Below, piece by piece: positions 1-64,000 of a stretch of DNA of 64,000 bases. Numbering within the stretch: the stretch's first letter is position 1; every line of letters begins with the position of its first letter. Position numbers and translations under genes: made by a program. The notes below the pieces were generated by a model. The model did not search any database. It had not been told where the DNA came from and saw only the letters and a program-made list of their open reading frames with translations. Origin of the DNA: Verrucomicrobiota bacterium JB024 (GTDB lineage: Bacteria; Verrucomicrobiota; Verrucomicrobiia; Opitutales; Cerasicoccaceae); NCBI GenBank assembly GCA_030673825.1, contig JAUTCS010000034.1, forward strand, positions 1 through 64,000, given 5' to 3'.

Positions 1-565
1 ACTGGAGGGCAAAACCCAGCTTTTCATTAACCGGCGTGCGAAAGGTCAGCTCCGCGGGATCTGCCTCGGACCTCAGCGGCGCCGTGTCTGGGTTCTCCAG
101 TAGGGCCGCCCGCATGGCCTGCGCCCGCTCCAGCTCGGACACGCTAACCGCCTGCTTCCCTTCGTTCTCGCGAAGGAAATGGGCAGAAGCATCGACCATG
201 GCTTGGTACTCGGCCAGCTTGCGCGCATCAGCCGGGCTCGGCTTGTCGGCGTGCGCGATGCGCCACATCGCTTTTTCCTGCGCGGCGGTCAGCCGTACAG
301 GCTCCTGCCCCTTATCGTAAAAGCGCTCGCCAATAGTTTCCGGCTCCAGGCATACCGCGTGGACCAGTTCCCCGAACACCAGCGCGTCCGTGGCCGCCTG
401 GGGCGGTATCTCCCCGCGCAGCCGGGCGCCAAAGCGCCGGGGATGCTCGGAGAAGTCTTTCAGGTTGGTAGAGCTAACAGCCGGGTTTGCATGGTAAACC
501 GCGTTCGGCTCGCCCGCGATGATGCCAGTCTGCGCGACGTCTGGGTTGTAGGGCGCGATGTCCAT
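1..565 (-). CDS. RecE/exodeoxyribonuclease VIII-like PDDEXK nuclease, partial (C-terminus off the left edge)
   Basis: The minus-strand frame from the ATG at 565 stays open to base 1, giving the first 188 residues of a longer protein. The N-terminus has the layout of the exodeoxyribonuclease VIII PDDEXK-like family (DUF3799): an early YHANPAVSSTNLKDF stretch near residues 25-39, then ALVFGELVHAVCLEPE near residues 61-76, where the GxxxH pair is the family's N-terminal signature. Members chew dsDNA ends 5'-3' for single-strand-annealing recombination with a RecT partner. The ATG overlaps the TGA of the upstream gene (565-567), so the two are probably translationally coupled. The catalytic D-ExK part should lie beyond the window, so activity cannot be judged. 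The family call rests on recognising the motif, not on a search. Confidence 0.7.
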   Translation of the reverse strand, partial: MDIAPYNPDVAQTGIIAGEPNAVYHANPAVSSTNLKDFSEHPRRFGARLRGEIPPQAATDALVFGELVHAVCLEPETIGERFYDKGQEPVRLTAAQEKAMWRIAHADKPSPADARKLAEYQAMVDASAHFLRENEGKQAVSVSELERAQAMRAALLENPDTAPLRSEADPAELTFRTPVNEKLGFALQ

Positions 566-963
566 CAGGCCTCGCCTCCCTTCGTGGCCGCTGCCCTGCG
601 CACACGCACAGCGGGGCCGCGAGAGCCATCCGGTCGGCGTACATTTTGCTCCAGATACAGCTCGACCTGTTGCCCGATGGCGTCACCGATCCTCGCCCCA
701 AAATCCGCGATCAGGCGGCGGCGAATCGTGCTGTTGATGTGCAGCAGGCGGTGCCCCGACTCCCCGAGCACCAGCGCGGGAACATCGTTTTCCGTCCGCC
801 CATGCTGCCAGGTGACGCTGGGGAATTTGACCACATTCTGGATGGTCTTGACGACGACCGTGTCAGCCGTTGGGAAATCCTCCGAGCTGATCCACTCGCT
901 CTTGCGCAGTTGCGACCAGTAGCCGCTCACCTCCGTGGGGGTGCTTTTATCGCTGTCGTTCAT
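565..963 (-). CDS. phage-type hypothetical protein in the recombination operon
   Basis: This is a 132-residue soluble protein with no signal peptide. Its core resembles short phage proteins found beside RecE/RecT-type genes: a TWxx-type beta region around residues 37-60, then LLHINSTIRRRLIADFG (about 73-89) and GDAIGQQVELYLEQNVR (about 92-108), followed by a basic, low-complexity tail. The stop overlaps the start of the nuclease downstream (TGATG), and the gene sits 2 nt after the preceding 148-residue gene, so all three are one transcript. A role in phage recombination or replication is inferred only from this context. No enzymatic motif is visible. Confidence 0.6.
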   Translation of the reverse strand: MNDSDKSTPTEVSGYWSQLRKSEWISSEDFPTADTVVVKTIQNVVKFPSVTWQHGRTENDVPALVLGESGHRLLHINSTIRRRLIADFGARIGDAIGQQVELYLEQNVRRPDGSRGPAVRVRRAAATKGGEA

Positions 964-965
964 GG

Positions 966-1412
966 CTACAGCTTCCCCCCTTCCAGCGGCAGCTTGTTGT
1001 CGGTCGTCACGACGAGCACCGGCTCCTTAGTCTTGACCCACACGAGGTTTTCCTTGGTGAACTTCGCGGTCACAACCTCGCAGATTTCCCCGATGGATTG
1101 CACCGGAATGCGGCGCCCGCGCGGGCTAGCGTTGTAGTTGTAGCCGGACTTGATGAGGCGCTCGTTCGCCACATAGGGGCTGTCCTCTTCGGGGATTTGC
1201 AGCACCCAGCATGTGAAGTCCTCCCCTGCGAGTTTGCCCTCGGGGTCAGAGACGAGCACCACGAACTGCTTCTTGATGGTCGGCTTCCTTTCCTCTTCGG
1301 ACTGAGCGGCCAACTCGGTGTTGATGTCTTCCATGATAGCGGCCACTTGCCGCTGCTCCAGCTCGTTGCGTTGCATCACGAGCTTCACGAGGTCCAGGTC
1401 TGCTTTAGGCAT
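966..1412 (-). CDS. hypothetical protein of the element's recombination operon
   Basis: A 148-residue protein starting MPKADLDLVK. I placed the start at 1412, not at the upstream possibility 1490, because an AGGAG-type Shine-Dalgarno sits about 9 nt before this ATG and because it overlaps the previous gene by only 8 nt. The N-terminal 40 residues are charged and helical (RNELEQRQVAAIMEDINTEL); the rest is mixed beta. There is no transmembrane segment or known motif that I recognise. It is followed after 2 nt by the next gene in the same operon. Function unknown; a replication or recombination accessory role is suggested only by position. Confidence 0.6.
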   Translation of the reverse strand: MPKADLDLVKLVMQRNELEQRQVAAIMEDINTELAAQSEEERKPTIKKQFVVLVSDPEGKLAGEDFTCWVLQIPEEDSPYVANERLIKSGYNYNASPRGRRIPVQSIGEICEVVTAKFTKENLVWVKTKEPVLVVTTDNKLPLEGGKL

Positions 1413-2112
1413 TGGTCGGCTCTCCTTCCTGTTCGGGTTTTTCAGCGCGCGCCGTTGCCATTTCTGCCAGGCGTGCCGCGCAGAATTCAAGGGCCACGGT
1501 CCGGCTTCCCTTCAGGCTATCCGGCCCGTTGGCGATGTATTCGCGCAGGTCAGATTCGCTCCCCGAGAAGCAGCCGCAGAAATAGCGGCTATCATCGCCC
1601 CATTTGATAGCCAGGAGTTGGCGACCACATTCGCCATGATCAGTCCAGCTCACGGACACGCGCATGATCGACTGCACATTTTGCAGGTTGGCGTAGCGCA
1701 GGTCGGCGTCGCTCAGGTTGGCGTAGCGCAGGTCGGCGGAGCTCAGGTTGGCGTAGCGCAGGTTGGCGGAGCGCAGGTCGGCGTAGCGCAGGTCGGCGTC
1801 GCTCAGGTTGGCGTAGCGCAGGTCGGCGGAGCTCAGGTTGGCGTAGCGCAGGTCGGCGGAGCTCAGGTTGGCGTAGCGCAGGTCGGCGGAGCGCAGGTCG
1901 GCGTCGCGCAGGTCGGCGGAGCTCAGGTTGGCGTAGCGCAGGTCGGCGGAGCTCAGGTTGGCGTAGCGCAGGTTGGCGTAGCGCAGGTCGGCGTAGCGCA
2001 GGTCGGCGGAGCGCAGGTCGGCGGAGCGCAGGTTGGCCCTTTCGCCGTCATCCTCGTTATTAAGCCAAGCCCTGTGCTTGGCCAGTATCTCATTTAATTT
2101 TTCTTTTTCCAT
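1405..2112 (-). CDS. pentapeptide-repeat protein with unusual C-terminal domain
   Basis: This 235-residue protein has a short polar N-terminus (1-23), about 24 pentapeptide repeats of the A(D/N)L(R/S)x form (roughly residues 24-145), and a non-repeat C-terminal domain of about 90 residues with clustered Cys, Trp and acidic residues. Such repeats fold as a right-handed quadrilateral beta-helix; some family members mimic DNA and protect gyrase, many have no known role. The repeats are nearly identical at DNA level, so they are young or gene-converted. The stop overlaps the next start by 8 nt. Its place between regulators and a RecE-like nuclease suggests an element-borne function, possibly protecting or modulating host DNA enzymes, but that is inference. 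Confidence 0.8.
   Translation of the reverse strand: MEKEKLNEILAKHRAWLNNEDDGERANLRSADLRSADLRYADLRYANLRYANLSSADLRYANLSSADLRDADLRSADLRYANLSSADLRYANLSSADLRYANLSDADLRYADLRSANLRYANLSSADLRYANLSDADLRYANLQNVQSIMRVSVSWTDHGECGRQLLAIKWGDDSRYFCGCFSGSESDLREYIANGPDSLKGSRTVALEFCAARLAEMATARAEKPEQEGEPTNA
1683..2039. repeat. 15-nt tandem repeat encoding the pentapeptide solenoid
   Basis: On the plus strand the unit reads as variants of ggttggcgtagcgca / ggtcggcggagctca, repeated without spacers for about 24 copies. The period of 15 nt keeps the minus-strand frame open and encodes one pentapeptide per unit. The variation is almost limited to two or three positions per unit (t/c in ggtt/ggtc, ta/ga/tc before gcgca). 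Such an array can change length by replication slippage in steps of five residues. Confidence 0.85.
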
Positions 2113-2142
2113 CGTATCGTTGGTTGGTGGTTCTAAATCGCG

Positions 2143-2379
2143 TCAGTCCCAGGGTTCGGTATTCCAGTCGGCCACCCGTTGGGCGTATTGCTCGGCTGCG
2201 GTCGCTCCGATCCATTCGAGGTCTTTCTCGCTCAGGCGATCCAGCGGGATGTCCTCGCCGGTTTCCGCGTGCTGGAGTTTGCACACCCCGTGAAACTCGT
2301 CCCCGTCGCGGGAAAGCTCCGCCGTGGCGATCACGGGCGTCTCGTCGTCGTCCAGCGCGTACTCGACCTCTTCGTCCAT
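2143..2379 (-). CDS. small acidic hypothetical protein of the element
   Basis: A 78-residue very acidic protein (start MDEEVEYALDDDET) without signal peptide, membrane segment or recognised motif. Its ATG overlaps the stop region of the upstream 117-residue gene at 2379, which supports both the start and the operon. Gene order and small size are typical of early phage operons. An acidic small protein of this kind could bind a host nucleic-acid enzyme, but nothing in the sequence proves it. Confidence 0.55.
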   Translation of the reverse strand: MDEEVEYALDDDETPVIATAELSRDGDEFHGVCKLQHAETGEDIPLDRLSEKDLEWIGATAAEQYAQRVADWNTEPWD

Positions 2380-2732
2380 TAAGCGGCCTTCCCGTCTTCG
2401 AGCTTACGCACGCGCAGCTCCTGCGACCGCACCCGTCTGGCCGAGGCGGCCATCTGCTCTTGGAGCACGGACAGGTGTGCCTTCTCGCGCTGGAGCGCCG
2501 CCCACCGGATCACGTCGCGCTGGAGCTGCCAGAAACAGTCCGCGACGGCGACCCGGTCCAGCTCGCCCTGGTAAAACTCCACCCGCGCCATGGCCCCGCC
2601 CGCCTCGCTACGGGCGCGGATGTGGTACTCGACCGGGTCCAGCCCGGCGGCCTGGCAAATCTTGTCGCGCTGCCAGCTCAGGTGCGCGCACAGCCGCTTG
2701 GCCGTGGTGGACATTTCAGGTCCTTCGCTCAT
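2379..2732 (-). CDS. hypothetical coiled-coil-like protein of the element
   Basis: About 117 residues, mostly helical, rich in Arg, Glu and Gln with a heptad-like C-terminal half (LQREKAHLSVLQEQMAASA). The start is uncertain: the ATG at 2732 has a GGAG about 11 nt upstream, while an internal ATG at 2714 has GAAGGA about 8 nt upstream. It overlaps the next gene by a few bases and lies 29 nt downstream of the helix-turn-helix gene, so it belongs to the same leftward operon. I recognise no family. Confidence 0.5.
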   Translation of the reverse strand: MSEGPEMSTTAKRLCAHLSWQRDKICQAAGLDPVEYHIRARSEAGGAMARVEFYQGELDRVAVADCFWQLQRDVIRWAALQREKAHLSVLQEQMAASARRVRSQELRVRKLEDGKAA

Positions 2733-2761
2733 CGTATCGTCTCCGTGGTGTTGGGTTAAAT

Positions 2762-3022
2762 TTAAGAGGCGGTCTCCAGTCGTCGGATTTCGCGGGCCGG
2801 GATGCGCCCGTCCGGCAGGCACTTGACCTTGCCCTTGCGGATGCGCTCAAACAGGGTTCGCCGGTCGATCCCCAGCCGTCTTGCCGCCTCGCTCCGGTTC
2901 ATGGCCGCGGGCAGGGGATCCTTGTCCACCGCCGGGACCAGCATCAGCCCATCCGCCCGCAGCTTACGGGCGAGCGCTTCCGCGATGCGGTTGATGTCCG
3001 GCTCTGGCAGCAGCTCGGGCAT
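2762..3022 (-). CDS. helix-turn-helix DNA-binding protein, excisionase-like
   Basis: 86 residues. After a linker N-terminus, residues about 40-75 form a MerR/excisionase-type winged helix: MNRSEAARRLGIDRRTLFER is a classic helix-turn-helix, followed by a short wing (KGKVKCLPDGRIPAREIRRL). Proteins of this size in integrative elements often act as recombination directionality factors or as transcription regulators. It begins 3 nt after the preceding RHH gene ends, so it is likely under control of the same palindromic operator. Excisionase is a reasonable working call given the integrase at 4769-5905, but control of transcription alone would look the same. Confidence 0.6.
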   Translation of the reverse strand: MPELLPEPDINRIAEALARKLRADGLMLVPAVDKDPLPAAMNRSEAARRLGIDRRTLFERIRKGKVKCLPDGRIPAREIRRLETAS

Positions 3023-3025
3023 GGC

Positions 3026-3247
3026 TCAGGCGGCCCCTTTCCGGCTTTGCGTGTTCGAAGTTGACTTGCTGTTCTCATCGGCAGGAGTTGCGAGAAGTTC
3101 GCAACCAAGGTCAGAACAAATCGCGGCACAAACATAAGCACTCAGCGACTGCCGGTTCTTTCCCGCTCTTGTCTTTGCTGCCTCAAGTACATCCGGCTCA
3201 AAACTAATACCTTGGGTAATTCTGGAGCGCCTTGCTTTGACTTGCAT
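3026..3247 (-). CDS. ribbon-helix-helix regulator of the leftward element operon
   Basis: The likely product is 73 residues, starting MQVKARRSRI at 3247; an upstream ATG at 3283 would add 12 residues but would place the operator at 3257-3275 inside the gene. Residues about 7-45 (RITQGISFEPDVLEAAKTRA, then SLSAYVCAAICSDL) match a ribbon-helix-helix: a short beta strand and two helices, the second beginning with Ser-Xaa-Tyr as in many Arc/CopG-type repressors. It is the first gene of the leftward operon and is divergent from a second RHH gene at 3329. Repression of its own operon through the flanking GTTGCGAA palindrome is the simple inference. Confidence 0.65.
   Translation of the reverse strand: MQVKARRSRITQGISFEPDVLEAAKTRAGKNRQSLSAYVCAAICSDLGCELLATPADENSKSTSNTQSRKGAA
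3087..3105. promoter_or_regulatory. candidate RHH operator inside the coding region
   Basis: GTTGCGAGAAGTTCGCAAC is an inverted repeat (GTTGCGA / TCGCAAC) differing by one base from the palindrome at 3257-3275. It lies within the codons of the 73-residue RHH gene. Two copies of one 19-nt palindrome 170 bp apart suggest cooperative or looping repression. Confidence 0.5.
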
Positions 3248-3256
3248 GAGCGATAA

Positions 3257-3275
3257 GTTGCGAAAAGTTCGCAAC
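3257..3275. promoter_or_regulatory. candidate RHH operator, perfect palindrome
   Basis: GTTGCGAAAAGTTCGCAAC has perfect 8-nt arms (GTTGCGAA / TTCGCAAC) around AAG. It sits 10 nt upstream of the chosen start of the leftward RHH gene and about 55 nt upstream of the rightward RHH gene, where it could control both. Confidence 0.6.
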
Positions 3276-3292
3276 CATTGCAAGCTTTTTTC

Positions 3293-3319
3293 TTGTAAAA
3301 GTTCGCAATTGTTGGCAAC
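3293..3319. promoter_or_regulatory. degenerate third copy of the RHH operator
   Basis: The stretch contains the half-site AAAAGTTCGCAA exactly as in the perfect palindrome, preceded by a degenerate left arm (TTGTA), followed by a second degenerate half TTGGCAAC. It ends about 10 nt before the GTG start of the rightward gene, so occupancy would block its expression. Confidence 0.4.
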
Positions 3320-3328
3320 TATGGATGT

Positions 3329-3889
3329 GTGAGCAAGAAAACTAAAGTCACTTTTGGTGTATCATTCCCCGATGAGCGCATTCTCGAACTGGGCAAACAG
3401 AAGGCGCAAGAGCTGGGTATGTCATTCTCTGCCTACGTGAATCAGGTTCTCCGAAAGGACTTATCCATTCGTAGCGTGTTCGATGAGAACCCGCAGCAAA
3501 AGGATGACGTTAATACCCTCTACCAGGTCGCGGCCGAGTCGGATCTGGCATTTCGGAAAAAGCGGACCTTCCGCCTGCCGGAGTCATTTGACCTGCGCGG
3601 GAAAGAGATTGATGAGGTTCTCCCCCACCTCAAGGAATACCACCCGGCCCTCTACGCTCGCCTGCTGGAAATCGCCCCCATCCATGGCGAGGATGACCTG
3701 CTGGACGTACTTGAGAGTGAAGGTTGGGAGTTCCAGGACTACGAGGCGGGGGTGCTCAAGCGCGCCTACCGCAAGCTCATTAAGGCGTCCGCCGAAGCCG
3801 AGAGCGTCACCAAACCTAAGCCTGTGAAGCGTCCGGCCCGACCGATTCCAAGTCAAAAAGGTACCGCTGACGGGCGTCGTCAGGCATGA
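3329..3889 (+). CDS. ribbon-helix-helix protein with helical C-terminal domain
   Basis: 186 residues from a GTG start; no Shine-Dalgarno is visible. Residues about 6-45 are a ribbon-helix-helix (TKVTFGVSFPDERILELGKQ, then SFSAYVNQVLRKDL), similar in layout to the divergent 73-residue protein. A helical region follows (about 85-160) with many acidic residues, and the tail is Lys/Arg/Pro-rich. The pair of divergent RHH genes sharing a palindromic control region resembles a two-repressor switch. The last 74 nt overlap the convergent gene at 3816-4088. Alternatively it could be a relaxosome or partition accessory protein, since RHH proteins serve there too. Confidence 0.7.
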   Translation: MSKKTKVTFGVSFPDERILELGKQKAQELGMSFSAYVNQVLRKDLSIRSVFDENPQQKDDVNTLYQVAAESDLAFRKKRTFRLPESFDLRGKEIDEVLPHLKEYHPALYARLLEIAPIHGEDDLLDVLESEGWEFQDYEAGVLKRAYRKLIKASAEAESVTKPKPVKRPARPIPSQKGTADGRRQA

Positions 3890-4088
3890 TGTGCTCCAGC
3901 AGGTGTGCCCGCCCGGGGATCATCCCGCATTCGCGCACCTGCTCCTTGAGGTGCTCCACCTCGTCGCAGAGCATATACCCGATCCGCCGTGCCTCGCTCA
4001 CACTGCGAGCCTCTCTTAACGCCGTGCGGTAGTAGTAGGCTTGAGGACGATAGGAAATAGGGTCAAAAACAGTATCACTCTCACTCAT
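3816..4088 (-). CDS. hypothetical protein overlapping the RHH gene tail to tail
   Basis: 90 residues with a natural-looking composition: Tyr/Arg-rich N-terminus (SYRPQAYYYRTALREARS) and a helical middle (RRIGYMLCDEVEHLKEQVRE). No signal peptide or known motif. Its 3' end overlaps the convergent RHH gene by 74 nt, so mRNAs from the two would be antisense there. The upstream region has no clear ribosome site. Function unknown. Confidence 0.5.
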   Translation of the reverse strand: MSESDTVFDPISYRPQAYYYRTALREARSVSEARRIGYMLCDEVEHLKEQVRECGMIPGRAHLLEHIMPDDARQRYLFDLESVGPDASQA

Positions 4089-4202
4089 GGCAGCGCTAAC
4101 TTGGTTTCTTCACCTCGACCGGGCAAGCCCTTTGAATGTCACACGATCATTTTACGGGTACGTGATACGCCATGGTTCCACCCTAAGAATGCGATCCATC
4201 TG

Positions 4203-4718
4203 CTACTTATTGTCCTCAAACCATTTCCGTATCAACACGACGTTCTCATCAATATCATACAGTTTCAATGCTGGATGCTCGGGCTTATCCTTGTAATATT
4301 TCACCCTCATCTCATAGCCTGGTACGCGCACAGGAACAGTCGATGGTCCTCCAGTTGAAAATCCGCTATAGGAAGACGTGTAGGCCGTCCCGGTAGGATA
4401 CGTCGTTGCCGTTCCGCTGGTGAATGTGTTCTGGGGTAAGCCAAGTTGATAGGTTCCGCTATTGTCCCATTCGCCTTCGATTTCCATATACTTGTATTCA
4501 AGCTGAGCACCGATATCGATGGCCCGAACGAATGCATAGCGCTGGACATCCTCATAACTGGTCACATCGTTCCCCGAGAAACCAACGATATAAGTGTCCG
4601 GCGAGAGTTTTTGCTCATAATAACCGCCATCTCCACCCAACGGTCCATACGTTGTTGAGCAGCCACAGGCGAAGGCCAGACAAGCTGCGAGCAGTATCAC
4701 GTTGGCAAACCTGATCAT
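4203..4718 (-). CDS. CC0125/CC1285-like outer lipoprotein
   Basis: 171 residues. The N-terminus is a lipoprotein signal: MIRFANVILLAACLAFACGC with the modified cysteine at about residue 20. Directly after it, a YGPLGGDGGYYEQKLSPDTY run and IVGFSGNDVTSYEDVQRYAF recall the small CC0125/CC1285 lipoprotein family, in which a GGY-x-E-x-L-x-D/P-x-Y-x-V-x-F-x-G-N pattern is conserved. The middle is Thr/Ser/Gly-rich, the C-terminus charged. It would sit in the periplasmic face of a membrane. The gene lies between the integrase and the element's regulatory region, so it may be a morons-type cargo gene. Function in the family is unknown. Confidence 0.7.
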   Translation of the reverse strand: MIRFANVILLAACLAFACGCSTTYGPLGGDGGYYEQKLSPDTYIVGFSGNDVTSYEDVQRYAFVRAIDIGAQLEYKYMEIEGEWDNSGTYQLGLPQNTFTSGTATTYPTGTAYTSSYSGFSTGGPSTVPVRVPGYEMRVKYYKDKPEHPALKLYDIDENVVLIRKWFEDNK

Positions 4719-4768
4719 AGATTATTACAAATCAATCACAGGCTTAACGGCGTCAAGCCTGTTCGCTG

Positions 4769-5905
4769 TCATGGCAATATATCGAACCACTCTTTAGCCG
4801 CCGCCTTGGTGGCGATGCCCTTATAGGACTGCCAGATTTCAGCCGGGTTGCTATGGCCCATGATGTAGCTGGCCTTCTCGGCTGCCCCATCGAGGGCACA
4901 CTTGTAGGTGGCAAAGCTGTGGCGCAGGGCGTTATGCGGCGGGGTCAGACCCGCACGTTTATTCGCCTCAGAGCGGGCATACAGATACTTGCGGTGTTCA
5001 ATGGGGAAGGCATCCTCCAGGGTGACGCGCTCCAGCCACGGCCAAAGGTTCTCGGGCGCGTGCTCGATCAGGTGGGAGCGCCCGGTTTTGAACTTCTCGG
5101 CCGGGAAGAACAGTTGCCGATCCTTGATGCGGATTTCCTCCGGTTCCAGTCGCTCGATACTGGAGGAGCGCAGTCCGGCGAACGCGCCCAGGGCGAGATA
5201 GGCACACACCTCCGGATATTCCGCATTCGCCCGCATCAGGGCCTTCATCTGGTCCGGCGTCAGGATCCCGGGAGTCTTCTTGCGGTGCTCCGGCACGGCC
5301 AGCCCGGCGGCCGGGCTTTTCAGCACGTACCCTTTCTCATGCGCATAGCCGAAAAAGGCGCGCAGGTAGGCGCGGCGGTTACGTCTGGTCACCGGGCCGA
5401 TTTCCGGCGTGGACAGCCATTGCTCCAGTTCGGACTTGCTGATCGTGTCTATCTGACGCTCCGCCCCGAGTACCGGGACGAGGTTGTTTCCGATGGCGCT
5501 TTTAATGTGCGAGACGTAGTCCGTGCTCTTGTCCGACTTGGCATCGTAGAACTCGGCATACACCTCTCCGAGCGGCTTGGTCTTAACAGGCGCGCTGACG
5601 TGCGCCTCCACCGCATAGGCCAGGAGGCTCTCCGGGCTCATCCCGTGCCGCTCACAGGTGGCTTTCAGATGGAGCCACCGCTGCCACTCCGCAGCACTGA
5701 AAGACCCGTCGATGGCGCCCACACGCATTTCCCGCGCGAAGTCGGCCCGCTCATGCTCGGCAGCGAACGACCGCACCACTTTCTTACCGTTTTTCAGGGT
5801 GAGCCTCACGCAGTACCGGCCTTTGACGCGGTCTTTGCGCTCGTAAAAGTAGGGCCGTCCGACAATATCAGCGGGTACAAAATCGTTACCAGGCGATCCG
5901 ATCAT
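4769..5905 (-). CDS. int: tyrosine recombinase / integrase
   Basis: 378 residues. The catalytic set of the tyrosine recombinase family is complete: Arg246 (FAGLRSS), Lys273 (KFKTGRS), His324 and Arg328 (HNALRHS), His351 (MGHSNP) and nucleophile Tyr361 (IWQSYKG). Residues about 108-200 form the SAM-like core-binding domain; the first about 70 residues look like an arm-type DNA-binding region. The gene ends leftward and starts about 150 nt from the 3' end of the tRNA-Pro gene, the usual place for an integrase that uses a tRNA as attachment site. It should catalyse integration and, with a directionality factor such as the protein at 2762-3022, excision of the element that fills 1-6057 and continues left. 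Confidence 0.93.
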   Translation of the reverse strand: MIGSPGNDFVPADIVGRPYFYERKDRVKGRYCVRLTLKNGKKVVRSFAAEHERADFAREMRVGAIDGSFSAAEWQRWLHLKATCERHGMSPESLLAYAVEAHVSAPVKTKPLGEVYAEFYDAKSDKSTDYVSHIKSAIGNNLVPVLGAERQIDTISKSELEQWLSTPEIGPVTRRNRRAYLRAFFGYAHEKGYVLKSPAAGLAVPEHRKKTPGILTPDQMKALMRANAEYPEVCAYLALGAFAGLRSSSIERLEPEEIRIKDRQLFFPAEKFKTGRSHLIEHAPENLWPWLERVTLEDAFPIEHRKYLYARSEANKRAGLTPPHNALRHSFATYKCALDGAAEKASYIMGHSNPAEIWQSYKGIATKAAAKEWFDILP

Positions 5906-5921
5906 GGTAACAAACGGTTAC
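5885..5921. promoter_or_regulatory. repeated GTTAC/GTAAC motifs around the integrase start
   Basis: GTTACC (5885-5890), GGTAAC (5906-5911) and GGTTAC (5916-5921) lie on both sides of the integrase ATG at 5905; GTAAC and GTTAC form an inverted pair with a 5-nt spacer. They could be arm-type integrase sites or an autoregulatory operator. Short motifs, so weak evidence. Confidence 0.3.
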
Positions 5922-6021
5922 ATTTTTATTCCCACAAGTCAACCCACGGCTTCCCAACTTGCCCCGTGCACCGCGTCCGGAACGCCCACGCATCCCGCAT
6001 AAAACCTACAAAACCCCGCAT

Positions 6022-6049
6022 AAAAAAAGGCCCCGACAAGCGGAGCCTT
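6022..6049 (-). terminator. intrinsic terminator after tRNA-Pro
   Basis: On the minus strand AAGGCTCC, loop GCTTGTC, GGGGCCTT (8 pairs, one G-U), then seven T. It starts 8 nt after the CCA end of the tRNA. It sits inside the integrated element's edge, so it may have been supplied by the element to restore tRNA termination. Confidence 0.8.
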
Positions 6050-6057
6050 AAAAATAG

Positions 6058-6134
6058 TGGTCGGGCTGAGAGGATTCGAACCTCCGGCCTCTTCGTCCCG
6101 AACGAAGCGCGCTACCAGACTGCGCTACAGCCCG
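6058..6134 (-). tRNA. tRNA-Pro (anticodon CGG)
   Basis: 77 nt including an encoded CCA (6058-6060). The acceptor arm is CGGGCTG/CAGCCCG, the D arm is GCGCAGTCTGGTAGCGC, and the anticodon stem CTTCG/CGAAG closes the loop TTCGGGA, giving anticodon CGG, which reads CCG proline codons. The T arm is GGAGGTTCGAATCCTCT. The tyrosine integrase gene starts on its 3' side, so the 3' half of this gene is the probable attachment site. Confidence 0.95.
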
Positions 6135-6261
6135 TCCAAATAATCGGGAAAGAGGCGAAAATGGCAGACCACGGCGATCAGGCAAGTTTTTTTCGCTCAA
6201 ACTCGCCTTTTTTCGGGTCGCAAAGCCGGTATCGGCTTGCACGCCCCTGTTGATGCACGAC

Positions 6262-8214
6262 TCAGTCGTCCTCGTCGAGTTTTTCAGCGGCGGCCATCCA
6301 CTGCTCATTGAGGCGCTCCAGCTCGTCGTTAAGGGCGAGCAGATCGCGGTTGAGCTTCATGACCTTGCCACTGTCGCCCTCATAGAGTTCAGGGTCCTCA
6401 AGCTGCGCAGTGAGCTCCCGCTGCTTATCCTCCAGCAAGCAGATGCGCTCCTCCAGTTCGTCCACCTCGGCGCGGATCTTCGCACGGGCCTGACGGGCCT
6501 GGGCCTCGGCCCGCTTTTGCTCCTTGGACTTGAAGCCCGGAGCGGCGGCGGAGGCCCCACCCTTGTCCGCACGTGCGGCGTCCTCGGGGCGCTGATTGCT
6601 CAGGGTGGTCCCGGCGGTGAGTGCGGCCCGCTCGTCAGCGGATTGGGACTTGAACAGGTAGTAGTCGTAGTCCCCGGCGTAGGCGGTGAGCTGCCCGGCA
6701 CTGATGTGCAGGACGCTCTGGGCGATCTTGCGGATGAAGTAAACGTCGTGACTGATAAAAATGAGCGTGCCGGGGTAGTCTTGCAGGGCGGCGATGAGCG
6801 CATCGATACTGGCGATGTCCAGGTGCGTCGTCGGCTCGTCCATGAGCAGGAGGTTCGGCGGGTCGAGCAGGAGCTTGATCAGCGCGAGGCGGGACTTTTC
6901 CCCCCCGGAAAGAACACCCACGGACTTGAAGACCGCGTCCCCGCGAAACAGGAACGAGCCCAGCACGGTGCGGGCCGTGGTGTCGTTGATCGCACGGTTG
7001 ATGCTCTGAACCTCTTCGAGCACGGTGTTGGACGCGTTGAGCACGTCGAGGCGGCTCTGGGAAAAGTAACCGGGCTTGGCGTTGTGGCCGAGGGTAAGCG
7101 CCCCGGCCTGCGGAGTAAGCGCCCCGGCCAGCAGCTTGAGCAGAGTGGACTTGCCCGCTCCGTTGGGGCCGACGAGCACGATGCGCTCCCCGCGCTGCGC
7201 CTGGAAGTCGATCCCCTTGTACACCTGGTGCGCCCCGTAGGCGAAGTGGATGTCCTCCAGCTTGATCACGGTCTGGCCGCTGGGCGGGGGATCGGGGAAC
7301 TTGACCTTGAGCTTACGGGCCTCATCCAGCGGCGCGTCGATCTTGTCCATGCGGTCGATCTGCTTCTGCTTGGACTTGGCCTGGGAGGCTTTGGACGCCT
7401 TGGCCCCGAAACGGTCGATAAACTTCTCCAGCTGGGCGATCTTGCCCTGCTGATTGCGGAAAGCGGCCAGGTGCTGCGCATCGCGGGCGGCGGCCTCTTC
7501 GACGTAGTCGTCGTAGTTACCGCGGTAGCTGTGGATACGGTGATGCCGGATCTCCAGCACGTGGTCCACCAGCGCGTTGAGAAACGCCCGGTCGTGCGAG
7601 ATCAGGAAAATCGCCCCCGGGTAGCTGCGTAAATAGTTCTGGAACCAGCCCAGCGACTCCAGGTCGAGGTGGTTCGTCGGCTCGTCCAGCATGAGCAGGT
7701 CAGGCTCGGTGGTGAGCAGGCGAGCCAGGTGAGCGCGCATGACCCAGCCGCCACTGAGGGCGCGGGCAGGCCGGTCGTAGTCACTCTCGCGGAAGGACAG
7801 CCCGGCGAGGATACGCTTGGCCTTGGGCTCGGTCTGGTAGCCGCCCAGCTCGGTGTAGCGGGCGACGGCATCGATGTAGGCCGTCGAGGTCGTATCCCCT
7901 GCCCGCTCGCAGTCACCGATAATCTTGCGCACGCGGGCGTGCTCGGGAGTGATCCCGGCGGCAATCTCGATCACCGTCTGGTCGCCCTCGGGAGCGGTCT
8001 CCTGTGGCAGGTAGCCGATGCGTGCGCCCCGCTCGATGTCCACCAGGCCCGCGTCCGGCTCGGCCTCGCCCAGGATGATGGAAAAGAGCGTCGTCTTGCC
8101 CGCGCCGTTAGGCCCTACGAGCGCCACGCGGTTCTCGCGGTTGAGACGGAAGGTCACGTCCTCGAACAGGACCTGCCCCCCATAGGCTTTGCACAGTTGT
8201 GAGACCTGGAGCAT
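6262..8214 (-). CDS. ABC-F family ATPase (Uup/YheS-like)
   Basis: 650 residues from the ATG at 8214; a longer frame to 8313 adds an Arg/Gly-rich leader with no homology appearance. Two ATP-binding cassettes in one chain with no membrane segment: Walker A GPNGAGKT at 34-41 and GPNGAGKS in the second half, signatures LSGGW and LSGGEKS, Walker B motifs LLMLDEPTNHLD and LLLMDEPTTHLD. Between them is the ABC-F linker, and a long charged coiled coil with Glu/Arg/Lys closes the protein (about 555-650), as in Uup and YheS. ABC-F proteins bind the ribosomal E site and rescue or tune translation; Uup also touches DNA branch intermediates. A role in this core function is more likely than antibiotic resistance. 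It starts opposite the glycosyltransferase gene. Confidence 0.92.
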   Translation of the reverse strand: MLQVSQLCKAYGGQVLFEDVTFRLNRENRVALVGPNGAGKTTLFSIILGEAEPDAGLVDIERGARIGYLPQETAPEGDQTVIEIAAGITPEHARVRKIIGDCERAGDTTSTAYIDAVARYTELGGYQTEPKAKRILAGLSFRESDYDRPARALSGGWVMRAHLARLLTTEPDLLMLDEPTNHLDLESLGWFQNYLRSYPGAIFLISHDRAFLNALVDHVLEIRHHRIHSYRGNYDDYVEEAAARDAQHLAAFRNQQGKIAQLEKFIDRFGAKASKASQAKSKQKQIDRMDKIDAPLDEARKLKVKFPDPPPSGQTVIKLEDIHFAYGAHQVYKGIDFQAQRGERIVLVGPNGAGKSTLLKLLAGALTPQAGALTLGHNAKPGYFSQSRLDVLNASNTVLEEVQSINRAINDTTARTVLGSFLFRGDAVFKSVGVLSGGEKSRLALIKLLLDPPNLLLMDEPTTHLDIASIDALIAALQDYPGTLIFISHDVYFIRKIAQSVLHISAGQLTAYAGDYDYYLFKSQSADERAALTAGTTLSNQRPEDAARADKGGASAAAPGFKSKEQKRAEAQARQARAKIRAEVDELEERICLLEDKQRELTAQLEDPELYEGDSGKVMKLNRDLLALNDELERLNEQWMAAAEKLDEDD

Positions 8215-8480
8215 ACGAAAGCCGCCCAGTCCATCCGCAAAACCCCGCCGCGTGAAGCCTAAAACTCGCGGGGTACCCCCGCTGGCACTGAGGGGGTCCG
8301 GCTGGACCAGCAATTGCCCCTACGGAGCCAAAAGGCTCCTACCCCATGTGCCTGCCCCGGCTTCAGGCAACAACTCACAGCCAATGGGCGCTTGACGGGC
8401 CGGGAGCGCGGGAGCAGCCTTGGAGGAACGGCGGACGGTTGAGCACGCCGTCGTTTCTCTCCAAGCCGAAGCCCCGCGCC
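8215..8480. other. intergenic region between divergent ABC-F and glycosyltransferase genes
   Basis: About 265 nt hold the promoters of both genes. A small hairpin GGAGCC-AAAA-GGCTCC lies at 8324-8339 with no T run on either side, so it is not a terminator. Nothing else stands out. Confidence 0.4.
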
Positions 8481-9587
8481 ATGAACATTTTTGCGATCAG
8501 TAACGTCCCCGTCATCCGCAGCCAAGGGTCGGGCTACGTGATCCAGGGCTTCGTGGACCGGCTGCGCGAACGCGGGCACCACGTGGACCTCGTTGGCCCG
8601 GCAGACTACCAGATTTTACCTGAAATCAGCAAGGCGCACCGGCTGCGGCTCCAGCTCGGCTACACCATCGCCTGCAGGCGCGCCATCCGCTCCGAGCGCT
8701 ACGACCTGATCCAGGCTTTTGGCGCGGAGGCGTGGCAGGCTTTTTCGCATTGCCACCACCTGGCCAAACGCCCGCTGCTGCTCGCCCACTCCAACGGCGT
8801 GGAGCCGCACGTGACCGAGCAGCTCGCGCAGTACGGCCCCCCGCCGGGCACGCGGCTGGGGCGGCTGATGGACAAGTTTTTGCACTACGATCGGGCCTTC
8901 CGCTGCGCCGACGGGGTTATCACCGTAGCCCGGTACGACGCCGACTACCTCCTGCGCAAAGACTGGCAAACGCCCGAAACCGTGACCGTGATCAACAACT
9001 GCCTGCCGGACTTTTTCCTCGGGCAGGAGATCGACGAAAACCGCCCCATGCGCATCGGCTACTGCGGCACGTGGACGAGCCTCAAGGGCAAGGACGCGAT
9101 GGAAGCCGCCCTCCCCCGCCTAGCCGAACGCTTCCCGCAGGCGCAGTTCGAGATCGTGGGCACGCTCGACAGCCTGGAGCCCGAGAATATATTTCCCGCG
9201 AACTTTCGCGAACGCCTCACCCACCTGCGCAAGCTCACCCGCGAGGAGCTGTTAACGCGCTACCACCAGTGGTCCGTCGCGCTCATGCCCTCGCGCTACG
9301 AAAGCTTCGGGCTGGCGGCGGCGGAAGCCATGGCCTGCGGCGCGGCGGTCGTGGCCACGCGTACGGGTTTCCCCGCCTCGGTCAAGGATGGGCGCGAGGC
9401 CGTGCTCATCGACCGCTCCGAGCCGGATGCACTAATCGAAGCCGTCTCCGGTCTGCTGGCCGACGAGGAACGCCGCCGCACCATCGCCCGCGCGGGCTGG
9501 CGGCGCGTGCAGACGCTGGAGTGGAGCCAGGCCGTCGATCACTTCGAAGCCTTCATCATCGGGCTCAAGCCGCTCGCGGGCGCTTAG
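8481..9587 (+). CDS. glycosyltransferase family 4-like protein
   Basis: 368 residues from the ATG at 8481; a frame open from 8346 would add a non-conserved leader. It has the GT-B layout: N-terminal Rossmann-like half (MNIFAISNVPVI, then GSGYVIQGFVDRLRERGH) and a C-terminal nucleotide-sugar half with the CGTWTSLKGKD turn, PSRYESFGLAAAEAMACG (about 274-291) and the E-x7-E-type motif of GT4 enzymes. It would transfer an activated sugar to a lipid or glycan acceptor at the cytoplasmic face of the membrane. It is monocistronic and its stop overlaps the stop of the convergent methyltransferase by 4 nt. Acceptor and donor cannot be read from the sequence. Confidence 0.85.
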   Translation: MNIFAISNVPVIRSQGSGYVIQGFVDRLRERGHHVDLVGPADYQILPEISKAHRLRLQLGYTIACRRAIRSERYDLIQAFGAEAWQAFSHCHHLAKRPLLLAHSNGVEPHVTEQLAQYGPPPGTRLGRLMDKFLHYDRAFRCADGVITVARYDADYLLRKDWQTPETVTVINNCLPDFFLGQEIDENRPMRIGYCGTWTSLKGKDAMEAALPRLAERFPQAQFEIVGTLDSLEPENIFPANFRERLTHLRKLTREELLTRYHQWSVALMPSRYESFGLAAAEAMACGAAVVATRTGFPASVKDGREAVLIDRSEPDALIEAVSGLLADEERRRTIARAGWRRVQTLEWSQAVDHFEAFIIGLKPLAGA

Positions 9588-10183
9588 CGTTTGACCGCGG
9601 CGACCTGCACGACCGCGCCCAGGCCCTCGTGGAAAGCGCCCTCGTTGACCTCCCGGTCGAGTTCGCGCCCGATGGCGAAGTCCAGCCCCGGCAGCTCGGT
9701 CTTCAGGACGGCCAGCTCCATGAGAAAGTCCCGACGGTCGGCGGGCGGGCCGCCCCGGCCCGGCATGCTGTGCTGGCGCGGCGTGTAAGCCTCCAGCAAA
9801 AACACTCCTCCCGGCACCAATGCTCCCGGGATGGCCGCATGCACGCGCTGGCGGACGATGGGCGGCAGATGGCCGAATATCGACACAATCCCGGCCCAGC
9901 CGCTCCCGAGGTCGAACTGCGCCAGATTCGCCACCACCGTCTCGATGCTCACACCCTGCGAACGGGCCAGCTCACGAGCCCTGCCCAAGCCGACCGGTGA
10001 TTGGTCCACAGCAGTCACGGCGTAGCCCTGGCGAGCGAGAAAGACGGCGTTGCGCCCCTGTCCCTCGGCCAGGCACAGGACGCGCCCCCCGGCGGGGATG
10101 CGCCCGAACTCGGCGCGGAGAAAGTCGTTGGCCTCTGTCCCGTAGGCGAAATCGGGAGCACGGTAGCGTTCGTCCCAGCTCAT
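9584..10183 (-). CDS. SAM-dependent methyltransferase, TehB-like
   Basis: 199 residues. Starts MSWDERYRAPDFAYGTEAND, the typical opening of the TehB/thiopurine-type class I methyltransferases (WDxRY...YG.E.N.FL). Motif I is VLCLAEGQGRNAVFLAR (about 35-51), with the acidic VTAVDQS strand end near residue 60. A catalytic region with GGVFLLEAYTPRQ follows. The family methylates small thiol, tellurite or similar toxic compounds, though many members are orphan. Single gene, convergent with the glycosyltransferase. Confidence 0.85.
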   Translation of the reverse strand: MSWDERYRAPDFAYGTEANDFLRAEFGRIPAGGRVLCLAEGQGRNAVFLARQGYAVTAVDQSPVGLGRARELARSQGVSIETVVANLAQFDLGSGWAGIVSIFGHLPPIVRQRVHAAIPGALVPGGVFLLEAYTPRQHSMPGRGGPPADRRDFLMELAVLKTELPGLDFAIGRELDREVNEGAFHEGLGAVVQVAAVKR

Positions 10184-10284
10184 GGGGAGCGAGCCTATCC
10201 GATCAGCTCACGACGGCAAGCCCCGACGCACGTTGCCCTCCATGGTCTTTGCCTATCGCCAGTTAATGAAAAAATGCCGTATCC

Positions 10285-11166
10285 TCAGCTGAAACCCGGA
10301 CGATTGCGAAAATGCCGGGGCGATTCCCGCTGGCGCGCATGAAACCAGTTGGAGAACTGCGAAAGGTGCCTGAAGCCCAGATCCGCAGCAATCGACTTGA
10401 TAGCCACGCTGGGGCGGCGCAGTTGCTCGCAGGCGTAGGTCAGGCGCTGGCGGTCCCGGTATTGGTACGGCGTCATCCCCAGCTCCTGCCGCCAGAGTCG
10501 GTCGAGCTGTCCGGCGGTCAGGCCCTGCTCCGCCGCCAGTGTCTCGCGCGAAAAAGCGGCCTGAATATCCATCGCGGCCAGACGCAGGTGACTTTCGCGC
10601 ACCCGGTCGTCCCCGATGGGCGGCACCTCAAAACTCATCCCCAACGGACGGGCCAAGCGCAGCATATGGGCAAAGAGCACCGCACACCCTGCCTGCAATT
10701 CCAGTGCCTCGGGCAGCGCCAGCTCCAGCCCATAGGCCTCCAACTGCTGTGGGGAAAGTCCGGCCGCGATCGCCGCACGTTGCAGGGCTTGCAGCGATTG
10801 ACGCGCTGACCCATCAGGCACCGCCATGACGACGGGCCGCCCGCGCCACTCCGCCCCGTTACCGGGATTTTTCAGGCTCAGGTGGACGGAGACGATAACC
10901 GAGTCATCCGAAAAGTGCTGCCGACGCTCACCGGGGATCGACATGATCCACGGACACTCCCCCGCATCGGCATGGATCGTCACGCCCTCGCGATGCATTT
11001 CCAAGGTTCCTTGCCGCAGCTCGCACAGCGTCACTACCGTGCCGGTGTATACTCCAGACCGCCCCACCGGCGGCCCCTCGTAGCACCGGTCCAAGCCGAG
11101 CTGAAGCCCCTGCCAGTCGGCAGGCGGAAAGGGGGCGCCTCGCTCCGGCTGTCCATCATTGCCCAT
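10285..11166 (-). CDS. AraC-family transcriptional regulator
   Basis: 293 residues from the ATG at 11166; the frame is open to 11274 but the leader looks non-coding. The C-terminal about 100 residues carry the double helix-turn-helix of AraC/XylS: first HTH around FSRETLAAEQGLTAGQLDRL, second around AIKSIAADLGFRHLSQFSNW, ending RESPRHFRN. The N-terminal about 190 residues are a cupin-like effector domain without recognisable ligand motif. No catabolic operon lies beside it: neighbours are a methyltransferase and a NADAR protein. The target is therefore unknown. Confidence 0.88.
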   Translation of the reverse strand: MGNDGQPERGAPFPPADWQGLQLGLDRCYEGPPVGRSGVYTGTVVTLCELRQGTLEMHREGVTIHADAGECPWIMSIPGERRQHFSDDSVIVSVHLSLKNPGNGAEWRGRPVVMAVPDGSARQSLQALQRAAIAAGLSPQQLEAYGLELALPEALELQAGCAVLFAHMLRLARPLGMSFEVPPIGDDRVRESHLRLAAMDIQAAFSRETLAAEQGLTAGQLDRLWRQELGMTPYQYRDRQRLTYACEQLRRPSVAIKSIAADLGFRHLSQFSNWFHARQRESPRHFRNRPGFS

Positions 11167-11277
11167 ATCTGTTAACTTTAGACAGGACTCAACCAAGCAG
11201 ATATTTCCCGGTAACGAAAGGGAAAACATTCCCCCTGTGCGCAACGTCCGACAACTCGCGTTAACAAAGGGCAAGCG

Positions 11278-11745
11278 CTACGCGACCGGCTCAGTTGAGC
11301 TCGCCGCGGCGTTCGCGGAGATGCTCCCGGCTGGCTGTTCCGCGTTCAGCTCCTCGCGAATGCGCATGAGGATGCGGCCCGTCACGTTCCCTCCCCGGCC
11401 GTCCGCGCCGATGCCCCAGTAGTCGTCAACGGCAGTGTGGTCATAAAGGCGTCCGGTGCTGCGCTTCAGGCGCTCGGCCATGGCGGGATGCTGCTCGAAG
11501 CGCGCCCGGATCGCCCGCTCCATTACTGCCGCCTTGACCTGCTCCCAGTCCGCCCGCAACGGGTACCGGCGCGTCTGTCCCAGCGCCGCACACAGGTACG
11601 GGTTTTCGCAGGCTTTGATTTTATCGATGATAGCCGCGTCGGTAAACTTCGCGGCCTGATAGTACTGCTCCGCCGAATGCCAGATCTCGCCGTCGATCTG
11701 GATCGGAACGACGGCCAGGTTCGAGTAAATGTCCTCTTCGATCAT
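11278..11745 (-). CDS. NADAR-family protein (RibX/YbiA-like)
   Basis: 155 residues from MIEEDIYSN at 11745; the longer frame to 11844 has a Cys/Arg-rich leader that is not family-like. The NADAR fold signature is clear: YSNLAVVPIQIDGEIWHSAEQ near the start, EQYYQAAKF, RADWEQVKAAVMERAIRARF, LYDHTAVDDYWGIGADGRG, GGNVTGRILMRIREEL. NADAR proteins cleave the N-glycosidic bond in early riboflavin or ADP-ribose related compounds and are linked to riboflavin and NAD metabolism and to phage defence. It is a short single gene. Which substrate it uses here cannot be told. Confidence 0.88.
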   Translation of the reverse strand: MIEEDIYSNLAVVPIQIDGEIWHSAEQYYQAAKFTDAAIIDKIKACENPYLCAALGQTRRYPLRADWEQVKAAVMERAIRARFEQHPAMAERLKRSTGRLYDHTAVDDYWGIGADGRGGNVTGRILMRIREELNAEQPAGSISANAAASSTEPVA

Positions 11746-11934
11746 AGCGCCCCACCGTTCAAACACGGAGCGCCCCTCTCGGCAAGCCCGCTCGCGGCAG
11801 AACCTCCCCTGCCCGACGTGACAAAGCGTCCGGGGGGGGAACACGATACCCGGCGTGAACTCCTCTCCCCCGTCGGGGAAGAACGCAGCGCGATCGCGTC
11901 AGCGTTTCTCCGGGTTGAGCGAGCCACCCGGCGC

Positions 11935-12795
11935 TCAACCGCCGGTCTCGAAGCCGGGGTAAAGCGTCATGCCGCCATCGACGTAGAGGTTTGTCCCGGT
12001 GACGTAGTCGCTCTCGTCGGAGGCCAGCCAGACGGCGGCCCTGCCGATGTCCTCGGGCTCGCCGATACGCTTGTACGGGACGAGCTTCATCAGTGCGTCG
12101 TAAGCCTCGCGGGTGGACCACGCCTCATGGTTGATCGGCGTGCGGATCGCGCCGGGGCAGATGGCGTTGCAGCGAATGCGGAACGGAGCGACCTCCTGGG
12201 CGATGCTTTTCATCATCATGGAGATGCCGCCCTTGGAAGAGGCGTAGTTGACGTGCCCGGCCCACGGGATGATGTCGTGCACGCTGCTCATGCAGATAAT
12301 TTTCCCGGCAGAGCAGGAAACGCTCGGCACGACGCCGCGGCGCTTGAACTCCTTGATCGCCTCGCGGCAGCACAGGAACTGGCCCCGCAGGTTGATGCCC
12401 ATGAGCTTGTCCCAGTGCTCGACCGTCATCTCGTCGATGGGATGGTCGATCTGGACCCCGGCGTTGGGGACTACGATGTCGAGCGTACCAAAGGCGTCGA
12501 TGGCCTTTTTAAACATGGCCTGGACCTGATCCTCCTGGCTCACGTCGGCCTGCGCGGTGATGACCTTCGTGCCGCACTCGGCAGCTTTTTGCGCGACCGC
12601 GTCGGCCACTTCGGGGCGGGACACATAGTTGATGCACACATCGGCCCCGGCCTTGGCCAGAGCGATGGCGACGGCCTCACCGATGCCGGAGTTGGCACCG
12701 GTAACAAGCGCCTTTTGCCTGGCCAGCTTGCGGTCAATGGGACAAGCCGGCAGGTGCGGCGCGGGGAGGTTATTTTGCTCGTAGTACTCCTTCAT
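11935..12795 (-). CDS. short-chain dehydrogenase/reductase (glucose 1-dehydrogenase-like)
   Basis: 286 residues. Classical SDR: cofactor motif TGANSGIGE near residue 34, NAG motif in VVPNAGVQ, catalytic Ser in CMSSVH, and Tyr-xxx-Lys as NYASSKGG. The end (SDESDYVTGTNLYVDGGMTL) is the usual SDR C-terminus. An N-terminal extension of about 25 residues (MKEYYEQNNLPAPHLP) is typical of the subgroup of glucose 1-dehydrogenase-like and stress-induced SDRs such as the YhdG/YtkB type. It oxidises an alcohol with NAD(P). Divergent from the ECF sigma factor gene, 51 nt from its GTG alternative start. Confidence 0.85.
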   Translation of the reverse strand: MKEYYEQNNLPAPHLPACPIDRKLARQKALVTGANSGIGEAVAIALAKAGADVCINYVSRPEVADAVAQKAAECGTKVITAQADVSQEDQVQAMFKKAIDAFGTLDIVVPNAGVQIDHPIDEMTVEHWDKLMGINLRGQFLCCREAIKEFKRRGVVPSVSCSAGKIICMSSVHDIIPWAGHVNYASSKGGISMMMKSIAQEVAPFRIRCNAICPGAIRTPINHEAWSTREAYDALMKLVPYKRIGEPEDIGRAAVWLASDESDYVTGTNLYVDGGMTLYPGFETGG

Positions 12796-12888
12796 GACAG
12801 TTTGAATAGCTGAAGATCGGGCGCGGGTTAACCCTTAAGCCACGCCGTGACGCGATTATCACAGAACCTGTTTCACGCAGCCGATTTT

Positions 12889-13485
12889 ATGCCAGCGGAT
12901 AATAGCCCGTCCCCGACGCCGGACCCGGCGCAGTGGGTCGATGAGTACGGGGACGCCCTGTACCGCTTCGCGTATTTCCGGGTCAACGACGCCACGCTGG
13001 CCGAAGACCTCGTGCAGGATACCTTTCTGGCCGCGATGAAGGCGAAGGAGAATTTCTCCGGCCGCTCCTCGGTCAAAACCTGGCTCACCGGCATCCTCAA
13101 AAACAAGGTCATCGACCACTACCGCAAAAAGAACCGCACCCAGTCGATGAGCGAGCTGGCCGGGTTCTTCGAACGCGAGGAGGGGGAGCTGTTCAGCGAA
13201 GATGGCGCGTGGAACCTCGCCACGGGCAACGCGCCCGGCGACTGGACCCCCGAGGCCGTCGAGAAGCTCGACCGGGCGGAGTTCATGCAGCACTTTCACG
13301 CCTGCGCCTCGAAGCTGCCCGAAAAGATCCGGCAGGTCTTCATCCTGCGCGAGATCGACGGCATGCCCAGCCCCGAGATTTGCGAAAAGATGGAGATCAC
13401 CCCGCAAAACCTCTGGACGATCCTTCACCGCGCCCGCATGGCCCTGCGCCAGTGCCTGGAAAAGAATTTCCTTGGCAATAAATAG
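12889..13485 (+). CDS. ECF-type RNA polymerase sigma factor
   Basis: About 198 residues from the ATG at 12889; a GTG at 12847 in frame would give 212 and neither has a ribosome site. Region 2 lies at about 18-90 (YGDALYRFAYFRVNDATLAEDLVQDTFLAAM and VKTWLTGILKNKVIDHYRKK), region 4 at about 135-190 (LPEKIRQVFILREIDGMPS, then the HTH ENCEKMEITPQNLWTILHRAR-type helix). A 35-residue acidic linker between the domains is longer than usual. ECF factors redirect RNA polymerase in response to a signal and usually answer to an anti-sigma factor. A zinc-finger protein that could be one lies at 14834-15106, but in another transcription unit. Confidence 0.88.
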   Translation: MPADNSPSPTPDPAQWVDEYGDALYRFAYFRVNDATLAEDLVQDTFLAAMKAKENFSGRSSVKTWLTGILKNKVIDHYRKKNRTQSMSELAGFFEREEGELFSEDGAWNLATGNAPGDWTPEAVEKLDRAEFMQHFHACASKLPEKIRQVFILREIDGMPSPEICEKMEITPQNLWTILHRARMALRQCLEKNFLGNK

Positions 13486-13509
13486 TTAGCTGTATCCGAT
13501 GCCCGGGCC

Positions 13510-13800
13510 ATGCTCGGAATCCTACTGGTCTTTATCCTCGTTCAGCTCGACAACAAGAACGTGCCCCCCTTCAAGGCTGCGGTAATCTTTACCGTGCTGA
13601 AAACAGCCTTGGTCGCGGTCACCTTGTTCGCCTTCAAGCCCGACTTGCCGTTATCCGCGAAAATTATCGCTGTGCTCCTGACCTCTACCGTCTGCCTGGG
13701 GTTGAGCTGGTTGTTCGCCTGGCTACTGGCACGCTTTCCGGGCAAGCGCTGGCCCATCGCCGCGTGCATCCCCATCGGGCTGGTGCTGGCGTTCTTTTAG
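13510..13800 (+). CDS. small integral membrane protein
   Basis: 96 residues with four hydrophobic segments, roughly 2-11, 24-43, 50-72 and 80-96, and no catalytic motif. It starts 24 nt after the sigma factor stop, so the two may be cotranscribed. It resembles the unnamed small membrane proteins found near sigma factors and I cannot name a family. The convergent DUF3147 gene ends 11 nt away. Confidence 0.5.
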   Translation: MLGILLVFILVQLDNKNVPPFKAAVIFTVLKTALVAVTLFAFKPDLPLSAKIIAVLLTSTVCLGLSWLFAWLLARFPGKRWPIAACIPIGLVLAFF

Positions 13801-13811
13801 CCCTCGGGTAA

Positions 13812-14168
13812 TCACGGCCACAAGCTCAGGCCGAACTTGTGCGCGAGCAGCGCGGTGAGGCCGAAACACACGAAGGTCAGCACCGCGCAGGCCACCAGCG
13901 AGAGCCAGAAGTTGACCCCGCGGGTCAGCAGGACCGGCAGCAGCAGAAACATCGGCAGGCTCGGAAGGACGAACCAGAAGGTGTAGCGCGCGTACTCGGC
14001 GATCTTCTGCGTGTCCTTCGTCTCAATATAGAGCCAGACCATGACCATCAGGCTGACCAGCGGCAACGCCCCGATGAGCGCCCCGATCCGGTCCGTGCGC
14101 TTGGCGATCTCGGAGACCGCAACGATCAGCGCTGCCGTGACGGCATATTTGACGATGAGCATTAGCAT
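13812..14168 (-). CDS. DUF3147 family membrane protein
   Basis: 118 residues, four predicted transmembrane helices. The first half carries the DUF3147 signature KYAVTAALIVAVSEIAKR and GALIGALPLVSLMVMVWLYIE, with TFWFVLPSLPMF in the middle. Function of the family is not known; genes of this kind are often single and near transport or stress genes. The start at 14168 is followed upstream by the gene at 14211-14816, with 42 nt between. Confidence 0.8.
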   Translation of the reverse strand: MLMLIVKYAVTAALIVAVSEIAKRTDRIGALIGALPLVSLMVMVWLYIETKDTQKIAEYARYTFWFVLPSLPMFLLLPVLLTRGVNFWLSLVACAVLTFVCFGLTALLAHKFGLSLWP

Positions 14169-14210
14169 GGTCTGAGAAAAAGGTGAAGGGCTGGCGGAAA
14201 TGGCAGTTTT

Positions 14211-14816
14211 TCAGCCCGGAGTCTGCCCCTTCAGCCGCCCGCCGTCGAGCCCGGAACGGGAAGTGCACCGTCCAGCCTTGATCCGCGCCACAATCAAGTA
14301 AACGGCTCCTGCCAACAGCCCGACGAACCCGCCCAGATAGCTGCCGTTGTGGAGAAAACCCACCCGTACGAAGGCGATCGGGTCGGTGACGGCGGGGCGA
14401 ACCCAGCGGGCATACTCCGTGATGCTCTCTGGAGTCACCCGGTAGCAGCCGTATGCGTACCCAACGACACCGCCAGCGATGGCCCCGGCCACGACCCAGA
14501 GCGTGGACCGGATGAGCGCACGGCGCATCTGCGCCGGTTCCTTGAAAATAAATCCCAACAGCCCCAGCAGGAGCGCGCAGCCCGTCCCGACCCACCAAGT
14601 CGCCAGGACGCCAACCACGGCGGCAGCCTCGCGGGGACGGTCATTGCCCCAGAAAAGGCCGAATTGCTCGAACTTGAACCGCGTGTAATACTCCGGTGCG
14701 AGTGTGTAGCTGATCTGGTCGTGCAGGGCGCCATAGAGCCCGGCGGCCAGCGTGGCCCCGGCGATGACCAGGACGTAAACCCAGACTTTTTTCAGCAAAC
14801 GCAGCAGGAACGGCAT
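14211..14816 (-). CDS. membrane protein with LYGALHDQISY motif
   Basis: 201 residues from MPFLLRLLKK at 14816; the open frame reaches 14915 but that leader overlaps the zinc-finger gene. Four to five transmembrane helices (about 12-30, 66-85, 105-125, 155-178). The segment LYGALHDQISYTLAPEYYT near residue 30 is a recurring motif of an uncharacterised bacterial membrane family (signal-peptide-like proteins). The C-terminus is basic. No function can be given. It follows the zinc-finger gene with 17 nt spacing, so the pair is probably cotranscribed. Confidence 0.6.
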   Translation of the reverse strand: MPFLLRLLKKVWVYVLVIAGATLAAGLYGALHDQISYTLAPEYYTRFKFEQFGLFWGNDRPREAAAVVGVLATWWVGTGCALLLGLLGFIFKEPAQMRRALIRSTLWVVAGAIAGGVVGYAYGCYRVTPESITEYARWVRPAVTDPIAFVRVGFLHNGSYLGGFVGLLAGAVYLIVARIKAGRCTSRSGLDGGRLKGQTPG

Positions 14817-14833
14817 GGCCGGAGGGGGCGGGT

Positions 14834-15106
14834 TTACTCGTCGCGCATCCGTGCCTTGATCCGTGCGCGGGACTCCTCGCACAGGCAAGCGTCGGGCACG
14901 GCCTCTTCGCAGCATTCAGGGTGCTCGTGGACCTGCGAGCAGACAGCCTCGATCTGTTGGCGGTAGCGGTCAGTGTAGCAGCACCAGCGGCAGAGAATTT
15001 TCAGTTTCAGTTTCTCGCCAAAGGTCAGGGGCCGCTCGCGCGCCTCGGAGATCAGCCGGGTGGCATCCCGGCAGCTCAGGGCGTGTTTGAGGAAAAACTT
15101 GAACAT
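14834..15106 (-). CDS. zinc-finger protein, anti-sigma-like
   Basis: 90 residues from MFKFFLKHAL at 15106. The N-terminal half follows the zf-HC2 anti-sigma layout: SCRDATRLISEARERPLTF, then LKLKILCRWCCYTDRYRQQ, which supplies the Cys and C-x2-C ligands around a His-like position. A second group of cysteines follows (ECCEEAVPDACLCEE). Such proteins in Verrucomicrobiota are short and cytoplasmic, with no transmembrane helix. It may regulate an ECF factor such as the one at 12889-13485, though the two are not adjacent. Cotranscribed with the membrane protein downstream. Confidence 0.6.
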   Translation of the reverse strand: MFKFFLKHALSCRDATRLISEARERPLTFGEKLKLKILCRWCCYTDRYRQQIEAVCSQVHEHPECCEEAVPDACLCEESRARIKARMRDE

Positions 15107-15209
15107 GGTGTCTGGGGGAGAAAGGCGGCGCACCGGACTGGCGGCAGTAAAAATCGTGCAGGTTCTATGTCGTCAGGCGGCGGCAATCCTTTCAAGTTAG
15201 GAATCGTTC

Positions 15210-16061
15210 ATGCAATCGCTGCTCGACATTCTCCAGAAAACCACGGCGTTTTTCCAGCAAAAAGGCGTGCCCCAGGCACGTCTGGACGCCGAACTGATCA
15301 TCGCCCAGGTGCTGGGCTGCCGCCGCCTGGACCTCTACCTCCAGTTCGACCGCCTGCTGGGCGAGGACGAACTGGCCGCCATGCGCCCGCTCGTCGCCCG
15401 CCGGGGCAAGCGCGAGCCCTTGCAGCACATCCTCGGGGAGGCGCACTTCCACGGGCTCGTGCTCAAGGCCGATGCCCGCGCCCTCATCCCCCGCCCAGAG
15501 ACCGAGGAGCTAGTGGAACTGCTGGTCGAGCTTTTTGGCAAAACCCCGCCCGCCACGGTTTGCGACCTGGGAACGGGCACCGGGGCCATCGCGCTGGCCC
15601 TCGCCACGGCCTTTCCGACAGCCCAAGTCACGGCGGTGGACGCCTCGGCAGACGCCCTCGCCATCGCCCGCGAGAACGCCGCCTCCGCCGGGCTGGCCGA
15701 GCGGGTGCGCTTCGTCGAGTCGGACTGGTTCGCCGCGCTCGACGAGGAGCGCTTTTCCCTCCTCGTCTCGAATCCCCCCTACCTCACCGACGAGGAGTGG
15801 GAGCAGGCCGAGCCCGAGGTCCGTACGTGGGAACCGCGCAGCGCCCTGACCGCCGGAGCGGACGGACTGGACGACTACCGGAAGATTCTCGCTGCCGCCC
15901 CCGCCCATCTGGAGCCGGGCGGCTGGCTGGCACTGGAGACCGGTATCGCCCAGCACACCGCGCTGAAAGAACTCGCAGATGAGGCTGGCTTCTCAGTAAG
16001 CGAGAGCCGGAAAGACCTCAGTGGCCGGGAGCGATTTTTTCTGGCGAAACTGCCTGACTAG
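15210..16061 (+). CDS. prmC: peptide chain release factor N5-glutamine methyltransferase
   Basis: 283 residues. The N-terminal domain (about 1-90) is the five-helix bundle that holds the release factor, ending in LIPRPETEEL (92-101), the PrmC-specific region. The methyltransferase core has motif I DLGTGTGAI at 119-127 and the catalytic NPPYL at 188-192, which binds the glutamine amide of the GGQ loop of RF1/RF2. It methylates that glutamine in the cytoplasm and speeds peptide release. The length equals the family's. It is divergent from the zinc-finger gene with about 100 nt between, and is monocistronic or reads into the symporter. Confidence 0.95.
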   Translation: MQSLLDILQKTTAFFQQKGVPQARLDAELIIAQVLGCRRLDLYLQFDRLLGEDELAAMRPLVARRGKREPLQHILGEAHFHGLVLKADARALIPRPETEELVELLVELFGKTPPATVCDLGTGTGAIALALATAFPTAQVTAVDASADALAIARENAASAGLAERVRFVESDWFAALDEERFSLLVSNPPYLTDEEWEQAEPEVRTWEPRSALTAGADGLDDYRKILAAAPAHLEPGGWLALETGIAQHTALKELADEAGFSVSESRKDLSGRERFFLAKLPD

Positions 16062-16160
16062 TGCATACTTAGGGTTATGCCGTCCCATCCCCTTTCAAGG
16101 GGCGGCTTTATCTCACAACCCCTAACCCCAACTACCGGCCGCGTGCCGGAACCGTAGGAT

Positions 16161-17921
16161 ATGCAAACCATAGACTGGCTCATTATCCTGGCCTACTTCT
16201 GCCTGATCGGCGGACTCGTCTGGTGGGTCGTTCGTAAAAACCAAAACACCGCAGACGATTACTTTCTAGCCGGGAGAAACCTGGGCTGGTTTGTGATCGG
16301 GGCGTCTATCTTCGCCTCCAATATCGGATCGGAGCACCTGGTCGGGCTGGCCGGGTCGGGGGCCACCTTCGGGGTGGCCTACGCGCACTTCGAGCTTCAC
16401 GCCTGGTGCCTGCTCGTGCTGGGCTGGGTCCTGGCCCCGTTCTACCTGCGCTCGCGGGTCTTCACCATGCCAGAGTTCCTGGAGCGGCGCTTCTCGCCCA
16501 CGGCGCGGCTGGTTCTGTCTATCATCTCGCTGCTGGCGTACATCATCACCAAGATCGCGGTGGGGATCTTCGCCGGCGGGGTCGTCTTCGGCACGCTGCT
16601 GCCGGACCTGCACTTCATGGGGCTGAACAGCTTCTGGGTCGGGTCCATCGCCGTGGTCGTGCTGACCGGTATCTACACCGTGGCCGGGGGCATGCGTGCC
16701 GTCGCCTACACCGAGACACTCCAGACCGTCGTGCTGGTGTGCGGGTCGGCGCTGGTGACCTTTTACGGCCTCCACGCCCTGGGCGGCTGGCACATGCTGC
16801 GTGAGACGCTCGGGCCGGAGATGTTCAACCTCTGGCGCCCCCTGCTGCCCGAAGGCGTGCAGGGCACCTGGGCCCCCGTCATGGAGCACAACGCCGCGGG
16901 CGAGGTGACCAAGATGGCCTGGTACTTCAACGGCAACTTCCCCTGGGTCGGGATGCTCTTCGCTGCGCCCATCGTGGGCCTGTGGTACTGGTGTACCGAC
17001 CAGTACATCGTGCAGCGCGCCCTCGGCGCACGCAGCGAGACCGAGGCCCGGCGCGGGACGATCTGGGCCGCCCTGCTCAAGCTGCTGCCCGTCTTCATCT
17101 TCATCATCCCGGGCATGATCTGCCTGGCCCTGGCCCAAAGCGGAAACATAGAGGCGCTGCGCGAGGTCATTCTCAACGAGGACGGTACGGTCAACGACCT
17201 GCAAGCGCAGGCGGCCTTCCCGCTCATGGTCCAGCACGTGCTCCCCGCCGGGGTGCGCGGGATCGTGGTGGCCGGGCTGCTTTCGGCCCTGATGAGCTCG
17301 ATGGCGGGCGTCTTCAACGCCTGCTCGACCCTCTTCACCATCGACCTTTACGGGAAAATCCGCCCCCACGCCTCGCAGGCCAACCTCGTCTGGGTGGGCC
17401 GCGTGGCCACCAGTGTGATGGTCATCATTGGGCTGCTGTGGATCCCGGTCATCCAGGGGGCCAAGGGCCTCTACGCCTACCTGCAAGGGGTCCAGTCCTA
17501 CCTTGCGCCGCCCATCTTCGTGGTGTTCTTCCTCGGCATCTTCTGGAAGCGTCTCAACGCCAAGGGTTGCCTGGCGGCGCTGCTGGTGGGCTTCGCCCTC
17601 GGGCTGATCCGCCTTGCGGTGGACACGCCGGTCAGCCTGAGCGACCACTCCTACACGGAGGGCTCGCTGCTGTGGATCATCAACAACGTGTACTTCCAGT
17701 ACTACGCGCTGTTCATCTTCATCGTCTCGGCGGCGGCCATGATCGTGGTCAGCCTGGCCACCTCCGCCCCGCCCCCCGAAAAGATTCAGGGCCTGACCAT
17801 GGGCTCCGTCTCCGACGAAGACCGCGCGGGCTCGCGTAACAGTTGGGACTGGCGCGACGTGTGCGCCTCGGTCCTTGTCATTGCCCTTATCCTCGCGGCC
17901 TACATCTACTTCAGCGGTTAG
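16161..17921 (+). CDS. sodium/solute symporter, SGLT-type (SSS family)
   Basis: 586 residues with about 14 transmembrane helices. SSS signatures are present: the N-terminal FCLIGGLVWWVVRKNQNTADDY and FLAGRNLGWFVIGASIFASN, the glycine-rich GSGATFGVAYAHFE, and the SGLT-like region GLWYWCTDQYIVQRALGA, which in SGLT contains the sugar-binding residues, and LMSSMAGVFNACSTLFTID. It would bring a sugar into the cell with sodium. The gene is monocistronic, 99 nt after prmC, and ends before a strong intrinsic terminator. No sugar enzymes are next to it, so the substrate is not given by context. Confidence 0.9.
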   Translation: MQTIDWLIILAYFCLIGGLVWWVVRKNQNTADDYFLAGRNLGWFVIGASIFASNIGSEHLVGLAGSGATFGVAYAHFELHAWCLLVLGWVLAPFYLRSRVFTMPEFLERRFSPTARLVLSIISLLAYIITKIAVGIFAGGVVFGTLLPDLHFMGLNSFWVGSIAVVVLTGIYTVAGGMRAVAYTETLQTVVLVCGSALVTFYGLHALGGWHMLRETLGPEMFNLWRPLLPEGVQGTWAPVMEHNAAGEVTKMAWYFNGNFPWVGMLFAAPIVGLWYWCTDQYIVQRALGARSETEARRGTIWAALLKLLPVFIFIIPGMICLALAQSGNIEALREVILNEDGTVNDLQAQAAFPLMVQHVLPAGVRGIVVAGLLSALMSSMAGVFNACSTLFTIDLYGKIRPHASQANLVWVGRVATSVMVIIGLLWIPVIQGAKGLYAYLQGVQSYLAPPIFVVFFLGIFWKRLNAKGCLAALLVGFALGLIRLAVDTPVSLSDHSYTEGSLLWIINNVYFQYYALFIFIVSAAAMIVVSLATSAPPPEKIQGLTMGSVSDEDRAGSRNSWDWRDVCASVLVIALILAAYIYFSG

Positions 17922-17953
17922 GCAGGGAGCACCCCGTTCCGATTTCAGACACA

Positions 17954-17983
17954 ATGCCTCCACCTCGGTGGAGGCATTTTTGT
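17954..17983 (+). terminator. intrinsic terminator after the symporter
   Basis: Near-perfect 10-bp stem ATGCCTCCAC/GTGGAGGCAT with loop CTCG, followed by T4, G, T2. Located 33 nt after the stop of the symporter gene. Confidence 0.9.
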
Positions 17984-18034
17984 TAGGCCATCAACAGGAA
18001 CATCCGACGGCTCGCAAACACAGCCCGGAGGGAA

Positions 18035-18173
18035 GCGTTCGGGATTGACCGGATTGGCAGAAGAGATAGTCTGAAGTCAAACTCCATCCGGAACGCCCCC
18101 CCGACGACCCGATGCAGCCAGCAGCCATGTCTCACCGGCAGTTTTTCCAGTCCTCCCCTTCCTTCTCTATCGC
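18035..18173 (+). promoter_or_regulatory. structured leader with two exclusive pairings upstream of the HAD gene
   Basis: GCGTTCGGGAT (18035-18045) can pair with ATCCGGAACGC (18086-18096), one mismatch. The same right arm can instead pair with CCGGAT (18049-18054) as CCGGAT/ATCCGG. Two mutually exclusive stems followed by a terminator at 18174 is the shape of an attenuator or riboswitch. I recognise no known aptamer class. It could also be a short independent RNA. Confidence 0.4.
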
Positions 18174-18198
18174 GTAGCTGAACGGCTACGTTTTTTTT
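18174..18198 (+). terminator. intrinsic terminator directly before the HAD start codon
   Basis: CGTAGC, loop TGAACG, GCTACG, then seven T (18192-18198). Only 5 nt separate the T run from the ATG at 18204, which leaves no room for a ribosome site beyond the hairpin. It may act as an attenuator of the HAD gene or end a separate small RNA. Confidence 0.75.
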
Positions 18199-18203
18199 AT
18201 GCC

Positions 18204-19145
18204 ATGAAGGCTCTATTCATTCCCTTCCTCCTGACAGCCTGCGCCCTGTGTGCGGACCCGCTTCCGTCTTGGAACGACACCGACGCCAAGGAGCGGATCA
18301 TCACCTTTGTCGAGACGGTGACGGACCCCGCCTCACCGGACTACGTGCCACCGGAGGAACGCATCGCAACCTTTGACAACGACGGCACGCTCTGGTCAGA
18401 GCAGCCGATGTATTTCCAACTGTTTTTCCTCTTCGACCGCGTCAAGGCCCTCGCCCCGCAGCACCCCGAGTGGGAAACGCAGGAGCCCTTCGCCTCCGCC
18501 CTGAAGGGAGACTATACCCAAGCCCTCGCGGGTGGCGACAAAGCCATCATGGAGCTGGCCATGGCCACCCACGCCGGTATGAGCGCGAGCGACTATGCCG
18601 ACGAAGTCCGCGCCTGGATCAAGACGGCCCAACACCCGGAAAAGCACGTAGCCTACACAGACTTCGTCTTCCAGCCAATGCTCGAACTGCTGGCCTACCT
18701 GCGCGCGGAAGGCTTCAAGACCTACATCGTCTCCGGCGGCGGCGTGGACTTCATGCGCGTTTTCACCGAAGAGGTTTACGGGGTGCCGCCCGGGCAGGTC
18801 GTCGGCTCGGAGCTGAAAGTCCAGTACGAGCTCCGCGACGGCGTCCCGGTCATTATCAAACAGCCTGCCCTCGATTTTATCGATGACAAGCAAGGCAAAC
18901 CCGCCGGTATCTATCAGCATATCGGGCGGCGGCCGGTGTTCGCAGCAGGCAACTCCGACGGCGACCAGCAGATGCTGGAGCACACCACCATTCCCCGCAA
19001 TAACGCGGACAAATCCGCCCGCCTGGGCGTGCTCGTCCACCACGACGACGCCGAGCGCGAGTGGGCCTACGACCGCAAGTCTCACTTCGGCCATCTCGAC
19101 ACGGCTCTCGACACCGCCCCCGGGCGCGGCTGGCTGGTTCATTAG
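18204..19145 (+). CDS. exported HAD-superfamily phosphatase
   Basis: 313 residues. The start MKALFIPFLLTACALCADP is an export signal; LTAC resembles a lipobox but the hydrophobic stretch is short, so either signal peptidase is possible. HAD motif I is ATFDNDGTLWSE near residue 53 (nucleophile Asp and acid Asp+2), motif II is YIVSGGGVDFM near 172, motif III/IV lie around KQPALDFIDDKQGK and AAGNSDGDQQML (the GNSDGD loop binds Mg). It should remove phosphate from a small molecule outside the cytoplasm. The leader above it may regulate its expression. Confidence 0.85.
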   Translation: MKALFIPFLLTACALCADPLPSWNDTDAKERIITFVETVTDPASPDYVPPEERIATFDNDGTLWSEQPMYFQLFFLFDRVKALAPQHPEWETQEPFASALKGDYTQALAGGDKAIMELAMATHAGMSASDYADEVRAWIKTAQHPEKHVAYTDFVFQPMLELLAYLRAEGFKTYIVSGGGVDFMRVFTEEVYGVPPGQVVGSELKVQYELRDGVPVIIKQPALDFIDDKQGKPAGIYQHIGRRPVFAAGNSDGDQQMLEHTTIPRNNADKSARLGVLVHHDDAEREWAYDRKSHFGHLDTALDTAPGRGWLVH

Positions 19146-19262
19146 CATGAAGGAGGACTGGGCGGTCATCTATCCGGAGAACACCCGGTAAATCCAACCA
19201 CCTGACAGAATGGCGTTATCGTGTTTGAGTTGCCCACACTTATTCCCCTATAATCCATCAAC

Positions 19263-20801
19263 ATGAATATCTGGAAGAGGATCATCCTCGGTTTTATTGT
19301 AGTTATCGCCATCATGATGGCGGTGGATTTCAATTCCCTGCGGGAAAACATTCAGATCATTCATCAGGTTGACAACCTGGAGCTCTCGAAGCGCAAGGAG
19401 ATGATCGAATCCTACCGCGTCGCGTACCTGCTCCAGCGGATCAAATCGAACGTGCGGGAGGTTCTGCTGGAGACCGAGGTTGACGAAAGGCCGCACGAAA
19501 TCGATCTGGCCAAGAAAGAGATTCTGACCGCAGCCCCCGAGTTGCAGGCCTCGCTGGACGAGTTGAGAGACGCGACCTATCTGGGCTTCGAGCACGAAGG
19601 CGAACCCGAAGAAGATTGGGACGAACTGGAGCGACTGGAGTCCTTGCTGGAATTGGTGCCGGACTTCTTTGCCGAGCTGGACAGGCTGATCGAGTTGCAC
19701 GACGCCGGTAAGTTCAAGGAGGCCGACGATCAGTTCGAGGATGTCCTGGAGCCGATCTCCCGTCAGATGCAGGAGATAGCAGCCGAGGTGTCATCCAGCG
19801 CCGAGGAAGAAATCAAATGGGCGATCCAGCAACTGAATATCCGGGTGCGGACGGCGATCCGGCTGGGCGTTTATCTGTCGATTTTGAGTATCTTCCTTTC
19901 ACTTGGGATCGGTCTGCTGATCTCGCGTTCCATCTCAAGACCGTTGATGAAGCTCGTGGAGAGCGCGGACGAGATCGGACGGGGGAATCTGGAAACCACG
20001 GTCGAGCTCAACACAAAGGGCGAGCTGCAGTTGCTGGCCGGATCGTTTAACCAGATGGCACACGAGCTGAAGCTGAAGATCGACTCGATCGACAACGTGA
20101 ACAAAGAGCTCCTGGAGTCGAACCGGACGAAGGACACCTTTTTCTCCATCATCGCCCACGACCTGAGAAACCCCTTCAACGCCATCCTCGGGTACTCCTA
20201 CATCCTCTCCGAGGACTACGACAAGTTTGACGATGAGGAGCGCCTCCAGTTCATCAAGGAGATCGACCGGTCCTCGCGGATCACCTTCGAGCTGCTGGAA
20301 AACCTGCTGCATTGGGCCCGCTCGCAGAGCGACAAGATCAAGATCGAAAAGGCGTCCATCGACCTGAACGAGGCCGTGGGGGATTCCTTCGCCTCACACG
20401 CGGCGACGGCCAAGTCCAAAAGCATCGCGCTGGTCAACCAGGTCCCGGCAGGGATGACGCTGGAGGTCGATCACGCCACTTTTGCCGTGATCTTAAACAA
20501 CGTCGTCAGCAACGCACTCAAGTTCACGCAGGACTGCGGCGAGGTTGTCGCTACGGCCCGAAAAGACGATCAGAGCGTTATCCTCACGGTCAGGGATACC
20601 GGGGTCGGCATGAGCGAGGATACCCTGAGCAAACTCTTTCTCGTCCGCGGCGTAAAATCCACGCTCGGCACCAGGAGCGAGAACGGCACCGGCCTGGGAC
20701 TGGCCCTGGTCAAGGACTTCACCGAACGCAATGGTGGCCGGGTCGAGGCCAAAAGCCAGCTCGGCAAGGGCAGCGAGTTTATCTTCACCTTTCCAGCCTG
20801 A
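19263..20801 (+). CDS. membrane sensor histidine kinase
   Basis: 512 residues. Transmembrane helix 1 is at about 7-20 and helix 2 at about 200-220, enclosing a helical periplasmic sensor of about 175 residues rich in Glu/Asp/Leu, resembling a four-helix-bundle (4HB_MCP-like) domain. HAMP lies at about 221-275, then the HisKA domain with phospho-acceptor His299 in FFSIIAHDLRNPFN, and the HATPase domain with N box (NVVSNALKF), G1 (DTGVGMS) and G2 (GTGLGLAL). No response regulator lies beside it, so it is an orphan kinase. It probably talks to a regulator elsewhere. Confidence 0.92.
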   Translation: MNIWKRIILGFIVVIAIMMAVDFNSLRENIQIIHQVDNLELSKRKEMIESYRVAYLLQRIKSNVREVLLETEVDERPHEIDLAKKEILTAAPELQASLDELRDATYLGFEHEGEPEEDWDELERLESLLELVPDFFAELDRLIELHDAGKFKEADDQFEDVLEPISRQMQEIAAEVSSSAEEEIKWAIQQLNIRVRTAIRLGVYLSILSIFLSLGIGLLISRSISRPLMKLVESADEIGRGNLETTVELNTKGELQLLAGSFNQMAHELKLKIDSIDNVNKELLESNRTKDTFFSIIAHDLRNPFNAILGYSYILSEDYDKFDDEERLQFIKEIDRSSRITFELLENLLHWARSQSDKIKIEKASIDLNEAVGDSFASHAATAKSKSIALVNQVPAGMTLEVDHATFAVILNNVVSNALKFTQDCGEVVATARKDDQSVILTVRDTGVGMSEDTLSKLFLVRGVKSTLGTRSENGTGLGLALVKDFTERNGGRVEAKSQLGKGSEFIFTFPA

Positions 20802-21008
20802 GTCTCCGACACTGTCCCGGCGATATTCCGCCCGTACAGCCCCCCCTCACCTCAGTCCCCTTGACCGCATCGTTCCAGCCATCAAACGAACGATAGAGCA
20901 CGGTACAATTTGCGCAGGCAGATCACAGGGAGCACTATCTGCGAAATGGCAGGATCGGTATCCCGGTAGAACCGTTATTTGATTTTCGGAGTCAGTCAAT
21001 TTTTGCGC

Positions 21009-22979
21009 TTAAAGTTCCTTCTCAGCCTTCGCTGTCGCCACTTCGTCTCGATTGAGCCCATCGCTCACGGAACCATCGTCCAGAGAATTTCTCTTCGCAT
21101 GGCGAAGTACCTCCAGCAGCTCACGCAGGTTGATCCCGCCTCCGATCAAGAACCAAATCGTGACAATCACAGCCTTAACGAGCCCGATCCCGAGGAAGAC
21201 TTCCCAGTAGGTGAACCACCAGTCGTCGCTCCATCGCTTATGAAGGTTCATCAGGGAGATAACGGCAAAGGCACTAAACAGGGTCAGGGACCAGGCTAGC
21301 GTGAGGTAAAAGATGAACTTGTCCCGACGGTTAAAATCCTTGCCCGGCTTAAGGACGTGCCACCCCAGGCGAGGGCGCGCTTGCCCATACTTCTCGGGGT
21401 GTTCTGTCAGTTTGGCGTATTTGCCCCGGTGGAGCATGCGATCGAGATTGAACGCCTGCCGTTGTGTAAGCGAAACGATAACGTACAGGCTGAGGGAAAT
21501 CACCATAGCCGCAAAAAGCATCTGCTGCCCATCAAAGGGGAAGTCAGGGTCAAGCTGCTTGACCAAGATGCCGCCACAGCCGATCACGCTGCCCGCAATC
21601 ATGGCGACAAAGGCTGCTGGTGTCGTACCACGCCGGGAATACAGCCCGCCGATGATGGCCGCTCCCGCTCCGCCCAGAAATATCGCTCCCGTCAGTGACA
21701 TGAAGAGCAGAATGTATTGGGTCTGCCGGAACAACAGGCTGAAAAAGAATGCAAAAACCGCCACTCCCAGGATAGACACACGTAGCCAGAGCATATGCTG
21801 CCTGTGCGAAAGGGGCCGCCCGCGAAGCGGGACGATAACATCCTGAATCAGGATACTGCCCCAAGAGTGCATGTACGTGTTGTCGGTGGAAACTGCCGAG
21901 GCCAGCATGACGGTGGCAAACAACCCGAGCATGCCAGCCGGCAGCAATTCACGGATGACAAGCGGTGTCGTCAGCTGTTTCTGAAGTTGTGCATCCCCCA
22001 CAGCGCCCAACGCATCCCTGGCGGCCTGAGACTGAGGCATGAAATCCGTGCTGTGCATCACCACAAAAGCCGCCACAGGCAGAAAGATCGGTAGCAGCGT
22101 GGTCACCGCCGTGCGCCACTGGGCCAGGATTTTTCCCATGCGTGCCTCGTGCGGCGAACGGGCGGACGAATTGTAAGCCTGCCCCCCTTGCCAAGCCATG
22201 GTCCAATAAAATGCCCCGAAGAGATTCACGAAAAAAAAGAAGGCATTGAAGTGCTTCACCTCTCCGGCATCAAACGGGTTGACGCGCGAGTGCCCGCTAT
22301 CGCTCAACGAGACCAAGGTCGATTTCACCGTGTCCATATTGAAGTGGAGCACGAGGAAGATCAAGGTGACCACCAATACAACATTAACGAACTGAGCTTG
22401 GATAAAGTCCGTCACCATAATAACAACCTGTCCACCGGTAAGTGTGAAAAAGAGAGCCAGCGACAGCAAACAGATCATCACCACCGGATAGGTCTGCACA
22501 TCAAATTCCCCGACGCGAAATGCTTCCGGAAGACCACAAAAATACACGAAGAAACGAGCGGTAACGGCCGGGAATATGCCGTAATTAATAATGCCCGAAA
22601 AGAATGCTAGTCCCCCAGCGAAAATGCGAAATTTACGTCCATAGCGCAACTCGAAGAACTGCCCCAGAGTCATCGCCCGGGTCTGCCTGTAGCGGTAGAT
22701 AACCCATCCACTGGTGGAGATAATCAGGCCCGCCGGTAAAAGCATAAGATGCCAGAACGCCGGGACAAAACCGGCCAGATAGTACATCTCGAAGTACGCA
22801 ATAAGATTAATCGCTCCAAGGCCCGATGCCCCTTCGGCCATCGTCACCAGATAGCGCCCCGCGGCCCGATTTGCCGAGAGAAAATCGGCCACGCTACGTG
22901 TGTAACGCTTTAAAAATATCGTCACCACAAGTAGCAGAGACGTAAATACAATCAGGATAATCCAGTCGATTAAAGTCAT
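21009..22979 (-). CDS. sodium:solute symporter (SSS family), cluster A
   Basis: 656 residues and about 14-15 transmembrane helices. The N-terminus (IVFTSLLLVVTIFLKRYTRS, then VADFLSANRAAGRYLVTMAE) is the SSS layout. It has a charged loop and a cytoplasmic tail of about 100 residues at the C-terminus (KLTEHPEKYGQARPRLGWHV, then further helices). This longer variant is common next to sugar-acid and glycan catabolic genes. It lies 47 nt after the GntR gene, the last gene of cluster A. It would import a product of the cluster's enzymes, perhaps a sugar acid, with sodium. The substrate is not shown. Confidence 0.9.
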   Translation of the reverse strand: MTLIDWIILIVFTSLLLVVTIFLKRYTRSVADFLSANRAAGRYLVTMAEGASGLGAINLIAYFEMYYLAGFVPAFWHLMLLPAGLIISTSGWVIYRYRQTRAMTLGQFFELRYGRKFRIFAGGLAFFSGIINYGIFPAVTARFFVYFCGLPEAFRVGEFDVQTYPVVMICLLSLALFFTLTGGQVVIMVTDFIQAQFVNVVLVVTLIFLVLHFNMDTVKSTLVSLSDSGHSRVNPFDAGEVKHFNAFFFFVNLFGAFYWTMAWQGGQAYNSSARSPHEARMGKILAQWRTAVTTLLPIFLPVAAFVVMHSTDFMPQSQAARDALGAVGDAQLQKQLTTPLVIRELLPAGMLGLFATVMLASAVSTDNTYMHSWGSILIQDVIVPLRGRPLSHRQHMLWLRVSILGVAVFAFFFSLLFRQTQYILLFMSLTGAIFLGGAGAAIIGGLYSRRGTTPAAFVAMIAGSVIGCGGILVKQLDPDFPFDGQQMLFAAMVISLSLYVIVSLTQRQAFNLDRMLHRGKYAKLTEHPEKYGQARPRLGWHVLKPGKDFNRRDKFIFYLTLAWSLTLFSAFAVISLMNLHKRWSDDWWFTYWEVFLGIGLVKAVIVTIWFLIGGGINLRELLEVLRHAKRNSLDDGSVSDGLNRDEVATAKAEKEL

Positions 22980-23026
22980 CGAAAATTACTCGTTATAAGT
23001 GGAGGTCAGGCATCCATCCGCCCGAC

Positions 23027-23698
23027 TCATGGTAGATATTGAAAAAGAGTTTCTCTGCCATAGCGCATGTGATGACGCATCAGCTCCGCGGCTTGATCCG
23101 GCTCTGCCTTAGCCAAGGCCCGTAGCAGATCGAGATGGTCGTCGGACATGACCTCCGCGTGCGCTGCCTGATAAAGCTGGATAGCCATAAACATCTTCTT
23201 ACACATCACATGCTGGTAAGCGGAAATGAGAACGGGGATACCCGACAAACGCACAAGCGCGGTGTGGAATTCACTCTCAACGTTCCAGGAGACCCGAATA
23301 TCCCGGTAACCCTTATTCGCAGAAACGGCCAAATGCTCTAATGTTGCGTAATGCTCCAGAACCGAACGGCCACAGTAAATACGGGCGGCCTGACACTCCA
23401 AGGCTTCACGCAGAATGAACTGTCCGCGCAAGTCCTCCATTCGCATGCCGCATACACGGGTTCCCTTCCGGGGGATCGACTCTAGAATGCCATCCGCTTC
23501 CAACTGAACAATAGCTTCCAGGACCGGCGCCACACTGACATTGAGATCTTCGGCGATTTGCCTGCGATTAAGCAGGTCCCCCGGAGCAATCTCATTTCCC
23601 ATCAACTTTTCCAGCAAGTGATCGTAGACAACTTGGGAAAGGCTGATTTGAGGCGGCTTACCTCTTCGATGGGCACAACGTGACTTTACATGAACCAT
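23027..23698 (-). CDS. GntR-family (FadR-type) transcriptional regulator
   Basis: 223 residues. Residues about 18-85 are the winged helix (SQVVYDHLLEKLMGNEIAPGD, then RRQIAEDLNVSVAPVLEAI), and residues about 95-215 the FCD effector domain with metal-binding residues in the E-x3-H/H pattern (LEHYATLEHLAVSAN, EFHTALVRLSG, HHMRYGRETLF). FCD domains bind organic acids. The neighbours are the RraA-family gene and the sodium symporter, so it most likely controls import and use of a sugar-derived acid. Confidence 0.88.
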   Translation of the reverse strand: MVHVKSRCAHRRGKPPQISLSQVVYDHLLEKLMGNEIAPGDLLNRRQIAEDLNVSVAPVLEAIVQLEADGILESIPRKGTRVCGMRMEDLRGQFILREALECQAARIYCGRSVLEHYATLEHLAVSANKGYRDIRVSWNVESEFHTALVRLSGIPVLISAYQHVMCKKMFMAIQLYQAAHAEVMSDDHLDLLRALAKAEPDQAAELMRHHMRYGRETLFQYLP

Positions 23699-23922
23699 AA
23701 TGAGAAGGCATTCAGAGTATGCATAAGACGCGCGAGATGAGATGACCGACAGGATTCCAGAACCATCTTAACGGGCAGACGTCACGCTCCTCGAAGCATA
23801 AAGATTTACCAGCAAGCACGTGCAGTAGTATTCTCGAAAACCAGTCGTGAGTTGAGCCATTCCCCCTTTAGCGTTCCAGGCATTTCAAGGTCTAGCCCGT
23901 TGTTGGTCGCACAACCCACGCA

Positions 23923-24726
23923 TTACCACTCTCCCCTTCTCCCGAATTGCTTGTGAATGGCCTGGCTTGACTGTCGGGAGGCTTCCTTGATCTCATTCAA
24001 GACTTGCTCATAGGTTTTTCCCGACGCTGAGCGCCCAGCTGGAATCACGGTGTTGCATTCGTTGCGATCCATGAATTCGGAAGCTTCGAGCAGACCGGCT
24101 TCGTCTTCAGGAGGAATGACGATAAAACCGTGCTTATCCGCGTGAATTAAACGGCCAGGCTCAACCGCGACTCCAAAAACTTCCACGCACTCCCCCCACC
24201 GCACTGGAGTACTAAAGGCATGTCCGATGCACATACCGCGCGCCAATGCCTTAAAACCAGCATTCGTCATTTCGTCCACGTCGCGAATTGCCCCGTCCGT
24301 AATCGTGCCAACACAGCCGAGGGATTTGTGGATATTGCTGTTCACCTCTCCCCAAAAGGCACCCTTTAGCACGGGCTTGTCCAAGTCCTGAACCACCGTG
24401 ATCTTGGGACCGGGCACCGAGGCGACATAGGCATAATACTCGCTCCAGGCCGAAGCATTATCTTTGTGGACGGGATTACTGGGCTCAAAAACGACCGTCA
24501 CTGCCCGGCCCACCATCGGGCCCATCTGAGGCATAAAGTCGCGGACAGGCTCTAGGTTGAAACATTCCCGGCTGATATCGCGATCGGTGACCTGCTCCCA
24601 GCCGTTGTATATGGTCGGAGTGTTCCACCGCTTGAGCGCCAGCATCGTTCGGTGATCCAGGACCGACGGCCCCAGGTTGTTGCCCACCCCCTTGTGCGAG
24701 GTTCTCTGACAGTCATCAATATTCAT
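23923..24726 (-). CDS. RraA-family protein (aldolase/decarboxylase-like)
   Basis: 267 residues. The RraA/4-hydroxy-4-methyl-2-oxoglutarate aldolase fold is visible: MGPMVGRAVTV near residue 70, GAFWGEVNSNIHKSLGCVGTI, then TDGAIRDVDEM with the Arg and Asp that bind substrate and metal, and GRLIHADKHGFIVIP near 205. RNase E-inhibiting RraA lacks the aldolase residues; here D-x-x-R-D-x-D is kept, so an enzyme is the better reading. It would cleave or decarboxylate a keto acid. The context of GntR and a symporter suggests the last steps of sugar-acid breakdown in cluster A. Confidence 0.82.
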   Translation of the reverse strand: MNIDDCQRTSHKGVGNNLGPSVLDHRTMLALKRWNTPTIYNGWEQVTDRDISRECFNLEPVRDFMPQMGPMVGRAVTVVFEPSNPVHKDNASAWSEYYAYVASVPGPKITVVQDLDKPVLKGAFWGEVNSNIHKSLGCVGTITDGAIRDVDEMTNAGFKALARGMCIGHAFSTPVRWGECVEVFGVAVEPGRLIHADKHGFIVIPPEDEAGLLEASEFMDRNECNTVIPAGRSASGKTYEQVLNEIKEASRQSSQAIHKQFGRRGEW

Positions 24727-24790
24727 TATAATTATTATATACTAATTAATAAGAGTAAATTCATTTATACGACAGCTGGTCCTAAACGAT

Positions 24791-25498
24791 CTAGTCGTTA
24801 CGAAAGGGCAGAACCCCGTCGGCGTAGAGGTCTGCCTTGCTGATATGGTGGATCGACCCGTCCGCGAAACAGACTACAGCCATGCCTTGATGGCCCTCGG
24901 CCATACGGGGAAATCCTAGGCTCGGTCTGGAGTTGTTGTTAATGTAAAAGGTCCCGATCGGCTCGTTACCAGGACCGCTCTGCTCTGCACTGGACAGCAG
25001 CACCGTATGCCCGGGACGCTCAATCTGAGCCAGCGAAAGCGAACCTGCTTCGAACCCCCGAATCGGACCACGTGTGCTGTCGTAGAGTACCCCGAAGTCG
25101 CCACGACGATAGTTATGTGAGTTGGCATTGGGGTCATAAAAAACACCCGGGAGTTGATTCTCAGGCGCAGGCGGTGGGACAAAGTCCGGCTCAACGTAGG
25201 GAATTATTCGCTGGTTCCAGAAGGGTTCCTGCGCGCTCGGTCCGTTGGTAACTGTCGAGGTCAACGGGGGCAGTTTACCGTGCTCGTTCTGGTAGTAGGT
25301 CAGCCCCAGGTATATTTGGCGCAAATTAGACAACGCCGTTGTGGTATTGGCCTTCTGCCGCATTTGGGAGATATAGGGAAAAACGAGCACAGACAGAACA
25401 GCCAGCACAGTAATGACAGCGAGTAGCTCGATCAGGGAAAAGGCACGAGACGAGTGGGTCACCGCCGCAGGGGTATTTGTCGGCATATGTGGTAACAT
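24791..25498 (-). CDS. prepilin-type H-X9-DG protein, cluster A
   Basis: 235 residues. N-terminal methylation site: SSRAFSLIELLAVITVLAVL near residue 17, with the F-S-L-I-E form and Glu5, then a hydrophobic spine. The C-terminal part has HQGMAVVCFADGS, which fits H-X9-DG (His then nine residues then Asp-Gly), the signature of the DUF1559-like pseudopilins abundant in Planctomycetota and Verrucomicrobiota. Prepilin peptidase cuts before Phe and the protein is assembled in a type II/IV filament or surface structure. It sits in the middle of cluster A, between YhcH and RraA. Confidence 0.88.
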   Translation of the reverse strand: MLPHMPTNTPAAVTHSSRAFSLIELLAVITVLAVLSVLVFPYISQMRQKANTTTALSNLRQIYLGLTYYQNEHGKLPPLTSTVTNGPSAQEPFWNQRIIPYVEPDFVPPPAPENQLPGVFYDPNANSHNYRRGDFGVLYDSTRGPIRGFEAGSLSLAQIERPGHTVLLSSAEQSGPGNEPIGTFYINNNSRPSLGFPRMAEGHQGMAVVCFADGSIHHISKADLYADGVLPFRND

Positions 25499-25543
25499 AA
25501 CAATGGAAGTAATTGGGGCAATATTATGGGTAGACGTAAGCTC

Positions 25544-26008
25544 TCAGATAACCATCGGTATTTTGACAACAATCTTCATAACTCCTTCGCCACAACCGCG
25601 GTGATGGCAACCCGGCTTATGGAGATCTTCGGGAAAGAGAACTAGCAACTCGCCGGCACTCAATCCGCAGGACCAGTCCCTGGAACTGTCGGCAAAGAAC
25701 TGAATATCCTTATCCTCGTCATAGGATCCTAGCGGTTCATGACTGGGCACACCAGTACCGATGACGAGCCGCTCGCTACCGGCCATGATGTAGTGCGCAT
25801 CGGCATAACGACGGTGCCCTTCCAGTTGACGCTCTGAGGAATCAACCGTTTCATAGCGCTGCACCAACGCATAGGAGCCACGATTCCCGATCTCATATCG
25901 ACCAAGAGCAGTGTCGGGCGATATGGTTTTGAGGTACTCCACCATTTCGCCGAAGAGGGGATGCACAGGTACATAACGACCAGCAAGAGAGAGTTCAGTA
26001 TGAATCAT
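25544..26008 (-). CDS. YhcH/YjgK/YiaL family protein
   Basis: 154 residues, cupin-like. Family features: LEGHRRYADAHYIMAGSERL near residue 80-100 with the metal-binding His-x-x-x-x-x-His pattern, YDEDKDIQFFADSS, and LVLFPEDLHKPGCHHRG at about 127-143, whose Glu/His ligands are typical. In E. coli YhcH lies in the sialic acid operon and YiaL near a keto-sugar operon. The partner here is the sialidase-family gene just upstream, which supports a role in handling sugars released outside, possibly anomer conversion. Confidence 0.88.
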   Translation of the reverse strand: MIHTELSLAGRYVPVHPLFGEMVEYLKTISPDTALGRYEIGNRGSYALVQRYETVDSSERQLEGHRRYADAHYIMAGSERLVIGTGVPSHEPLGSYDEDKDIQFFADSSRDWSCGLSAGELLVLFPEDLHKPGCHHRGCGEGVMKIVVKIPMVI

Positions 26009-26066
26009 CGTAAAGGCTCAAGGGTTAGATCATACGCCACCAATAGCAGCGCGGAGGAGATCACTA

Positions 26067-27200
26067 TCATTCGTAAAGCCATGTGCGAGGCAGGGTGAGA
26101 AGGATGGTTGAAGCCGCCGTATCAAGAATGCCCGGCCCCCGACTGCGTCGAAGGGTAATCCAGAGCTCATCGCCATGGAAAAGAAGGCTGGGATAATCCA
26201 CTCCGTGATCGGGATCGTGCACGAGAATCTTACGCCGCTCCATCGGCCACGACCAGCCGCCATCGGTACTGACCGCAGCAGCAATAGTGCGTCGGGGTCC
26301 GAAGTGGTGGTACTCCAGGTCAAAGGTAGGCGTCCACAACAGCAGGAGGTCGTCGGTTCCTGGAATCCTGGCGATGTAGCCCGGCGCAGATGGACTGGTA
26401 ATCTCCAGACTACTCGGCCCAGACCAGGTGTTGCCCCGGTCATATGATCTGCTCCCAAAGAGTGTGCCCATAGCCGTTCGAGCCACGAGCAGCAACGAAC
26501 CGTCCGGGCACTCCGCAATGCTCGGCTCCAGAATGCCAGTATCCAGCCAAAAGTGGTCGCCACGGCCCTGCTCAGGTTCAACATGAGGTGCACAGATCGG
26601 TTCGCTCAGCTGCCAGTTGGCTCCACTGTCGTCGGAGTACGCCACCCGCACATGGATCGTCTGCCCCCACCCCATGCTCTGGTGGCAGGGCAGCAGGAGG
26701 CGTCCGTCAGAAAGGATGGTGAAGCGATCATGGCAACCGGTGATATAGTTACCCTCGGCCACCGTCAGAGGCTCGGACCACGTACGCCCCTCATCCTCCG
26801 AGAACAGGATATGGCGGCAGGCGCGCTTAAGCGCCTCGCGATAGCTGTAGGCCATGGCCAGCCGACCATCAGGAAGCCGCCTCAACGCGGGCGACATCAC
26901 ATTCATCGCGTTCGCCGGAGTTTCAACCAAGACGCGTGTGTCCGACACGACCTCGCCTTTCGCTGAGACTTCAACACAGGCGATGTGGCCCTTCGAGTTA
27001 TCGTGTACTCCCACGTGCTCACCGTAGGCAACAAGCACATCGCCGTTGCGAAGAGCTACACATGAGGCCTCGCTCTTCCTACCGAAACGCTCGGTCGCGG
27101 GCGCGACCTCCTTTGCCTCAACGGCGTAACAAGTATCCTCCACTCGGAAAGGTTTGGGCAACAATGCGGCGAGTTCCGCCTTGGTATAGGTTTTGTTCAT
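26067..27200 (-). CDS. sialidase-family (BNR/Asp-box) protein
   Basis: 377 residues, no signal peptide visible, six-bladed beta-propeller. Four Asp boxes (S-x-D-x-G-x-x-W) are seen: SEDEGRTWSEP, SDDSGANWQLSE, SYDRGNTWSGP and STDGGWSWP. An Arg-rich N-terminal block (FRVEDT) may carry part of the arginine triad, but I cannot confirm all catalytic residues (Asp, Tyr/Glu, three Arg). It may be an exo-sialidase or a related propeller that removes another acid sugar. It follows the large hydrolase-like gene by 5 nt and precedes YhcH by 58 nt, so the trio is one operon. Confidence 0.8.
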   Translation of the reverse strand: MNKTYTKAELAALLPKPFRVEDTCYAVEAKEVAPATERFGRKSEASCVALRNGDVLVAYGEHVGVHDNSKGHIACVEVSAKGEVVSDTRVLVETPANAMNVMSPALRRLPDGRLAMAYSYREALKRACRHILFSEDEGRTWSEPLTVAEGNYITGCHDRFTILSDGRLLLPCHQSMGWGQTIHVRVAYSDDSGANWQLSEPICAPHVEPEQGRGDHFWLDTGILEPSIAECPDGSLLLVARTAMGTLFGSRSYDRGNTWSGPSSLEITSPSAPGYIARIPGTDDLLLLWTPTFDLEYHHFGPRRTIAAAVSTDGGWSWPMERRKILVHDPDHGVDYPSLLFHGDELWITLRRSRGPGILDTAASTILLTLPRTWLYE

Positions 27201-27205
27201 ATCGT

Positions 27206-30067
27206 TTATTCCTTCGCCATGGCTCGGTTCACGCCCACGGGCAGTTCAAAATATGTTTTGTCACCGTCGACTGTCGTTTCGAGTGCGACCGGATTATCCC
27301 CGCCCTCCACGTAGGCGACGACTTCCTTCACTGGCCCGGCCAGCCCCACACGCATGGGCTCGCCCTGAGGCACCGGAACAAGCTCGCGTCCCTCCGGCAC
27401 TTTTCGCACGACAACAGCCCCATTGGTAGCCACCTCGCCAAAGTCGAGGACCTTTTGGGCGATATTGAGATCCTCTTCATAAGGAATCGGGTCCTCTCCA
27501 GGGGGTGGGGCCTGCTCGGCCTCAGATATATTGATGCTGACGATCTTGTCGCCCTCGCGCTCAACTTCCATCGTAGCGATACGCATCTGGTTGAGCCGGT
27601 GCACCAACTCAGGCCGGGGGGTCGCACCGGTGGGATGAGTCATCCCGACGACGATGTCGTATTTGTCGGTCTTGTTCGGACCGCCAGTACGAGCGTCTTT
27701 GGTCGGGATGCTCAGACGGCGCTTATCTGAATAGCTGTGGTCAGCCTGCCAGGTGGAAGTAACGATCTCCCCGGGCTGGTCCAGGCTGTGAAAAACCGGT
27801 CGTGATACCGTCGATCCCGCGTCACGAAACATCCAGAAGCTGCGGTAATCGTATGGTAACGTACGGTCCGCATCCCAGACCACTTCCATCTCGAAGGCAC
27901 CATTCCCCAAGTCCTTCCACTCCCCCAGCCTGGGTATGATCGGAGGCTGGTTTTCGACCGGAGTCCAGGTATGCGAACGTGCGTCAGCATAGATCACGTC
28001 CTCGTATTCAGCGTAATCGCTAATCTGGCCATCGCGCAGTTCCGTGCCGGCGGTACAGCGCGGACCACGCGTGGCACTGCCCCAGGCGGGCAGGTCCAGT
28101 CCGTCTATCTTCCAAGGCTCGTCAGTGTAGTTAACCCAGACAAGCTGATCCCCGTCATAGGTGGCACGCAGGCGCTGCCATTGTCCCGTCTCCGCCGCCT
28201 CCACCGGGGAGATCCACTGCCCGTCAGCCGTCTGGTATTCCAGTTTGCGAATTTTCTGGTTAATGTACCCCTCTCCAAAGGCGCGCAGCAAGTGGTACTC
28301 ACGAACGATAGCATGGACGTGCGGGGTATTGCTGTTGAGTTGACGACCAATGAAGCCCATTCGACCGAATCCAACCTCCATGGCGCGATAGCGGTCCAGC
28401 TCTCGATCGGTCATCTTATAGCTGCTCCAGCCAGGCTTGAAGCCCCAGGGCAGCCAGCGTTCGTAGTAGCCGACGCCATGATTGGCCTGCTTATTGTGGA
28501 CCTTAAGCAACGAAGCCAGCGGCAGCAACTTGCGGTCGAGCATGTTGTTCATGTACGCGTTGCAGCCGCCGTCCCACAGCCCCGCTAGCGAAGAGGCCAA
28601 CATCTCGGTGACCACCGGACCGTCGCGCATGTCGCGCATTGCCTGAAAGTAACGCTTTTGCTCCAGGGCAGACAGACGCAGGATGCCGGGGTCGACGTCA
28701 TTGGCATCATAATCCACCTTCCAGTGCGGCATCACATCGTGGAAGGTCAGGTTGAGATCGTACGCCTCGGTCGCCTCGGCCGCGCGTGGCTCGGCCAGCT
28801 CCATGTGCCTCGACGGTTTGACGAAAAGCATGTTTCCTCCCGCGCGCGGCAAGGGCGTTCCATCGGGATTGAGCGCAAGAAAGCCCTCATACTGTGACGC
28901 GTAAGCGTTGGAGATATCGTAGTAGTTCTCGTGCAAGCAAAACCTATGACCGAGCTTGTGTGCGCCGACTGACAGCTCGCGCAGGCCAGCATCTCCGCCC
29001 AGCCCGTCGTTGGCGGGCATCATGTCAGGATTACTGCGGTCGAAGCCCTTGTTCTGCCAGTAGTGCAGGATGATGAGAAGGCTGTCCACGCCGTAACCGT
29101 TGAGCTCTTCGAGCAAAGCCAAGTGATCGGCAAACGTGCCTTCAAACATGTCGAGCACGACTCGATTCTCGAATTCTTCCAGATAGGGTGATGCCGGCCA
29201 GGGCGAATTGGCCAGGGTTTCCGGATAAGCATCAGACACCGTCAGATAAAAGGTCTCACGCAGCGTCATACGCGTGCCGTCTGTCATCGTGTTGTAAACG
29301 GCACCATCGGCCCGCAATTGCGAAGCATCGGACTGCCACACATCCGGAAACGACGCTGCAAAATAGCCATCCGCAATACGGCAGGACGGACCGCCGATCT
29401 CGTACTCGCTTGGGATGGCCTCGCCCTTGATGGCAACGGTGACGGAATTAAACACAGGTTTGTCCGCGACCATACCGACTTCCAGCGATTTGCCCACGGC
29501 CTTCACTGTAAAACGCATCGTGGCCGTACCGACAGCGGGGTCAGTGAACTCGTAATCGGCCACCAACGCGGCGCCCAGCTGCTTTGCCCCCAGAAAACGC
29601 GCTGTGGCCGACGCAGTGATCTCCCCCTCGCCCATCTTGCTCAAGTCTACGGTCTCATCGGCAGCTTGGCGCGCCCGCTCGGCCTCATCGAACTCCGTCA
29701 CCTCCGGTGCCATGGTCACGCGCAGGCTGAAGGGGTTGACGACTTCTCTCCCGTTATCGCGGATACACAGCCCCTTCAGTAATCCCCTCTGCGGAGCAAA
29801 AATGTACTCCAGCGTGTCGTCGACCCCGCGGCATGTAAACACATACAGGCTCTCCTCCTGCCGTAGCGAAGTCGTCATCTGCTCGCGGGGAGTTGGGGCG
29901 GACGACATCGCCTCTGCCCCGTTATAGGGGAGAAGGTCCTGCGCCAAACAGGAAGAGCTTAGCCCGGGCAGCAGAGTGGCCAACAAACAAGTCGCCATTA
30001 CTGTTCTCCGGCGGCTTCGAACCTGGGTAAACAACGGGAGAAGGGGGAGGGATCGGAAAGTGTTCAT
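27206..30067 (-). CDS. large secreted glycoside-hydrolase-like protein of unknown family
   Basis: 953 residues from MNTFRSLPLL at 30067, where a signal peptide with h-region MATCLLATLLPGLSSSCLAQ follows; the frame reaches 30142 but the extra 25 residues are not needed. The N-terminal about 200 residues look like an all-beta domain. The middle (about 240-640) reads like a TIM barrel: LDMFEGTFADHLALLEELNG, YGVDSLLIILHYW, KLGHRFCLHENYYDIS, FHDVMPHWKVDYDAND and TEMLASSLAGLWDG. The C-terminal part is again beta with FEMEVVWDADR and DDIPYEEDLN-type stretches. This resembles DUF5696/GH101-like families, though no known catalytic pair can be assigned with certainty. It would act in the periplasm or at the surface. 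Confidence 0.65.
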   Translation of the reverse strand: MNTFRSLPLLPLFTQVRSRRRTVMATCLLATLLPGLSSSCLAQDLLPYNGAEAMSSAPTPREQMTTSLRQEESLYVFTCRGVDDTLEYIFAPQRGLLKGLCIRDNGREVVNPFSLRVTMAPEVTEFDEAERARQAADETVDLSKMGEGEITASATARFLGAKQLGAALVADYEFTDPAVGTATMRFTVKAVGKSLEVGMVADKPVFNSVTVAIKGEAIPSEYEIGGPSCRIADGYFAASFPDVWQSDASQLRADGAVYNTMTDGTRMTLRETFYLTVSDAYPETLANSPWPASPYLEEFENRVVLDMFEGTFADHLALLEELNGYGVDSLLIILHYWQNKGFDRSNPDMMPANDGLGGDAGLRELSVGAHKLGHRFCLHENYYDISNAYASQYEGFLALNPDGTPLPRAGGNMLFVKPSRHMELAEPRAAEATEAYDLNLTFHDVMPHWKVDYDANDVDPGILRLSALEQKRYFQAMRDMRDGPVVTEMLASSLAGLWDGGCNAYMNNMLDRKLLPLASLLKVHNKQANHGVGYYERWLPWGFKPGWSSYKMTDRELDRYRAMEVGFGRMGFIGRQLNSNTPHVHAIVREYHLLRAFGEGYINQKIRKLEYQTADGQWISPVEAAETGQWQRLRATYDGDQLVWVNYTDEPWKIDGLDLPAWGSATRGPRCTAGTELRDGQISDYAEYEDVIYADARSHTWTPVENQPPIIPRLGEWKDLGNGAFEMEVVWDADRTLPYDYRSFWMFRDAGSTVSRPVFHSLDQPGEIVTSTWQADHSYSDKRRLSIPTKDARTGGPNKTDKYDIVVGMTHPTGATPRPELVHRLNQMRIATMEVEREGDKIVSINISEAEQAPPPGEDPIPYEEDLNIAQKVLDFGEVATNGAVVVRKVPEGRELVPVPQGEPMRVGLAGPVKEVVAYVEGGDNPVALETTVDGDKTYFELPVGVNRAMAKE

Positions 30068-30151
30068 GCAATGAGAAAACATATCTAACGTGCAACGACC
30101 GAATAAGGCCGTCGATAAACATCGAATAAAGACAAAGAGCAAAAGATGACC

Positions 30152-30976
30152 TTAATCGGCGGACACCCGGCGGCGGTAGCGCCGCAGGACGAGTCCAATC
30201 AATAAGCTCGAGCCGACGAGCAACACCGTACTGGCTGGCTCGGGAATGGAGGAAAGCTGAACATTCGCTGTAGTGAAGCTTGGTGTCCCTGATGAAGTCC
30301 CCATCATGAAACTCGAACTGCTCCCGATACTCGGGGCGGTAAGCACAAGACCGCTCAGCTCATAAACAACGCCACCGCCGGTGCCCAATTGCTCAAGCGT
30401 GATCGATGAAGTGGTCGTGGTACTGCTGGTCACTTCCAAATCCACCACTAGCCGGTACCATGTATCCATGGCCAGCGTAGGCGTACCTGCTGCGTAATCG
30501 AAACTGCTCGTCGAACTCGTCGTCATGAGCTGGATTTGCGGATCTGAGCCATTGGCCTTCACACGGAAGCCGAAGATCGTTGTCGAGCCACCACGCAGAA
30601 AATAAGATATCGCATTGCCGCTGTCCAGCGAATCGAGGCTAAAATCCACGGTCAACTGAACTTGATCGCCGGTAGTAATCGTCCACGCGCTGGAGCCCGC
30701 ATTGGCCCCAGTGGCCAGAGTGGCTGAGACAAGCCCGTCGCCAGTCGTTGGACGGACCAACGTCACTTCCTTTCCGGCCGGGGTATAGTCGTTGAACGTC
30801 TGAGCCGCTCCGACCGTCGCGGCGGAGTTGCCGCTGGCACTAACAGACCACGGGCTGCCAAGCGCACCATCCGCGTAGTTGAAGACATCGTCAATGTACA
30901 CTAATTGCGCATGCGCCGTAGTCAGCAAACCAAACGCAAAAGGACACAGCAGGAGGTGGGGTAATAGTCTCTTCAT
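30152..30976 (-). CDS. PEP-CTERM secreted protein, cluster A
   Basis: 274 residues. Signal peptide MKRLLPHLLLCPFAFGLLTTAHAQ. Residues 25-240 are a Ser/Thr-rich beta-sandwich domain, lectin-like. The tail IPEPASTVLLVGSSLLIGLV followed by RRYRRR (about 244-270) is the PEP-CTERM sorting signal: Pro-Glu-Pro, hydrophobic helix, basic end. An exosortase would cut it and anchor or export it. No exosortase gene is in this window. It may bind the glycan attacked by the enzyme encoded next, 84 nt downstream. Confidence 0.88.
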   Translation of the reverse strand: MKRLLPHLLLCPFAFGLLTTAHAQLVYIDDVFNYADGALGSPWSVSASGNSAATVGAAQTFNDYTPAGKEVTLVRPTTGDGLVSATLATGANAGSSAWTITTGDQVQLTVDFSLDSLDSGNAISYFLRGGSTTIFGFRVKANGSDPQIQLMTTSSTSSFDYAAGTPTLAMDTWYRLVVDLEVTSSTTTTSSITLEQLGTGGGVVYELSGLVLTAPSIGSSSSFMMGTSSGTPSFTTANVQLSSIPEPASTVLLVGSSLLIGLVLRRYRRRVSAD

Positions 30977-31062
30977 ATATAGGTGGGGTTAGGGTTTAAT
31001 ACAGTGATAATGCATTATGTAGAGTTATGAATCTGTTCTTGCAGCCTTGACGTATGCGCCGC

Positions 31063-32541
31063 TTATCGGATCCAAGCCAACTGGGTGGAAGAGGCCATGT
31101 CCCGGTCTCCAGTGGACTCCTCCTCAACCAATGGGAGTTGGCCCACTTCCTCGATGACCTTCCAGTTCGGCTCTTCCAGCGTACGTCCCATTTCCGCGCC
31201 CTGGGCCACAAGTGTATCCTGAATGGTTGAAAGGGACGCCTCCCGTACGGAAACACCCTGCGCCAAGGCAAGTGCCGCGGCAGTGCCTGCGGCCTGACCC
31301 TGCCCCATGCAGATGGGCACCACACGCGTGGAAGCCACCGCCTCATGGGTAGCCGACAGGCATTTTCCCGCCATGAGAAGCGAGTCCACATCGCGAGCGA
31401 TGAGGCTCCGTAGCGGTATCGTGTAGGCCTGGACATTGCGAGAATCGACCCACGTACCCGCGGGCCGATGAATATCGATGTGGTAACCGCCCATGCAAAC
31501 AGCATCTTCGAAGACGCGGCCATCGATCAGGTCCTCAGCCGTGATCACATAGTCGCCCATGATACGGCGGCTTTCACGCACCCCCAGCATGGGAGCGATC
31601 TCGCGCAAGGACGCCCCGGCAAAGCCCGGAACATACTTCTGGAAGAAATTCACAATCTGCGGAATCTGCCGGTAAATGCGCGAGTACGCCAAAGAAAGGC
31701 TCCCCGCGTCGGTGGGGTCCAGCCCCAGCACGCGAGTCATGACCACCAGATACTCGTCAGGCCGATGGGTCTTCACGCCAACGACACGGGTTTGCGGAAT
31801 ATCGAGATCACCCGCGGCCCGGGCCTTCTCCATCAGCGGAGCGAACCCGCCACAAATAATCGCATCCATACTGTCGATGCGCTTAACCATCTTCTCCCAC
31901 AGGTCGGGATAAGGGCGAATCCACTCGCGGTAGTTGTTCGCGGGGTCCTTACAGCCAGCGATGAAAGCCGGACGGTCCACCCCCCCTAGCCTGAAGACAA
32001 GCGTGGGTGCCTGCACCAGTCCGTCAGCGGTACGCCCTTTTTCCCAATCGACGCCACCGCGAGCGGCCACGTCTCCGTCACCCGTACAGTCAATCGTGAT
32101 GTCGGCACGCACCTCCACACGTCCGCTTTTGTTTTCGACAATGACGCCGACAATGCGGTCGCCCTCGCGCAAGGTGTCAACGACCTGACTCTGGAGCATG
32201 ACGTGTACACCAGCTTCCTCGCACATCTCAATCGCCTGAATCTTCCACGCGTGAGTGTCGATACTCACCGTCGAGCCGCACTTGGGATCGAAGACGAAGT
32301 CCGATGCCCCCTTGACCGCTTGCAACCGGCGAACAATCTCAAGCGGCAACCCTTTGACGAGTAGCCGATAGTCACGATCATGGAACCCCAGCCACGGCAA
32401 TGTGGCACTGATCCCGCCGAGGAAGCCCTGGTATTCGATAAGTGTAGTCTTGGCACCATTACGTGCGGCCGCCAACGCGGCACAGAGTCCAGCCGCACCT
32501 GAGCCAACAACCAATACTTGTGTCTTGTAAGTCAAAATCAT
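31063..32541 (-). CDS. FAD-dependent oxidoreductase, cluster A
   Basis: 492 residues. Rossmann N-terminus VLVVGSGAAGLCAALAAARN (about 9-28, GxGxxG...A) then FLGGISATLPWLGFHD, typical of the FAD-dependent oxidoreductase family PF12831. A later GDGDVAARG region and the C-terminal MGQGQAAGTAAALALAQGVS complete the FAD site. Members oxidise sugar-related alcohols or hydroxyacids. It is the first gene of cluster A, divergent from an AraC gene 110 nt away. It has no signal peptide, so it acts in the cytoplasm. Confidence 0.85.
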   Translation of the reverse strand: MILTYKTQVLVVGSGAAGLCAALAAARNGAKTTLIEYQGFLGGISATLPWLGFHDRDYRLLVKGLPLEIVRRLQAVKGASDFVFDPKCGSTVSIDTHAWKIQAIEMCEEAGVHVMLQSQVVDTLREGDRIVGVIVENKSGRVEVRADITIDCTGDGDVAARGGVDWEKGRTADGLVQAPTLVFRLGGVDRPAFIAGCKDPANNYREWIRPYPDLWEKMVKRIDSMDAIICGGFAPLMEKARAAGDLDIPQTRVVGVKTHRPDEYLVVMTRVLGLDPTDAGSLSLAYSRIYRQIPQIVNFFQKYVPGFAGASLREIAPMLGVRESRRIMGDYVITAEDLIDGRVFEDAVCMGGYHIDIHRPAGTWVDSRNVQAYTIPLRSLIARDVDSLLMAGKCLSATHEAVASTRVVPICMGQGQAAGTAAALALAQGVSVREASLSTIQDTLVAQGAEMGRTLEEPNWKVIEEVGQLPLVEEESTGDRDMASSTQLAWIR

Positions 32542-32565
32542 CAGGAAAACAAAAGCATTAAAATA

Positions 32566-32582
32566 GAAACCTTATGTGTTTC
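32566..32582. promoter_or_regulatory. candidate operator between FAD oxidoreductase and AraC genes
   Basis: GAAAC-CTTATGT-GTTTC is an inverted repeat with 5-nt arms in the 110-nt intergenic space. A further GGAAAC lies about 30 nt downstream. It may bind the AraC regulator; the motif is short. Confidence 0.35.
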
Positions 32583-32651
32583 CGATTATATGCTTAATTC
32601 TTCTACTTTTCTATGGAAACTTTCGAACCTTTATAGTAAAAAAGAAACATA

Positions 32652-33494
32652 ATGGATCCCCTCACTCGGCTGCTCAACCGTTACCAGGCCAACGTCGACC
32701 AACCGTTGGGCTCGGTCACGCGAGTGGTGGAATTCGGCTACAAGGGAATGCCTATCGAAGCGTCAGTGCATTCGGAGGCTCGAATCATCATTTGCCTGCG
32801 AGGCACAGCCCACTACGCAGCCCAGCATGGGCACGTTCGACTCCGGGCGGGCGACGGTCTTTTTATTGCCCCGGGTAAGTGGATCCAGGCAACGCCGCAA
32901 CGCCATTACCTCACACTCGGCGTCGTCTTTGAATCGGCGGCACCGCGCTGCTATCTTTCCCTGCCTGAGCGTCAGCCTGACCGCAGGTGGACGACGTGCC
33001 TGCCCGAACAACTACGCTGGCCATGCGCCCTGCCAGAAGAGGGACACACGCTCTGCCGTCTGCTGGAGCGCAAAGGCGGCAATGATCGCTATTACCATGG
33101 GCTGTTTGAATCTTTACTGGCTCACTGCCGACATACCCTTGCCCAGCCTCCAGATAACCTCCCGAGCAAGGCACTGATCACCTGGCAAGCAGCAGAAGGT
33201 TACTTGGCCGACCACCTACACTTGGCCGTCGGGAGGGAAGAAGTAGCCGCCTACCTGCATATCCACCCCAACCACCTCTCACGTCTGTGTCTGCGCTTCG
33301 CAAAGATAAGCTTTGCACGCTACATGCAAGACAAACGCCTGGAACGCGCCCGTATCCTACTGGCCGACCCGAGTCTGAACGTAGGAGAAGTTGCCACACG
33401 CACTGGTTTTGGGAGCGCTAACTACTTCATTCGCCTTTACCGCCAGCGTTACGGCACCACGCCCGCAACAAGCCGCCCAATGCCAGAGAGCTAG
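32652..33494 (+). CDS. AraC-family regulator, cluster A
   Basis: 280 residues. Cupin-like N-terminus (about 1-130) with an HSEARIIICLRGTAHYAAQH core and GLFIAPGKWIQATPQR, so a small-molecule sensor. C-terminal AraC HTH from about 170 to 275: GREEVAAYLHIHPNHLSRL and LNVGEVATRTGFGSANYFIR. Divergent from cluster A, which it likely activates in response to a sugar. The TAG stop at 33492-33494 is also the last three bases of the CTAG target duplication of the element that starts at 33495, so the insertion landed exactly at its 3' end. Confidence 0.9.
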   Translation: MDPLTRLLNRYQANVDQPLGSVTRVVEFGYKGMPIEASVHSEARIIICLRGTAHYAAQHGHVRLRAGDGLFIAPGKWIQATPQRHYLTLGVVFESAAPRCYLSLPERQPDRRWTTCLPEQLRWPCALPEEGHTLCRLLERKGGNDRYYHGLFESLLAHCRHTLAQPPDNLPSKALITWQAAEGYLADHLHLAVGREEVAAYLHIHPNHLSRLCLRFAKISFARYMQDKRLERARILLADPSLNVGEVATRTGFGSANYFIRLYRQRYGTTPATSRPMPES

Positions 33495-33658
33495 GGCCTG
33501 TTCAGATAAACGGAAAAGATGGAAAAACGAGGAATTTTCGAGACAGAAATGAGCTTTTGAGACGAGGTGAATCCAGATTCATCGAGTCGAAAAAGGTCAT
33601 CTTCTGGCCGAAAAGACCCATTTTAGCCACTTTGAGCGTTTATCTGAACAGGCCCTAG
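33491..33658. mobile_element. MITE-like element with 18-bp terminal inverted repeats
   Basis: 160 bp (33495-33654) bounded by perfect inverted repeats GGCCTGTTCAGATAAACG (33495-33512) and its reverse complement (33637-33654). Both sides have the 4-nt repeat CTAG (33491-33494, 33655-33658), which fits the CWAR target of IS5-type elements. The minus strand keeps short pieces resembling the N- and C-terminal ends of a transposase (MTFFDSMNLD... and ...VYLNRP), so it is likely an internally deleted IS5-like element. The same end occurs at 53385 in an IS5-like transposase remnant, which could have supplied transposase. Confidence 0.85.
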
Positions 33659-33689
33659 ACAAGGTTATGAACCGGTCGAGCCTGCGGTC

Positions 33690-34450
33690 ATTTCAGCTTC
33701 GTCGAAAGCCGGCGACATGTCGCTGAGCGGCACCTGGCTAGCCAAAGCCGAATACGCCTTTTCCACACTGAATGCTCAGCAAGTCAGCCAGGCCCCGAAA
33801 CCCCTGACCACCGGACCCCGCCCCGCAAGACCTATCCAGTTACCTCTTCAACGGCATGATAAACCCCATCATCCCCTATGCCATCAGCGGTGTCATCTGG
33901 TATCAGGGCGAGTCCAATGCAGAACGCGCCTATCAATACCGTACTTCTTTTCCCCTCATGATCGAGGACTGGCGTAACCGGTGGAATCAAGGGAATTTCT
34001 CTTTTTATTTTGTCCAATTGGCAAACTATAAAGACAAGGTAACAGAACCCGTAGAAAGCAGTTGGGCAGAGCTGCGCGAGGCACAAAACCTCACGCTCTC
34101 CCAACCCAAGACCGGCAGGCTGCTATCATTGACTTGGGCGAGTCAGGCGACGTCCACCCTCGCAACAAAATACTCGTGGGGAAACGCCTGGCACGTATCG
34201 CCCTGGCGAACGAATACGGCCAGGCCATTCCCTACTCCGGCCCGGTTTATGACTCCATGACCATTAAAAACGACAAGGTGATACTTCACTTCACCCAGAC
34301 AGAGGGAGGTCTCGTCGCACAGTCGATGCCCGACACCTACATCGTACAGTCAGAAAGCGGAAAGAGCTGTCTTTCCAGTCACTGTGAGCATTCCCTCAAA
34401 CCTGCTACGGCAATGAGCAACCGCAGGCTAAACAACGACACGAAACACTC
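33690..34450 (+). pseudogene. decayed sialate O-acetylesterase fragment with two frameshifts
   Basis: Three frames together read the C-terminal half of a SASA-type acetylesterase. First piece: SGTWLAKAEYAFSTLNAQ; then, after a frameshift near 33830, NGMINPIIPYAISGVIWYQG and ESNAERAYQYRTSFPLMIED; then a second shift near 34130, giving AAIIDLGESGDVHPRNKILV and so on. The GVIWYQGESN motif matches that of the intact gene at 55873-57438. The catalytic GxSN start of the domain is missing, so the 5' half was lost, with the MITE at 33491-33658 just upstream. No functional product is expected. Confidence 0.8.
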
Positions 34451-34566
34451 GTGAGCACAGTCCGACACAGAACGGTTGTCGTAACGGGTGCCTCTTCCGG
34501 TATTGGCGAGGCTGCGGCCCTCAAGGCATGGGCTACACTCGGGCTACGCCCTCATTGCTCCCAAGC
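34451..34566 (+). pseudogene. fragment of a short-chain dehydrogenase N-terminus
   Basis: RTVVVTGASSGIGEAAALK is the N-terminal beta strand and TGxxxGIG cofactor motif of an SDR, but the sequence stops resembling a protein within 20 residues and ends at a stop. It follows the acetylesterase remnant and runs up to the end of the convergent 2-hydroxyacid dehydrogenase gene. It is a leftover of a deletion or rearrangement. Confidence 0.6.
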
Positions 34567-34581
34567 CTTGAATAGCATCGG

Positions 34582-35607
34582 TCAGGCCAATAAAGCGGCG
34601 AACTCACGTGTGAGCGCGCTCATCAACGGCTCACCGTTCAGGTAACGGCGGCACTCCTCCAGAGCCCACTCGCCCATACGGAAACATTCGCGGCCCGTAG
34701 ACCCGGCAATGTGCGGGGTAATAAACACGTTAGGAAGCTCTAGTAGTTGAGAGTAGCGCGCGTGAGACACATCCGTCGCGTAAAACAAGCTCTCGTCTTG
34801 AATGACATCCAATACCGCCGTCAAATCCTCACGCCTGCGCAGGACATTACACATGGCAACCTCGTCCACAATTGCCCCACGTGAACTGTTGATAAACGTC
34901 GCATATCGGGGCATGGATGCCAGCATGGAGCCGGTAATCATGTTCTCGGTCTCCTTCAGCCAGGGAGCGTGAAGGCTCACGACATCGCATTGCTCAAAAA
35001 GCGCTTCAAGGCTATCGATCCTTTGCACGTTCAACTCCTGAAACAATGCTTCGCTCGCGAATGGATCATAGGCGACAACATCGACATCGTACCGAGTTAG
35101 CATCTCGCAAACAAGGCGTCCAATCGCCCCCAGGGCGATAATGCCGACCGTCGTCCCCCTGTACATACCGGGAATAGCCTCTCTGTCCGTACATAGCTTA
35201 CCGAGCTTGATATTCTGGCAGAGCCTGAACGCATGCTTAAGCGACAGGATAATGAGCGCGCAGGTGTATTCTGCAACCGGGACGGCGTTAGCCTGATAGC
35301 TACTGGTCAAGACAATGCCTCTTTCCCAAAACGCATCGGTCACTACCTTTCGTACGGTGCCAGCTCCATAGAAAAAGGCGCGCAGCCCGGGTAGGCATGT
35401 AAGAATCTCCTCATCCATGATGGGTGCCCCCCATCCGGAAAAGACGATTTCCACGTCTTTAAAATGCTCCGGTCGTGCCAGAATGGTTTCACGGCTGTAA
35501 GGCAGGCCGTCATTATCCGTTATTTCACGGACAGAGGAAACGGCCTCTTCACCATAAATAATGCGGAACTGCTCAGCATCCAAAAGAAATATAGAACGTG
35601 GTTTCAT
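34582..35607 (-). CDS. D-isomer-specific 2-hydroxyacid dehydrogenase, cluster B1
   Basis: 341 residues. NAD-binding motif TVGIIALGAIGRLVCEML (GxGxxG) at about residue 154, catalytic Arg in INSSRGAIVDE (near 240), Glu in VIQDESLF and His in FITPHIAGST (near 299). The substrate-binding N-terminus includes VFSGWGAPIMDEEIL. It reduces or oxidises a 2-hydroxy acid in the cytoplasm. A close paralogue lies at 45141-46160 in cluster B2, with the same domain order and near-identical motifs. Each is downstream of a DUF1961 gene, so a shared function in the same pathway is likely. Confidence 0.9.
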   Translation of the reverse strand: MKPRSIFLLDAEQFRIIYGEEAVSSVREITDNDGLPYSRETILARPEHFKDVEIVFSGWGAPIMDEEILTCLPGLRAFFYGAGTVRKVVTDAFWERGIVLTSSYQANAVPVAEYTCALIILSLKHAFRLCQNIKLGKLCTDREAIPGMYRGTTVGIIALGAIGRLVCEMLTRYDVDVVAYDPFASEALFQELNVQRIDSLEALFEQCDVVSLHAPWLKETENMITGSMLASMPRYATFINSSRGAIVDEVAMCNVLRRREDLTAVLDVIQDESLFYATDVSHARYSQLLELPNVFITPHIAGSTGRECFRMGEWALEECRRYLNGEPLMSALTREFAALLA

Positions 35608-35743
35608 TCCTATGCCAATATATGTGCTTGCAGTTGAGTTCGCATATTCCGCCCCATCTCTCTGGCCGTGCTCTAGTCCCGCTCACGAGTGATAGTTAAC
35701 GATCGCGTCCACCTGTAACATCAATCACATCCCACTGAGCAGG

Positions 35744-36628
35744 TCATTCACTCAGAGGCTCCGCCTGACAGATAGTGATGTTCTTATAAATGCCCGCCCG
35801 TTGGTTCATGTGACGCAGGCCGATGCGGCCTTTATTCAGGTTGGGAACATCCGACAAGTCCCACTGATAGTACCGTTCTTCGTCGGGGTTTTGAACTTTC
35901 ATCAGCAGTTCATTGCCGCGCTTGATCACGGTCACGTGGTGCTGGACGCCCGGTTCAAAAAGCCCTACCGCCGCATAGTCGGGCTTGATTTCCATTTTGT
36001 TAAAACTCCCTTCGAACAGTGAACGCGGGTAGCGGCGAGCCCGTATGTAGGCCGACTCCTTGGTTGCCTTCGGATCGTTATCAAAAGCTGCGAAACTGAT
36101 GTGAAGCAGATTCATGTGGTCGTAATACATCCGCATGTAGGGGACCTGGCGCAGGTCGCTCCACGCTGAGATATCTTCCACATACGGAGCCGGGCCCGCT
36201 CCAGTCGCATAGAGATAGACGATGTTCACGTAGTGATCGATCGTGTCCATCCGGGTGTAGTCGAACTCGAGCTTGAGGTCTCCCTCGAAGCTTTGACGCG
36301 TCCATAACACAGCATGAGAGGCATGATCATCCGCAATGGGTCCGGCAGAATAGTACAGGCCATTCGGCAGGTTCTTCAGAGTTGCCTTGTGCCCATCGAC
36401 AAACCAGCGATCCTGCCAGGACTCCAGGCCGGAATCCACCATGGCTTCTTGCCAGGGAGCTTCCTGCGCAGCCTCGAAGGCAGCGCGGTTATTGTTTTCG
36501 TTCTGCGATGTCGGGGTTGCCATGGTGTTAACAGACAGGCCGCATATCAAAGAGCCGGCAAGCATCAGGGCCCGGACATGAGTGATGGCGAGGCACCTTG
36601 TCGCGCGGGGGAGTTGTTGCTCGGTCAT
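35744..36628 (-). CDS. DUF1961 secreted protein, cluster B1
   Basis: 294 residues. The hydrophobic stretch ALMLAGSLICGLSVNTMA (about 20-38) suggests export. The DUF1961 signature is clear: FVDGHKATLKNLPNGLYYSA, DDHASHAVLWTRQSFEGDL (about 100-118), YLYATGAGPAPYVEDISAW, ESAYIRARRYPRSLFEG and GRIGLRHMNQRAG near the end. The fold is a concanavalin-like beta-jelly roll; function is not established in the literature I know. The paralogue is at 49367-50200. In both loci it accompanies a propeller and a D-2-hydroxyacid dehydrogenase, which suggests an acidic polysaccharide as target. Confidence 0.85.
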   Translation of the reverse strand: MTEQQLPRATRCLAITHVRALMLAGSLICGLSVNTMATPTSQNENNNRAAFEAAQEAPWQEAMVDSGLESWQDRWFVDGHKATLKNLPNGLYYSAGPIADDHASHAVLWTRQSFEGDLKLEFDYTRMDTIDHYVNIVYLYATGAGPAPYVEDISAWSDLRQVPYMRMYYDHMNLLHISFAAFDNDPKATKESAYIRARRYPRSLFEGSFNKMEIKPDYAAVGLFEPGVQHHVTVIKRGNELLMKVQNPDEERYYQWDLSDVPNLNKGRIGLRHMNQRAGIYKNITICQAEPLSE

Positions 36629-36682
36629 GATTACGGTTTGGTTTGTGGTTTCGGGTTAACGATAGACGCGATCTATAATCGC

Positions 36683-38068
36683 TTATTCTTGCGAAACAGG
36701 CAGGCTATCGCCTTCAGCCACCGGTATTGCGGCACTGGAAGTGTCAACGGTCCATACCGGCCAGCTACCGCTATAGTCGTTCTTCTCCTCACCCAACTTG
36801 AGTTGGCTCATGAGGATATCGACCTCGGGGCGGGAGTGGTCGATGAATGCCATCGACCACGTACGGTCGGCACCGTCCGCATAAGGAACGACCTTCTCAA
36901 AGGTCTTTACCCACTCGCCACCCTTTTCCTGTTGGATGTACATCTCCATCGCGGTCTGCCCCTCGGTAGAGAGCAGTAATCGATGGCTGCCATCGGGCAT
37001 TGGCTCAAGGTCCTTGGCCGCGATATCGGCCAACTTGCGGTGCTGCCATGTGTCGCCATCCCAGACAGCCTCCCAGCACTCACTGCGATTATTATAAATG
37101 ACCAGAAGAGAACCATCCGAATACTCGGAGACCAGGATGCGGTTGACCAGCTTCTCGGCCAGGATGGAACCCGTATCCAGTACGGTGCAGTAGTCCAGCA
37201 TTTCGTCCAGATCAATGATCTCTCCCAGGTCCGACCCGTCAGGCGCCTCCCAAGTGCCGCTCTCCGGATAAAAGGTCGCCATGTAAGCGTTACGCGAGCC
37301 CTGGTTGTGCCCGTTGGGGCCGCCCCGCATCACCCAGACGAAATGCACCCGGGCGGGTTGATCACCGTCGGCAGGTTGCACACTCATGTGGTAGGCGTAA
37401 ACCTCATCGATGTGGTCGGGGTCTTTCTGGTCCGAGTCGATCGCATTGATATGATCCGACCATGTCTGGCCGCTATCGTCAGAATAGACATAGCCGAACG
37501 ACCGGTAGGGCCACAGCCGATCACCCGTAACGCTGTAGAAAATATAGACGCGTCCATCCACCGAGAAAATTATCGGATAACAATCATTCCTCGTCTCGAT
37601 CAATTGATGCGACCACTCCCCCTCCATGGAGTGGGGCTCCGGCGCGCGGGCGATCTGCAAATTGTCGTTGTGGTCGGCCCAAGTGATGAGGAGGTGCCCG
37701 TCCGGGGCCATCGCCATATTGGGATAATTGTGGTAATCCCAGGTACCCACATAGTTTAGTTTACAAATCGTCTTTTCCGGTGACCACTGCCCGGTGGCGT
37801 TATCGTAGCTCATCCCCATAACGCTCATCCCGGGCCCATTCCAGCAGATGAATGTTTTGTCCACGACCGGGTCGTAGAGGCCGTAACCATGCGGACGACG
37901 GCAACCATAAGTCGCGTTGGTGGCAATTTTAGTGAACGCCGCGTCCACTTCAGCGGGCGCTTGACCAGATTCGGGAGCCGACACGGCGGCGGGTTCGACG
38001 GGAGCCGCCACGCAAAAAGGGGTCAGCGCCAGCAGGACAAGGCTCCAAAGGGAATATCCAATTTTCAT
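36683..38068 (-). CDS. BNR_4-type beta-propeller secreted protein, cluster B1
   Basis: 461 residues with signal peptide MKIGYSLWSLVLLALTPFCV (about 1-22). The BNR_4 family features are the YGCRRPHGYGLYDPVVDKTF block, DYHNYPNMAMAPDGHLLITW and GYVYSDDSGQTWSDH, an Asp-box-like turn. The family includes uronan/ulvan lyase-like propellers and uncharacterised proteins. A lyase that cuts uronic-acid glycans is the working idea. It lies between PEP-CTERM and DUF1961 genes. No catalytic residues are assigned. Confidence 0.8.
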   Translation of the reverse strand: MKIGYSLWSLVLLALTPFCVAAPVEPAAVSAPESGQAPAEVDAAFTKIATNATYGCRRPHGYGLYDPVVDKTFICWNGPGMSVMGMSYDNATGQWSPEKTICKLNYVGTWDYHNYPNMAMAPDGHLLITWADHNDNLQIARAPEPHSMEGEWSHQLIETRNDCYPIIFSVDGRVYIFYSVTGDRLWPYRSFGYVYSDDSGQTWSDHINAIDSDQKDPDHIDEVYAYHMSVQPADGDQPARVHFVWVMRGGPNGHNQGSRNAYMATFYPESGTWEAPDGSDLGEIIDLDEMLDYCTVLDTGSILAEKLVNRILVSEYSDGSLLVIYNNRSECWEAVWDGDTWQHRKLADIAAKDLEPMPDGSHRLLLSTEGQTAMEMYIQQEKGGEWVKTFEKVVPYADGADRTWSMAFIDHSRPEVDILMSQLKLGEEKNDYSGSWPVWTVDTSSAAIPVAEGDSLPVSQE

Positions 38069-38285
38069 GGTAGAATTCTGTTGATAGTAAATATAATTTT
38101 TCTCACCTGCAAAATCTTCGTCCGCTCAAGCCATCAGGCACATCACAAGCCTTTTCATTGCAAGGTTGCCGGTCTGGCTTACACGGTCTTGGTCATACAA
38201 GCTACGGCCGCAACGCACGTCTACTTTTGTATCAAAATCCAAATACAAACCTATTATATCGCTTCATAAATAGACAGCCCACCCT

Positions 38286-38315
38286 GACTGTGGCCGCGTG
38301 AACGCGGCCACAGTC
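38286..38315. repeat. perfect 12-bp hairpin downstream of the PEP-CTERM gene
   Basis: GACTGTGGCCGC, loop GTGAAC, GCGGCCACAGTC. It lies about 40 nt after the stop of the minus-strand gene at 38356. There is no T run on either strand, so it is not a standard terminator; it may protect the 3' end of the mRNA or act as a factor-assisted stop between genes of the cluster. Confidence 0.6.
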
Positions 38316-38355
38316 AAGAAGCTTCAAGCAAAATATATCCGGAACCCGAGAAGGC

Positions 38356-39225
38356 TCAACTGCGACGACGACGGATCGCCCGTACCGCGCCCAAAGCCAA
38401 AAGCGGAAGGGCAAGCAGAGAGAACATCGACGCGCTAGGCTCGGGAATCTGGTTGTAGGTAATCTCAATGTCGCTCATCGAGAAAGAGCTCATCCCCGCG
38501 GGCGTCCCATAGATGACAAAGGTATCGAACGCAGATGTGATGTCAGTCGTGTCAGTAACGGTGGCCGAGTAGCCCGTGAAGTCGATCATCGTGACCGATA
38601 TCACCATACCGGCGTCTGTGTGTGTCAGCGTCAGGCTCACGTCATAAAAAGTGCCATTGCCAAAAGTCGCTCCCGAGCCGATTTTGCTACCGAGAGTCTC
38701 GTAGCAATCGGAAATGGAGCTAATCAAACTATTCGAAGCCGGGTCAAGGCCTGGCACTCGCTCGTAAACGCTTGCCGCATTGTCGCTATTGATACTCAAA
38801 CCTGTGCAATAACCGGTATAACCGTTGAAGATCGTATTGGCCAGGCCGGCACCATCGGCGCTGATCCGCTCTCCTCCGGAATTGAGGATGCCAATACGGA
38901 GCGCGCTGTTGTTGCTCGCCGGATCGGTGACAGAAACGCTGAAGTTGAAACCGATCGATTCGCCCTCTGCCAAGTTGATCGTACCCGAGTCCGTGAAGTA
39001 GGCCAGGGCATAGCGTTGAGCGTCAGAGGTCAAGTTACCGGTCGTGTCACTAATGCCGCTACCAAATGTGCCGTACCAGGCTGCCGTCTGAGGCAAGTCC
39101 TGGGTCAACCGTTCGCCGGTGGGAAAGTTTTCCGAGAGCAGCGTGGTTGTCGCCGAGGCCATCGAGCAGGCCAACCCGCTCAGGCAGAATGCAAACAAGT
39201 AGGGGGATATGAGCTTCTTATTCAT
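38356..39225 (-). CDS. PEP-CTERM secreted protein, cluster B1
   Basis: 289 residues from MNKKLISPYLFAFCLSGLAC at 39225, a signal peptide ending near ASATTT; the frame open to 39294 adds a non-signal leader. A Ser/Thr-rich beta domain follows. The C-terminus NQIPEPSASMFSLLALPLLA followed by LGAVRAIRRRR is the PEP-CTERM tag (PEP motif, hydrophobic stretch, basic tail). First gene after the LacI regulator in cluster B1. Likely a glycan-binding surface protein processed by an exosortase. Confidence 0.88.
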   Translation of the reverse strand: MNKKLISPYLFAFCLSGLACSMASATTTLLSENFPTGERLTQDLPQTAAWYGTFGSGISDTTGNLTSDAQRYALAYFTDSGTINLAEGESIGFNFSVSVTDPASNNSALRIGILNSGGERISADGAGLANTIFNGYTGYCTGLSINSDNAASVYERVPGLDPASNSLISSISDCYETLGSKIGSGATFGNGTFYDVSLTLTHTDAGMVISVTMIDFTGYSATVTDTTDITSAFDTFVIYGTPAGMSSFSMSDIEITYNQIPEPSASMFSLLALPLLALGAVRAIRRRRS

Positions 39226-39338
39226 AATAGTCGATAGGTATGGGTGGGATATTGATTCAGGAACAAGTATCCACCTTGTGCGGATACTCGGCAATTGATT
39301 CTTAAGTCAAATAGTTGCGCACGCTTAGCCATAAGACG

Positions 39339-40349
39339 CTAAGCTCGTGGGCGAACGCTCAAACCATCGCGAAAAGACCCGGATTCCATGTAGAATCGCG
39401 GAGGGGTCAAAACACCACAGACCTGCTTGTGGATCAGCGAGACGAGAAAATCTATCGTATTAGCACTCAAATGCTCAAAGGTCTCATCGAAGCCAGCCAA
39501 GTCCTTGTTTTTTTTATCGTCATGATGGACAATCCACTGCGAAAACCCAATCTGCTCGGGGACTTTCCAGCCTTTTTCCAGTAAAGCTTCATAATGTGGA
39601 GGATGGCCGATAACCGCATCCAGGCGATGACGACGCACCCACTCGTCAATCTCATCAGCCTTGGCCTGCTCGCGTGTGTAGGGTGGCACATGCTTAAGGC
39701 CGTTTCTTTGTGCATAGAGGAGATAGGCACCGTACTTTTGTCCGTCCGTTCGTTTATCCAACGAGTCCGGCAAACAGAATCCGACCCGGCGATATCCCCG
39801 CGCCTGCAACTCCTCCAGATGGATCAGGGTATTCTGGAAATGGTGCGTGCTGGCACGGTTGAAGTGCGGTTCCTCCACCGAATAGCCAATGGCCACAACC
39901 GGCCATCTATCCCATTCACCCGACAAACGGGTTTGCCGGGTGAATGGACCAATGATCACGCCACGCAGCCCTTGGTTCCACCAGATGGACTGCAGACGCT
40001 CCATGCTGATGTCCAAACGCCCGAGGTTGTATTCGATTAAATTATAGCCGAGTTCGGAGGCTCGTTGGCTGGCATTTTCGTACACCATCTTTCCAAAGGG
40101 TACCTGCGGCCCCATGTCAGTCAGATAGGCCAGGCCGCTTCGCACATCCTGCGGGCGTACAGCATTGCGGTAAGAGCTCAGCGCACTCAGTCCCGCATCC
40201 GGAACATACCCCATCTCTTTAGCCAGCGCCTGGATTTCCTCACGCTTTTGCTGCGATATCCGGCTGTAGTTACGTAAGGCCAGTGAGACCGTTGAAAGGT
40301 GTACCCCGGCTCGCTCGGCTACTTGTTTTAATGTCACTCGCCGCTTCAT
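39339..40349 (-). CDS. LacI-family transcriptional regulator, cluster B1
   Basis: 336 residues from the ATG at 40349 (a TTG at 40355 is also possible). HTH at residues about 5-25: VTLKQVAERAGVHLSTVSLA, then the hinge. The remainder is a periplasmic-binding-protein-like domain with GLAYLTDMGPQVPFGKMVYE and VVAIGYSVEEP. It likely represses cluster B1 until a sugar binds. Two palindromes (see 40349-40383) lie right at its own start. Cluster B1 genes begin 113 nt downstream of the regulator. Confidence 0.9.
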   Translation of the reverse strand: MKRRVTLKQVAERAGVHLSTVSLALRNYSRISQQKREEIQALAKEMGYVPDAGLSALSSYRNAVRPQDVRSGLAYLTDMGPQVPFGKMVYENASQRASELGYNLIEYNLGRLDISMERLQSIWWNQGLRGVIIGPFTRQTRLSGEWDRWPVVAIGYSVEEPHFNRASTHHFQNTLIHLEELQARGYRRVGFCLPDSLDKRTDGQKYGAYLLYAQRNGLKHVPPYTREQAKADEIDEWVRRHRLDAVIGHPPHYEALLEKGWKVPEQIGFSQWIVHHDDKKNKDLAGFDETFEHLSANTIDFLVSLIHKQVCGVLTPPRFYMESGSFRDGLSVRPRA

Positions 40350-40383
40350 GCGCAACTAATTGAATTACTAAGAGATTGCGCAA
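40349..40383. promoter_or_regulatory. candidate LacI operators
   Basis: TGCGCA (40349-40354) and TTGCGCAA (40376-40383) are palindromes with the central CG typical of LacI-family sites, about 28 bp centre to centre. TGCGCAA and TTGCGCA also form an inverted pair. They overlap the start codon of the LacI gene, which fits autorepression, and could serve the divergent gene too. Confidence 0.5.
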
Positions 40384-40615
40384 AGCCATGACAACTTCTA
40401 AATTACAGCTTTTAAATTCAGACACAGCTGACACAGCCGATATTTTGCGGTGCCCCCCTACCCTTTCCTGGTGCAACGCAGTAAGAACGTCACGAGGAAC
40501 TACAGATGAATCCCGTGTAAATGAGAACCCCTCTAAAGGCATACTCACCCCAATCCAGCAAGCCCGTGTTGAGAAGATAAAAATCTGTCCCAAGCCTGAT
40601 TTTGGCTCTCCCATC

Positions 40616-43600
40616 ATGCCCTGTCGCTTTCCCCCAAAACGTTCGCAAACCGACAACCATTCACGGCAGCCGGGTTTCGCTCTCATCTTGTCGCTGACTT
40701 TGATGGCCTTCCTTCTGCTCCTGCTGGTCAGCCTGAGCACGCTGATACGGGTGGAAACAGCGACCACAGAACGCAGCAACTACCAAATCGAGGCTGAGCA
40801 AAACGCCCTTCTGGGGATCAAGACCGCACTCGGTCAACTGCAGAAGCTCGCCGGACCGGACCAGCGCGTAACAGCGCCGGCAAATATCGATGAAAATACC
40901 GCCAACGGGAAGCAGTATTGGACAGGAGTATGGAGATCCGGCACCACAGGCGGCGCGACGGCAAACGACTTTGAAGGCTGGCTCGTCTCCCTGCCCGACG
41001 GTGTCGGAAACACCCTCGACCAGCGCGAGGCGGCGGATGTGAATTGGAGCGACTTTAACCCTGAGTGGGTGACGCTGGTCGGTGCCGGCACCGTCGAAGG
41101 TGGACAACAGGCAGATTACGTTGTCGCGGGGAAGGTCAGCATCGATCAGACCGGGCACTACGCTTACTGGACGGGCGAGGAAAACACCAAGGCGCGCGTG
41201 AACCTCTCAACCCCGGCCAACGTCGCAGCCCTCGATTCGGACCTGATGGCACCTCGCTACACGGGTTTCACCAGCGTGGACACCGGTTTCGGCTCACTAA
41301 CAGCAAGCGACACCAACCTGGAGAAGTTGACCAGTCTGAGCGATCTGAACAACCTCACCGGCGTCGCCCATGGCCTCGATCAGCTTTACTTTCACGACCT
41401 GTCCACCCATGGTCGGGGCGTACAGGCTGACGTCAAAAACGGCGGCTTAAAAAAAGACCTCACTCACTTGCTGGAAAGCGACACAGCCTTTACGAGATAC
41501 TTCGGTCTCGGACCGACCGACTCCCCCCGCGGGATCTGGCCGGAGCCCTACACCTTTCACGACGCGGACGAAAGCTACAACTTTCCCTACGGCGCTCCCA
41601 ACTGGGGCATCCTGGCCTCCTATTACCGCCTTTACGAGGACATAAGCAACGGTGCCATCGCTCCCCGCGCACCTTACGAGCAACCCAAGTCCGCGACACA
41701 GAACAATTATCATGGCTCGGGAGAAATCTACCAATACAACCAGCCGGTACACGCCGTTGTTTCGATGTTCCGCCTGGCCCTTGCCTTGGAATACCGCCGG
41801 GTAGATAAAACCGATAGCGACGGCAACCCCGTCAGCACGCCCAACCCCGACGGCAGCAGCAGCCAGGTTTACATTTACCGACCCATTCTCCACATCAAGC
41901 CGCTCATTGCCCTCTACAACCCCTACGACATCGCACTCGTCTCCAATCAATACGACATCAACTGGGGCTTCATGCCCACCATCACGATCACCGTCAACGG
42001 CGAGGATGTCGTCTTCAACCTGCAGGAGGTCCTTCCCGAGTCGCCGGACTACGGGTCCATGTTCCGCTGGAGCATCTCGCAGGACACCGACCTTCAGCCT
42101 GGAGAAACCCGCTACTACGCGCTCAACCAGGCCTACGAAATGAGCAACTCCGTCTCGAACTACGACTTCGCTCAGATGGAGGCAGCCTGGCAGGAGGACG
42201 GAGCCTACCTGATCGACCTCACGCAGTGGCGGGTGGGGAATGCGAATGTCAGCTCGGATAAACGCTTTATCGTGCGAGCCGATACCGACGGGAACACCGT
42301 CTCACTCTACTCGACCAAATCCACCCGCAACAAAGACGAAGACAAGAAGAGCCCGCGCTTCGGTCTCACCGACGCCGAGGTAGACAAACTCATCATCGAA
42401 ACCTCCGACGTGCCGCCCCCGGTTGAAGTCGTTGTGTACTACGGCAACGTTGAGGTCGGCGAAGTCACGGAGACGCCCATGGGCACCCTCGCCCTCAGGT
42501 TCAGAGACCCCAACGGCACGAATACTGCCGCCCAACTCATTGACTCTTATTATCAGGAGACAAACAATAACCGCTATCCGGATTCGGCTGTCTGGGGCCA
42601 ACAGATATTGAACCTCGTCGATAACCCTTCTGATATAGATGCCGTCGCTTTCAGCCTGCGCACCACCACTCAGACCGACGAGCCGCACCGGCAGCTGATC
42701 GACGCCAACCCGCGTGCCCTCATGCTCTCGGGGAAGATAGACGGCTTTCGATCCGGAGACGGACTGACGACCTTCTCCGGGTGGACGATGACCGAATATG
42801 AAGCGGGCGAGAGCCTCGAACCGCAGATTGCGGACTTGACCCGCTACACCGGATTTTGGGGCAATACCCGTGAATTGAACGTCGACAACAGCATGGCCGC
42901 CTCGGCGAGCTCCGTCATGCTCTACCATGTGCCGCGCCAGCCCTTGATCTCGCTGGGGACATTTCAACACGCCGGACTCGGACGGTACAGCTACCAACCG
43001 GCCTACATCTTTGGCAACAGCTACGCTACTTCAAAAATCCCTTCGACGGCGACCCGCAGCACCTACGAGGAATACACCCGAACCCGCTACGCATACGACT
43101 GGTCCTACGCCATCAACGATGCGGTCTGGGACAGCTATTACTTTTCCACAGTCCCCCAGGACGACGACGAGGCCGAGGCGTTGATCGGTGAAATCGAAGC
43201 CAAGACCGCAACCTTGCCCAACCCGCGCTTCTCCCTCTACAGCCCCGAAGGCTACGACCTCGACAACGCATCTCTGGCCAACTTGTTAACCGACGACAGT
43301 GTCGAGGACACCGCGGAGATCACCGCGGCATTCCAGCTGACCGATGGTATGTTCAACGTCAATTCGACGTCGGTCGAGGCCTGGAAGGCCTTCCTCGGCA
43401 GCAACTCTCATCTCGATGTCCCGATTTATAACCCCGCCACTGGGCTCTCCAACACCACGGTGAATGAAGCCGAGGCAGTTTTCTTCCGCTCACCCCTACC
43501 TTACGACAACGGCTTCTTGACCCAAGAATCCGGACAAAACTTCTGGAATGCCTATCGCAAGCTGACCGATGTGGAACTGACGGAACTGGCCACCGCGATC

Positions 43601-44119
43601 GTGGAAGAGGTTCGCTTGCGTGGGCCGTTTTCCTCGCTCGGCGATTTCGTCAACCGTCGCCCAGGCTCGGCTGATCCCGAGCAGCGTCGGCGTGGCCCTC
43701 TCCAGGCTGCACTGGATACCACTGTTAACCAGCCTCTTGATACCGGACTGGTCGGCACGGTGACGGGGGACAACCTCGCGATCCCTGATTTCGCAGGTGA
43801 TGTCTATAACGCGACCGACACCCCCGGCACCGGCATGCCCGGATGGATACTGCAGGGCGATGTCCTCCAAGCCCTCGGACCGCTCATGAGTGTGCGTTCC
43901 GACACTTTCCGCATCCGCGCCTATGGTGACCGAACCAACCCGCTCACCGGCGATGTTCTGGCGCGGGCTTGGTGCGAAGTTGTCGTCCAACGAGTGCCCG
44001 ATCCAGTGATGACAACCGGGAACGCCCCCACCCGGGAAGAACTTGCCACTCCGCCAACCGACTTCGGACGGCAATTCCGGATCGTAACATTCCGCTGGCT
44101 CAACAACGATGACGTTTAA
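40616..44119 (+). CDS. Verru_Chthon cassette protein A-like, prepilin-type N-terminus
   Basis: 1167 residues from the ATG at 40616; the open frame begins at 40376 but this start puts the membrane segment in place. Residues about 20-45 are a hydrophobic segment after RQPGFALIL, then LIRVETATTERSNYQIEAEQ, the alpha-helical spine of type II/IV pilin-like proteins (the family's N-terminus lacks the usual Glu5). The rest is a large mostly beta extracellular region with many Asn/Tyr/Asp, ending in a WCEVVVQRVPDPV region. Such proteins are encoded in Verrucomicrobium-type cassettes with proteins B, C and D; here only a second gene accompanies it. Function unknown; a surface appendage is likely. Confidence 0.7.
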   Translation: MPCRFPPKRSQTDNHSRQPGFALILSLTLMAFLLLLLVSLSTLIRVETATTERSNYQIEAEQNALLGIKTALGQLQKLAGPDQRVTAPANIDENTANGKQYWTGVWRSGTTGGATANDFEGWLVSLPDGVGNTLDQREAADVNWSDFNPEWVTLVGAGTVEGGQQADYVVAGKVSIDQTGHYAYWTGEENTKARVNLSTPANVAALDSDLMAPRYTGFTSVDTGFGSLTASDTNLEKLTSLSDLNNLTGVAHGLDQLYFHDLSTHGRGVQADVKNGGLKKDLTHLLESDTAFTRYFGLGPTDSPRGIWPEPYTFHDADESYNFPYGAPNWGILASYYRLYEDISNGAIAPRAPYEQPKSATQNNYHGSGEIYQYNQPVHAVVSMFRLALALEYRRVDKTDSDGNPVSTPNPDGSSSQVYIYRPILHIKPLIALYNPYDIALVSNQYDINWGFMPTITITVNGEDVVFNLQEVLPESPDYGSMFRWSISQDTDLQPGETRYYALNQAYEMSNSVSNYDFAQMEAAWQEDGAYLIDLTQWRVGNANVSSDKRFIVRADTDGNTVSLYSTKSTRNKDEDKKSPRFGLTDAEVDKLIIETSDVPPPVEVVVYYGNVEVGEVTETPMGTLALRFRDPNGTNTAAQLIDSYYQETNNNRYPDSAVWGQQILNLVDNPSDIDAVAFSLRTTTQTDEPHRQLIDANPRALMLSGKIDGFRSGDGLTTFSGWTMTEYEAGESLEPQIADLTRYTGFWGNTRELNVDNSMAASASSVMLYHVPRQPLISLGTFQHAGLGRYSYQPAYIFGNSYATSKIPSTATRSTYEEYTRTRYAYDWSYAINDAVWDSYYFSTVPQDDDEAEALIGEIEAKTATLPNPRFSLYSPEGYDLDNASLANLLTDDSVEDTAEITAAFQLTDGMFNVNSTSVEAWKAFLGSNSHLDVPIYNPATGLSNTTVNEAEAVFFRSPLPYDNGFLTQESGQNFWNAYRKLTDVELTELATAIVEEVRLRGPFSSLGDFVNRRPGSADPEQRRRGPLQAALDTTVNQPLDTGLVGTVTGDNLAIPDFAGDVYNATDTPGTGMPGWILQGDVLQALGPLMSVRSDTFRIRAYGDRTNPLTGDVLARAWCEVVVQRVPDPVMTTGNAPTREELATPPTDFGRQFRIVTFRWLNNDDV

Positions 44120-44146
44120 CCCTGTTGCGCCCCCCAGAGTTTTTCC

Positions 44147-44908
44147 ATGCACCTAACCATCTCGCTTCAGAGCCTCTTCGTACGCCGCGCGACATTCGTT
44201 CTTTTATTTCTGGCAATACTCGGACCACTGGCACGAGCCCAGGATGAGGAGAGCATTTCCGTGTCCTTCTATCCGCTCTCCTGGGAGGGATCGATCAAGG
44301 ACCTCATTTATTTCGACAAGGGGCAACGCGTACCGCTTTTCATCCCCAATGGTGCCCCCGGCTCCGAGCAAAGTTATGTCGGCTCTCCTCAAATGGGTTT
44401 TTATACGGAGCGAACCGGCCCCGAAGGGGAAATGCTCTACGATCTCCAGGCCACTGTCACCATCCCACACTCAGTAAAACGACTGCTCCTGGTCTTCATC
44501 CCCACCTCTGCGGTCAGCAACCCGCAACAAAAGTACAAAGTCCTCGCCCTGCCCGACCCCGGCTCCAACTCAAACTTTGCTGCGAACGCCTTCAACTTCT
44601 ACAATCTCACAGGCACAAACATGGCCATCCGCGTTGGAGATAACCAATTTCAGCTCTCCCCGGGACGCAGCCACGTTGTAGCCCTCACCGACAACGATCT
44701 GAAGAACGTCGATGTACAAATGGCCACGAGCACACAGGAAACCACGCAGTGGTCAATGATCTATCAGTCTCGCTGGGCGTCGCCGAAAAAACGCCGAGCC
44801 TGGGTATTCATCTACGGTGAGCCAGGCACCACCCCCGGCATTCGCAAATACTACCAGTTGATGCAGACTGCTGACACCCGACGTACCCAGTCGAGGTTAC
44901 AAGAATAA
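44147..44908 (+). CDS. secreted companion of the Verru_Chthon-like protein
   Basis: 253 residues with signal peptide FVLLFLAILGPLARAQD (cleavage near residue 31). The rest is a beta-rich domain: SFYPLSWEGSIKDLIYFD, then KGQRVPLFIPNGAPGSEQSY, then RLLLVFIPTSAVSNPQQKY. The start is 27 nt after the previous stop, so it is cotranscribed. No cassette B/C/D signature is seen. It probably works with the large protein outside the cell. Confidence 0.6.
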   Translation: MHLTISLQSLFVRRATFVLLFLAILGPLARAQDEESISVSFYPLSWEGSIKDLIYFDKGQRVPLFIPNGAPGSEQSYVGSPQMGFYTERTGPEGEMLYDLQATVTIPHSVKRLLLVFIPTSAVSNPQQKYKVLALPDPGSNSNFAANAFNFYNLTGTNMAIRVGDNQFQLSPGRSHVVALTDNDLKNVDVQMATSTQETTQWSMIYQSRWASPKKRRAWVFIYGEPGTTPGIRKYYQLMQTADTRRTQSRLQE

Positions 44909-45140
44909 GTCCCCTGACATGGTTAGCCTGGATATCAAGCGCGACTGGGATCTACATAACCTGCGTTTCGATTATTACCGCCGCGATCCTCTTCACCCTT
45001 ATCGAGTCCGCCAAGATACACGCTTTTAGCACAATGGTCGGCCTTCGTTTTTGATGACTCCAACGAGCTTCGCGGGCTCTTATCCCGCGACACCGGCAAG
45101 ACTGCCCTTGAGGAAATGGTTCAGGCAGCGGAGTTTACCT
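44909..45140. other. non-coding gap with eroded coding traces
   Basis: The stretch has two possible short frames: a 34-codon piece starting near 44919 (MVSLDIKRDWDLHNLRF...), and in another frame a hydrophobic 45-codon run that ends at 45052, followed by an NELRGLLSRDTGKTALEEMV trace. None has a start and a family match together. It looks like remnants of a deleted gene beside cluster B2. Confidence 0.4.
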
Positions 45141-46160
45141 TCAGGCCAGCGATTGCGTGGTCGCTTGGTTCAGGGCGCAGAGCTGTGGCAGTCCGCACAG
45201 GTAGCGGCGGCACTCCTCAACAGCCGTCATCCCCATACGGTGGCTCTCCCGCCCCTTTGATCCTGCTATGTGTGGTGTCATAAACACATTGGGCAAGCGG
45301 GCCAGCGGATGAGCATGGAAAACGGTCTCGTCGATCAGCACATCGAGCACCGCGAACAAGTCCGGACGCTCCTGGAGCACTTCCAGCAGTTCTCTCTCGT
45401 TGACAACGGCACCACGCGAAGTGTTGATAAACGTAGCTCCAGGCGGCATCAGGCGAAGCAGTTTCCCCGTGACCATGCCCTCGGTTTCCTTCAGCCACGG
45501 GGCGTGCAGGCTGATCACCTCACACCGCATGAACAGCTCATCCAGCCGGTCAACCCGTTCGACCGATAGCTCGGAAAAGACCGATTCCTCTGCGTACGGA
45601 TCATATGCAAGCACATCGACCTCGTATCCCGCCAGCATCCGGCACACCAGCCGGCCGATGGCCCCGAGCGAAACTATCCCCACCCTGGAGCCGCGGTACA
45701 CGCCGGGGATCGCATCCTTGTCATGCATGGGAACGCACATCCCCGTCCCAAGCCTGCGGGAAAGATGGAAAGCCTGCTTGAGCGCGAAGACGACGGCGGA
45801 AACGGTGTACTGTGCCACCGGCACGGCGTTGACCTGGTACGCGCTCGTCAGTAGAATATTTCTCCCCCAAAAGGCCTCCGTGGTGAGAGCCCGCACGCTG
45901 CCGGCTCCATAAAAAAGTGCCTCCAGCGAGGGCAGGGCCGCAAGCAGTTCCTCGTCCATCGTGGGAGCGCCCCAGCCGGAAAAAACCAGGCGTACGTCCG
46001 CAAAATCCTCCGGAGTTCGCAACAGAGCCTCTCGGTTATACACCCGTCCGTCATTGCGCGTCAACCGCTGCACCTCAGCGATGGCCTCAGGGCTGTAGAG
46101 GGCAGGAAAGCGTTCCTCACTCAGGAGGAAAATGGACCGGTAAGGGAGGTGAGAAGGCAT
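45141..46160 (-). CDS. D-isomer-specific 2-hydroxyacid dehydrogenase, cluster B2
   Basis: 339 residues, paralogue of 34582-35607. Same motifs: VFSGWGAPTMDEELL in the substrate half, VGIVSLGAIGRLVCRML (GxGxxG, near 158), catalytic Arg in INTSRGAVVNE, Glu in VLIDETVF and His in FMTPHIAGSKGRESHRMG. Acts in the cytoplasm on a 2-hydroxy or 2-keto acid with NAD(P). The last gene of cluster B2, 93 nt after the double-AraC gene. The two copies share the core residues throughout, so they probably use similar substrates. Confidence 0.9.
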   Translation of the reverse strand: MPSHLPYRSIFLLSEERFPALYSPEAIAEVQRLTRNDGRVYNREALLRTPEDFADVRLVFSGWGAPTMDEELLAALPSLEALFYGAGSVRALTTEAFWGRNILLTSAYQVNAVPVAQYTVSAVVFALKQAFHLSRRLGTGMCVPMHDKDAIPGVYRGSRVGIVSLGAIGRLVCRMLAGYEVDVLAYDPYAEESVFSELSVERVDRLDELFMRCEVISLHAPWLKETEGMVTGKLLRLMPPGATFINTSRGAVVNERELLEVLQERPDLFAVLDVLIDETVFHAHPLARLPNVFMTPHIAGSKGRESHRMGMTAVEECRRYLCGLPQLCALNQATTQSLA

Positions 46161-46253
46161 GGTTGCTTCGATGTTCCGTAAATGGCGGGTCAGTGACGGC
46201 GGTTATCTTCCCCTATCGGGTGCGCCGTCCGTCCGAGCGGGCTTAGCGCATAG

Positions 46254-47924
46254 TCAGTGGTAGCGATACTGCAAGGGCGTCATGCCATAGACATGCTTGA
46301 AGGCACGGGTAAATGAGCTGGTGTGGGAATAGTTAGCCCCGGCGGAGATCTCGTCGATCGGCAGGCGACTGTGCTGGAGTTTCTGGGCCGCCCTTGCCAG
46401 GCGCTGCTCACGCATGATACTGGCTGGCGGATTCCCCCAGACCTTCATCAGCTTGCGGGTGAAGTGAGCGCGGGAATACCCGGACTCGGAAGCGTATTGG
46501 GTCAGTGTCGAGATATCCTGGTGGATGGTCGGGCAGCGATAGTCATAGAGGTTGGGCATGTCCAACCGGCGATACTCGCCCCGCCGCAACAGTTCGTACC
46601 AGGACAGCAGCCATTCGTAGGCTTGGCGGGAGCTTTGCGCACTGGGCTGGTTGCGTTTTTTGCTCCAGGACTCCATCCATCTGAGCGCGAGCTGCACGGG
46701 CGGACTGTCGAGATCGATCTCCAGGAAAAATAGCTGCCCCGCCGTGAGGGCCTCGATCGCTTCATAAGAGATAGCGCCGAACGTCCGCAGCGAGATCCGC
46801 TCCCAAACGATGCCGGGCAAGGCCCGCACGGTGCCCCGTATCGGCGAGGGCTGGAAGCATACGCGCCCCGGTAACATGTCATACTCCACCCCGTCGATGA
46901 TCATCTGCGCTTTCCCCGAAAGGGTGACCACCCAGTTATGAACCGCCGGGTAACTGCAAATGGATAGGTCGTGAACGTGGGGGTACTCGTGACGGTACAA
47001 ACCCGCCACACAGTGAAAATAGGGCTCCACTGGGGAGAGTGTCGGCTTGAGCTGGCGCGGCTTGCAGATACGCGGTACCGCGCGCGAGGAACGCGGTGTC
47101 ACCCGGTCCATCTGGAAGGTTTTCGCCGTGCGCAGGGCTTCCAGGGGCTTTCCGGTGGCCTGCCTCAGCGCGCTGGAGAGGCTGGTAGCGTTGGCGTAGC
47201 CGCATTCATAGGCGATTTCAGCCAGCGTAAGCTCTCCCTCCCGCAACAGCTCACAGGCCATTTCCAGACGCAGGGAGCGCAGCATGTAACCGCAGCTCAG
47301 GCCGTACCGTTCCTGGAACCGTTTGTCCAGATATGCAGTACTACACCCCAGGGTAGACGCCATGGCCTGCACCGAAAACCGGCTTTCCTGCGCTGTCGTC
47401 TTAAGCAGATGGTTGTCCCCGTCCAGGATCCGCTGGATGTTCTTGCGCTGGCGCTTCCCCTCCTGATGCAGTTGCAGCAGCAGGTGGAAGAGTCTCCGAC
47501 TTTGCTCGACACCATCCAACTCCGTCCAGCCAGACAGGTCGCGCAGAAGCTTGCGGCTGGCCTCCCCCGAGGACAAGCGATAGCGCAGGCCAAACTCCTG
47601 ATGCAGAAACTTGAAATAACTCGTCGCGATCCCCTCCCCCAAGACGATTTCGTAAAAACTCGCCTTCCCATGAGGCGTGGCGATGGCGTAATTCGACCGG
47701 GCCGAGGCGGGCACCAGCAGCACGACGTCGGGGGCGAGCACATGCTTGAGCTGGTTATAAGACTCCCCGATGTGGAGGATGCCCGAGCAGCCCACCAGCA
47801 GGCTGCACGGGGTTTTGCGTCCCCCGAGCGTATAGGGCTGGCGGGGGGTGGCCTTACTCACCTCATGGGTGTAGATCCCATGGATGCAGAAAAGAATCTT
47901 CGAGCGATTGATCAGACTATCCAT
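46254..47924 (-). CDS. double AraC protein: two fused AraC-family regulators
   Basis: 556 residues, about twice the usual AraC length. First unit: sensor (1-170) and HTH domain at about 180-265 (FSVQAMASTLGCSTAYLDKR and LTLAEIAYECGYANATSLS). A basic linker follows (266-300). Second unit: cupin-like sensor (about 300-460, with HVHDLSICSYPAVHNWVVTL) and HTH at about 470-556 (ISTLTQYASESGYSRAHFTR and PIDEISAGANYSHTSSFTRA). No stop separates the units. A fused regulator could bind two operators at once or respond to two ligands. It lies within cluster B2 between sulfatase and dehydrogenase and likely controls the cluster. Confidence 0.9.
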   Translation of the reverse strand: MDSLINRSKILFCIHGIYTHEVSKATPRQPYTLGGRKTPCSLLVGCSGILHIGESYNQLKHVLAPDVVLLVPASARSNYAIATPHGKASFYEIVLGEGIATSYFKFLHQEFGLRYRLSSGEASRKLLRDLSGWTELDGVEQSRRLFHLLLQLHQEGKRQRKNIQRILDGDNHLLKTTAQESRFSVQAMASTLGCSTAYLDKRFQERYGLSCGYMLRSLRLEMACELLREGELTLAEIAYECGYANATSLSSALRQATGKPLEALRTAKTFQMDRVTPRSSRAVPRICKPRQLKPTLSPVEPYFHCVAGLYRHEYPHVHDLSICSYPAVHNWVVTLSGKAQMIIDGVEYDMLPGRVCFQPSPIRGTVRALPGIVWERISLRTFGAISYEAIEALTAGQLFFLEIDLDSPPVQLALRWMESWSKKRNQPSAQSSRQAYEWLLSWYELLRRGEYRRLDMPNLYDYRCPTIHQDISTLTQYASESGYSRAHFTRKLMKVWGNPPASIMREQRLARAAQKLQHSRLPIDEISAGANYSHTSSFTRAFKHVYGMTPLQYRYH

Positions 47925-47936
47925 CTGGCTGGATCG

Positions 47937-49370
47937 TTATGGCTTCACTGTTGAGGCAGCCTGCTCGTAGTAATCCGGGGCCACCGGTCCGCCGTACTCC
48001 CGGAAACTGGCCTTGGCGGCACGAAACATGGGATCGACTACGGGCTTGAGCGAACGATAGGGGTCGCCGGTGGCCGCGAGATAGTCCTCCAACAGGCGGC
48101 GATGGCTCGCGAGCTCCGCCTCCATCTCTGGAACCATCGCCAGGTTGCGCATCTCGCCCGGATCGTTCCGCAGATCGTAGAGTTCCTCCCGGTTGTCCTC
48201 CAGGTAGTGCGTGTATTTGTAGCGGTCGGTACGCACCATCCGGCCGGGCTCAACCGTGTAGCCCCACTCGGTATGCCATTGGGCAAACACCGCCTCGGGC
48301 ACGCTGGCGCGAGAGGTGCCGGCGGTCAGGTCCGCATACAGGGAGCGCCCCTGCACCCCGGCAGGGATGACCGCCCCGGCAAAGTCGCACAGCGTGGGCA
48401 GCAGATCCAGCAGGGTGCACAGCCCCCCCCTAACCCCGGCGCCCAGGCCAGCCCCGCTGAAGACCAGCGGCACATGCATGGTCTCTTCGTAAAAGCTGGT
48501 GTGCTTAGTCACCATCCAGCGCCCGCCCATACTGTCGCCGTGGTCGGCGAAAAAGACGACCAGCGTGTTCGCTTCATCGTCGCGTTGCCGAAGGGCCCGC
48601 AGGACGTGACCGATCTCCGCATCGACCAGACTCAGGTAATGGTGGTAAGCATGCAGGTAGTGCCGGATTTTCAGTTCGTCCCATCCGGCCGCCTGTGCCT
48701 GGCGGCGGTGGGCGCTCGGCAGATACTGGATTGGCAAGGGCCGGCGGGCCAGCTCATCCTCGGACAGGCAAAGGTTGTCCGGCGGGGGCGGCAGGTCCGC
48801 GAAAACCTCCCGAAGCGGAAGCCGCCCAGCGTTCTCGCCCACCCACCCGCAGATGTTGTGCGGGTTGTTAAAGTCGGTCACGAGACAATAGGGCGAGTCG
48901 CCCCGGTAGGACGACAGAAACTCCACCGCGCGCCGCCGGGTGTAGCGGTCCATCCGGGTGTCGCGGTTGTGCGTCAGGCTGGGGTGCTCCGGCCGGGTTT
49001 CACTTTCCCGTAAGGGTTCGCACGTAAAGCCACGTAGCGAGCCCGCGTCATGGCGTTTGCCGATGTGCACAGTAGTATAGCCAGCCTCAGCCAATAGCGA
49101 ACCGAGCGTGGCCGTACTCTCGCCGACCACCCCGTTAGGGCAGTTTTTGCCGTTGGAGATCACCCCCGTCTGATGCGGGTAGCGGCTCGTCCAGAAGGAC
49201 GCGCGCGAGGGCAGGCAAAGGGGGCAGTTTGAGTAGGCGCTTTCGCAACGGATGCCCGAGGCGATGAGCGCGTCGATATTGGGGGTGTGCGCGTAGGTGT
49301 TTCCCCAGGCGGGCAGGGCCTGGGCCGAAAGCTGGTCGCAAATGACGACAACGATGTTGGGACGTTTCAT
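47937..49370 (-). CDS. sulfatase (formylglycine-dependent), cluster B2
   Basis: 477 residues from ATG 49370, which overlaps the stop of the DUF1961 gene (ATGA); an open frame to 49433 would add 21. The sulfatase signature C-x-P-S-R is NCPLCLPSRASF with Cys52, the residue converted to formylglycine, which then attacks the sulfate ester. Metal ligands are Asp12 (VICDQLS) and the later FFADHGDSM. A C-terminal subdomain has RMVRTDRYKYTHYLEDNREE and LYDLRNDPGEMRNLA, the usual end of the S1 family. No signal peptide is evident, so it acts in the cytoplasm or is exported by another route. It removes sulfate from glycan fragments. Confidence 0.93.
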   Translation of the reverse strand: MKRPNIVVVICDQLSAQALPAWGNTYAHTPNIDALIASGIRCESAYSNCPLCLPSRASFWTSRYPHQTGVISNGKNCPNGVVGESTATLGSLLAEAGYTTVHIGKRHDAGSLRGFTCEPLRESETRPEHPSLTHNRDTRMDRYTRRRAVEFLSSYRGDSPYCLVTDFNNPHNICGWVGENAGRLPLREVFADLPPPPDNLCLSEDELARRPLPIQYLPSAHRRQAQAAGWDELKIRHYLHAYHHYLSLVDAEIGHVLRALRQRDDEANTLVVFFADHGDSMGGRWMVTKHTSFYEETMHVPLVFSGAGLGAGVRGGLCTLLDLLPTLCDFAGAVIPAGVQGRSLYADLTAGTSRASVPEAVFAQWHTEWGYTVEPGRMVRTDRYKYTHYLEDNREELYDLRNDPGEMRNLAMVPEMEAELASHRRLLEDYLAATGDPYRSLKPVVDPMFRAAKASFREYGGPVAPDYYEQAASTVKP

Positions 49371-50200
49371 GGTTTCGACGGCTCCTCCAATGCAAAGACC
49401 TGAATATCCTTGTAGAGCGCGGCGCGCTGCCACATGTGGCGCAGGCCGATCCTGCCGGCCCGCACCTCCGGCACCTGGCGGAGGTCCCAGTAGTAAAGGC
49501 GATCCTCGTCGGGGTTGGTCACATTCATGTACATGTCATCGCCACGGCGAATGACGGTCACATGGTGCGGGACACCGGGAGCGAAAAGCCCGACCGCGCT
49601 GAAGTCCGGCTCCAGCGCCATCTTTGAAAACTGTCCGCCAAACAGCGAACGCGGGTAGCGCCGCGCCCGGATGTAGGCGTTCTCCTTCCCCTGCCCAGTC
49701 TTGTTATCGAAGGCCGCAAAGCTGATATGCAGCAGGTTCATGTGGTCGAAGTAGGTGCTCATGGCCGGAATCTGCCTCAGCTCGTTCCACTCCGAGATGT
49801 CTTCGACGTAGGGGGCGGGACCCGCGCCCGTCGCGTACAAGTACACGATGCACACGGCTCTGTACAGCGTGTCCATGCCCGTATAGTCGAATTCCAGCCG
49901 GAGGTCGCCGGCAAAACTGTCCCGCGTCCACAGCACAGCGTGTGAAGCATCGTCGTCCGCGATGGGACCGGCGGCGAAGAACATCCCTTCGTCCGTATTT
50001 TCAACCGTGGCCTTGCGCCCATCCAGCATCCACCGCTCGCTCCAGTCGTCCTGGCAGCCGTCGTGGAAGACTTCGCGCCAGTCGGCCTTCAGCAGTTCAT
50101 TGTAGGCGGGGCGATACTCTTCCTGAGCTTGCATAGGTCGGAGGCATAGTAACAGCGCGCCCATCAGGACGGCAAGGATATGAGGGTGGCGTAAAGACAT
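49367..50200 (-). CDS. DUF1961 secreted protein, cluster B2
   Basis: 277 residues; signal peptide MSLRHPHILAVLMGALLLCL then RPMQAQ. Paralogue of 35744-36628 with the same motif series: MLDGRKATVENTDEGMFFAA, DASHAVLWTRDSFAGDL, YLYATGAGPAPYVEDIS, ENAYIRARRYPRSLFGG and GRIGLRHMWQRAALYKD. The N-terminus HDGCQDDWSERWMLDG gives the usual opening. Overlaps the sulfatase start by 4 nt, so coupled translation. Likely a jelly-roll protein on acidic polysaccharides; enzymatic function not shown. Confidence 0.88.
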   Translation of the reverse strand: MSLRHPHILAVLMGALLLCLRPMQAQEEYRPAYNELLKADWREVFHDGCQDDWSERWMLDGRKATVENTDEGMFFAAGPIADDDASHAVLWTRDSFAGDLRLEFDYTGMDTLYRAVCIVYLYATGAGPAPYVEDISEWNELRQIPAMSTYFDHMNLLHISFAAFDNKTGQGKENAYIRARRYPRSLFGGQFSKMALEPDFSAVGLFAPGVPHHVTVIRRGDDMYMNVTNPDEDRLYYWDLRQVPEVRAGRIGLRHMWQRAALYKDIQVFALEEPSKP

Positions 50201-50203
50201 GGG

Positions 50204-51484
50204 TCAAGGTTCGACGATGGCTACGTAGGTGCCGTTGCGCCCGTCGGCGGTCGGCATGTGGAAGTACAAACGTTTACCGTCACGGGAGAACGCCGGGTTT
50301 ACGTGAAAACGCTTTTCCCAGACAACATCCTGCGGGCTGAAGGTCGCGAGGGTCAAACGCGGCTCGGAGTCGCCCGCGTGATAATAGTGCAGCACGACCG
50401 GATCGCTCCCGTAGTCCGTTTCGGAGGCGAAGCCCTGCCGATCAGGAGAGATCGCGAAATGGTTGCCCGGGATCTCCGCCAAGGTCTCGATAAACGTGCC
50501 ATCGACCGTGTAGCGGACAGGCAGCAGCTCATGGCCCGGTCGACGGTCATGGCCCGCCATGGTGTCGTCGTCGTAGAAACAGAAGTGCAGCAGCGGATTG
50601 TCCAGGAAGTATACTTGCTGTCCGTCGCTCGTCATCACTACGCGCAGGCGACTGGCAGTCTGCTTGCCGATATCCAGGCGAAAGGCGATGTGCGAGCCTT
50701 CGGGCGAATACATCAAGTGAAAGAAATGCCAGCCCTCGTCCGGATAAAGTCCCTTGGCATCCAGAGCTGCCGACGGGATGGAGGGCTTGAGCGCATTGAG
50801 GGCTTCCAGCGTGAGGATGCTCCGGATTTCGCCCGTGCGCAGATCCAGCTCGTAGATCCCGGCCGGCCTCCAGGCGGTGCCGTCGGCCCGCTTGTCCGTG
50901 GCGAAGAGTATCTTCTGCTCGTGGACATCGTGGCTGACGGCGAGAGCGCCCGGGATCGGTGCGAAACGGTCTTCGCCGGTCTCGGCATCCACGACATGCA
51001 GCTCGCACGGCGGCTCCGCGTCGTAGGGTGTCTGATAGATCAGGGTGTGGTCGTTCCCCCAGAAGACTTGTGACCCGTTGTGTGGGCGAACCGGCCCCAT
51101 GTTCCGGACTTTGCGATGATGAGTCAGGTCGGTGTCGCAGACCCAGAGCTCGCCGGGGCGTCCGTCCTTGGGGTCCTCCGGCTCCTGCGTGAAGCGCACA
51201 TAGGCGATCCTGCTGCCGTCAGGACTCTCCGGGCTGGTATTGTAGATGCCGAAGCTGCTGGAGTGCTCCTGCGGGCCGACTGCGAACACCTCACCGACGG
51301 CCGGGTCCGCGGGCACTGCGACCACGTCGGCGCGATCTTGTGCCGCGCCGGTTTCGGCGACGGGAGCAGAGGACTCCCGCACACACCCCGCAAACAAACC
51401 ACCCAACACGGCTGCGCCCGCCGCAAATACAGCGAAACGGGCAGGAACATTAAAGAGAGGGATACACCACATACGATTCTTCAT
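50204..51484 (-). CDS. beta-propeller lipoprotein resembling oligogalacturonate lyase (PL22-like)
   Basis: 426 residues. Lipoprotein signal: VFAAGAAVLGGLFAGC with Cys at about 34, then a linker rich in Ala/Val/Pro. The core is a WD40/TolB-like propeller: SFGIYNTSPESPDGSRIAYV (about 77-96), LWVCDTDLTHHRKVRN, HNGSQVFWGND, LMYSPEGSHIAFRLD, NPAFSRDGKRLYFH. The HSSSFGIYNTSPESPDG start is as in oligogalacturonate lyases and similar proteins. Those cut uronate oligosaccharides by beta-elimination. Activity cannot be confirmed from the sequence alone. Anchored to a membrane, it would work on oligosaccharides outside the cytoplasm. 3 nt before DUF1961, so coupled. Confidence 0.75.
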   Translation of the reverse strand: MKNRMWCIPLFNVPARFAVFAAGAAVLGGLFAGCVRESSAPVAETGAAQDRADVVAVPADPAVGEVFAVGPQEHSSSFGIYNTSPESPDGSRIAYVRFTQEPEDPKDGRPGELWVCDTDLTHHRKVRNMGPVRPHNGSQVFWGNDHTLIYQTPYDAEPPCELHVVDAETGEDRFAPIPGALAVSHDVHEQKILFATDKRADGTAWRPAGIYELDLRTGEIRSILTLEALNALKPSIPSAALDAKGLYPDEGWHFFHLMYSPEGSHIAFRLDIGKQTASRLRVVMTSDGQQVYFLDNPLLHFCFYDDDTMAGHDRRPGHELLPVRYTVDGTFIETLAEIPGNHFAISPDRQGFASETDYGSDPVVLHYYHAGDSEPRLTLATFSPQDVVWEKRFHVNPAFSRDGKRLYFHMPTADGRNGTYVAIVEP

Positions 51485-51493
51485 GAGTGCGGA

Positions 51494-52300
51494 TTAAACG
51501 CGCTGGATCATCGCCCGGAGATGACGACGGCGGACGTGAGCCACGGCGAGGGCCAGTGTCGCGGCCAGCAACAGGCTGGAAGTCTCCGCCTCGGGGATGG
51601 CCGTGATCGTCAGGTTATCGATGCCCATGCCACTGGAATCGGCGACCTGTGCATTACCCCAGCGGATCCACAGGTATTCTCCCGCCTGCCAGTTCAGGTT
51701 GGTCAGAGTAATGGTAAAGCCTTGCTGGTTCGCTTCCATGTTTCCGTTCATACTGCCGGCGCTTCCAGTCGACTGCGCCGTGACGGTAGCCGCTGCAATA
51801 CCGGTGTAGCCGCTAACCTCCGAGCCGATCATGTCGCCGCTGTCGGCGGTCACCAGATAAGAGCCTGTCCACGTGGTTGCCTCGACATTCCGCCGCCACT
51901 GCTCGACTGTATAGGTCAGCGTGATGGACTCGATCGCCGACCCACTGGTGTTGAGCAGTTGCACGCCAAAGTATGCCGTCTCCGGCGAAAATCCGTCCTT
52001 GTTAAAAGTCCCGAGGGCACGGTCGGTAGAGTCCGTCTGCCCCCAGTCGTAGATACCTTTACCGTAGTTGCTCTGCTGGCCGCTGCTGGCACGCCCCGAC
52101 CCCTCGCGGTTGGTGTACCACCCGAGAAGGGTGTCATTGTTAGTGAACACGATGGGGTCTGTGACGTTGGTGTTCGTGGGCAGGGTATCAAAATCCTGGA
52201 AATAGCTGCCGCCGAACTCGACTTGGGCGCTGAGGCTGCTCAAGCCGAGAAGCGCGCTCAGCAGAAAAGGGAATCGGATGTTTTTTTGAATAGGGGTCAT
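51494..52300 (-). CDS. PEP-CTERM-like secreted protein, cluster B2
   Basis: 268 residues; signal peptide MTPIQKNIRFPFLLSALLGL then SSLSAQ. The domain is Ser/Thr/Asn-rich beta, with FQDFDTLPTNTNVTDPIVF at the start, as in family members of uncharacterised lectin-like surface proteins, and a GIDNLTITAIPEAETSSLLL tail followed by AATLALAVAHVRRRHLR. The tag has PEA in place of PEP but keeps the hydrophobic run and basic end. It lies 9 nt before the propeller lipoprotein gene. Confidence 0.78.
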   Translation of the reverse strand: MTPIQKNIRFPFLLSALLGLSSLSAQVEFGGSYFQDFDTLPTNTNVTDPIVFTNNDTLLGWYTNREGSGRASSGQQSNYGKGIYDWGQTDSTDRALGTFNKDGFSPETAYFGVQLLNTSGSAIESITLTYTVEQWRRNVEATTWTGSYLVTADSGDMIGSEVSGYTGIAAATVTAQSTGSAGSMNGNMEANQQGFTITLTNLNWQAGEYLWIRWGNAQVADSSGMGIDNLTITAIPEAETSSLLLAATLALAVAHVRRRHLRAMIQRV

Positions 52301-52340
52301 GATAGGCGTTCTTGAGGTTCGTTTTCAGGGTTAAAAGCTG

Positions 52341-53069
52341 TCAGTCCCACTTCCATAGGTCGGGACGAGCCGCAGCCGCGGGACTGCCGTAGGTCAGCGT
52401 GGCTTCGTCGATGAACTCCACATGCCCGTCTACAAAGACAAAAGCTCCCGCGCTCTCGTTTTGATGGTAGAGTCCCGGCTGACACCAGGCACCAACAGGA
52501 TTACCAATGCTGTAGACGTAGTCGGAACTGCCGATGCTCATATCACGGCTACCGATGAGGATAGTGTTTCCGGGGTTGGGCACGACCGCGAGATAGCCGT
52601 TCCACCCGTTCCAACTATTATTGCGCGGGCAGATAAAAACATTGAGCCCAAGCGAGTTGGAGGTGGCCTCCGGAGCCGCGAAGTCCCGTAGCGGCGTGTC
52701 CTCGCTGTTGCGTAGATACTTCTTCCACTGATAGGTGCTCAAGTCTCTGTCGGCAAAAATGTAGGGCCCGATTTGCACCTGCCAGGACTGAGGCGTTTCG
52801 CCGGACCGAAGTTCGTCCTCCGGAGTCCGGAAGCCGCGCGGCAGCCGGTTACCGTTGTCCTGAGCGTAAAGCATCATGCCGTTCCAGGCCATTTTCAGGG
52901 TGTTGACCGTTTGAGTAGTGGCCGCACGTTCGCGCATATTCCCTACGGCTGGGATGATGATGGCGGTCAGCATCGCAATGACGCTGATGACAGCCAGCAG
53001 TTCAATCAGGCTGAAACCGCCAACTCTAGCGGGCGGAAAACGTCTTAAAATCCTTCGATCAATCAACAT
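52341..53069 (-). CDS. prepilin-type H-X-DG protein, cluster B2
   Basis: 242 residues from MLIDRRILRR at 53069 (another ATG at 53093). Methylation motif GGFSLIELLAVISVIAML near residue 18, then the N-terminal helix with NMRERAATTQTVNTLKMAWN. The C-terminal part HQNESAGAFVFVDGHVEFID has the His-x-DG form, but with eleven residues between His and Asp-Gly, two more than in the other two copies. First gene of cluster B2. The stop is 40 nt before the PEP-CTERM gene. Confidence 0.85.
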   Translation of the reverse strand: MLIDRRILRRFPPARVGGFSLIELLAVISVIAMLTAIIIPAVGNMRERAATTQTVNTLKMAWNGMMLYAQDNGNRLPRGFRTPEDELRSGETPQSWQVQIGPYIFADRDLSTYQWKKYLRNSEDTPLRDFAAPEATSNSLGLNVFICPRNNSWNGWNGYLAVVPNPGNTILIGSRDMSIGSSDYVYSIGNPVGAWCQPGLYHQNESAGAFVFVDGHVEFIDEATLTYGSPAAAARPDLWKWD

Positions 53070-53093
53070 GAGACAGAGGGCATGGGGTACCAT

Positions 53094-53384
53094 CGATACA
53101 CTCCATTCTATCGAATTAATCCGAATGGAATATATATAATTTTACCATATATTAGCAGAATGTTCTCAGTTTCGCGAAGCTATTGCCAGACACAGACATA
53201 ATCGATCTACGACGGGTGCTCATCGAAGCCTGCCAAGGCCTTCCCGACCCGGTTCAGCTCGAAGTCCACTTTGTCTGGGAAGGCGGGCCTCGCCATTAAT
53301 CACACCCTTGCCGTGGAGGCATTGATATAGGTGACAGGTCGAGGATGAGCTTGCGAATGTCTATGCACGGATCAGCCAATCCAA
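53094..53384. other. decayed region left of the IS remnant
   Basis: AT-rich upstream part, then a trace of protein coding around 53180-53299 (LPDTDIIDLRRVLIEACQGL, ending EGGPRH and stop TAA at 53297). No start, no family recognised. No RNA gene or long repeat seen. It appears to be remains of a gene interrupted by IS activity. Confidence 0.4.
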
Positions 53385-53483
53385 GGGCCTGTTCAGATAA
53401 ATGAGTGCATCAAAGATGGGAGCGAGATGAATAAATGCGGTGAAGATGAGGTCTAGCTTTTCGAATCGAGAGAAGATATGGTG
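53385..53483 (-). mobile_element. C-terminal remnant of an IS5-family transposase with its terminal repeat
   Basis: On the minus strand the frame reads HHIFSRFEKLDLIFTAFIHL, then APIFDALIYLNRP, the usual C-terminus of IS5-type transposases (SRFxKLD...F). The end at 53385 is GGGCCTGTTCAGATAAA, identical over its first 17 bases to the inverted repeat end of the element at 33491-33658, flanked by CAAG, also a CWAR-type target. The transposase 5' part is missing. It shows that this IS family was active near both loci. Confidence 0.8.
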
Positions 53484-53705
53484 GAAGCCTTAAAGCCTCC
53501 GGACGGTAAGCTGCACAAGATTACCCTCTGGGTAGATCCCGCGACGCGCATCCTGAAGCTTTGTCTGGAAGTGGATGGCGAAAACAAGCTTATGGCCCAA
53601 GGCGTATCTAAGAGAAATATAGTCGGAATTGATGGATTGGAGTTTTTTACCTCAGGCTGGGGATCGGGAGACCTGGTTCTTGCCGATATATCTTTGCGTC
53701 CATAG
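53478..53705 (+). pseudogene. 3' fragment of a secreted lectin-like gene
   Basis: 75 codons starting inside the IS remnant: MVEALKPPDGKLHKITLWVD, then EVDGENKLMAQGVSKRNIVG and SGWGSGDLVLADISLRP. The pattern of hydrophobic strand, LxVDPAT turn and final GDLVLADISL is that of C-terminal strands of concanavalin-type surface proteins. The 5' part was lost at the IS junction. It may still be transcribed but would lack a signal peptide. Confidence 0.5.
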
Positions 53706-54124
53706 ACTGCTGCAGTAAAGCAAAGCAGACGAGTCGTCATATGTGAGCTATATGTACTTGCTCTGCTTTCGTCCATCCCGCATACCCCGGTTCTCCAAAA
53801 CTGTTGATTTAGCTGGGCGGATTCTGAGGGCGTTTTCAGAAAAAGGGGCCGGATTTTAGGCAGGGGCGACGGGTTTGTGGATGGGGGCGATTTTGGCGGT
53901 TGAAACTCAGAAATGGGCTTTTGACGGTTTGGTTTCGTAAGGCGTTGCTGGCAGTGAGTTACAGAAAAAATCGCTCCGAGGTGCGAGGCGAGATTTTTGG
54001 TGGCGGAGTGGGTTGGTCCGCCATCGACAGGAAAAATGGGGTTCGTCATACAACCCTAATCGTGGCGTTTCTGATCCCTTTGAACCCCATATTTCCCTTC
54101 ATATTATCGATGATTCGCAGTTTG
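53706..54124. other. GC-rich non-coding stretch, possible old insertion edge
   Basis: No convincing gene in either strand; a minus-strand frame of 198 codons (53453-54049) spans the IS remnant and is not protein-like. The middle (about 53820-54000) has G-rich runs and a different base use from the flanking AT-rich sequences, as if it were the end of a different mobile element. I see no inverted repeats or attachment site. Confidence 0.35.
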
Positions 54125-55858
54125 TTAATCGCTGATTGGGGCATCACTGGAAAACAATGCTTTCACAACTTGATACGCTTCTTTCGGACGTCGATATTCA
54201 TCAAGCGTACCCTTATTGTTAAAGGTTCGAGGGCGCATCAATGAAAGCCCTCCGCTGTAGGTACGCACATCACTGAAATGCCAAAGCGCGATTCCGCTGA
54301 ACCTTGGATTGCTCAAAACTCCAGCTATTGCTTCGTGCAAATACTTAGCCTGATAGGTTTCCGTGAAAAAATCGTTATGCGACTCGCGCCACCCGTAAAG
54401 AGCTTCGGCCCCAATCTCGGAAATAATGATTGGTTTATCTTCATGCCCTCTACTATCAATCGAAGCCACGATTGCCTCTAAACGAGGGGTGATTGCCGAG
54501 AGTGGGTCATCTGCCTTTTCACATCCGTACCATCCTGGATATGTATTGATGCTAATCATGTCAACGAGATCAAAATTAATATCATCAAAAGCGAACATGG
54601 AGGCAAAAGTCACTAAACGACTGGGATCAAGTTCTCGCATGAGATTGAAGCTGTCCTCAAGTATGGGTCTACAGTAATCGCAGTTACTTCCGGCTTCGTT
54701 CAGCAACCCCCAGCAGATAATACTCGGATGGTTATAGCTTTCACGTATCATCGCAATGAGCGCTTGGCGATGATGGGCCGAAAATTTGTCGCTCGAAAAA
54801 GATTTTTCTCTCTGCCCCCATCCAAGATTTTCTTCCCAAACCAGTAAGCCCAACTCATCGCACAAATCCAAGAATCGCTGATCTTGATGATAGTGAGAGC
54901 CGCGGACGAAATTACATCCCATATCTTTAAGCAACTGGATATCGGAAAACATCTGGCTTGTTGGCGTACTCGGTCCGTAATTCGGATGCCATTCGTGCCG
55001 ATTGTAGCCTTTCAGTATTAGAGCTTCGCCATTTAACCACAAACGACCCTCCCGCGCTTTAATCTGGCGCAGCCCAAAGCGGACACATTGGCGATCAGAG
55101 ACAACACGCTCAGCCGTCACCAAGACAAATTCTATAACGTGTAAGTGAGGGGTCAAAGGGCTCCATAGACGTGGGTTCGGCACGATCAGGTCAAACTTCA
55201 GATTCCGGGCAAGTAATTCACTATGCGAGCCAACAGGTGAGATATCTCCCCCGTCGCAAGAGTAGTGCAGGGACAATGCGTCTACCTCTCCGCGCATTTC
55301 TATTTCCAGGTCAACATGCACCAGTCCCTTTGCGTATTCTTCTCCCGGAGTGACGCGAACCGCACGAATCCATGGTCCTGATTCCGGGAGTATACGCAAG
55401 GAGACCCCTCTTATTATGCCACCGTATTGGTAGAAATCAAAGAAAGGCTCGTGCATGGGAGCCTGCTCAAAATTAAAACGATTATCCACCAGCACCAGCA
55501 ATTCGCGCTGATATTTTTGGCAAGATGGTACCTCCACATGCACAGGTGCGTATCCGCAAGCGTTCTCGATCAAGCAAGCGCCATCGACATACACTCTGCT
55601 CCACATGGATATTGCACCAAATGACAGTAGGCATTCCCGGCCTGACTCGACAAAAAACGTCCGTCGGTAAAGTGCGACTCCACGCTTGCCCGGATATTTG
55701 ACAGTCGCGTCAAACGCGGACGGAACCCACATCTTTTCCCAGCGCACGTGCTCCAGACTTTCAGGGAGTTTCGCCTCAACCGCACCCAGAAACGTAAAAT
55801 CCCAAAGCCCGTCGAGCGAGACATCTCCGGATTCATTCCTATTCAATAAACAATCCAT
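54125..55858 (-). CDS. glycoside hydrolase family 2 protein (beta-glucuronidase/galactosidase-like), cluster C
   Basis: 577 residues, three to four domain GH2 layout: jelly-roll N-terminal (about 1-160), immunoglobulin-like middle (161-265), TIM barrel (266-577). Acid/base Glu388 is in CWGLLNEAG and nucleophile Glu481 in IIISEIGAEA. GYNRHEWHPNYG near 285 has the substrate-binding His-Glu-like region of beta-glucuronidases. There is no signal peptide, so the enzyme probably acts in the cytoplasm on imported oligosaccharides. Last gene of cluster C. The sequence is clearly AT-richer than the core genome upstream of 20800, which hints at a different origin. Confidence 0.88.
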   Translation of the reverse strand: MDCLLNRNESGDVSLDGLWDFTFLGAVEAKLPESLEHVRWEKMWVPSAFDATVKYPGKRGVALYRRTFFVESGRECLLSFGAISMWSRVYVDGACLIENACGYAPVHVEVPSCQKYQRELLVLVDNRFNFEQAPMHEPFFDFYQYGGIIRGVSLRILPESGPWIRAVRVTPGEEYAKGLVHVDLEIEMRGEVDALSLHYSCDGGDISPVGSHSELLARNLKFDLIVPNPRLWSPLTPHLHVIEFVLVTAERVVSDRQCVRFGLRQIKAREGRLWLNGEALILKGYNRHEWHPNYGPSTPTSQMFSDIQLLKDMGCNFVRGSHYHQDQRFLDLCDELGLLVWEENLGWGQREKSFSSDKFSAHHRQALIAMIRESYNHPSIICWGLLNEAGSNCDYCRPILEDSFNLMRELDPSRLVTFASMFAFDDINFDLVDMISINTYPGWYGCEKADDPLSAITPRLEAIVASIDSRGHEDKPIIISEIGAEALYGWRESHNDFFTETYQAKYLHEAIAGVLSNPRFSGIALWHFSDVRTYSGGLSLMRPRTFNNKGTLDEYRRPKEAYQVVKALFSSDAPISD

Positions 55859-55872
55859 AAATAAAACTTCGC

Positions 55873-57438
55873 TTATCTAGTCTCCGAATTGAAGGGCGAG
55901 GCAGGAAGTCCCTCTTGATTGTAAAGGTTAGCGACCGGGTCAGGCCAATCTTTCCAAGCATAACGAACCGCAGTGGGTGATGAGATCGACTCGTTTGATA
56001 CCAATATAGTCGTACCATCGATAATGGCCTTCGCTGGGATAAATTTACCGTCAGGCCCGGCAATTTCGAATCCGTGGAGCTCTTGAGCGGGTGGAATGTT
56101 TCGCGTGTTCACTGTTGGACCCTGGACAGGGCCGACTGTCAACCCACTCCCTACGTGATCGAAAAATACAGCCACTCTGTTCCCGTCAATTTGCATGGAT
56201 TTGAATATCGGCCCCGAATAGACAATGTCTTGCCCGTATGCAATATGGCGAGCAGCCAACGCTAGCCGGTCACCAACAACCATCTTGTTTTTAGGATGTA
56301 TCGTATATTTATCGCCTGCGTCTAGGGCTACGGCCATACCAGTGTTTGGGAGGGACAATGCCTTCAGCTGAGAATCGCGAATCACTGGCCATTGGGGGCC
56401 GCCTTTTCCCCAACTTGCAAGCTGTACGAACAGGAAGGGAAAGTCGCCCTCGTGCCAGCGCTCTCTCCAATCGTTGATCAAGGCGGGAAACAGCGTTGCA
56501 TATTCCTCGGCCATGTCTGCGTTTGCCTCTCCTTGATACCAGATGACGCCCTTTATCGCAAATGGGATAATAGGGCTGATCATGCCATTAAAGAGCATCG
56601 TAGCTTTGTTTGGATCAGCATTGGGAGGTGTTGGCCTGCGAGGCTCAGGCTTATTTGAAGCGTCCGAGGACTCCCATTGCTCGACTTCCTTTTCCCACTG
56701 CGGAATCACCTTCGACTCATATTCATCCATCAATGCCGCCATGTTATCCTTCGTCAGGATGAAATCATCGGCATAATGCTTCAGCGCCGGAACGCTTTGC
56801 AGTTTATGCAAGCTCGTCCATGACTGGGCGGGAGTTCCTCCCCAGTATGCCCCGATGAGACCCACCGGAATCATTTGGCGTTCATGAATCTCTTTTCCAA
56901 AAAAATAACCGACAGCGGAGAATGCTTTGAGATCAGCAGAGTCAGGCTTACACACGACCCAGTGTCCGCGGCATTCGTCTTTAGGATCAAGCGAAGCGCT
57001 TCTGCCCACTTTAAAAAATCGAATCTGCGGATAATCGGCCTTTGAAAGAGCCTCTGCTGCATTATCGGCCTGGTTCAAACCGAACTCCATATTCGATTGG
57101 CCAGAGCACAACCAAACATCGCCAATCAGCACGTCACGAAAAACCAGATTGTTTTTCCCACGGACAACCATCTCCACCTGATGCTCAGACTCGAGCAAAG
57201 AAGGTAGCTTTACGGACCAATGCCCTGTGTCATCTGCCCGAGTCGTCGCACACTCTCCGTCAATGGTTACGGTTACTTCCTCTCCTGGATCAGCTAAACC
57301 CCAAACAGGAACTTCTCGATCCCGTTGAAGCACCATATGATCCCCAAATATAGAGGGGGCTTTTACGTCCGCGTGTACAATTTCCAGTGACGCAATGGTG
57401 GAAATGATAATCAAAAAAAATATTCTAGAAAAACTCAT
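55873..57438 (-). CDS. sialate O-acetylesterase (SASA-type), cluster C
   Basis: 521 residues from MSFSRIFFLIIISTIASLEI at 57438, a signal peptide ending near VHA; 57480 would add 14 residues. SGNH hydrolase: GDS-like block CSGQSNMEFG with Ser115, block III GVIWYQGEAN, and the C-terminal YTIHPKNKMVVGDRLA with His. A beta domain is inserted between (residues 125-300), as in the SASA family. It removes acetyl esters from sugars such as sialic acid or xylan-type residues, outside the cytoplasm. The intact copy of the decayed gene at 33690-34450. 14 nt before the GH2 gene. Confidence 0.9.
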   Translation of the reverse strand: MSFSRIFFLIIISTIASLEIVHADVKAPSIFGDHMVLQRDREVPVWGLADPGEEVTVTIDGECATTRADDTGHWSVKLPSLLESEHQVEMVVRGKNNLVFRDVLIGDVWLCSGQSNMEFGLNQADNAAEALSKADYPQIRFFKVGRSASLDPKDECRGHWVVCKPDSADLKAFSAVGYFFGKEIHERQMIPVGLIGAYWGGTPAQSWTSLHKLQSVPALKHYADDFILTKDNMAALMDEYESKVIPQWEKEVEQWESSDASNKPEPRRPTPPNADPNKATMLFNGMISPIIPFAIKGVIWYQGEANADMAEEYATLFPALINDWRERWHEGDFPFLFVQLASWGKGGPQWPVIRDSQLKALSLPNTGMAVALDAGDKYTIHPKNKMVVGDRLALAARHIAYGQDIVYSGPIFKSMQIDGNRVAVFFDHVGSGLTVGPVQGPTVNTRNIPPAQELHGFEIAGPDGKFIPAKAIIDGTTILVSNESISSPTAVRYAWKDWPDPVANLYNQEGLPASPFNSETR

Positions 57439-57493
57439 ACATGCCCACGACTTATATCTGAATGTATCAACTTGATTCAAAACTATTTAATCG

Positions 57494-58234
57494 CTAGTAA
57501 TTGTAATGGAAGTTTTTGTATTTAAGCTCACCGACTGAGAATCCATCGACATGTCCATCGACAAAAACTGCTTGAACATGTCCATCGTGACGCCAGCTCA
57601 AACGCCTTCCAGAACCGGCATCCGCTTCGGTTTCGTCTCGCACAATCTCGTCCGCATAAGTTTCCGAAGACCTAGTGATACCAGTCTGGCTGAAAAATCC
57701 CCACTCAGAACCACCATTGTTATTGACGGTCCCATCAGCCACTAGGATGACTTCTGCTGGACGCAATACATTGAAATAACTTATTCTGCTGACGCTGCTC
57801 CCCGTACCCTGAGGGTCTCTGTCGTCGGTGAGGAGAGCAGGATTCGCAATGTAGTTGGTGTTTCTGTAGTAATCCCCGTTTCCTGATTGCTCCAATAACT
57901 CCGTTGATTCGCTTGGGCAAACAAAGACCTCCGTTGGTGTCTTCTTGCCGGTCGTCGAAGCTAAATAGTTCTGTATTTCATGACTCCATCGAATCACACC
58001 TTTTTGCTTAATCCCATAAGGGAAGTACCCATTGTTTTCCTGCGAATACAACGTTATGGCTGTTCCTATCTGATGTAAATTCGACAAACATTTGGTTGAG
58101 TTCGCCGTTCGACTCACATTGCCGACAGCAGGAATAATGATTGCCGCAAGTACTGCTATGATCGCGAGAGCAACAAGCAATTCCGTTAGGGAAAACCCAT
58201 TGGACGCGGTAGTCTTGAGTCGGCTGAATTTCAT
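57494..58234 (-). CDS. prepilin-type H-X9-DG protein, cluster C
   Basis: 246 residues from MKFSRLKTTA at 58234, start uncertain (58264 or 58315 also open, no ribosome site). Methylation site NGFSLTELLVALAIIAVLA near residue 13, then NVSRTANSTKCLSNLHQIGT and LYSQENNGYFPYGI, as in DUF1559-like proteins. The end SWRHDGHVQAVFVDGHVDG has H-X9-DG (RH, then nine residues, DG). Located between the acetylesterase and the GH-A gene in cluster C. Confidence 0.85.
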   Translation of the reverse strand: MKFSRLKTTASNGFSLTELLVALAIIAVLAAIIIPAVGNVSRTANSTKCLSNLHQIGTAITLYSQENNGYFPYGIKQKGVIRWSHEIQNYLASTTGKKTPTEVFVCPSESTELLEQSGNGDYYRNTNYIANPALLTDDRDPQGTGSSVSRISYFNVLRPAEVILVADGTVNNNGGSEWGFFSQTGITRSSETYADEIVRDETEADAGSGRRLSWRHDGHVQAVFVDGHVDGFSVGELKYKNFHYNY

Positions 58235-58302
58235 TTTTTGCGATATGGAAAGGATGGAGAGCATCTGTGAGCAAAAATGTTGGGAGGAATGGGGTTCTCT
58301 GC

Positions 58303-59763
58303 TCACTGCCCGCAAGAGAAGAAATTTACAGAATTCGTTGGCAAAAACACGGGTTCAGCAAGCGCCGAGGCTGTGAGTATGCTCGTATGCAATCCCTCGG
58401 CATCGACGCGTGCAGTTTTTACATGGCTATCAGTCGCTGGACGCCAACCTGTCATATTAAGCTGCACCTGAACTGGCTCGCGTGCCCGGTTGATCAAAAC
58501 GAAATTGTGTTCACCGTTCTTGGATTTTACCGCAAACGCCACGATGCTCTTGCCTTCTGGGCCATCAGTGACCCCTGAGGGAGACACCGCGTAGGTTTGG
58601 CCAACCAGCCAAGCGTTGAAAAAGTGAAAAATATGGGCCGGGATTCGCAGATTGCACTGCATATCCATCTTGCCATAAGTGCTGTCGCATTCATTCCAGG
58701 CACTGAGGACATCCGCTCCTGCACGTGCACACTCCACCATAAATAACGCGTCGAACACCGCTCCTTCCTCGGTATGCATCCGCTTATCTTGCAGTCTCCA
58801 GTTCGAGGCTATGTTAAACTCATTCAGATGTAACTCGATGTGTCGATCCGGGCTGAGTTCCTTCAGCAACTGAACATGCCGACGAATATTATCGGCGAAT
58901 ATTGAAGGGGTGTCGTAAATTTCCTCCGGTGTATGAGTGCGTGTACGCGGGTAGCCGTGAAAGGAGAAAAAGTCCAGACCAGGCAAGGCTTGCTCGATAA
59001 AAACACGATGCATGGGCAGAACATTGCTAGAACCGCTGGCGGCTGCAGGTCCCCCGGTTTTGATGGTGGGATCGACTGCCTTCATTGCATCGGCCGTGCG
59101 GATGTAAATGTCCGCGAGCTTGTCTGGCATGGGCTGGTGACGCTTGTTCTGAGCCTCGGTTCCCAGCAACTCGTTTTCATTGCCCGAGGATAGCTGCTCA
59201 CGCCAGTAAACAAAGTCGCATTCATTGGTGATTTCAAAGTAACGAACTCCACGTCCTTGCTCTACATTAACGATCTCCACCAGCTCGGCGCAAAAATTGG
59301 CGAAGGCATCTTCCTGCCCCTCATCCAATCGGCGGTCCCCGTCCTTGTCCATCCAACTGGGCCAGCGCGATATATTGATCATGATTTTTTCGCCGGGCAG
59401 TTTAAGGCCGTCTAAAACAGCTTGGATTTTTTTCCGGTTCCACGTTTTTGCCGTATCATCCACCCACATGTCGGCATTGTGCATGCCTGCGTTGTGCATG
59501 CGCAACAGGCCGGGATTCAGATAGCTCAAGCCTTCATTGTAGGCCGGATTGTTTGCATACTCAGGGAAAAAAGCCTTAAACCCGTTGATAGAGAAAAGCC
59601 GATCCGTTGTCACCAGAGGTTCCGGATTGTCCCAATGGATGCTTACTGGGTAAAGAGCTATCTCCTTGCCGGATGCTTGAGCCGCCAACTGAAGGGTAAA
59701 GCATCCTGATCCGAGAATGGCAGCAAGCCATCCTGTGGCAAAACGGGGTAGAATTCTTACCAT
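58303..59763 (-). CDS. secreted GH-A clan glycoside hydrolase (GH39-like), cluster C
   Basis: 486 residues from MVRILPRFATGWLAAILGSG at 59763, a signal peptide ending near residue 28. TIM-barrel enzyme: acid/base Glu181 in FEITNECDF (Asn-Glu pair typical of clan GH-A) and nucleophile Glu315 in LHLNEFNIAS. The C-terminal about 110 residues form a beta domain (VAFAVKSKNGEHNFVLINRA). GH39 enzymes cut beta-xylosides or iduronides; the family assignment here is a best fit from the motifs. It works outside the cytoplasm. Part of cluster C. Confidence 0.75.
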   Translation of the reverse strand: MVRILPRFATGWLAAILGSGCFTLQLAAQASGKEIALYPVSIHWDNPEPLVTTDRLFSINGFKAFFPEYANNPAYNEGLSYLNPGLLRMHNAGMHNADMWVDDTAKTWNRKKIQAVLDGLKLPGEKIMINISRWPSWMDKDGDRRLDEGQEDAFANFCAELVEIVNVEQGRGVRYFEITNECDFVYWREQLSSGNENELLGTEAQNKRHQPMPDKLADIYIRTADAMKAVDPTIKTGGPAAASGSSNVLPMHRVFIEQALPGLDFFSFHGYPRTRTHTPEEIYDTPSIFADNIRRHVQLLKELSPDRHIELHLNEFNIASNWRLQDKRMHTEEGAVFDALFMVECARAGADVLSAWNECDSTYGKMDMQCNLRIPAHIFHFFNAWLVGQTYAVSPSGVTDGPEGKSIVAFAVKSKNGEHNFVLINRAREPVQVQLNMTGWRPATDSHVKTARVDAEGLHTSILTASALAEPVFLPTNSVNFFSCGQ

Positions 59764-59864
59764 GATTTTAGTTAAGCACTTGCTACGGATAGAAACAACC
59801 ACACGCTAGGTTATACACATAAATAGCAACAGCCAATTGACCGTCATTATAATCGTCTTGCGCA

Positions 59865-61289
59865 TCAAAGGGGCTGGTTTCGCAGGATAAAGTCAACGAC
59901 AGGCGTAGGATCCGACAGACTGTGCGGGTGGTGGGCGCCGCCGGGCTTTCCGATTAATTGAATCCGGCCTTTCATCTGTTTGTAGCGTTTTGCCAGCTCA
60001 AGAATATTCTCATCAGGCGGGACCGTTGTATCTGCCTCGCCGTATACAGCAATAATCGCTATGCCCGCCCGTGCAAGCGGCTCCAGATCGTCGATAGGAT
60101 TACCGTTATACGCCATGGCTTCCTGCTCGGTCAGTCCGTATGCATTTAAACAATTCTTCCAATCCCAGTCCGAACCGTCACCACTCCCTTTACCCCCTGG
60201 CCAACTTTTAAAGTCGCATACCGGTGCATCCAGATAAATGCAGGATACCCGTTCGGGATGACGCCTCGCCCAGTTCAGGGCGAGCAGTCCACCACGACTG
60301 AATCCTTCCGGCACGGGCTTTGGATTCAGGTCGTAAAAAGTAACCATGTAAGCATAAAACAAATCCATCACATCCAGGCCATCATCCGCGCCATAGGTAT
60401 TGGAAACATCCACATAAGCGACATGATAACCGGCCTTGAGTAAGGCGAGGTCAACGGTCGGAAACGCTCCAAAGAAACGGGCTCTCCAGATCCAAGGATT
60501 GCCCGGCAGCGGCTTGTCGGGTTTAACCAATTGGCAAGTGTGTCCTGCTAAATCGAATTTAATCATCGGGTAGCCTCGCCATGATGTCTCGTAGAAATCC
60601 GGTACACTATTCGTGTATTCGTTACCGGTGAGCGCCTGATAAATCGTCTTTGCCAAGACCGTCGCCCCATGGTTATTCGGATGTACTCGATCCGAAAAAA
60701 GCATGTCGCGTCCCGCCGTTTTTGCGTGAATGTCGATAACCTCAGCCCCCTCCTTACCGGCAAGCGCTTCGATCATGGCGATCTGCTCCTGCAGGGCGTG
60801 CTCGTTGATACCGTAATTGCCTTGTCCCGCAACGTAGGGAGGCAGGCAGAGGAAAATCGTTGGATTGGAGTCCAATAACCGGAACCTGTCTACGAGCGAT
60901 TCGTAGTCCAGAACAAACCTATCCTTGTGTGCCCAGTTTTGCGACTTGGTGTCGTTCGTCCCGAGCATAATGACGACGACATCGGGCTGATAATCCAGAG
61001 CCTGTTGGAAGGTGGCCTGCTTCTGGTAGGGCTTATCGCCAAGATCGATCAGTGTAGAGCCGCTTGAACCAAAGTTTCTTATCTCCCAGCCGGGTCCGAG
61101 CATCCATTGCAGCTGCTCCGGATACGCATAGACAGTGCGATTGGTCGTTCCCGCCCCATAAGTAATACTATCGCCCACGCATGCCACTTTCACCGGACTC
61201 TGGACCGCGTCAGGGTTCCCGAGGCCGACAAGCAACAACAATACGGCAGTCCATACGGGCCCCAGAAAAGATATGCCTATTCGTTTCAT
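59865..61289 (-). CDS. fused SGNH hydrolase and alpha/beta hydrolase, cluster C
   Basis: 474 residues with N-terminal signal (hydrophobic 10-24). Domain 1 (about 33-225) is SGNH: GDSITYG with Ser41, GSSGST with Gly, LGTNDT with Asn112, and SDRVHPN with Asp200 and His203. Domain 2 (about 235-474) is an alpha/beta hydrolase: nucleophile Ser331 in GFSRGG, Asp420 in YGEADTTVPP, His453-456 in GGAHHPHS. Both look complete, so one polypeptide carries two esterase sites. Exported, it could remove two kinds of ester (e.g. acetyl and feruloyl) from one glycan. Confidence 0.85.
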   Translation of the reverse strand: MKRIGISFLGPVWTAVLLLLVGLGNPDAVQSPVKVACVGDSITYGAGTTNRTVYAYPEQLQWMLGPGWEIRNFGSSGSTLIDLGDKPYQKQATFQQALDYQPDVVVIMLGTNDTKSQNWAHKDRFVLDYESLVDRFRLLDSNPTIFLCLPPYVAGQGNYGINEHALQEQIAMIEALAGKEGAEVIDIHAKTAGRDMLFSDRVHPNNHGATVLAKTIYQALTGNEYTNSVPDFYETSWRGYPMIKFDLAGHTCQLVKPDKPLPGNPWIWRARFFGAFPTVDLALLKAGYHVAYVDVSNTYGADDGLDVMDLFYAYMVTFYDLNPKPVPEGFSRGGLLALNWARRHPERVSCIYLDAPVCDFKSWPGGKGSGDGSDWDWKNCLNAYGLTEQEAMAYNGNPIDDLEPLARAGIAIIAVYGEADTTVPPDENILELAKRYKQMKGRIQLIGKPGGAHHPHSLSDPTPVVDFILRNQPL

Positions 61290-61343
61290 CGATAAAATCA
61301 GACTGCTTGAGATAGGTTACGGTAGTCGAGGCAATGGTCTGAT

Positions 61344-62687
61344 TCAGGCAGACTGGGACGTTTCCGATTTGGGTTTATGTATCTTGAAAGTACGGTATCC
61401 GTAGGTGGCGACGACGATAAAGCAGATGAACGGAAGAATAAACGAAGCCCGCACGCTGGGCAGGGAATAGCCTCCGATCGAAATCGCGTCCATGTCCATG
61501 ATCGCGCCTTGCAACGGTGGCATGAGGCATCCGCCACCGATGGCAAAGATCAGGCCTGCCGCGCCCAGCTTGGCGTCATCTCCCAGCCCCTCCAAGGCAA
61601 TGCCGTAGATCGTTGGAAACATCAATGACATGCAGGCGGATACCCCGACCAGGCAATATAAGCCCGTCATGCCCCCCATGGAAATAAGACCGAGGATTAG
61701 AACTCCACCTGCGATGGCCAACCACATCAACAAATGGCCAGGTGTTATATACTGAAGCAAAAACGTGCAGATAAATCGGCTCAGGATAAAAATGATCATG
61801 GCCACAATGTTGTAGCCCTGCGCGACATCTGCCGGAAGGCCGACTTCATACACACCGTACTGGATGATGAAGGTCCAGCACATGATCTGCACCCCCACAT
61901 AAAAGGCTTGGGCAATGACCCCCTCCACATAGCGCGGCAGCGTCAGCAGTCGCCTGAAACTTGTACCTAACGCAAGCTCACGATTGTCTTCTCCGGGGGT
62001 CTTGCGGAGCCGTATGGCCAGAAACACGACAAACATGGCCAGAACGACTGCCCCAAGGATCGCGTAAGGGACGATGACGATACCCAGATCATGCTGCTGT
62101 AACTGCTGAAAGGCCGTTGGGTCTGACTGCTGCAAGGCGAACCGTTCTTCTTCCGGGGAGCCGCTCATCCGCGCCAGGATCAATTGCTGTGCAACAAGCA
62201 TTCCCATAATGCTCCCGACCGGATTAAATGCCTGCGAAAAGTTAAGCCTGCGAGTCGCTGTGCGCTCATCCCCCATGGCGAGGATGTACGGATTCGAGCT
62301 TGTCTCGAGAAAGGACAACCCGCAGGTCATGATAAAGTAGGCCAGCAGGAAGGCCCAGAATGCCGTTATCCAGCCCGAAGGAATAAACAACAGGCAACCG
62401 GTGGCATACAGCGCCAGCCCCAGAAGTATACCTTTCTTATAGGTATAGCGTTTGATGAAGATGGCGGCGGGAAAGGCCATGAAGCAATAGCCACCATAAA
62501 AAGCGAACTGGACGAGCGAACTCTCGAAATTGCTGATCAACAGGATTCGCTTGAAAGCCGCCACCATGGGGTTTGTGATATCGTTCGCGAAGCCCCAAAG
62601 CGAAAACAGGAGCGTTACTAGGACATAAGTCAGCAGGTAGTTGCGAGGAACGATGGGAGGGGTGACAGGATTTTCTTTGCTGCACAT
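61344..62687 (-). CDS. FucP-like MFS sugar:proton symporter, cluster C
   Basis: 447 residues, 12 transmembrane helices. FucP/FGHS family features: LFSLWGFANDITNPMVAAFK near residue 28-47 with the N-D charge that binds the proton and sugar, GGYCFMAFPAAIFIKR, ETSSNPYILAMGD, then FNPVGSIMG and ACMSLMFPTIYGIALEGLGD. FucP brings L-fucose in with a proton; related proteins carry other 6-deoxy sugars or hexoses. Its position 99 nt after the GH95 fucosidase gene supports fucose. A ribosome site is not obvious. Confidence 0.88.
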   Translation of the reverse strand: MCSKENPVTPPIVPRNYLLTYVLVTLLFSLWGFANDITNPMVAAFKRILLISNFESSLVQFAFYGGYCFMAFPAAIFIKRYTYKKGILLGLALYATGCLLFIPSGWITAFWAFLLAYFIMTCGLSFLETSSNPYILAMGDERTATRRLNFSQAFNPVGSIMGMLVAQQLILARMSGSPEEERFALQQSDPTAFQQLQQHDLGIVIVPYAILGAVVLAMFVVFLAIRLRKTPGEDNRELALGTSFRRLLTLPRYVEGVIAQAFYVGVQIMCWTFIIQYGVYEVGLPADVAQGYNIVAMIIFILSRFICTFLLQYITPGHLLMWLAIAGGVLILGLISMGGMTGLYCLVGVSACMSLMFPTIYGIALEGLGDDAKLGAAGLIFAIGGGCLMPPLQGAIMDMDAISIGGYSLPSVRASFILPFICFIVVATYGYRTFKIHKPKSETSQSA

Positions 62688-62786
62688 TTTTGGTAATGTC
62701 AGTTTGTTGTGGAGAAGTGTTTAATGACTGAAGTGGTTGCCCGTTCGCCTGATTAGCTGGCTGCATCAGGCTGGCCAGATACTGAT

Positions 62787-64000
62787 TTAACGAGCTAAAA
62801 GTAGCGTGTGGATACCCGTACTTTCCCGGCCGTTCGCTCCAACAGCAGTCACCCGATAGGTTGTCTGCCTGCCAATCTCATCAGAGTCATCAACAGTATA
62901 CGCATATGCGCATGCGGGAACCCCAGAGGCGATCAGACTATAATCCGGACAGTTTTCCACCGCCTTGTACAGGTTATAGGAGACGGCGTCTGGGCTGGCC
63001 TTCCAAGCCAAGTCGATGTGCTTGTCATCCGTGGTCGTCACTGTGAGGTCGGATGGGTTCTCGACCCGAGAAAAAGCCGGAATGTTGGTGACGATATAGC
63101 GTTGCCCAGGGACACTAGAGAGACGGATCAAATCCTCATTTTCAGTAGCGAAGTGGACGGCATCACCGCTGGCAGTTTTTACCGTAGCAGTGGAAATTCC
63201 GGGATAACGCAGGCGAATTTCGCCGCCTTTCTTCGGGAGTAGCGCAAAACGGGTGGCCTGACCATTTGCCCACTGGGCTGAGACTTCGACATTCCCACGG
63301 GCCAACAGCCCGCTGTAGCTGCCCTCACTCCATGCATCTGGAAGCGCGGGCAGTGGTGCAATATACCCCGCATGGCTTTGGAGTAGCATTTCCGCCACGC
63401 CAGCGGTCCCGCCGAGATTGCCGTCAATCTGAAACGGCGGATGAGTGTCCCAAAGATTAGTCAGCGTTCCGGTGCCGAGTAGCTTTTGATAAAGCTCGTA
63501 CGTCTTATTGCCGTTCCCAGTTCTCGCCCACAGATTTAACCGATGCGCCATGGCCCAACCGGTCGATTTATCGCCACGCAAATTGAGCGTGACGACAGCG
63601 GCATCCAGCCAGGCTGGGCTGGTATGGTTGATGAGCGTGCCTGGATAAAGCCCAACCAACTGCGAAATATGGCGATGGTCTTTCTGTCCAATCTCACCAT
63701 AGAATTGCTCTTCCCGATATTCCTTGATCTGCCCGGAGTATCCAACTTGTACCGGGTCCAGTTTATCGATCTGCTCTTCAACGATGGAGAGCACGTTGTC
63801 ATCATCATCCGGCCAAAGAATTCCGGCAGCATCAAGGGTGTCTTTATAGTTCTCGTAGATCATCTGCTGGTCGAATGCACAACCCTCAGTCTGGTAGAAT
63901 TCGCCCTTGTGCCTCTGCTCGGGAGAAGCGGAAAACTTTGTCAGGTAATAAGGCCCAACCGGTTCCACGATCTTGGTCAGGAATTTAGACATTGAAACTA
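62787..64000 (-). CDS. GH95 alpha-L-fucosidase with C-terminal FN3-like domain, partial (5' end off the window)
   Basis: The frame is open to base 64000, so at least 404 residues of the C-terminal part. GH95 motifs: GCAFDQQMIYENYKDTLDAA, GQIKEYREEQFYGEIG, HRHISQLVGLYPGTLINHTS, RGDKSTGWAMAHRLNLWART and HPPFQIDGNLGGTAGVAEML, where the Asp of QIDGN is, by analogy with AfcA, part of the catalytic machinery. Residues about 305-400 from the internal Met at 63992 are FN3-like (PSDLTVTTTDDKHIDLAWKA). It cleaves terminal alpha-1,2-L-fucose. The internal ATG at 63992 is not likely the start since the family is about 750 residues. Confidence 0.9.
   Translation of the reverse strand, partial: VSMSKFLTKIVEPVGPYYLTKFSASPEQRHKGEFYQTEGCAFDQQMIYENYKDTLDAAGILWPDDDDNVLSIVEEQIDKLDPVQVGYSGQIKEYREEQFYGEIGQKDHRHISQLVGLYPGTLINHTSPAWLDAAVVTLNLRGDKSTGWAMAHRLNLWARTGNGNKTYELYQKLLGTGTLTNLWDTHPPFQIDGNLGGTAGVAEMLLQSHAGYIAPLPALPDAWSEGSYSGLLARGNVEVSAQWANGQATRFALLPKKGGEIRLRYPGISTATVKTASGDAVHFATENEDLIRLSSVPGQRYIVTNIPAFSRVENPSDLTVTTTDDKHIDLAWKASPDAVSYNLYKAVENCPDYSLIASGVPACAYAYTVDDSDEIGRQTTYRVTAVGANGRESTGIHTLLLAR

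Follow-up and report, generated by a model that had tools for sequence, protein, structure and literature searches.

The window analysed in this study, a stretch of 64,000 nucleotides from Verrucomicrobiota bacterium JB024, a member of the order that also contains Coraliomargarita, carries two gene clusters, B1 and B2, and raises the question of whether these are copies of one catabolic cassette or operons assembled independently. A sequence-only reading had described them as two paralogous cassettes with the same gene set, namely a PEP-CTERM protein, a beta-propeller, a DUF1961 protein and a D-2-hydroxyacid dehydrogenase. The named genes were found at the places and in the order described, all on the minus strand (Table 1). 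B1 is transcribed from LacI through PEP-CTERM, BNR_4 propeller and DUF1961-like genes to the dehydrogenase, and B2 in the order prepilin, PEP-CTERM, propeller, DUF1961-like, sulfatase, double AraC and dehydrogenase; the intergenic gaps are short in both clusters, which fits operons. Pfam matches confirmed a regulator in each cluster (LacI in B1, double AraC in B2) as well as the prepilin and the sulfatase that B2 adds. The sulfatase exceeds the PF00884 cut-off and carries the C-x-P-S-R motif of S1-type enzymes, and its start is likelier at 49370, overlapping the DUF1961 stop, than at 49433.

Table 1. Genes of clusters B1 and B2, in transcription order, with their main matches.
Feature	Coordinates	Strand	Evidence
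LacI-type regulator, B1	39339..40355	-	PF00356 48.3 bits; 60% to LacI in matching G033 C11 cassette
PEP-CTERM-type secreted protein, B1	38356..39294	-	C-terminal IPEPSASMF...RRRRS; 40% to same-position G033 C11 gene
BNR_4 beta-propeller, B1	36683..38068	-	PF15892; N-terminus hydrophobic
DUF1961-like (YesU-like) protein, B1	35744..36628	-	58% to B2 copy; 71% to G071; PF09224 below cut-off
D-2-hydroxyacid dehydrogenase, B1	34582..35607	-	PF02826 136.6 bits; R/E/H catalytic motifs kept
Prepilin-type protein, B2	52341..53093	-	PF07963; N-terminus GspG-like
PEP-CTERM-type protein, B2	51494..52300	-	57% to same-position G033 C120 gene; PEP-CTERM models match weakly
Oligogalacturonate-lyase-like beta-propeller, B2	50204..51484	-	PD40 31.4 bits; lipobox-like Cys in N-terminus
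DUF1961-like (YesU-like) protein, B2	49367..50200	-	Sec-type N-terminus; model pLDDT 90
Sulfatase, B2	47937..49433	-	PF00884 127.4 bits; CLPSR motif
Double AraC-type regulator, B2	46254..47924	-	Two HTH_18 stretches, 123.1 bits
D-2-hydroxyacid dehydrogenase, B2	45141..46160	-	PF02826 140.9 bits; 57% to B1 copy

The claim of a shared gene set held for two of the four gene classes. Alignment confirmed that the DUF1961-like proteins (58% identity, E 3e-120) and the dehydrogenases (57%, E 2e-141) of the two clusters are related, and both likenesses are far beyond chance. The propellers showed no homology between B1 and B2 by BLAST, and the PEP-CTERM proteins no similarity, so that these two classes are alike in broad class only and the clusters are not one duplicated cassette. 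The propellers belong to different families, BNR_4 in B1 and an oligogalacturonate-lyase-like fold in B2, and we saw no sign of one common substrate, which leaves the proposal that the clusters attack differently decorated forms of one polysaccharide without a footing. In the DUF1961 tree, the copies are not sisters: the B1 copy groups with that of G071, a genome of another family (100/99), and the B2 copy with those of G033 and G049 (93/88). Resolution in the dehydrogenase tree is insufficient to tell whether the two copies are sisters.

The relatives of the remaining genes likewise lie elsewhere. The cassette closest to B1 is that of G033 C11, which matches its LacI and PEP-CTERM genes (Table 1) and its BNR_4 propeller (62%), with the DUF1961 slot filled by a DUF6250 protein weakly similar to the DUF1961 profile; relatives of this propeller at 63-69% were found in G020, G033 and contig C19. 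B2 is matched gene for gene by contig C120 of G033 over the PEP-CTERM, propeller (57%), DUF1961 and sulfatase (64%) genes, at 57-64% identity. Contig C83, of the same genome as B2, carries a propeller (39%) and a sulfatase (61%) related to those of B2 together with a canonical DUF1961; this relative, closer to B2 than B1 is, was overlooked in the sequence-only reading.

The dehydrogenases were expected to accompany DUF1961 in other genomes if the two formed a pair. Both dehydrogenases exceed the cut-off of the NAD-binding domain PF02826 (25.1 bits), and the catalytic Arg, Glu and His and the NAD-type Asp are present in all three close copies of this genome, in the motifs SRG, LDVxxDE, PHIAGS and YDP; in the GxGxxG motif, the first Gly is replaced by Ala or Ser. 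The third copy (59%), also overlooked earlier, lies on contig C112, with no DUF1961 gene in the neighbourhood read. In other genomes, the 28 neighbourhoods around members of this DUF1961 branch (469 kb) contained no dehydrogenase, where 1.1 would be expected at a background density of about 2.4 per Mb, and the 19 neighbourhoods around dehydrogenases contained no member of the branch. By the refuting condition that the sequence-only reading had itself set, the pairing was rejected outside this genome.

The idea of one duplicated catabolic cassette, with DUF1961 and the dehydrogenase as functional partners on a single, variously decorated polysaccharide, is largely refuted as a general rule. It would explain why each cluster carries both genes, 57-58% identical between the clusters and in matching relative order, and why these two loci alone in this genome carry this DUF1961 branch. 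The empty neighbourhoods elsewhere, the grouping of each DUF1961 protein with copies from other genomes, the unrelated propellers and PEP-CTERM proteins, and the third dehydrogenase without a DUF1961 gene in the stretch read make it quite improbable. We consider it probable that B1 and B2 are independently assembled polysaccharide-degradation operons within one CAZyme island, which reuse a module of propeller and YesU-like protein, with the dehydrogenase as an optional downstream gene. Two observations count against this explanation. Of the three close dehydrogenases in this genome, two lie next to DUF1961 proteins of this branch, of which the genome has no others; within the genome, the association is not random. 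Further, relatives of the dehydrogenase are found next to genes for a propeller, a PEP-CTERM protein or LacI in G129 (L123) and G070 (L184), and are therefore not entirely alien to cassettes of this kind.

The module of propeller and DUF1961 protein recurs in other genomes. BNR_4 genes lie within 2 kb of a DUF1961 gene in four pairs from three other genomes (G024, G361, G251) against 0.09 expected, a value that assumes uniform placement and is lower than the true expectation, as sugar-degradation genes cluster; PL22-like propellers stand beside DUF1961 in G033, G104 and G129, in the latter two touching it, and at a second locus of the genome studied here. Among 107 proteins neighbouring this DUF1961 branch were 11 sulfatases, 4 fucosidases, 3 BNR_4 proteins and 2 rhamnosidases. 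This recurrence above chance makes the role for DUF1961 next to lyase-like propellers, as put forward in the sequence-only reading, credible. The lasting partnership is that of a lyase-like propeller with a lectin-fold DUF1961 protein, not that of DUF1961 with the dehydrogenase.

The clusters could also be loose CAZyme islands, in which every pairing, that of propeller and DUF1961 included, reflects the mere clustering of sugar-degradation genes. The highly variable DUF1961 neighbours speak for this, as do the more than 250 sulfatase candidates of some genomes. However, propeller and DUF1961 genes directly adjoin each other in genomes of several families, in several cases with an overlap or a gap of only tens of bases, and one DUF1961 gene is sandwiched between two BNR_4 genes; with these arrangements, we regard loose islands as unlikely. 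The sulfatase was weakly supported as a conserved partner, with one within about 3 kb of 9 of 26 DUF1961 loci against about 4 expected (a rough hand sum over sulfatase-rich genomes), and because sulfatases are very common in several genomes, their nearness to DUF1961 proves little. Reported Verrucomicrobiota loci for sulfated polysaccharides (PMC8857213) likewise cluster sulfatases, fucosidases, SASA-type esterases and other glycoside hydrolases, whereas the pair of propeller and DUF1961 does not appear in the main text of that account, where a search by term returned neither PEP-CTERM nor DUF nor lyase.

Concerning the lyase chemistry of the propellers, family and fold are the source from which it is inferred for both. 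The B1 propeller matches PF15892 (BNR_4) with 53.4 bits (cut-off 27.3), and only weakly matches the characterised BT3686 model (16.6 bits) and 5mum (E 0.039). For the B2 propeller, the best folds were those of PL22 oligogalacturonate lyase, 3pe7 and 3c5m (Z 27.1 for both; rmsd 3.8 and 3.6), against Z 22.8 for the best fold outside PL22. It differs from PL22 in its identity of only about 16% and its lipoprotein-like leader, its sequence alignments with 3pe7 are partial, and it gave no match to the PL22 profile PF14583 at E 0.1; a distant relative in G104 reached 22.6 bits with that profile (cut-off 30).

To our knowledge, no cellular role of YesU/DUF1961 is known beyond glycan binding in vitro. 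The two window proteins scored 17.3 and 19.3 bits with PF09224, below its cut-off of 25, and are therefore filed as a divergent YesU-like branch and not as strict Pfam members; the DUF1961 label of the sequence-only reading does not hold at the Pfam cut-off and is supported via intermediate relatives, with close homologues in G361, G179, G200, G024, G041, G339, G323, G210 and G028 scoring 37-49 bits. A single-sequence scan of the genome contigs returned only two relatives. The B2 model shares its fold with Bacillus subtilis YesU (PDB 1oq1; PF09224) over the whole domain (Z 23.5, rmsd 2.9, 213 residues aligned); the next family followed at Z 16.9, and the closest folds after YesU were lectins. 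YesU also matches the window proteins by profile (E 8e-10) and shares the conserved His-Trp, Asp, His-x-Ser and G-x-I-G-x-R-x-M positions, although identity is only 17%. The window proteins look secreted, as judged by eye from their hydrophobic N-terminal leaders and not by a prediction program, whereas YesU is reported without a signal peptide (PMC6120924); its neighbour is the RhgT esterase, whereas the window proteins adjoin propellers. The ulvan-type dehydratase P29_PDnc was set aside as a model for DUF1961, as the text of its paper gives no fold or domain to compare.

Whether the YesU-like protein binds the glycan or acts on it bears on the role of the pair. An enzymatic DUF1961, such as a hydrolase or lyase of lectin/glucanase fold that uses the propeller's product as substrate, with invariant His, Asp, Trp and Arg as its active site, would be a variant of independently assembled operons and compatible with them. 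Eleven residues (H87, W91, D134, W138, R142, Y150, S160, R178, R180, R181 and R254) do not vary across 25 sequences with identities as low as 31%, several of them being present also in YesU, and some canonical DUF1961 domains exceed the cut-off of the 3-keto-disaccharide hydrolase model over the same stretch. YesU is, however, reported as a glycan-binding protein (PMC6120924), DUF1961 domains fused to a GDSL esterase in contig C87 and G071, and to a polysaccharide lyase domain in G032, resemble binding modules, and the nearest folds past YesU are lectins, though fold alone proves no function. An enzymatic DUF1961 is a tentative reading, at somewhat below even chances; that propeller and YesU-like protein form a two-component enzyme unit, with DUF1961 as a catalyst on acidic oligosaccharides, we find rather doubtful.

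Whereas homologies, the order of the genes, folds and the recurring pair in other genomes are observed, the following mechanism is inferred for the independently assembled operons. The hub of each would be a probably secreted polysaccharide-lyase-like propeller, paired with a probably secreted YesU/DUF1961 lectin-fold protein. Cleavage by the propeller, most likely through beta-elimination, may target an acidic oligosaccharide that contains uronate, while the YesU-like protein may bind and present that glycan or modify it; in B2, the sulfatase would remove sulfate. The PEP-CTERM and prepilin-like proteins may be part of a cell-surface apparatus. The dehydrogenase, without a signal peptide and with its R/E/H motifs kept, would be a cytosolic enzyme for a 2-keto or 2-hydroxy acid derived from sugar breakdown and only an occasional member of such cassettes, and LacI and AraC would control B1 and B2, respectively.

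The negative pairing result makes the dehydrogenase unfit for inferring the function of DUF1961. Conserved adjacency to lyase-like propellers, together with the esterase and lyase fusions, provides a concrete substrate context in which YesU/DUF1961 can be tested. If DUF1961 were a catalyst, it would represent an unrecognised family of carbohydrate-active enzymes spread over several lineages, Bacillus subtilis included.

Both minus-strand gene runs with the make-up proposed in the sequence-only reading, B1 and B2, are present in the window (table), and most neighbouring genes within them are separated by only 3 to 136 bases, a short spacing that is compatible with operons. That reading had further held that the two share one gene set, which was confirmed for the DUF1961-like proteins (58% identity) and the dehydrogenases (57%), but not for the propellers and PEP-CTERM proteins, between which BLAST found no similarity. 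The B1 propeller matched BNR_4 (53.4 bits), and the sole profile match of the B2 propeller was the general PD40 repeat. Therefore only two of the four gene classes are really common to both clusters.

Features of the two clusters and of the loci compared with them (gene order as transcribed for B1 and B2)
Feature	Position	Strand	Make-up
B1	34582-40355	-	LacI, PEP-CTERM, BNR_4 propeller, DUF1961-like, D-2-hydroxyacid dehydrogenase
B2	45141-53093	-	prepilin, PEP-CTERM, propeller, DUF1961-like, sulfatase, double AraC, dehydrogenase
Remnant near B1 end	about 33850-34460	+	SASA-type esterase, broken, over two frames
Separating pair, first gene	40376-44119	+	1247 aa, prepilin-like hydrophobic stretch
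Separating pair, second gene	44147-44908	+	253 aa
CAZyme genes upstream of B2	54125-63992	-	GH2, SASA esterase, prepilin, GH39, GDSL, MFS, GH95 (at window end)
Fusion, contig C87	L021:6470-8521		GDSL esterase, lectin-like domain, canonical DUF1961
Fusion, genome G071	L154:6747-8843		GDSL esterase, lectin-like domain, canonical DUF1961
Fusion, genome G070	L184:9393-13079		two B1-PEP-CTERM-like stretches, BNR_4 propeller; 1228 aa

The proposal that B1 and B2 are a duplicated cassette is wrong. Besides the dissimilar propellers and PEP-CTERM proteins, each cluster has relatives of its own, so that the two, judged from their sequences, are not copies of a single block. B2 has a gene-for-gene counterpart on contig C120 of Coraliomargarita sp. 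SDUM461004 (PEP-CTERM 57%, propeller 57%, DUF1961 64%, sulfatase 64%; dehydrogenase absent from the stretch read), and contig C83 of the window's genome encodes a PL22-like propeller (39% to B2) and a sulfatase (61%), as well as a prepilin-type protein, LacI and a canonical DUF1961. B1 corresponds to SDUM461004 contig C11 (LacI 60%, PEP-CTERM 40%, BNR_4 62%), where a DUF6250 protein with a weak match to the DUF1961 profile occupies the DUF1961 slot. The nearest DUF1961 relative of B1 is a G071 protein (71%, support 100/99), and those of B2 are SDUM461004 and G049 proteins (support 93/88). The plus-strand pair separating the clusters, divergent to B1 and without match in Pfam or NCBIfam, recurs beside similar cassettes on C11 (54% and 48%) and on contigs C112 and C87.

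The predicted co-occurrence of DUF1961 and the dehydrogenase in other genomes was not borne out. Of the 373 genomes of the order, 21 carry this DUF1961 branch and 51 carry the dehydrogenase group (E up to 1e-60). The dehydrogenase was found in 0 of 28 neighbourhoods of this branch in other genomes (469 kb), against 1.1 expected from 222 such dehydrogenases per about 93 Mb in 20 of these genomes, and this DUF1961 in 0 of 19 dehydrogenase neighbourhoods; the pairing is therefore not conserved. Forty canonical-DUF1961 neighbourhoods (744 kb) held three dehydrogenases, one of them distant. The commonest dehydrogenase neighbours were LacI regulators, xylose-isomerase-like and gluconolactonase-like proteins. 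A third close dehydrogenase of the window's genome, on C112, adjoins glycoside hydrolase and sulfatase genes, with no DUF1961 found nearby. The double co-occurrence within the window's genome is real and unlikely to be random, but the two cases belong to a single island and are separated by about 10 kb. Since dehydrogenase relatives adjoin propeller, PEP-CTERM or LacI genes at L123 and L184, the dehydrogenase is an occasional guest in such cassettes.

In contrast, the proposed role of DUF1961 beside lyase-like propellers gained support. With 46 BNR_4 stretches in 20 genomes, five BNR_4-DUF1961 pairs are spaced by no more than 2 kb (one each in B1, G024 and G251, and two in G361, where the BNR_4 stretches stand on either side of one DUF1961 gene), against 0.09 expected without the window's genome under uniform placement, an excess that is likely overstated because this null disregards the clustering of sugar-degradation genes. 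The PL22-like propeller is scarce (6/373 genomes); it directly adjoins DUF1961 in B2 and SDUM461004, and lies two genes away on C83, with LacI between. In G104 and G129, more distant relatives stand right next to canonical DUF1961 genes. The neighbours of the G070 fusion gene include a dehydrogenase, a LacI gene and another BNR_4 gene.

The predicted model of the B2 DUF1961 protein (pLDDT 90) was nearest to YesU (1oq1, Z 23.5; next family, animal/plant lectins, 16.9), which was also found by a profile of 25 relatives (E 8e-10) and has His-Trp, Asp, His-x-Ser and G-x-I-G-x-R-x-M positions in common with them. An array showed binding of YesU to fucosylated glycans (PMC6120924). Fusions join some DUF1961 domains to GDSL esterases (C87, G071), an arrangement reminiscent of the adjacent rhgT esterase and yesU genes in Bacillus subtilis, or to a polysaccharide lyase domain (G032), and for some DUF1961 domains there was also a match to the 3-keto-disaccharide hydrolase model. 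For the B2 propeller, the predicted model (pLDDT 78) resembled oligogalacturonate lyases most closely (Z 27.1, against 22.8 for the best match outside them).

By leader sequences judged by eye, the propellers (B2 with a lipobox-like FAGC) and DUF1961 proteins look exported and the dehydrogenases cytosolic. The data show homologies, folds and adjacency; each reaction step is inferred, along a likely path in which the lyase-like propeller would cleave an acidic glycan, the YesU-like protein would bind or further convert it, the B2 sulfatase would remove sulfate and the dehydrogenase would handle downstream acids. The same-strand CAZyme island extending upstream of B2 (54-64 kb), together with fucosidases and rhamnosidases recurring near this DUF1961 branch in other loci, suggests a sulfated, uronate-containing glycan rich in fucose or rhamnose, in agreement with work on Verrucomicrobiota (PMC8857213). 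The arrangement of B1 and B2 is real yet ordinary, composed of known gene kinds, and the useful outcome is the recurring pair of a propeller and a YesU-like protein.
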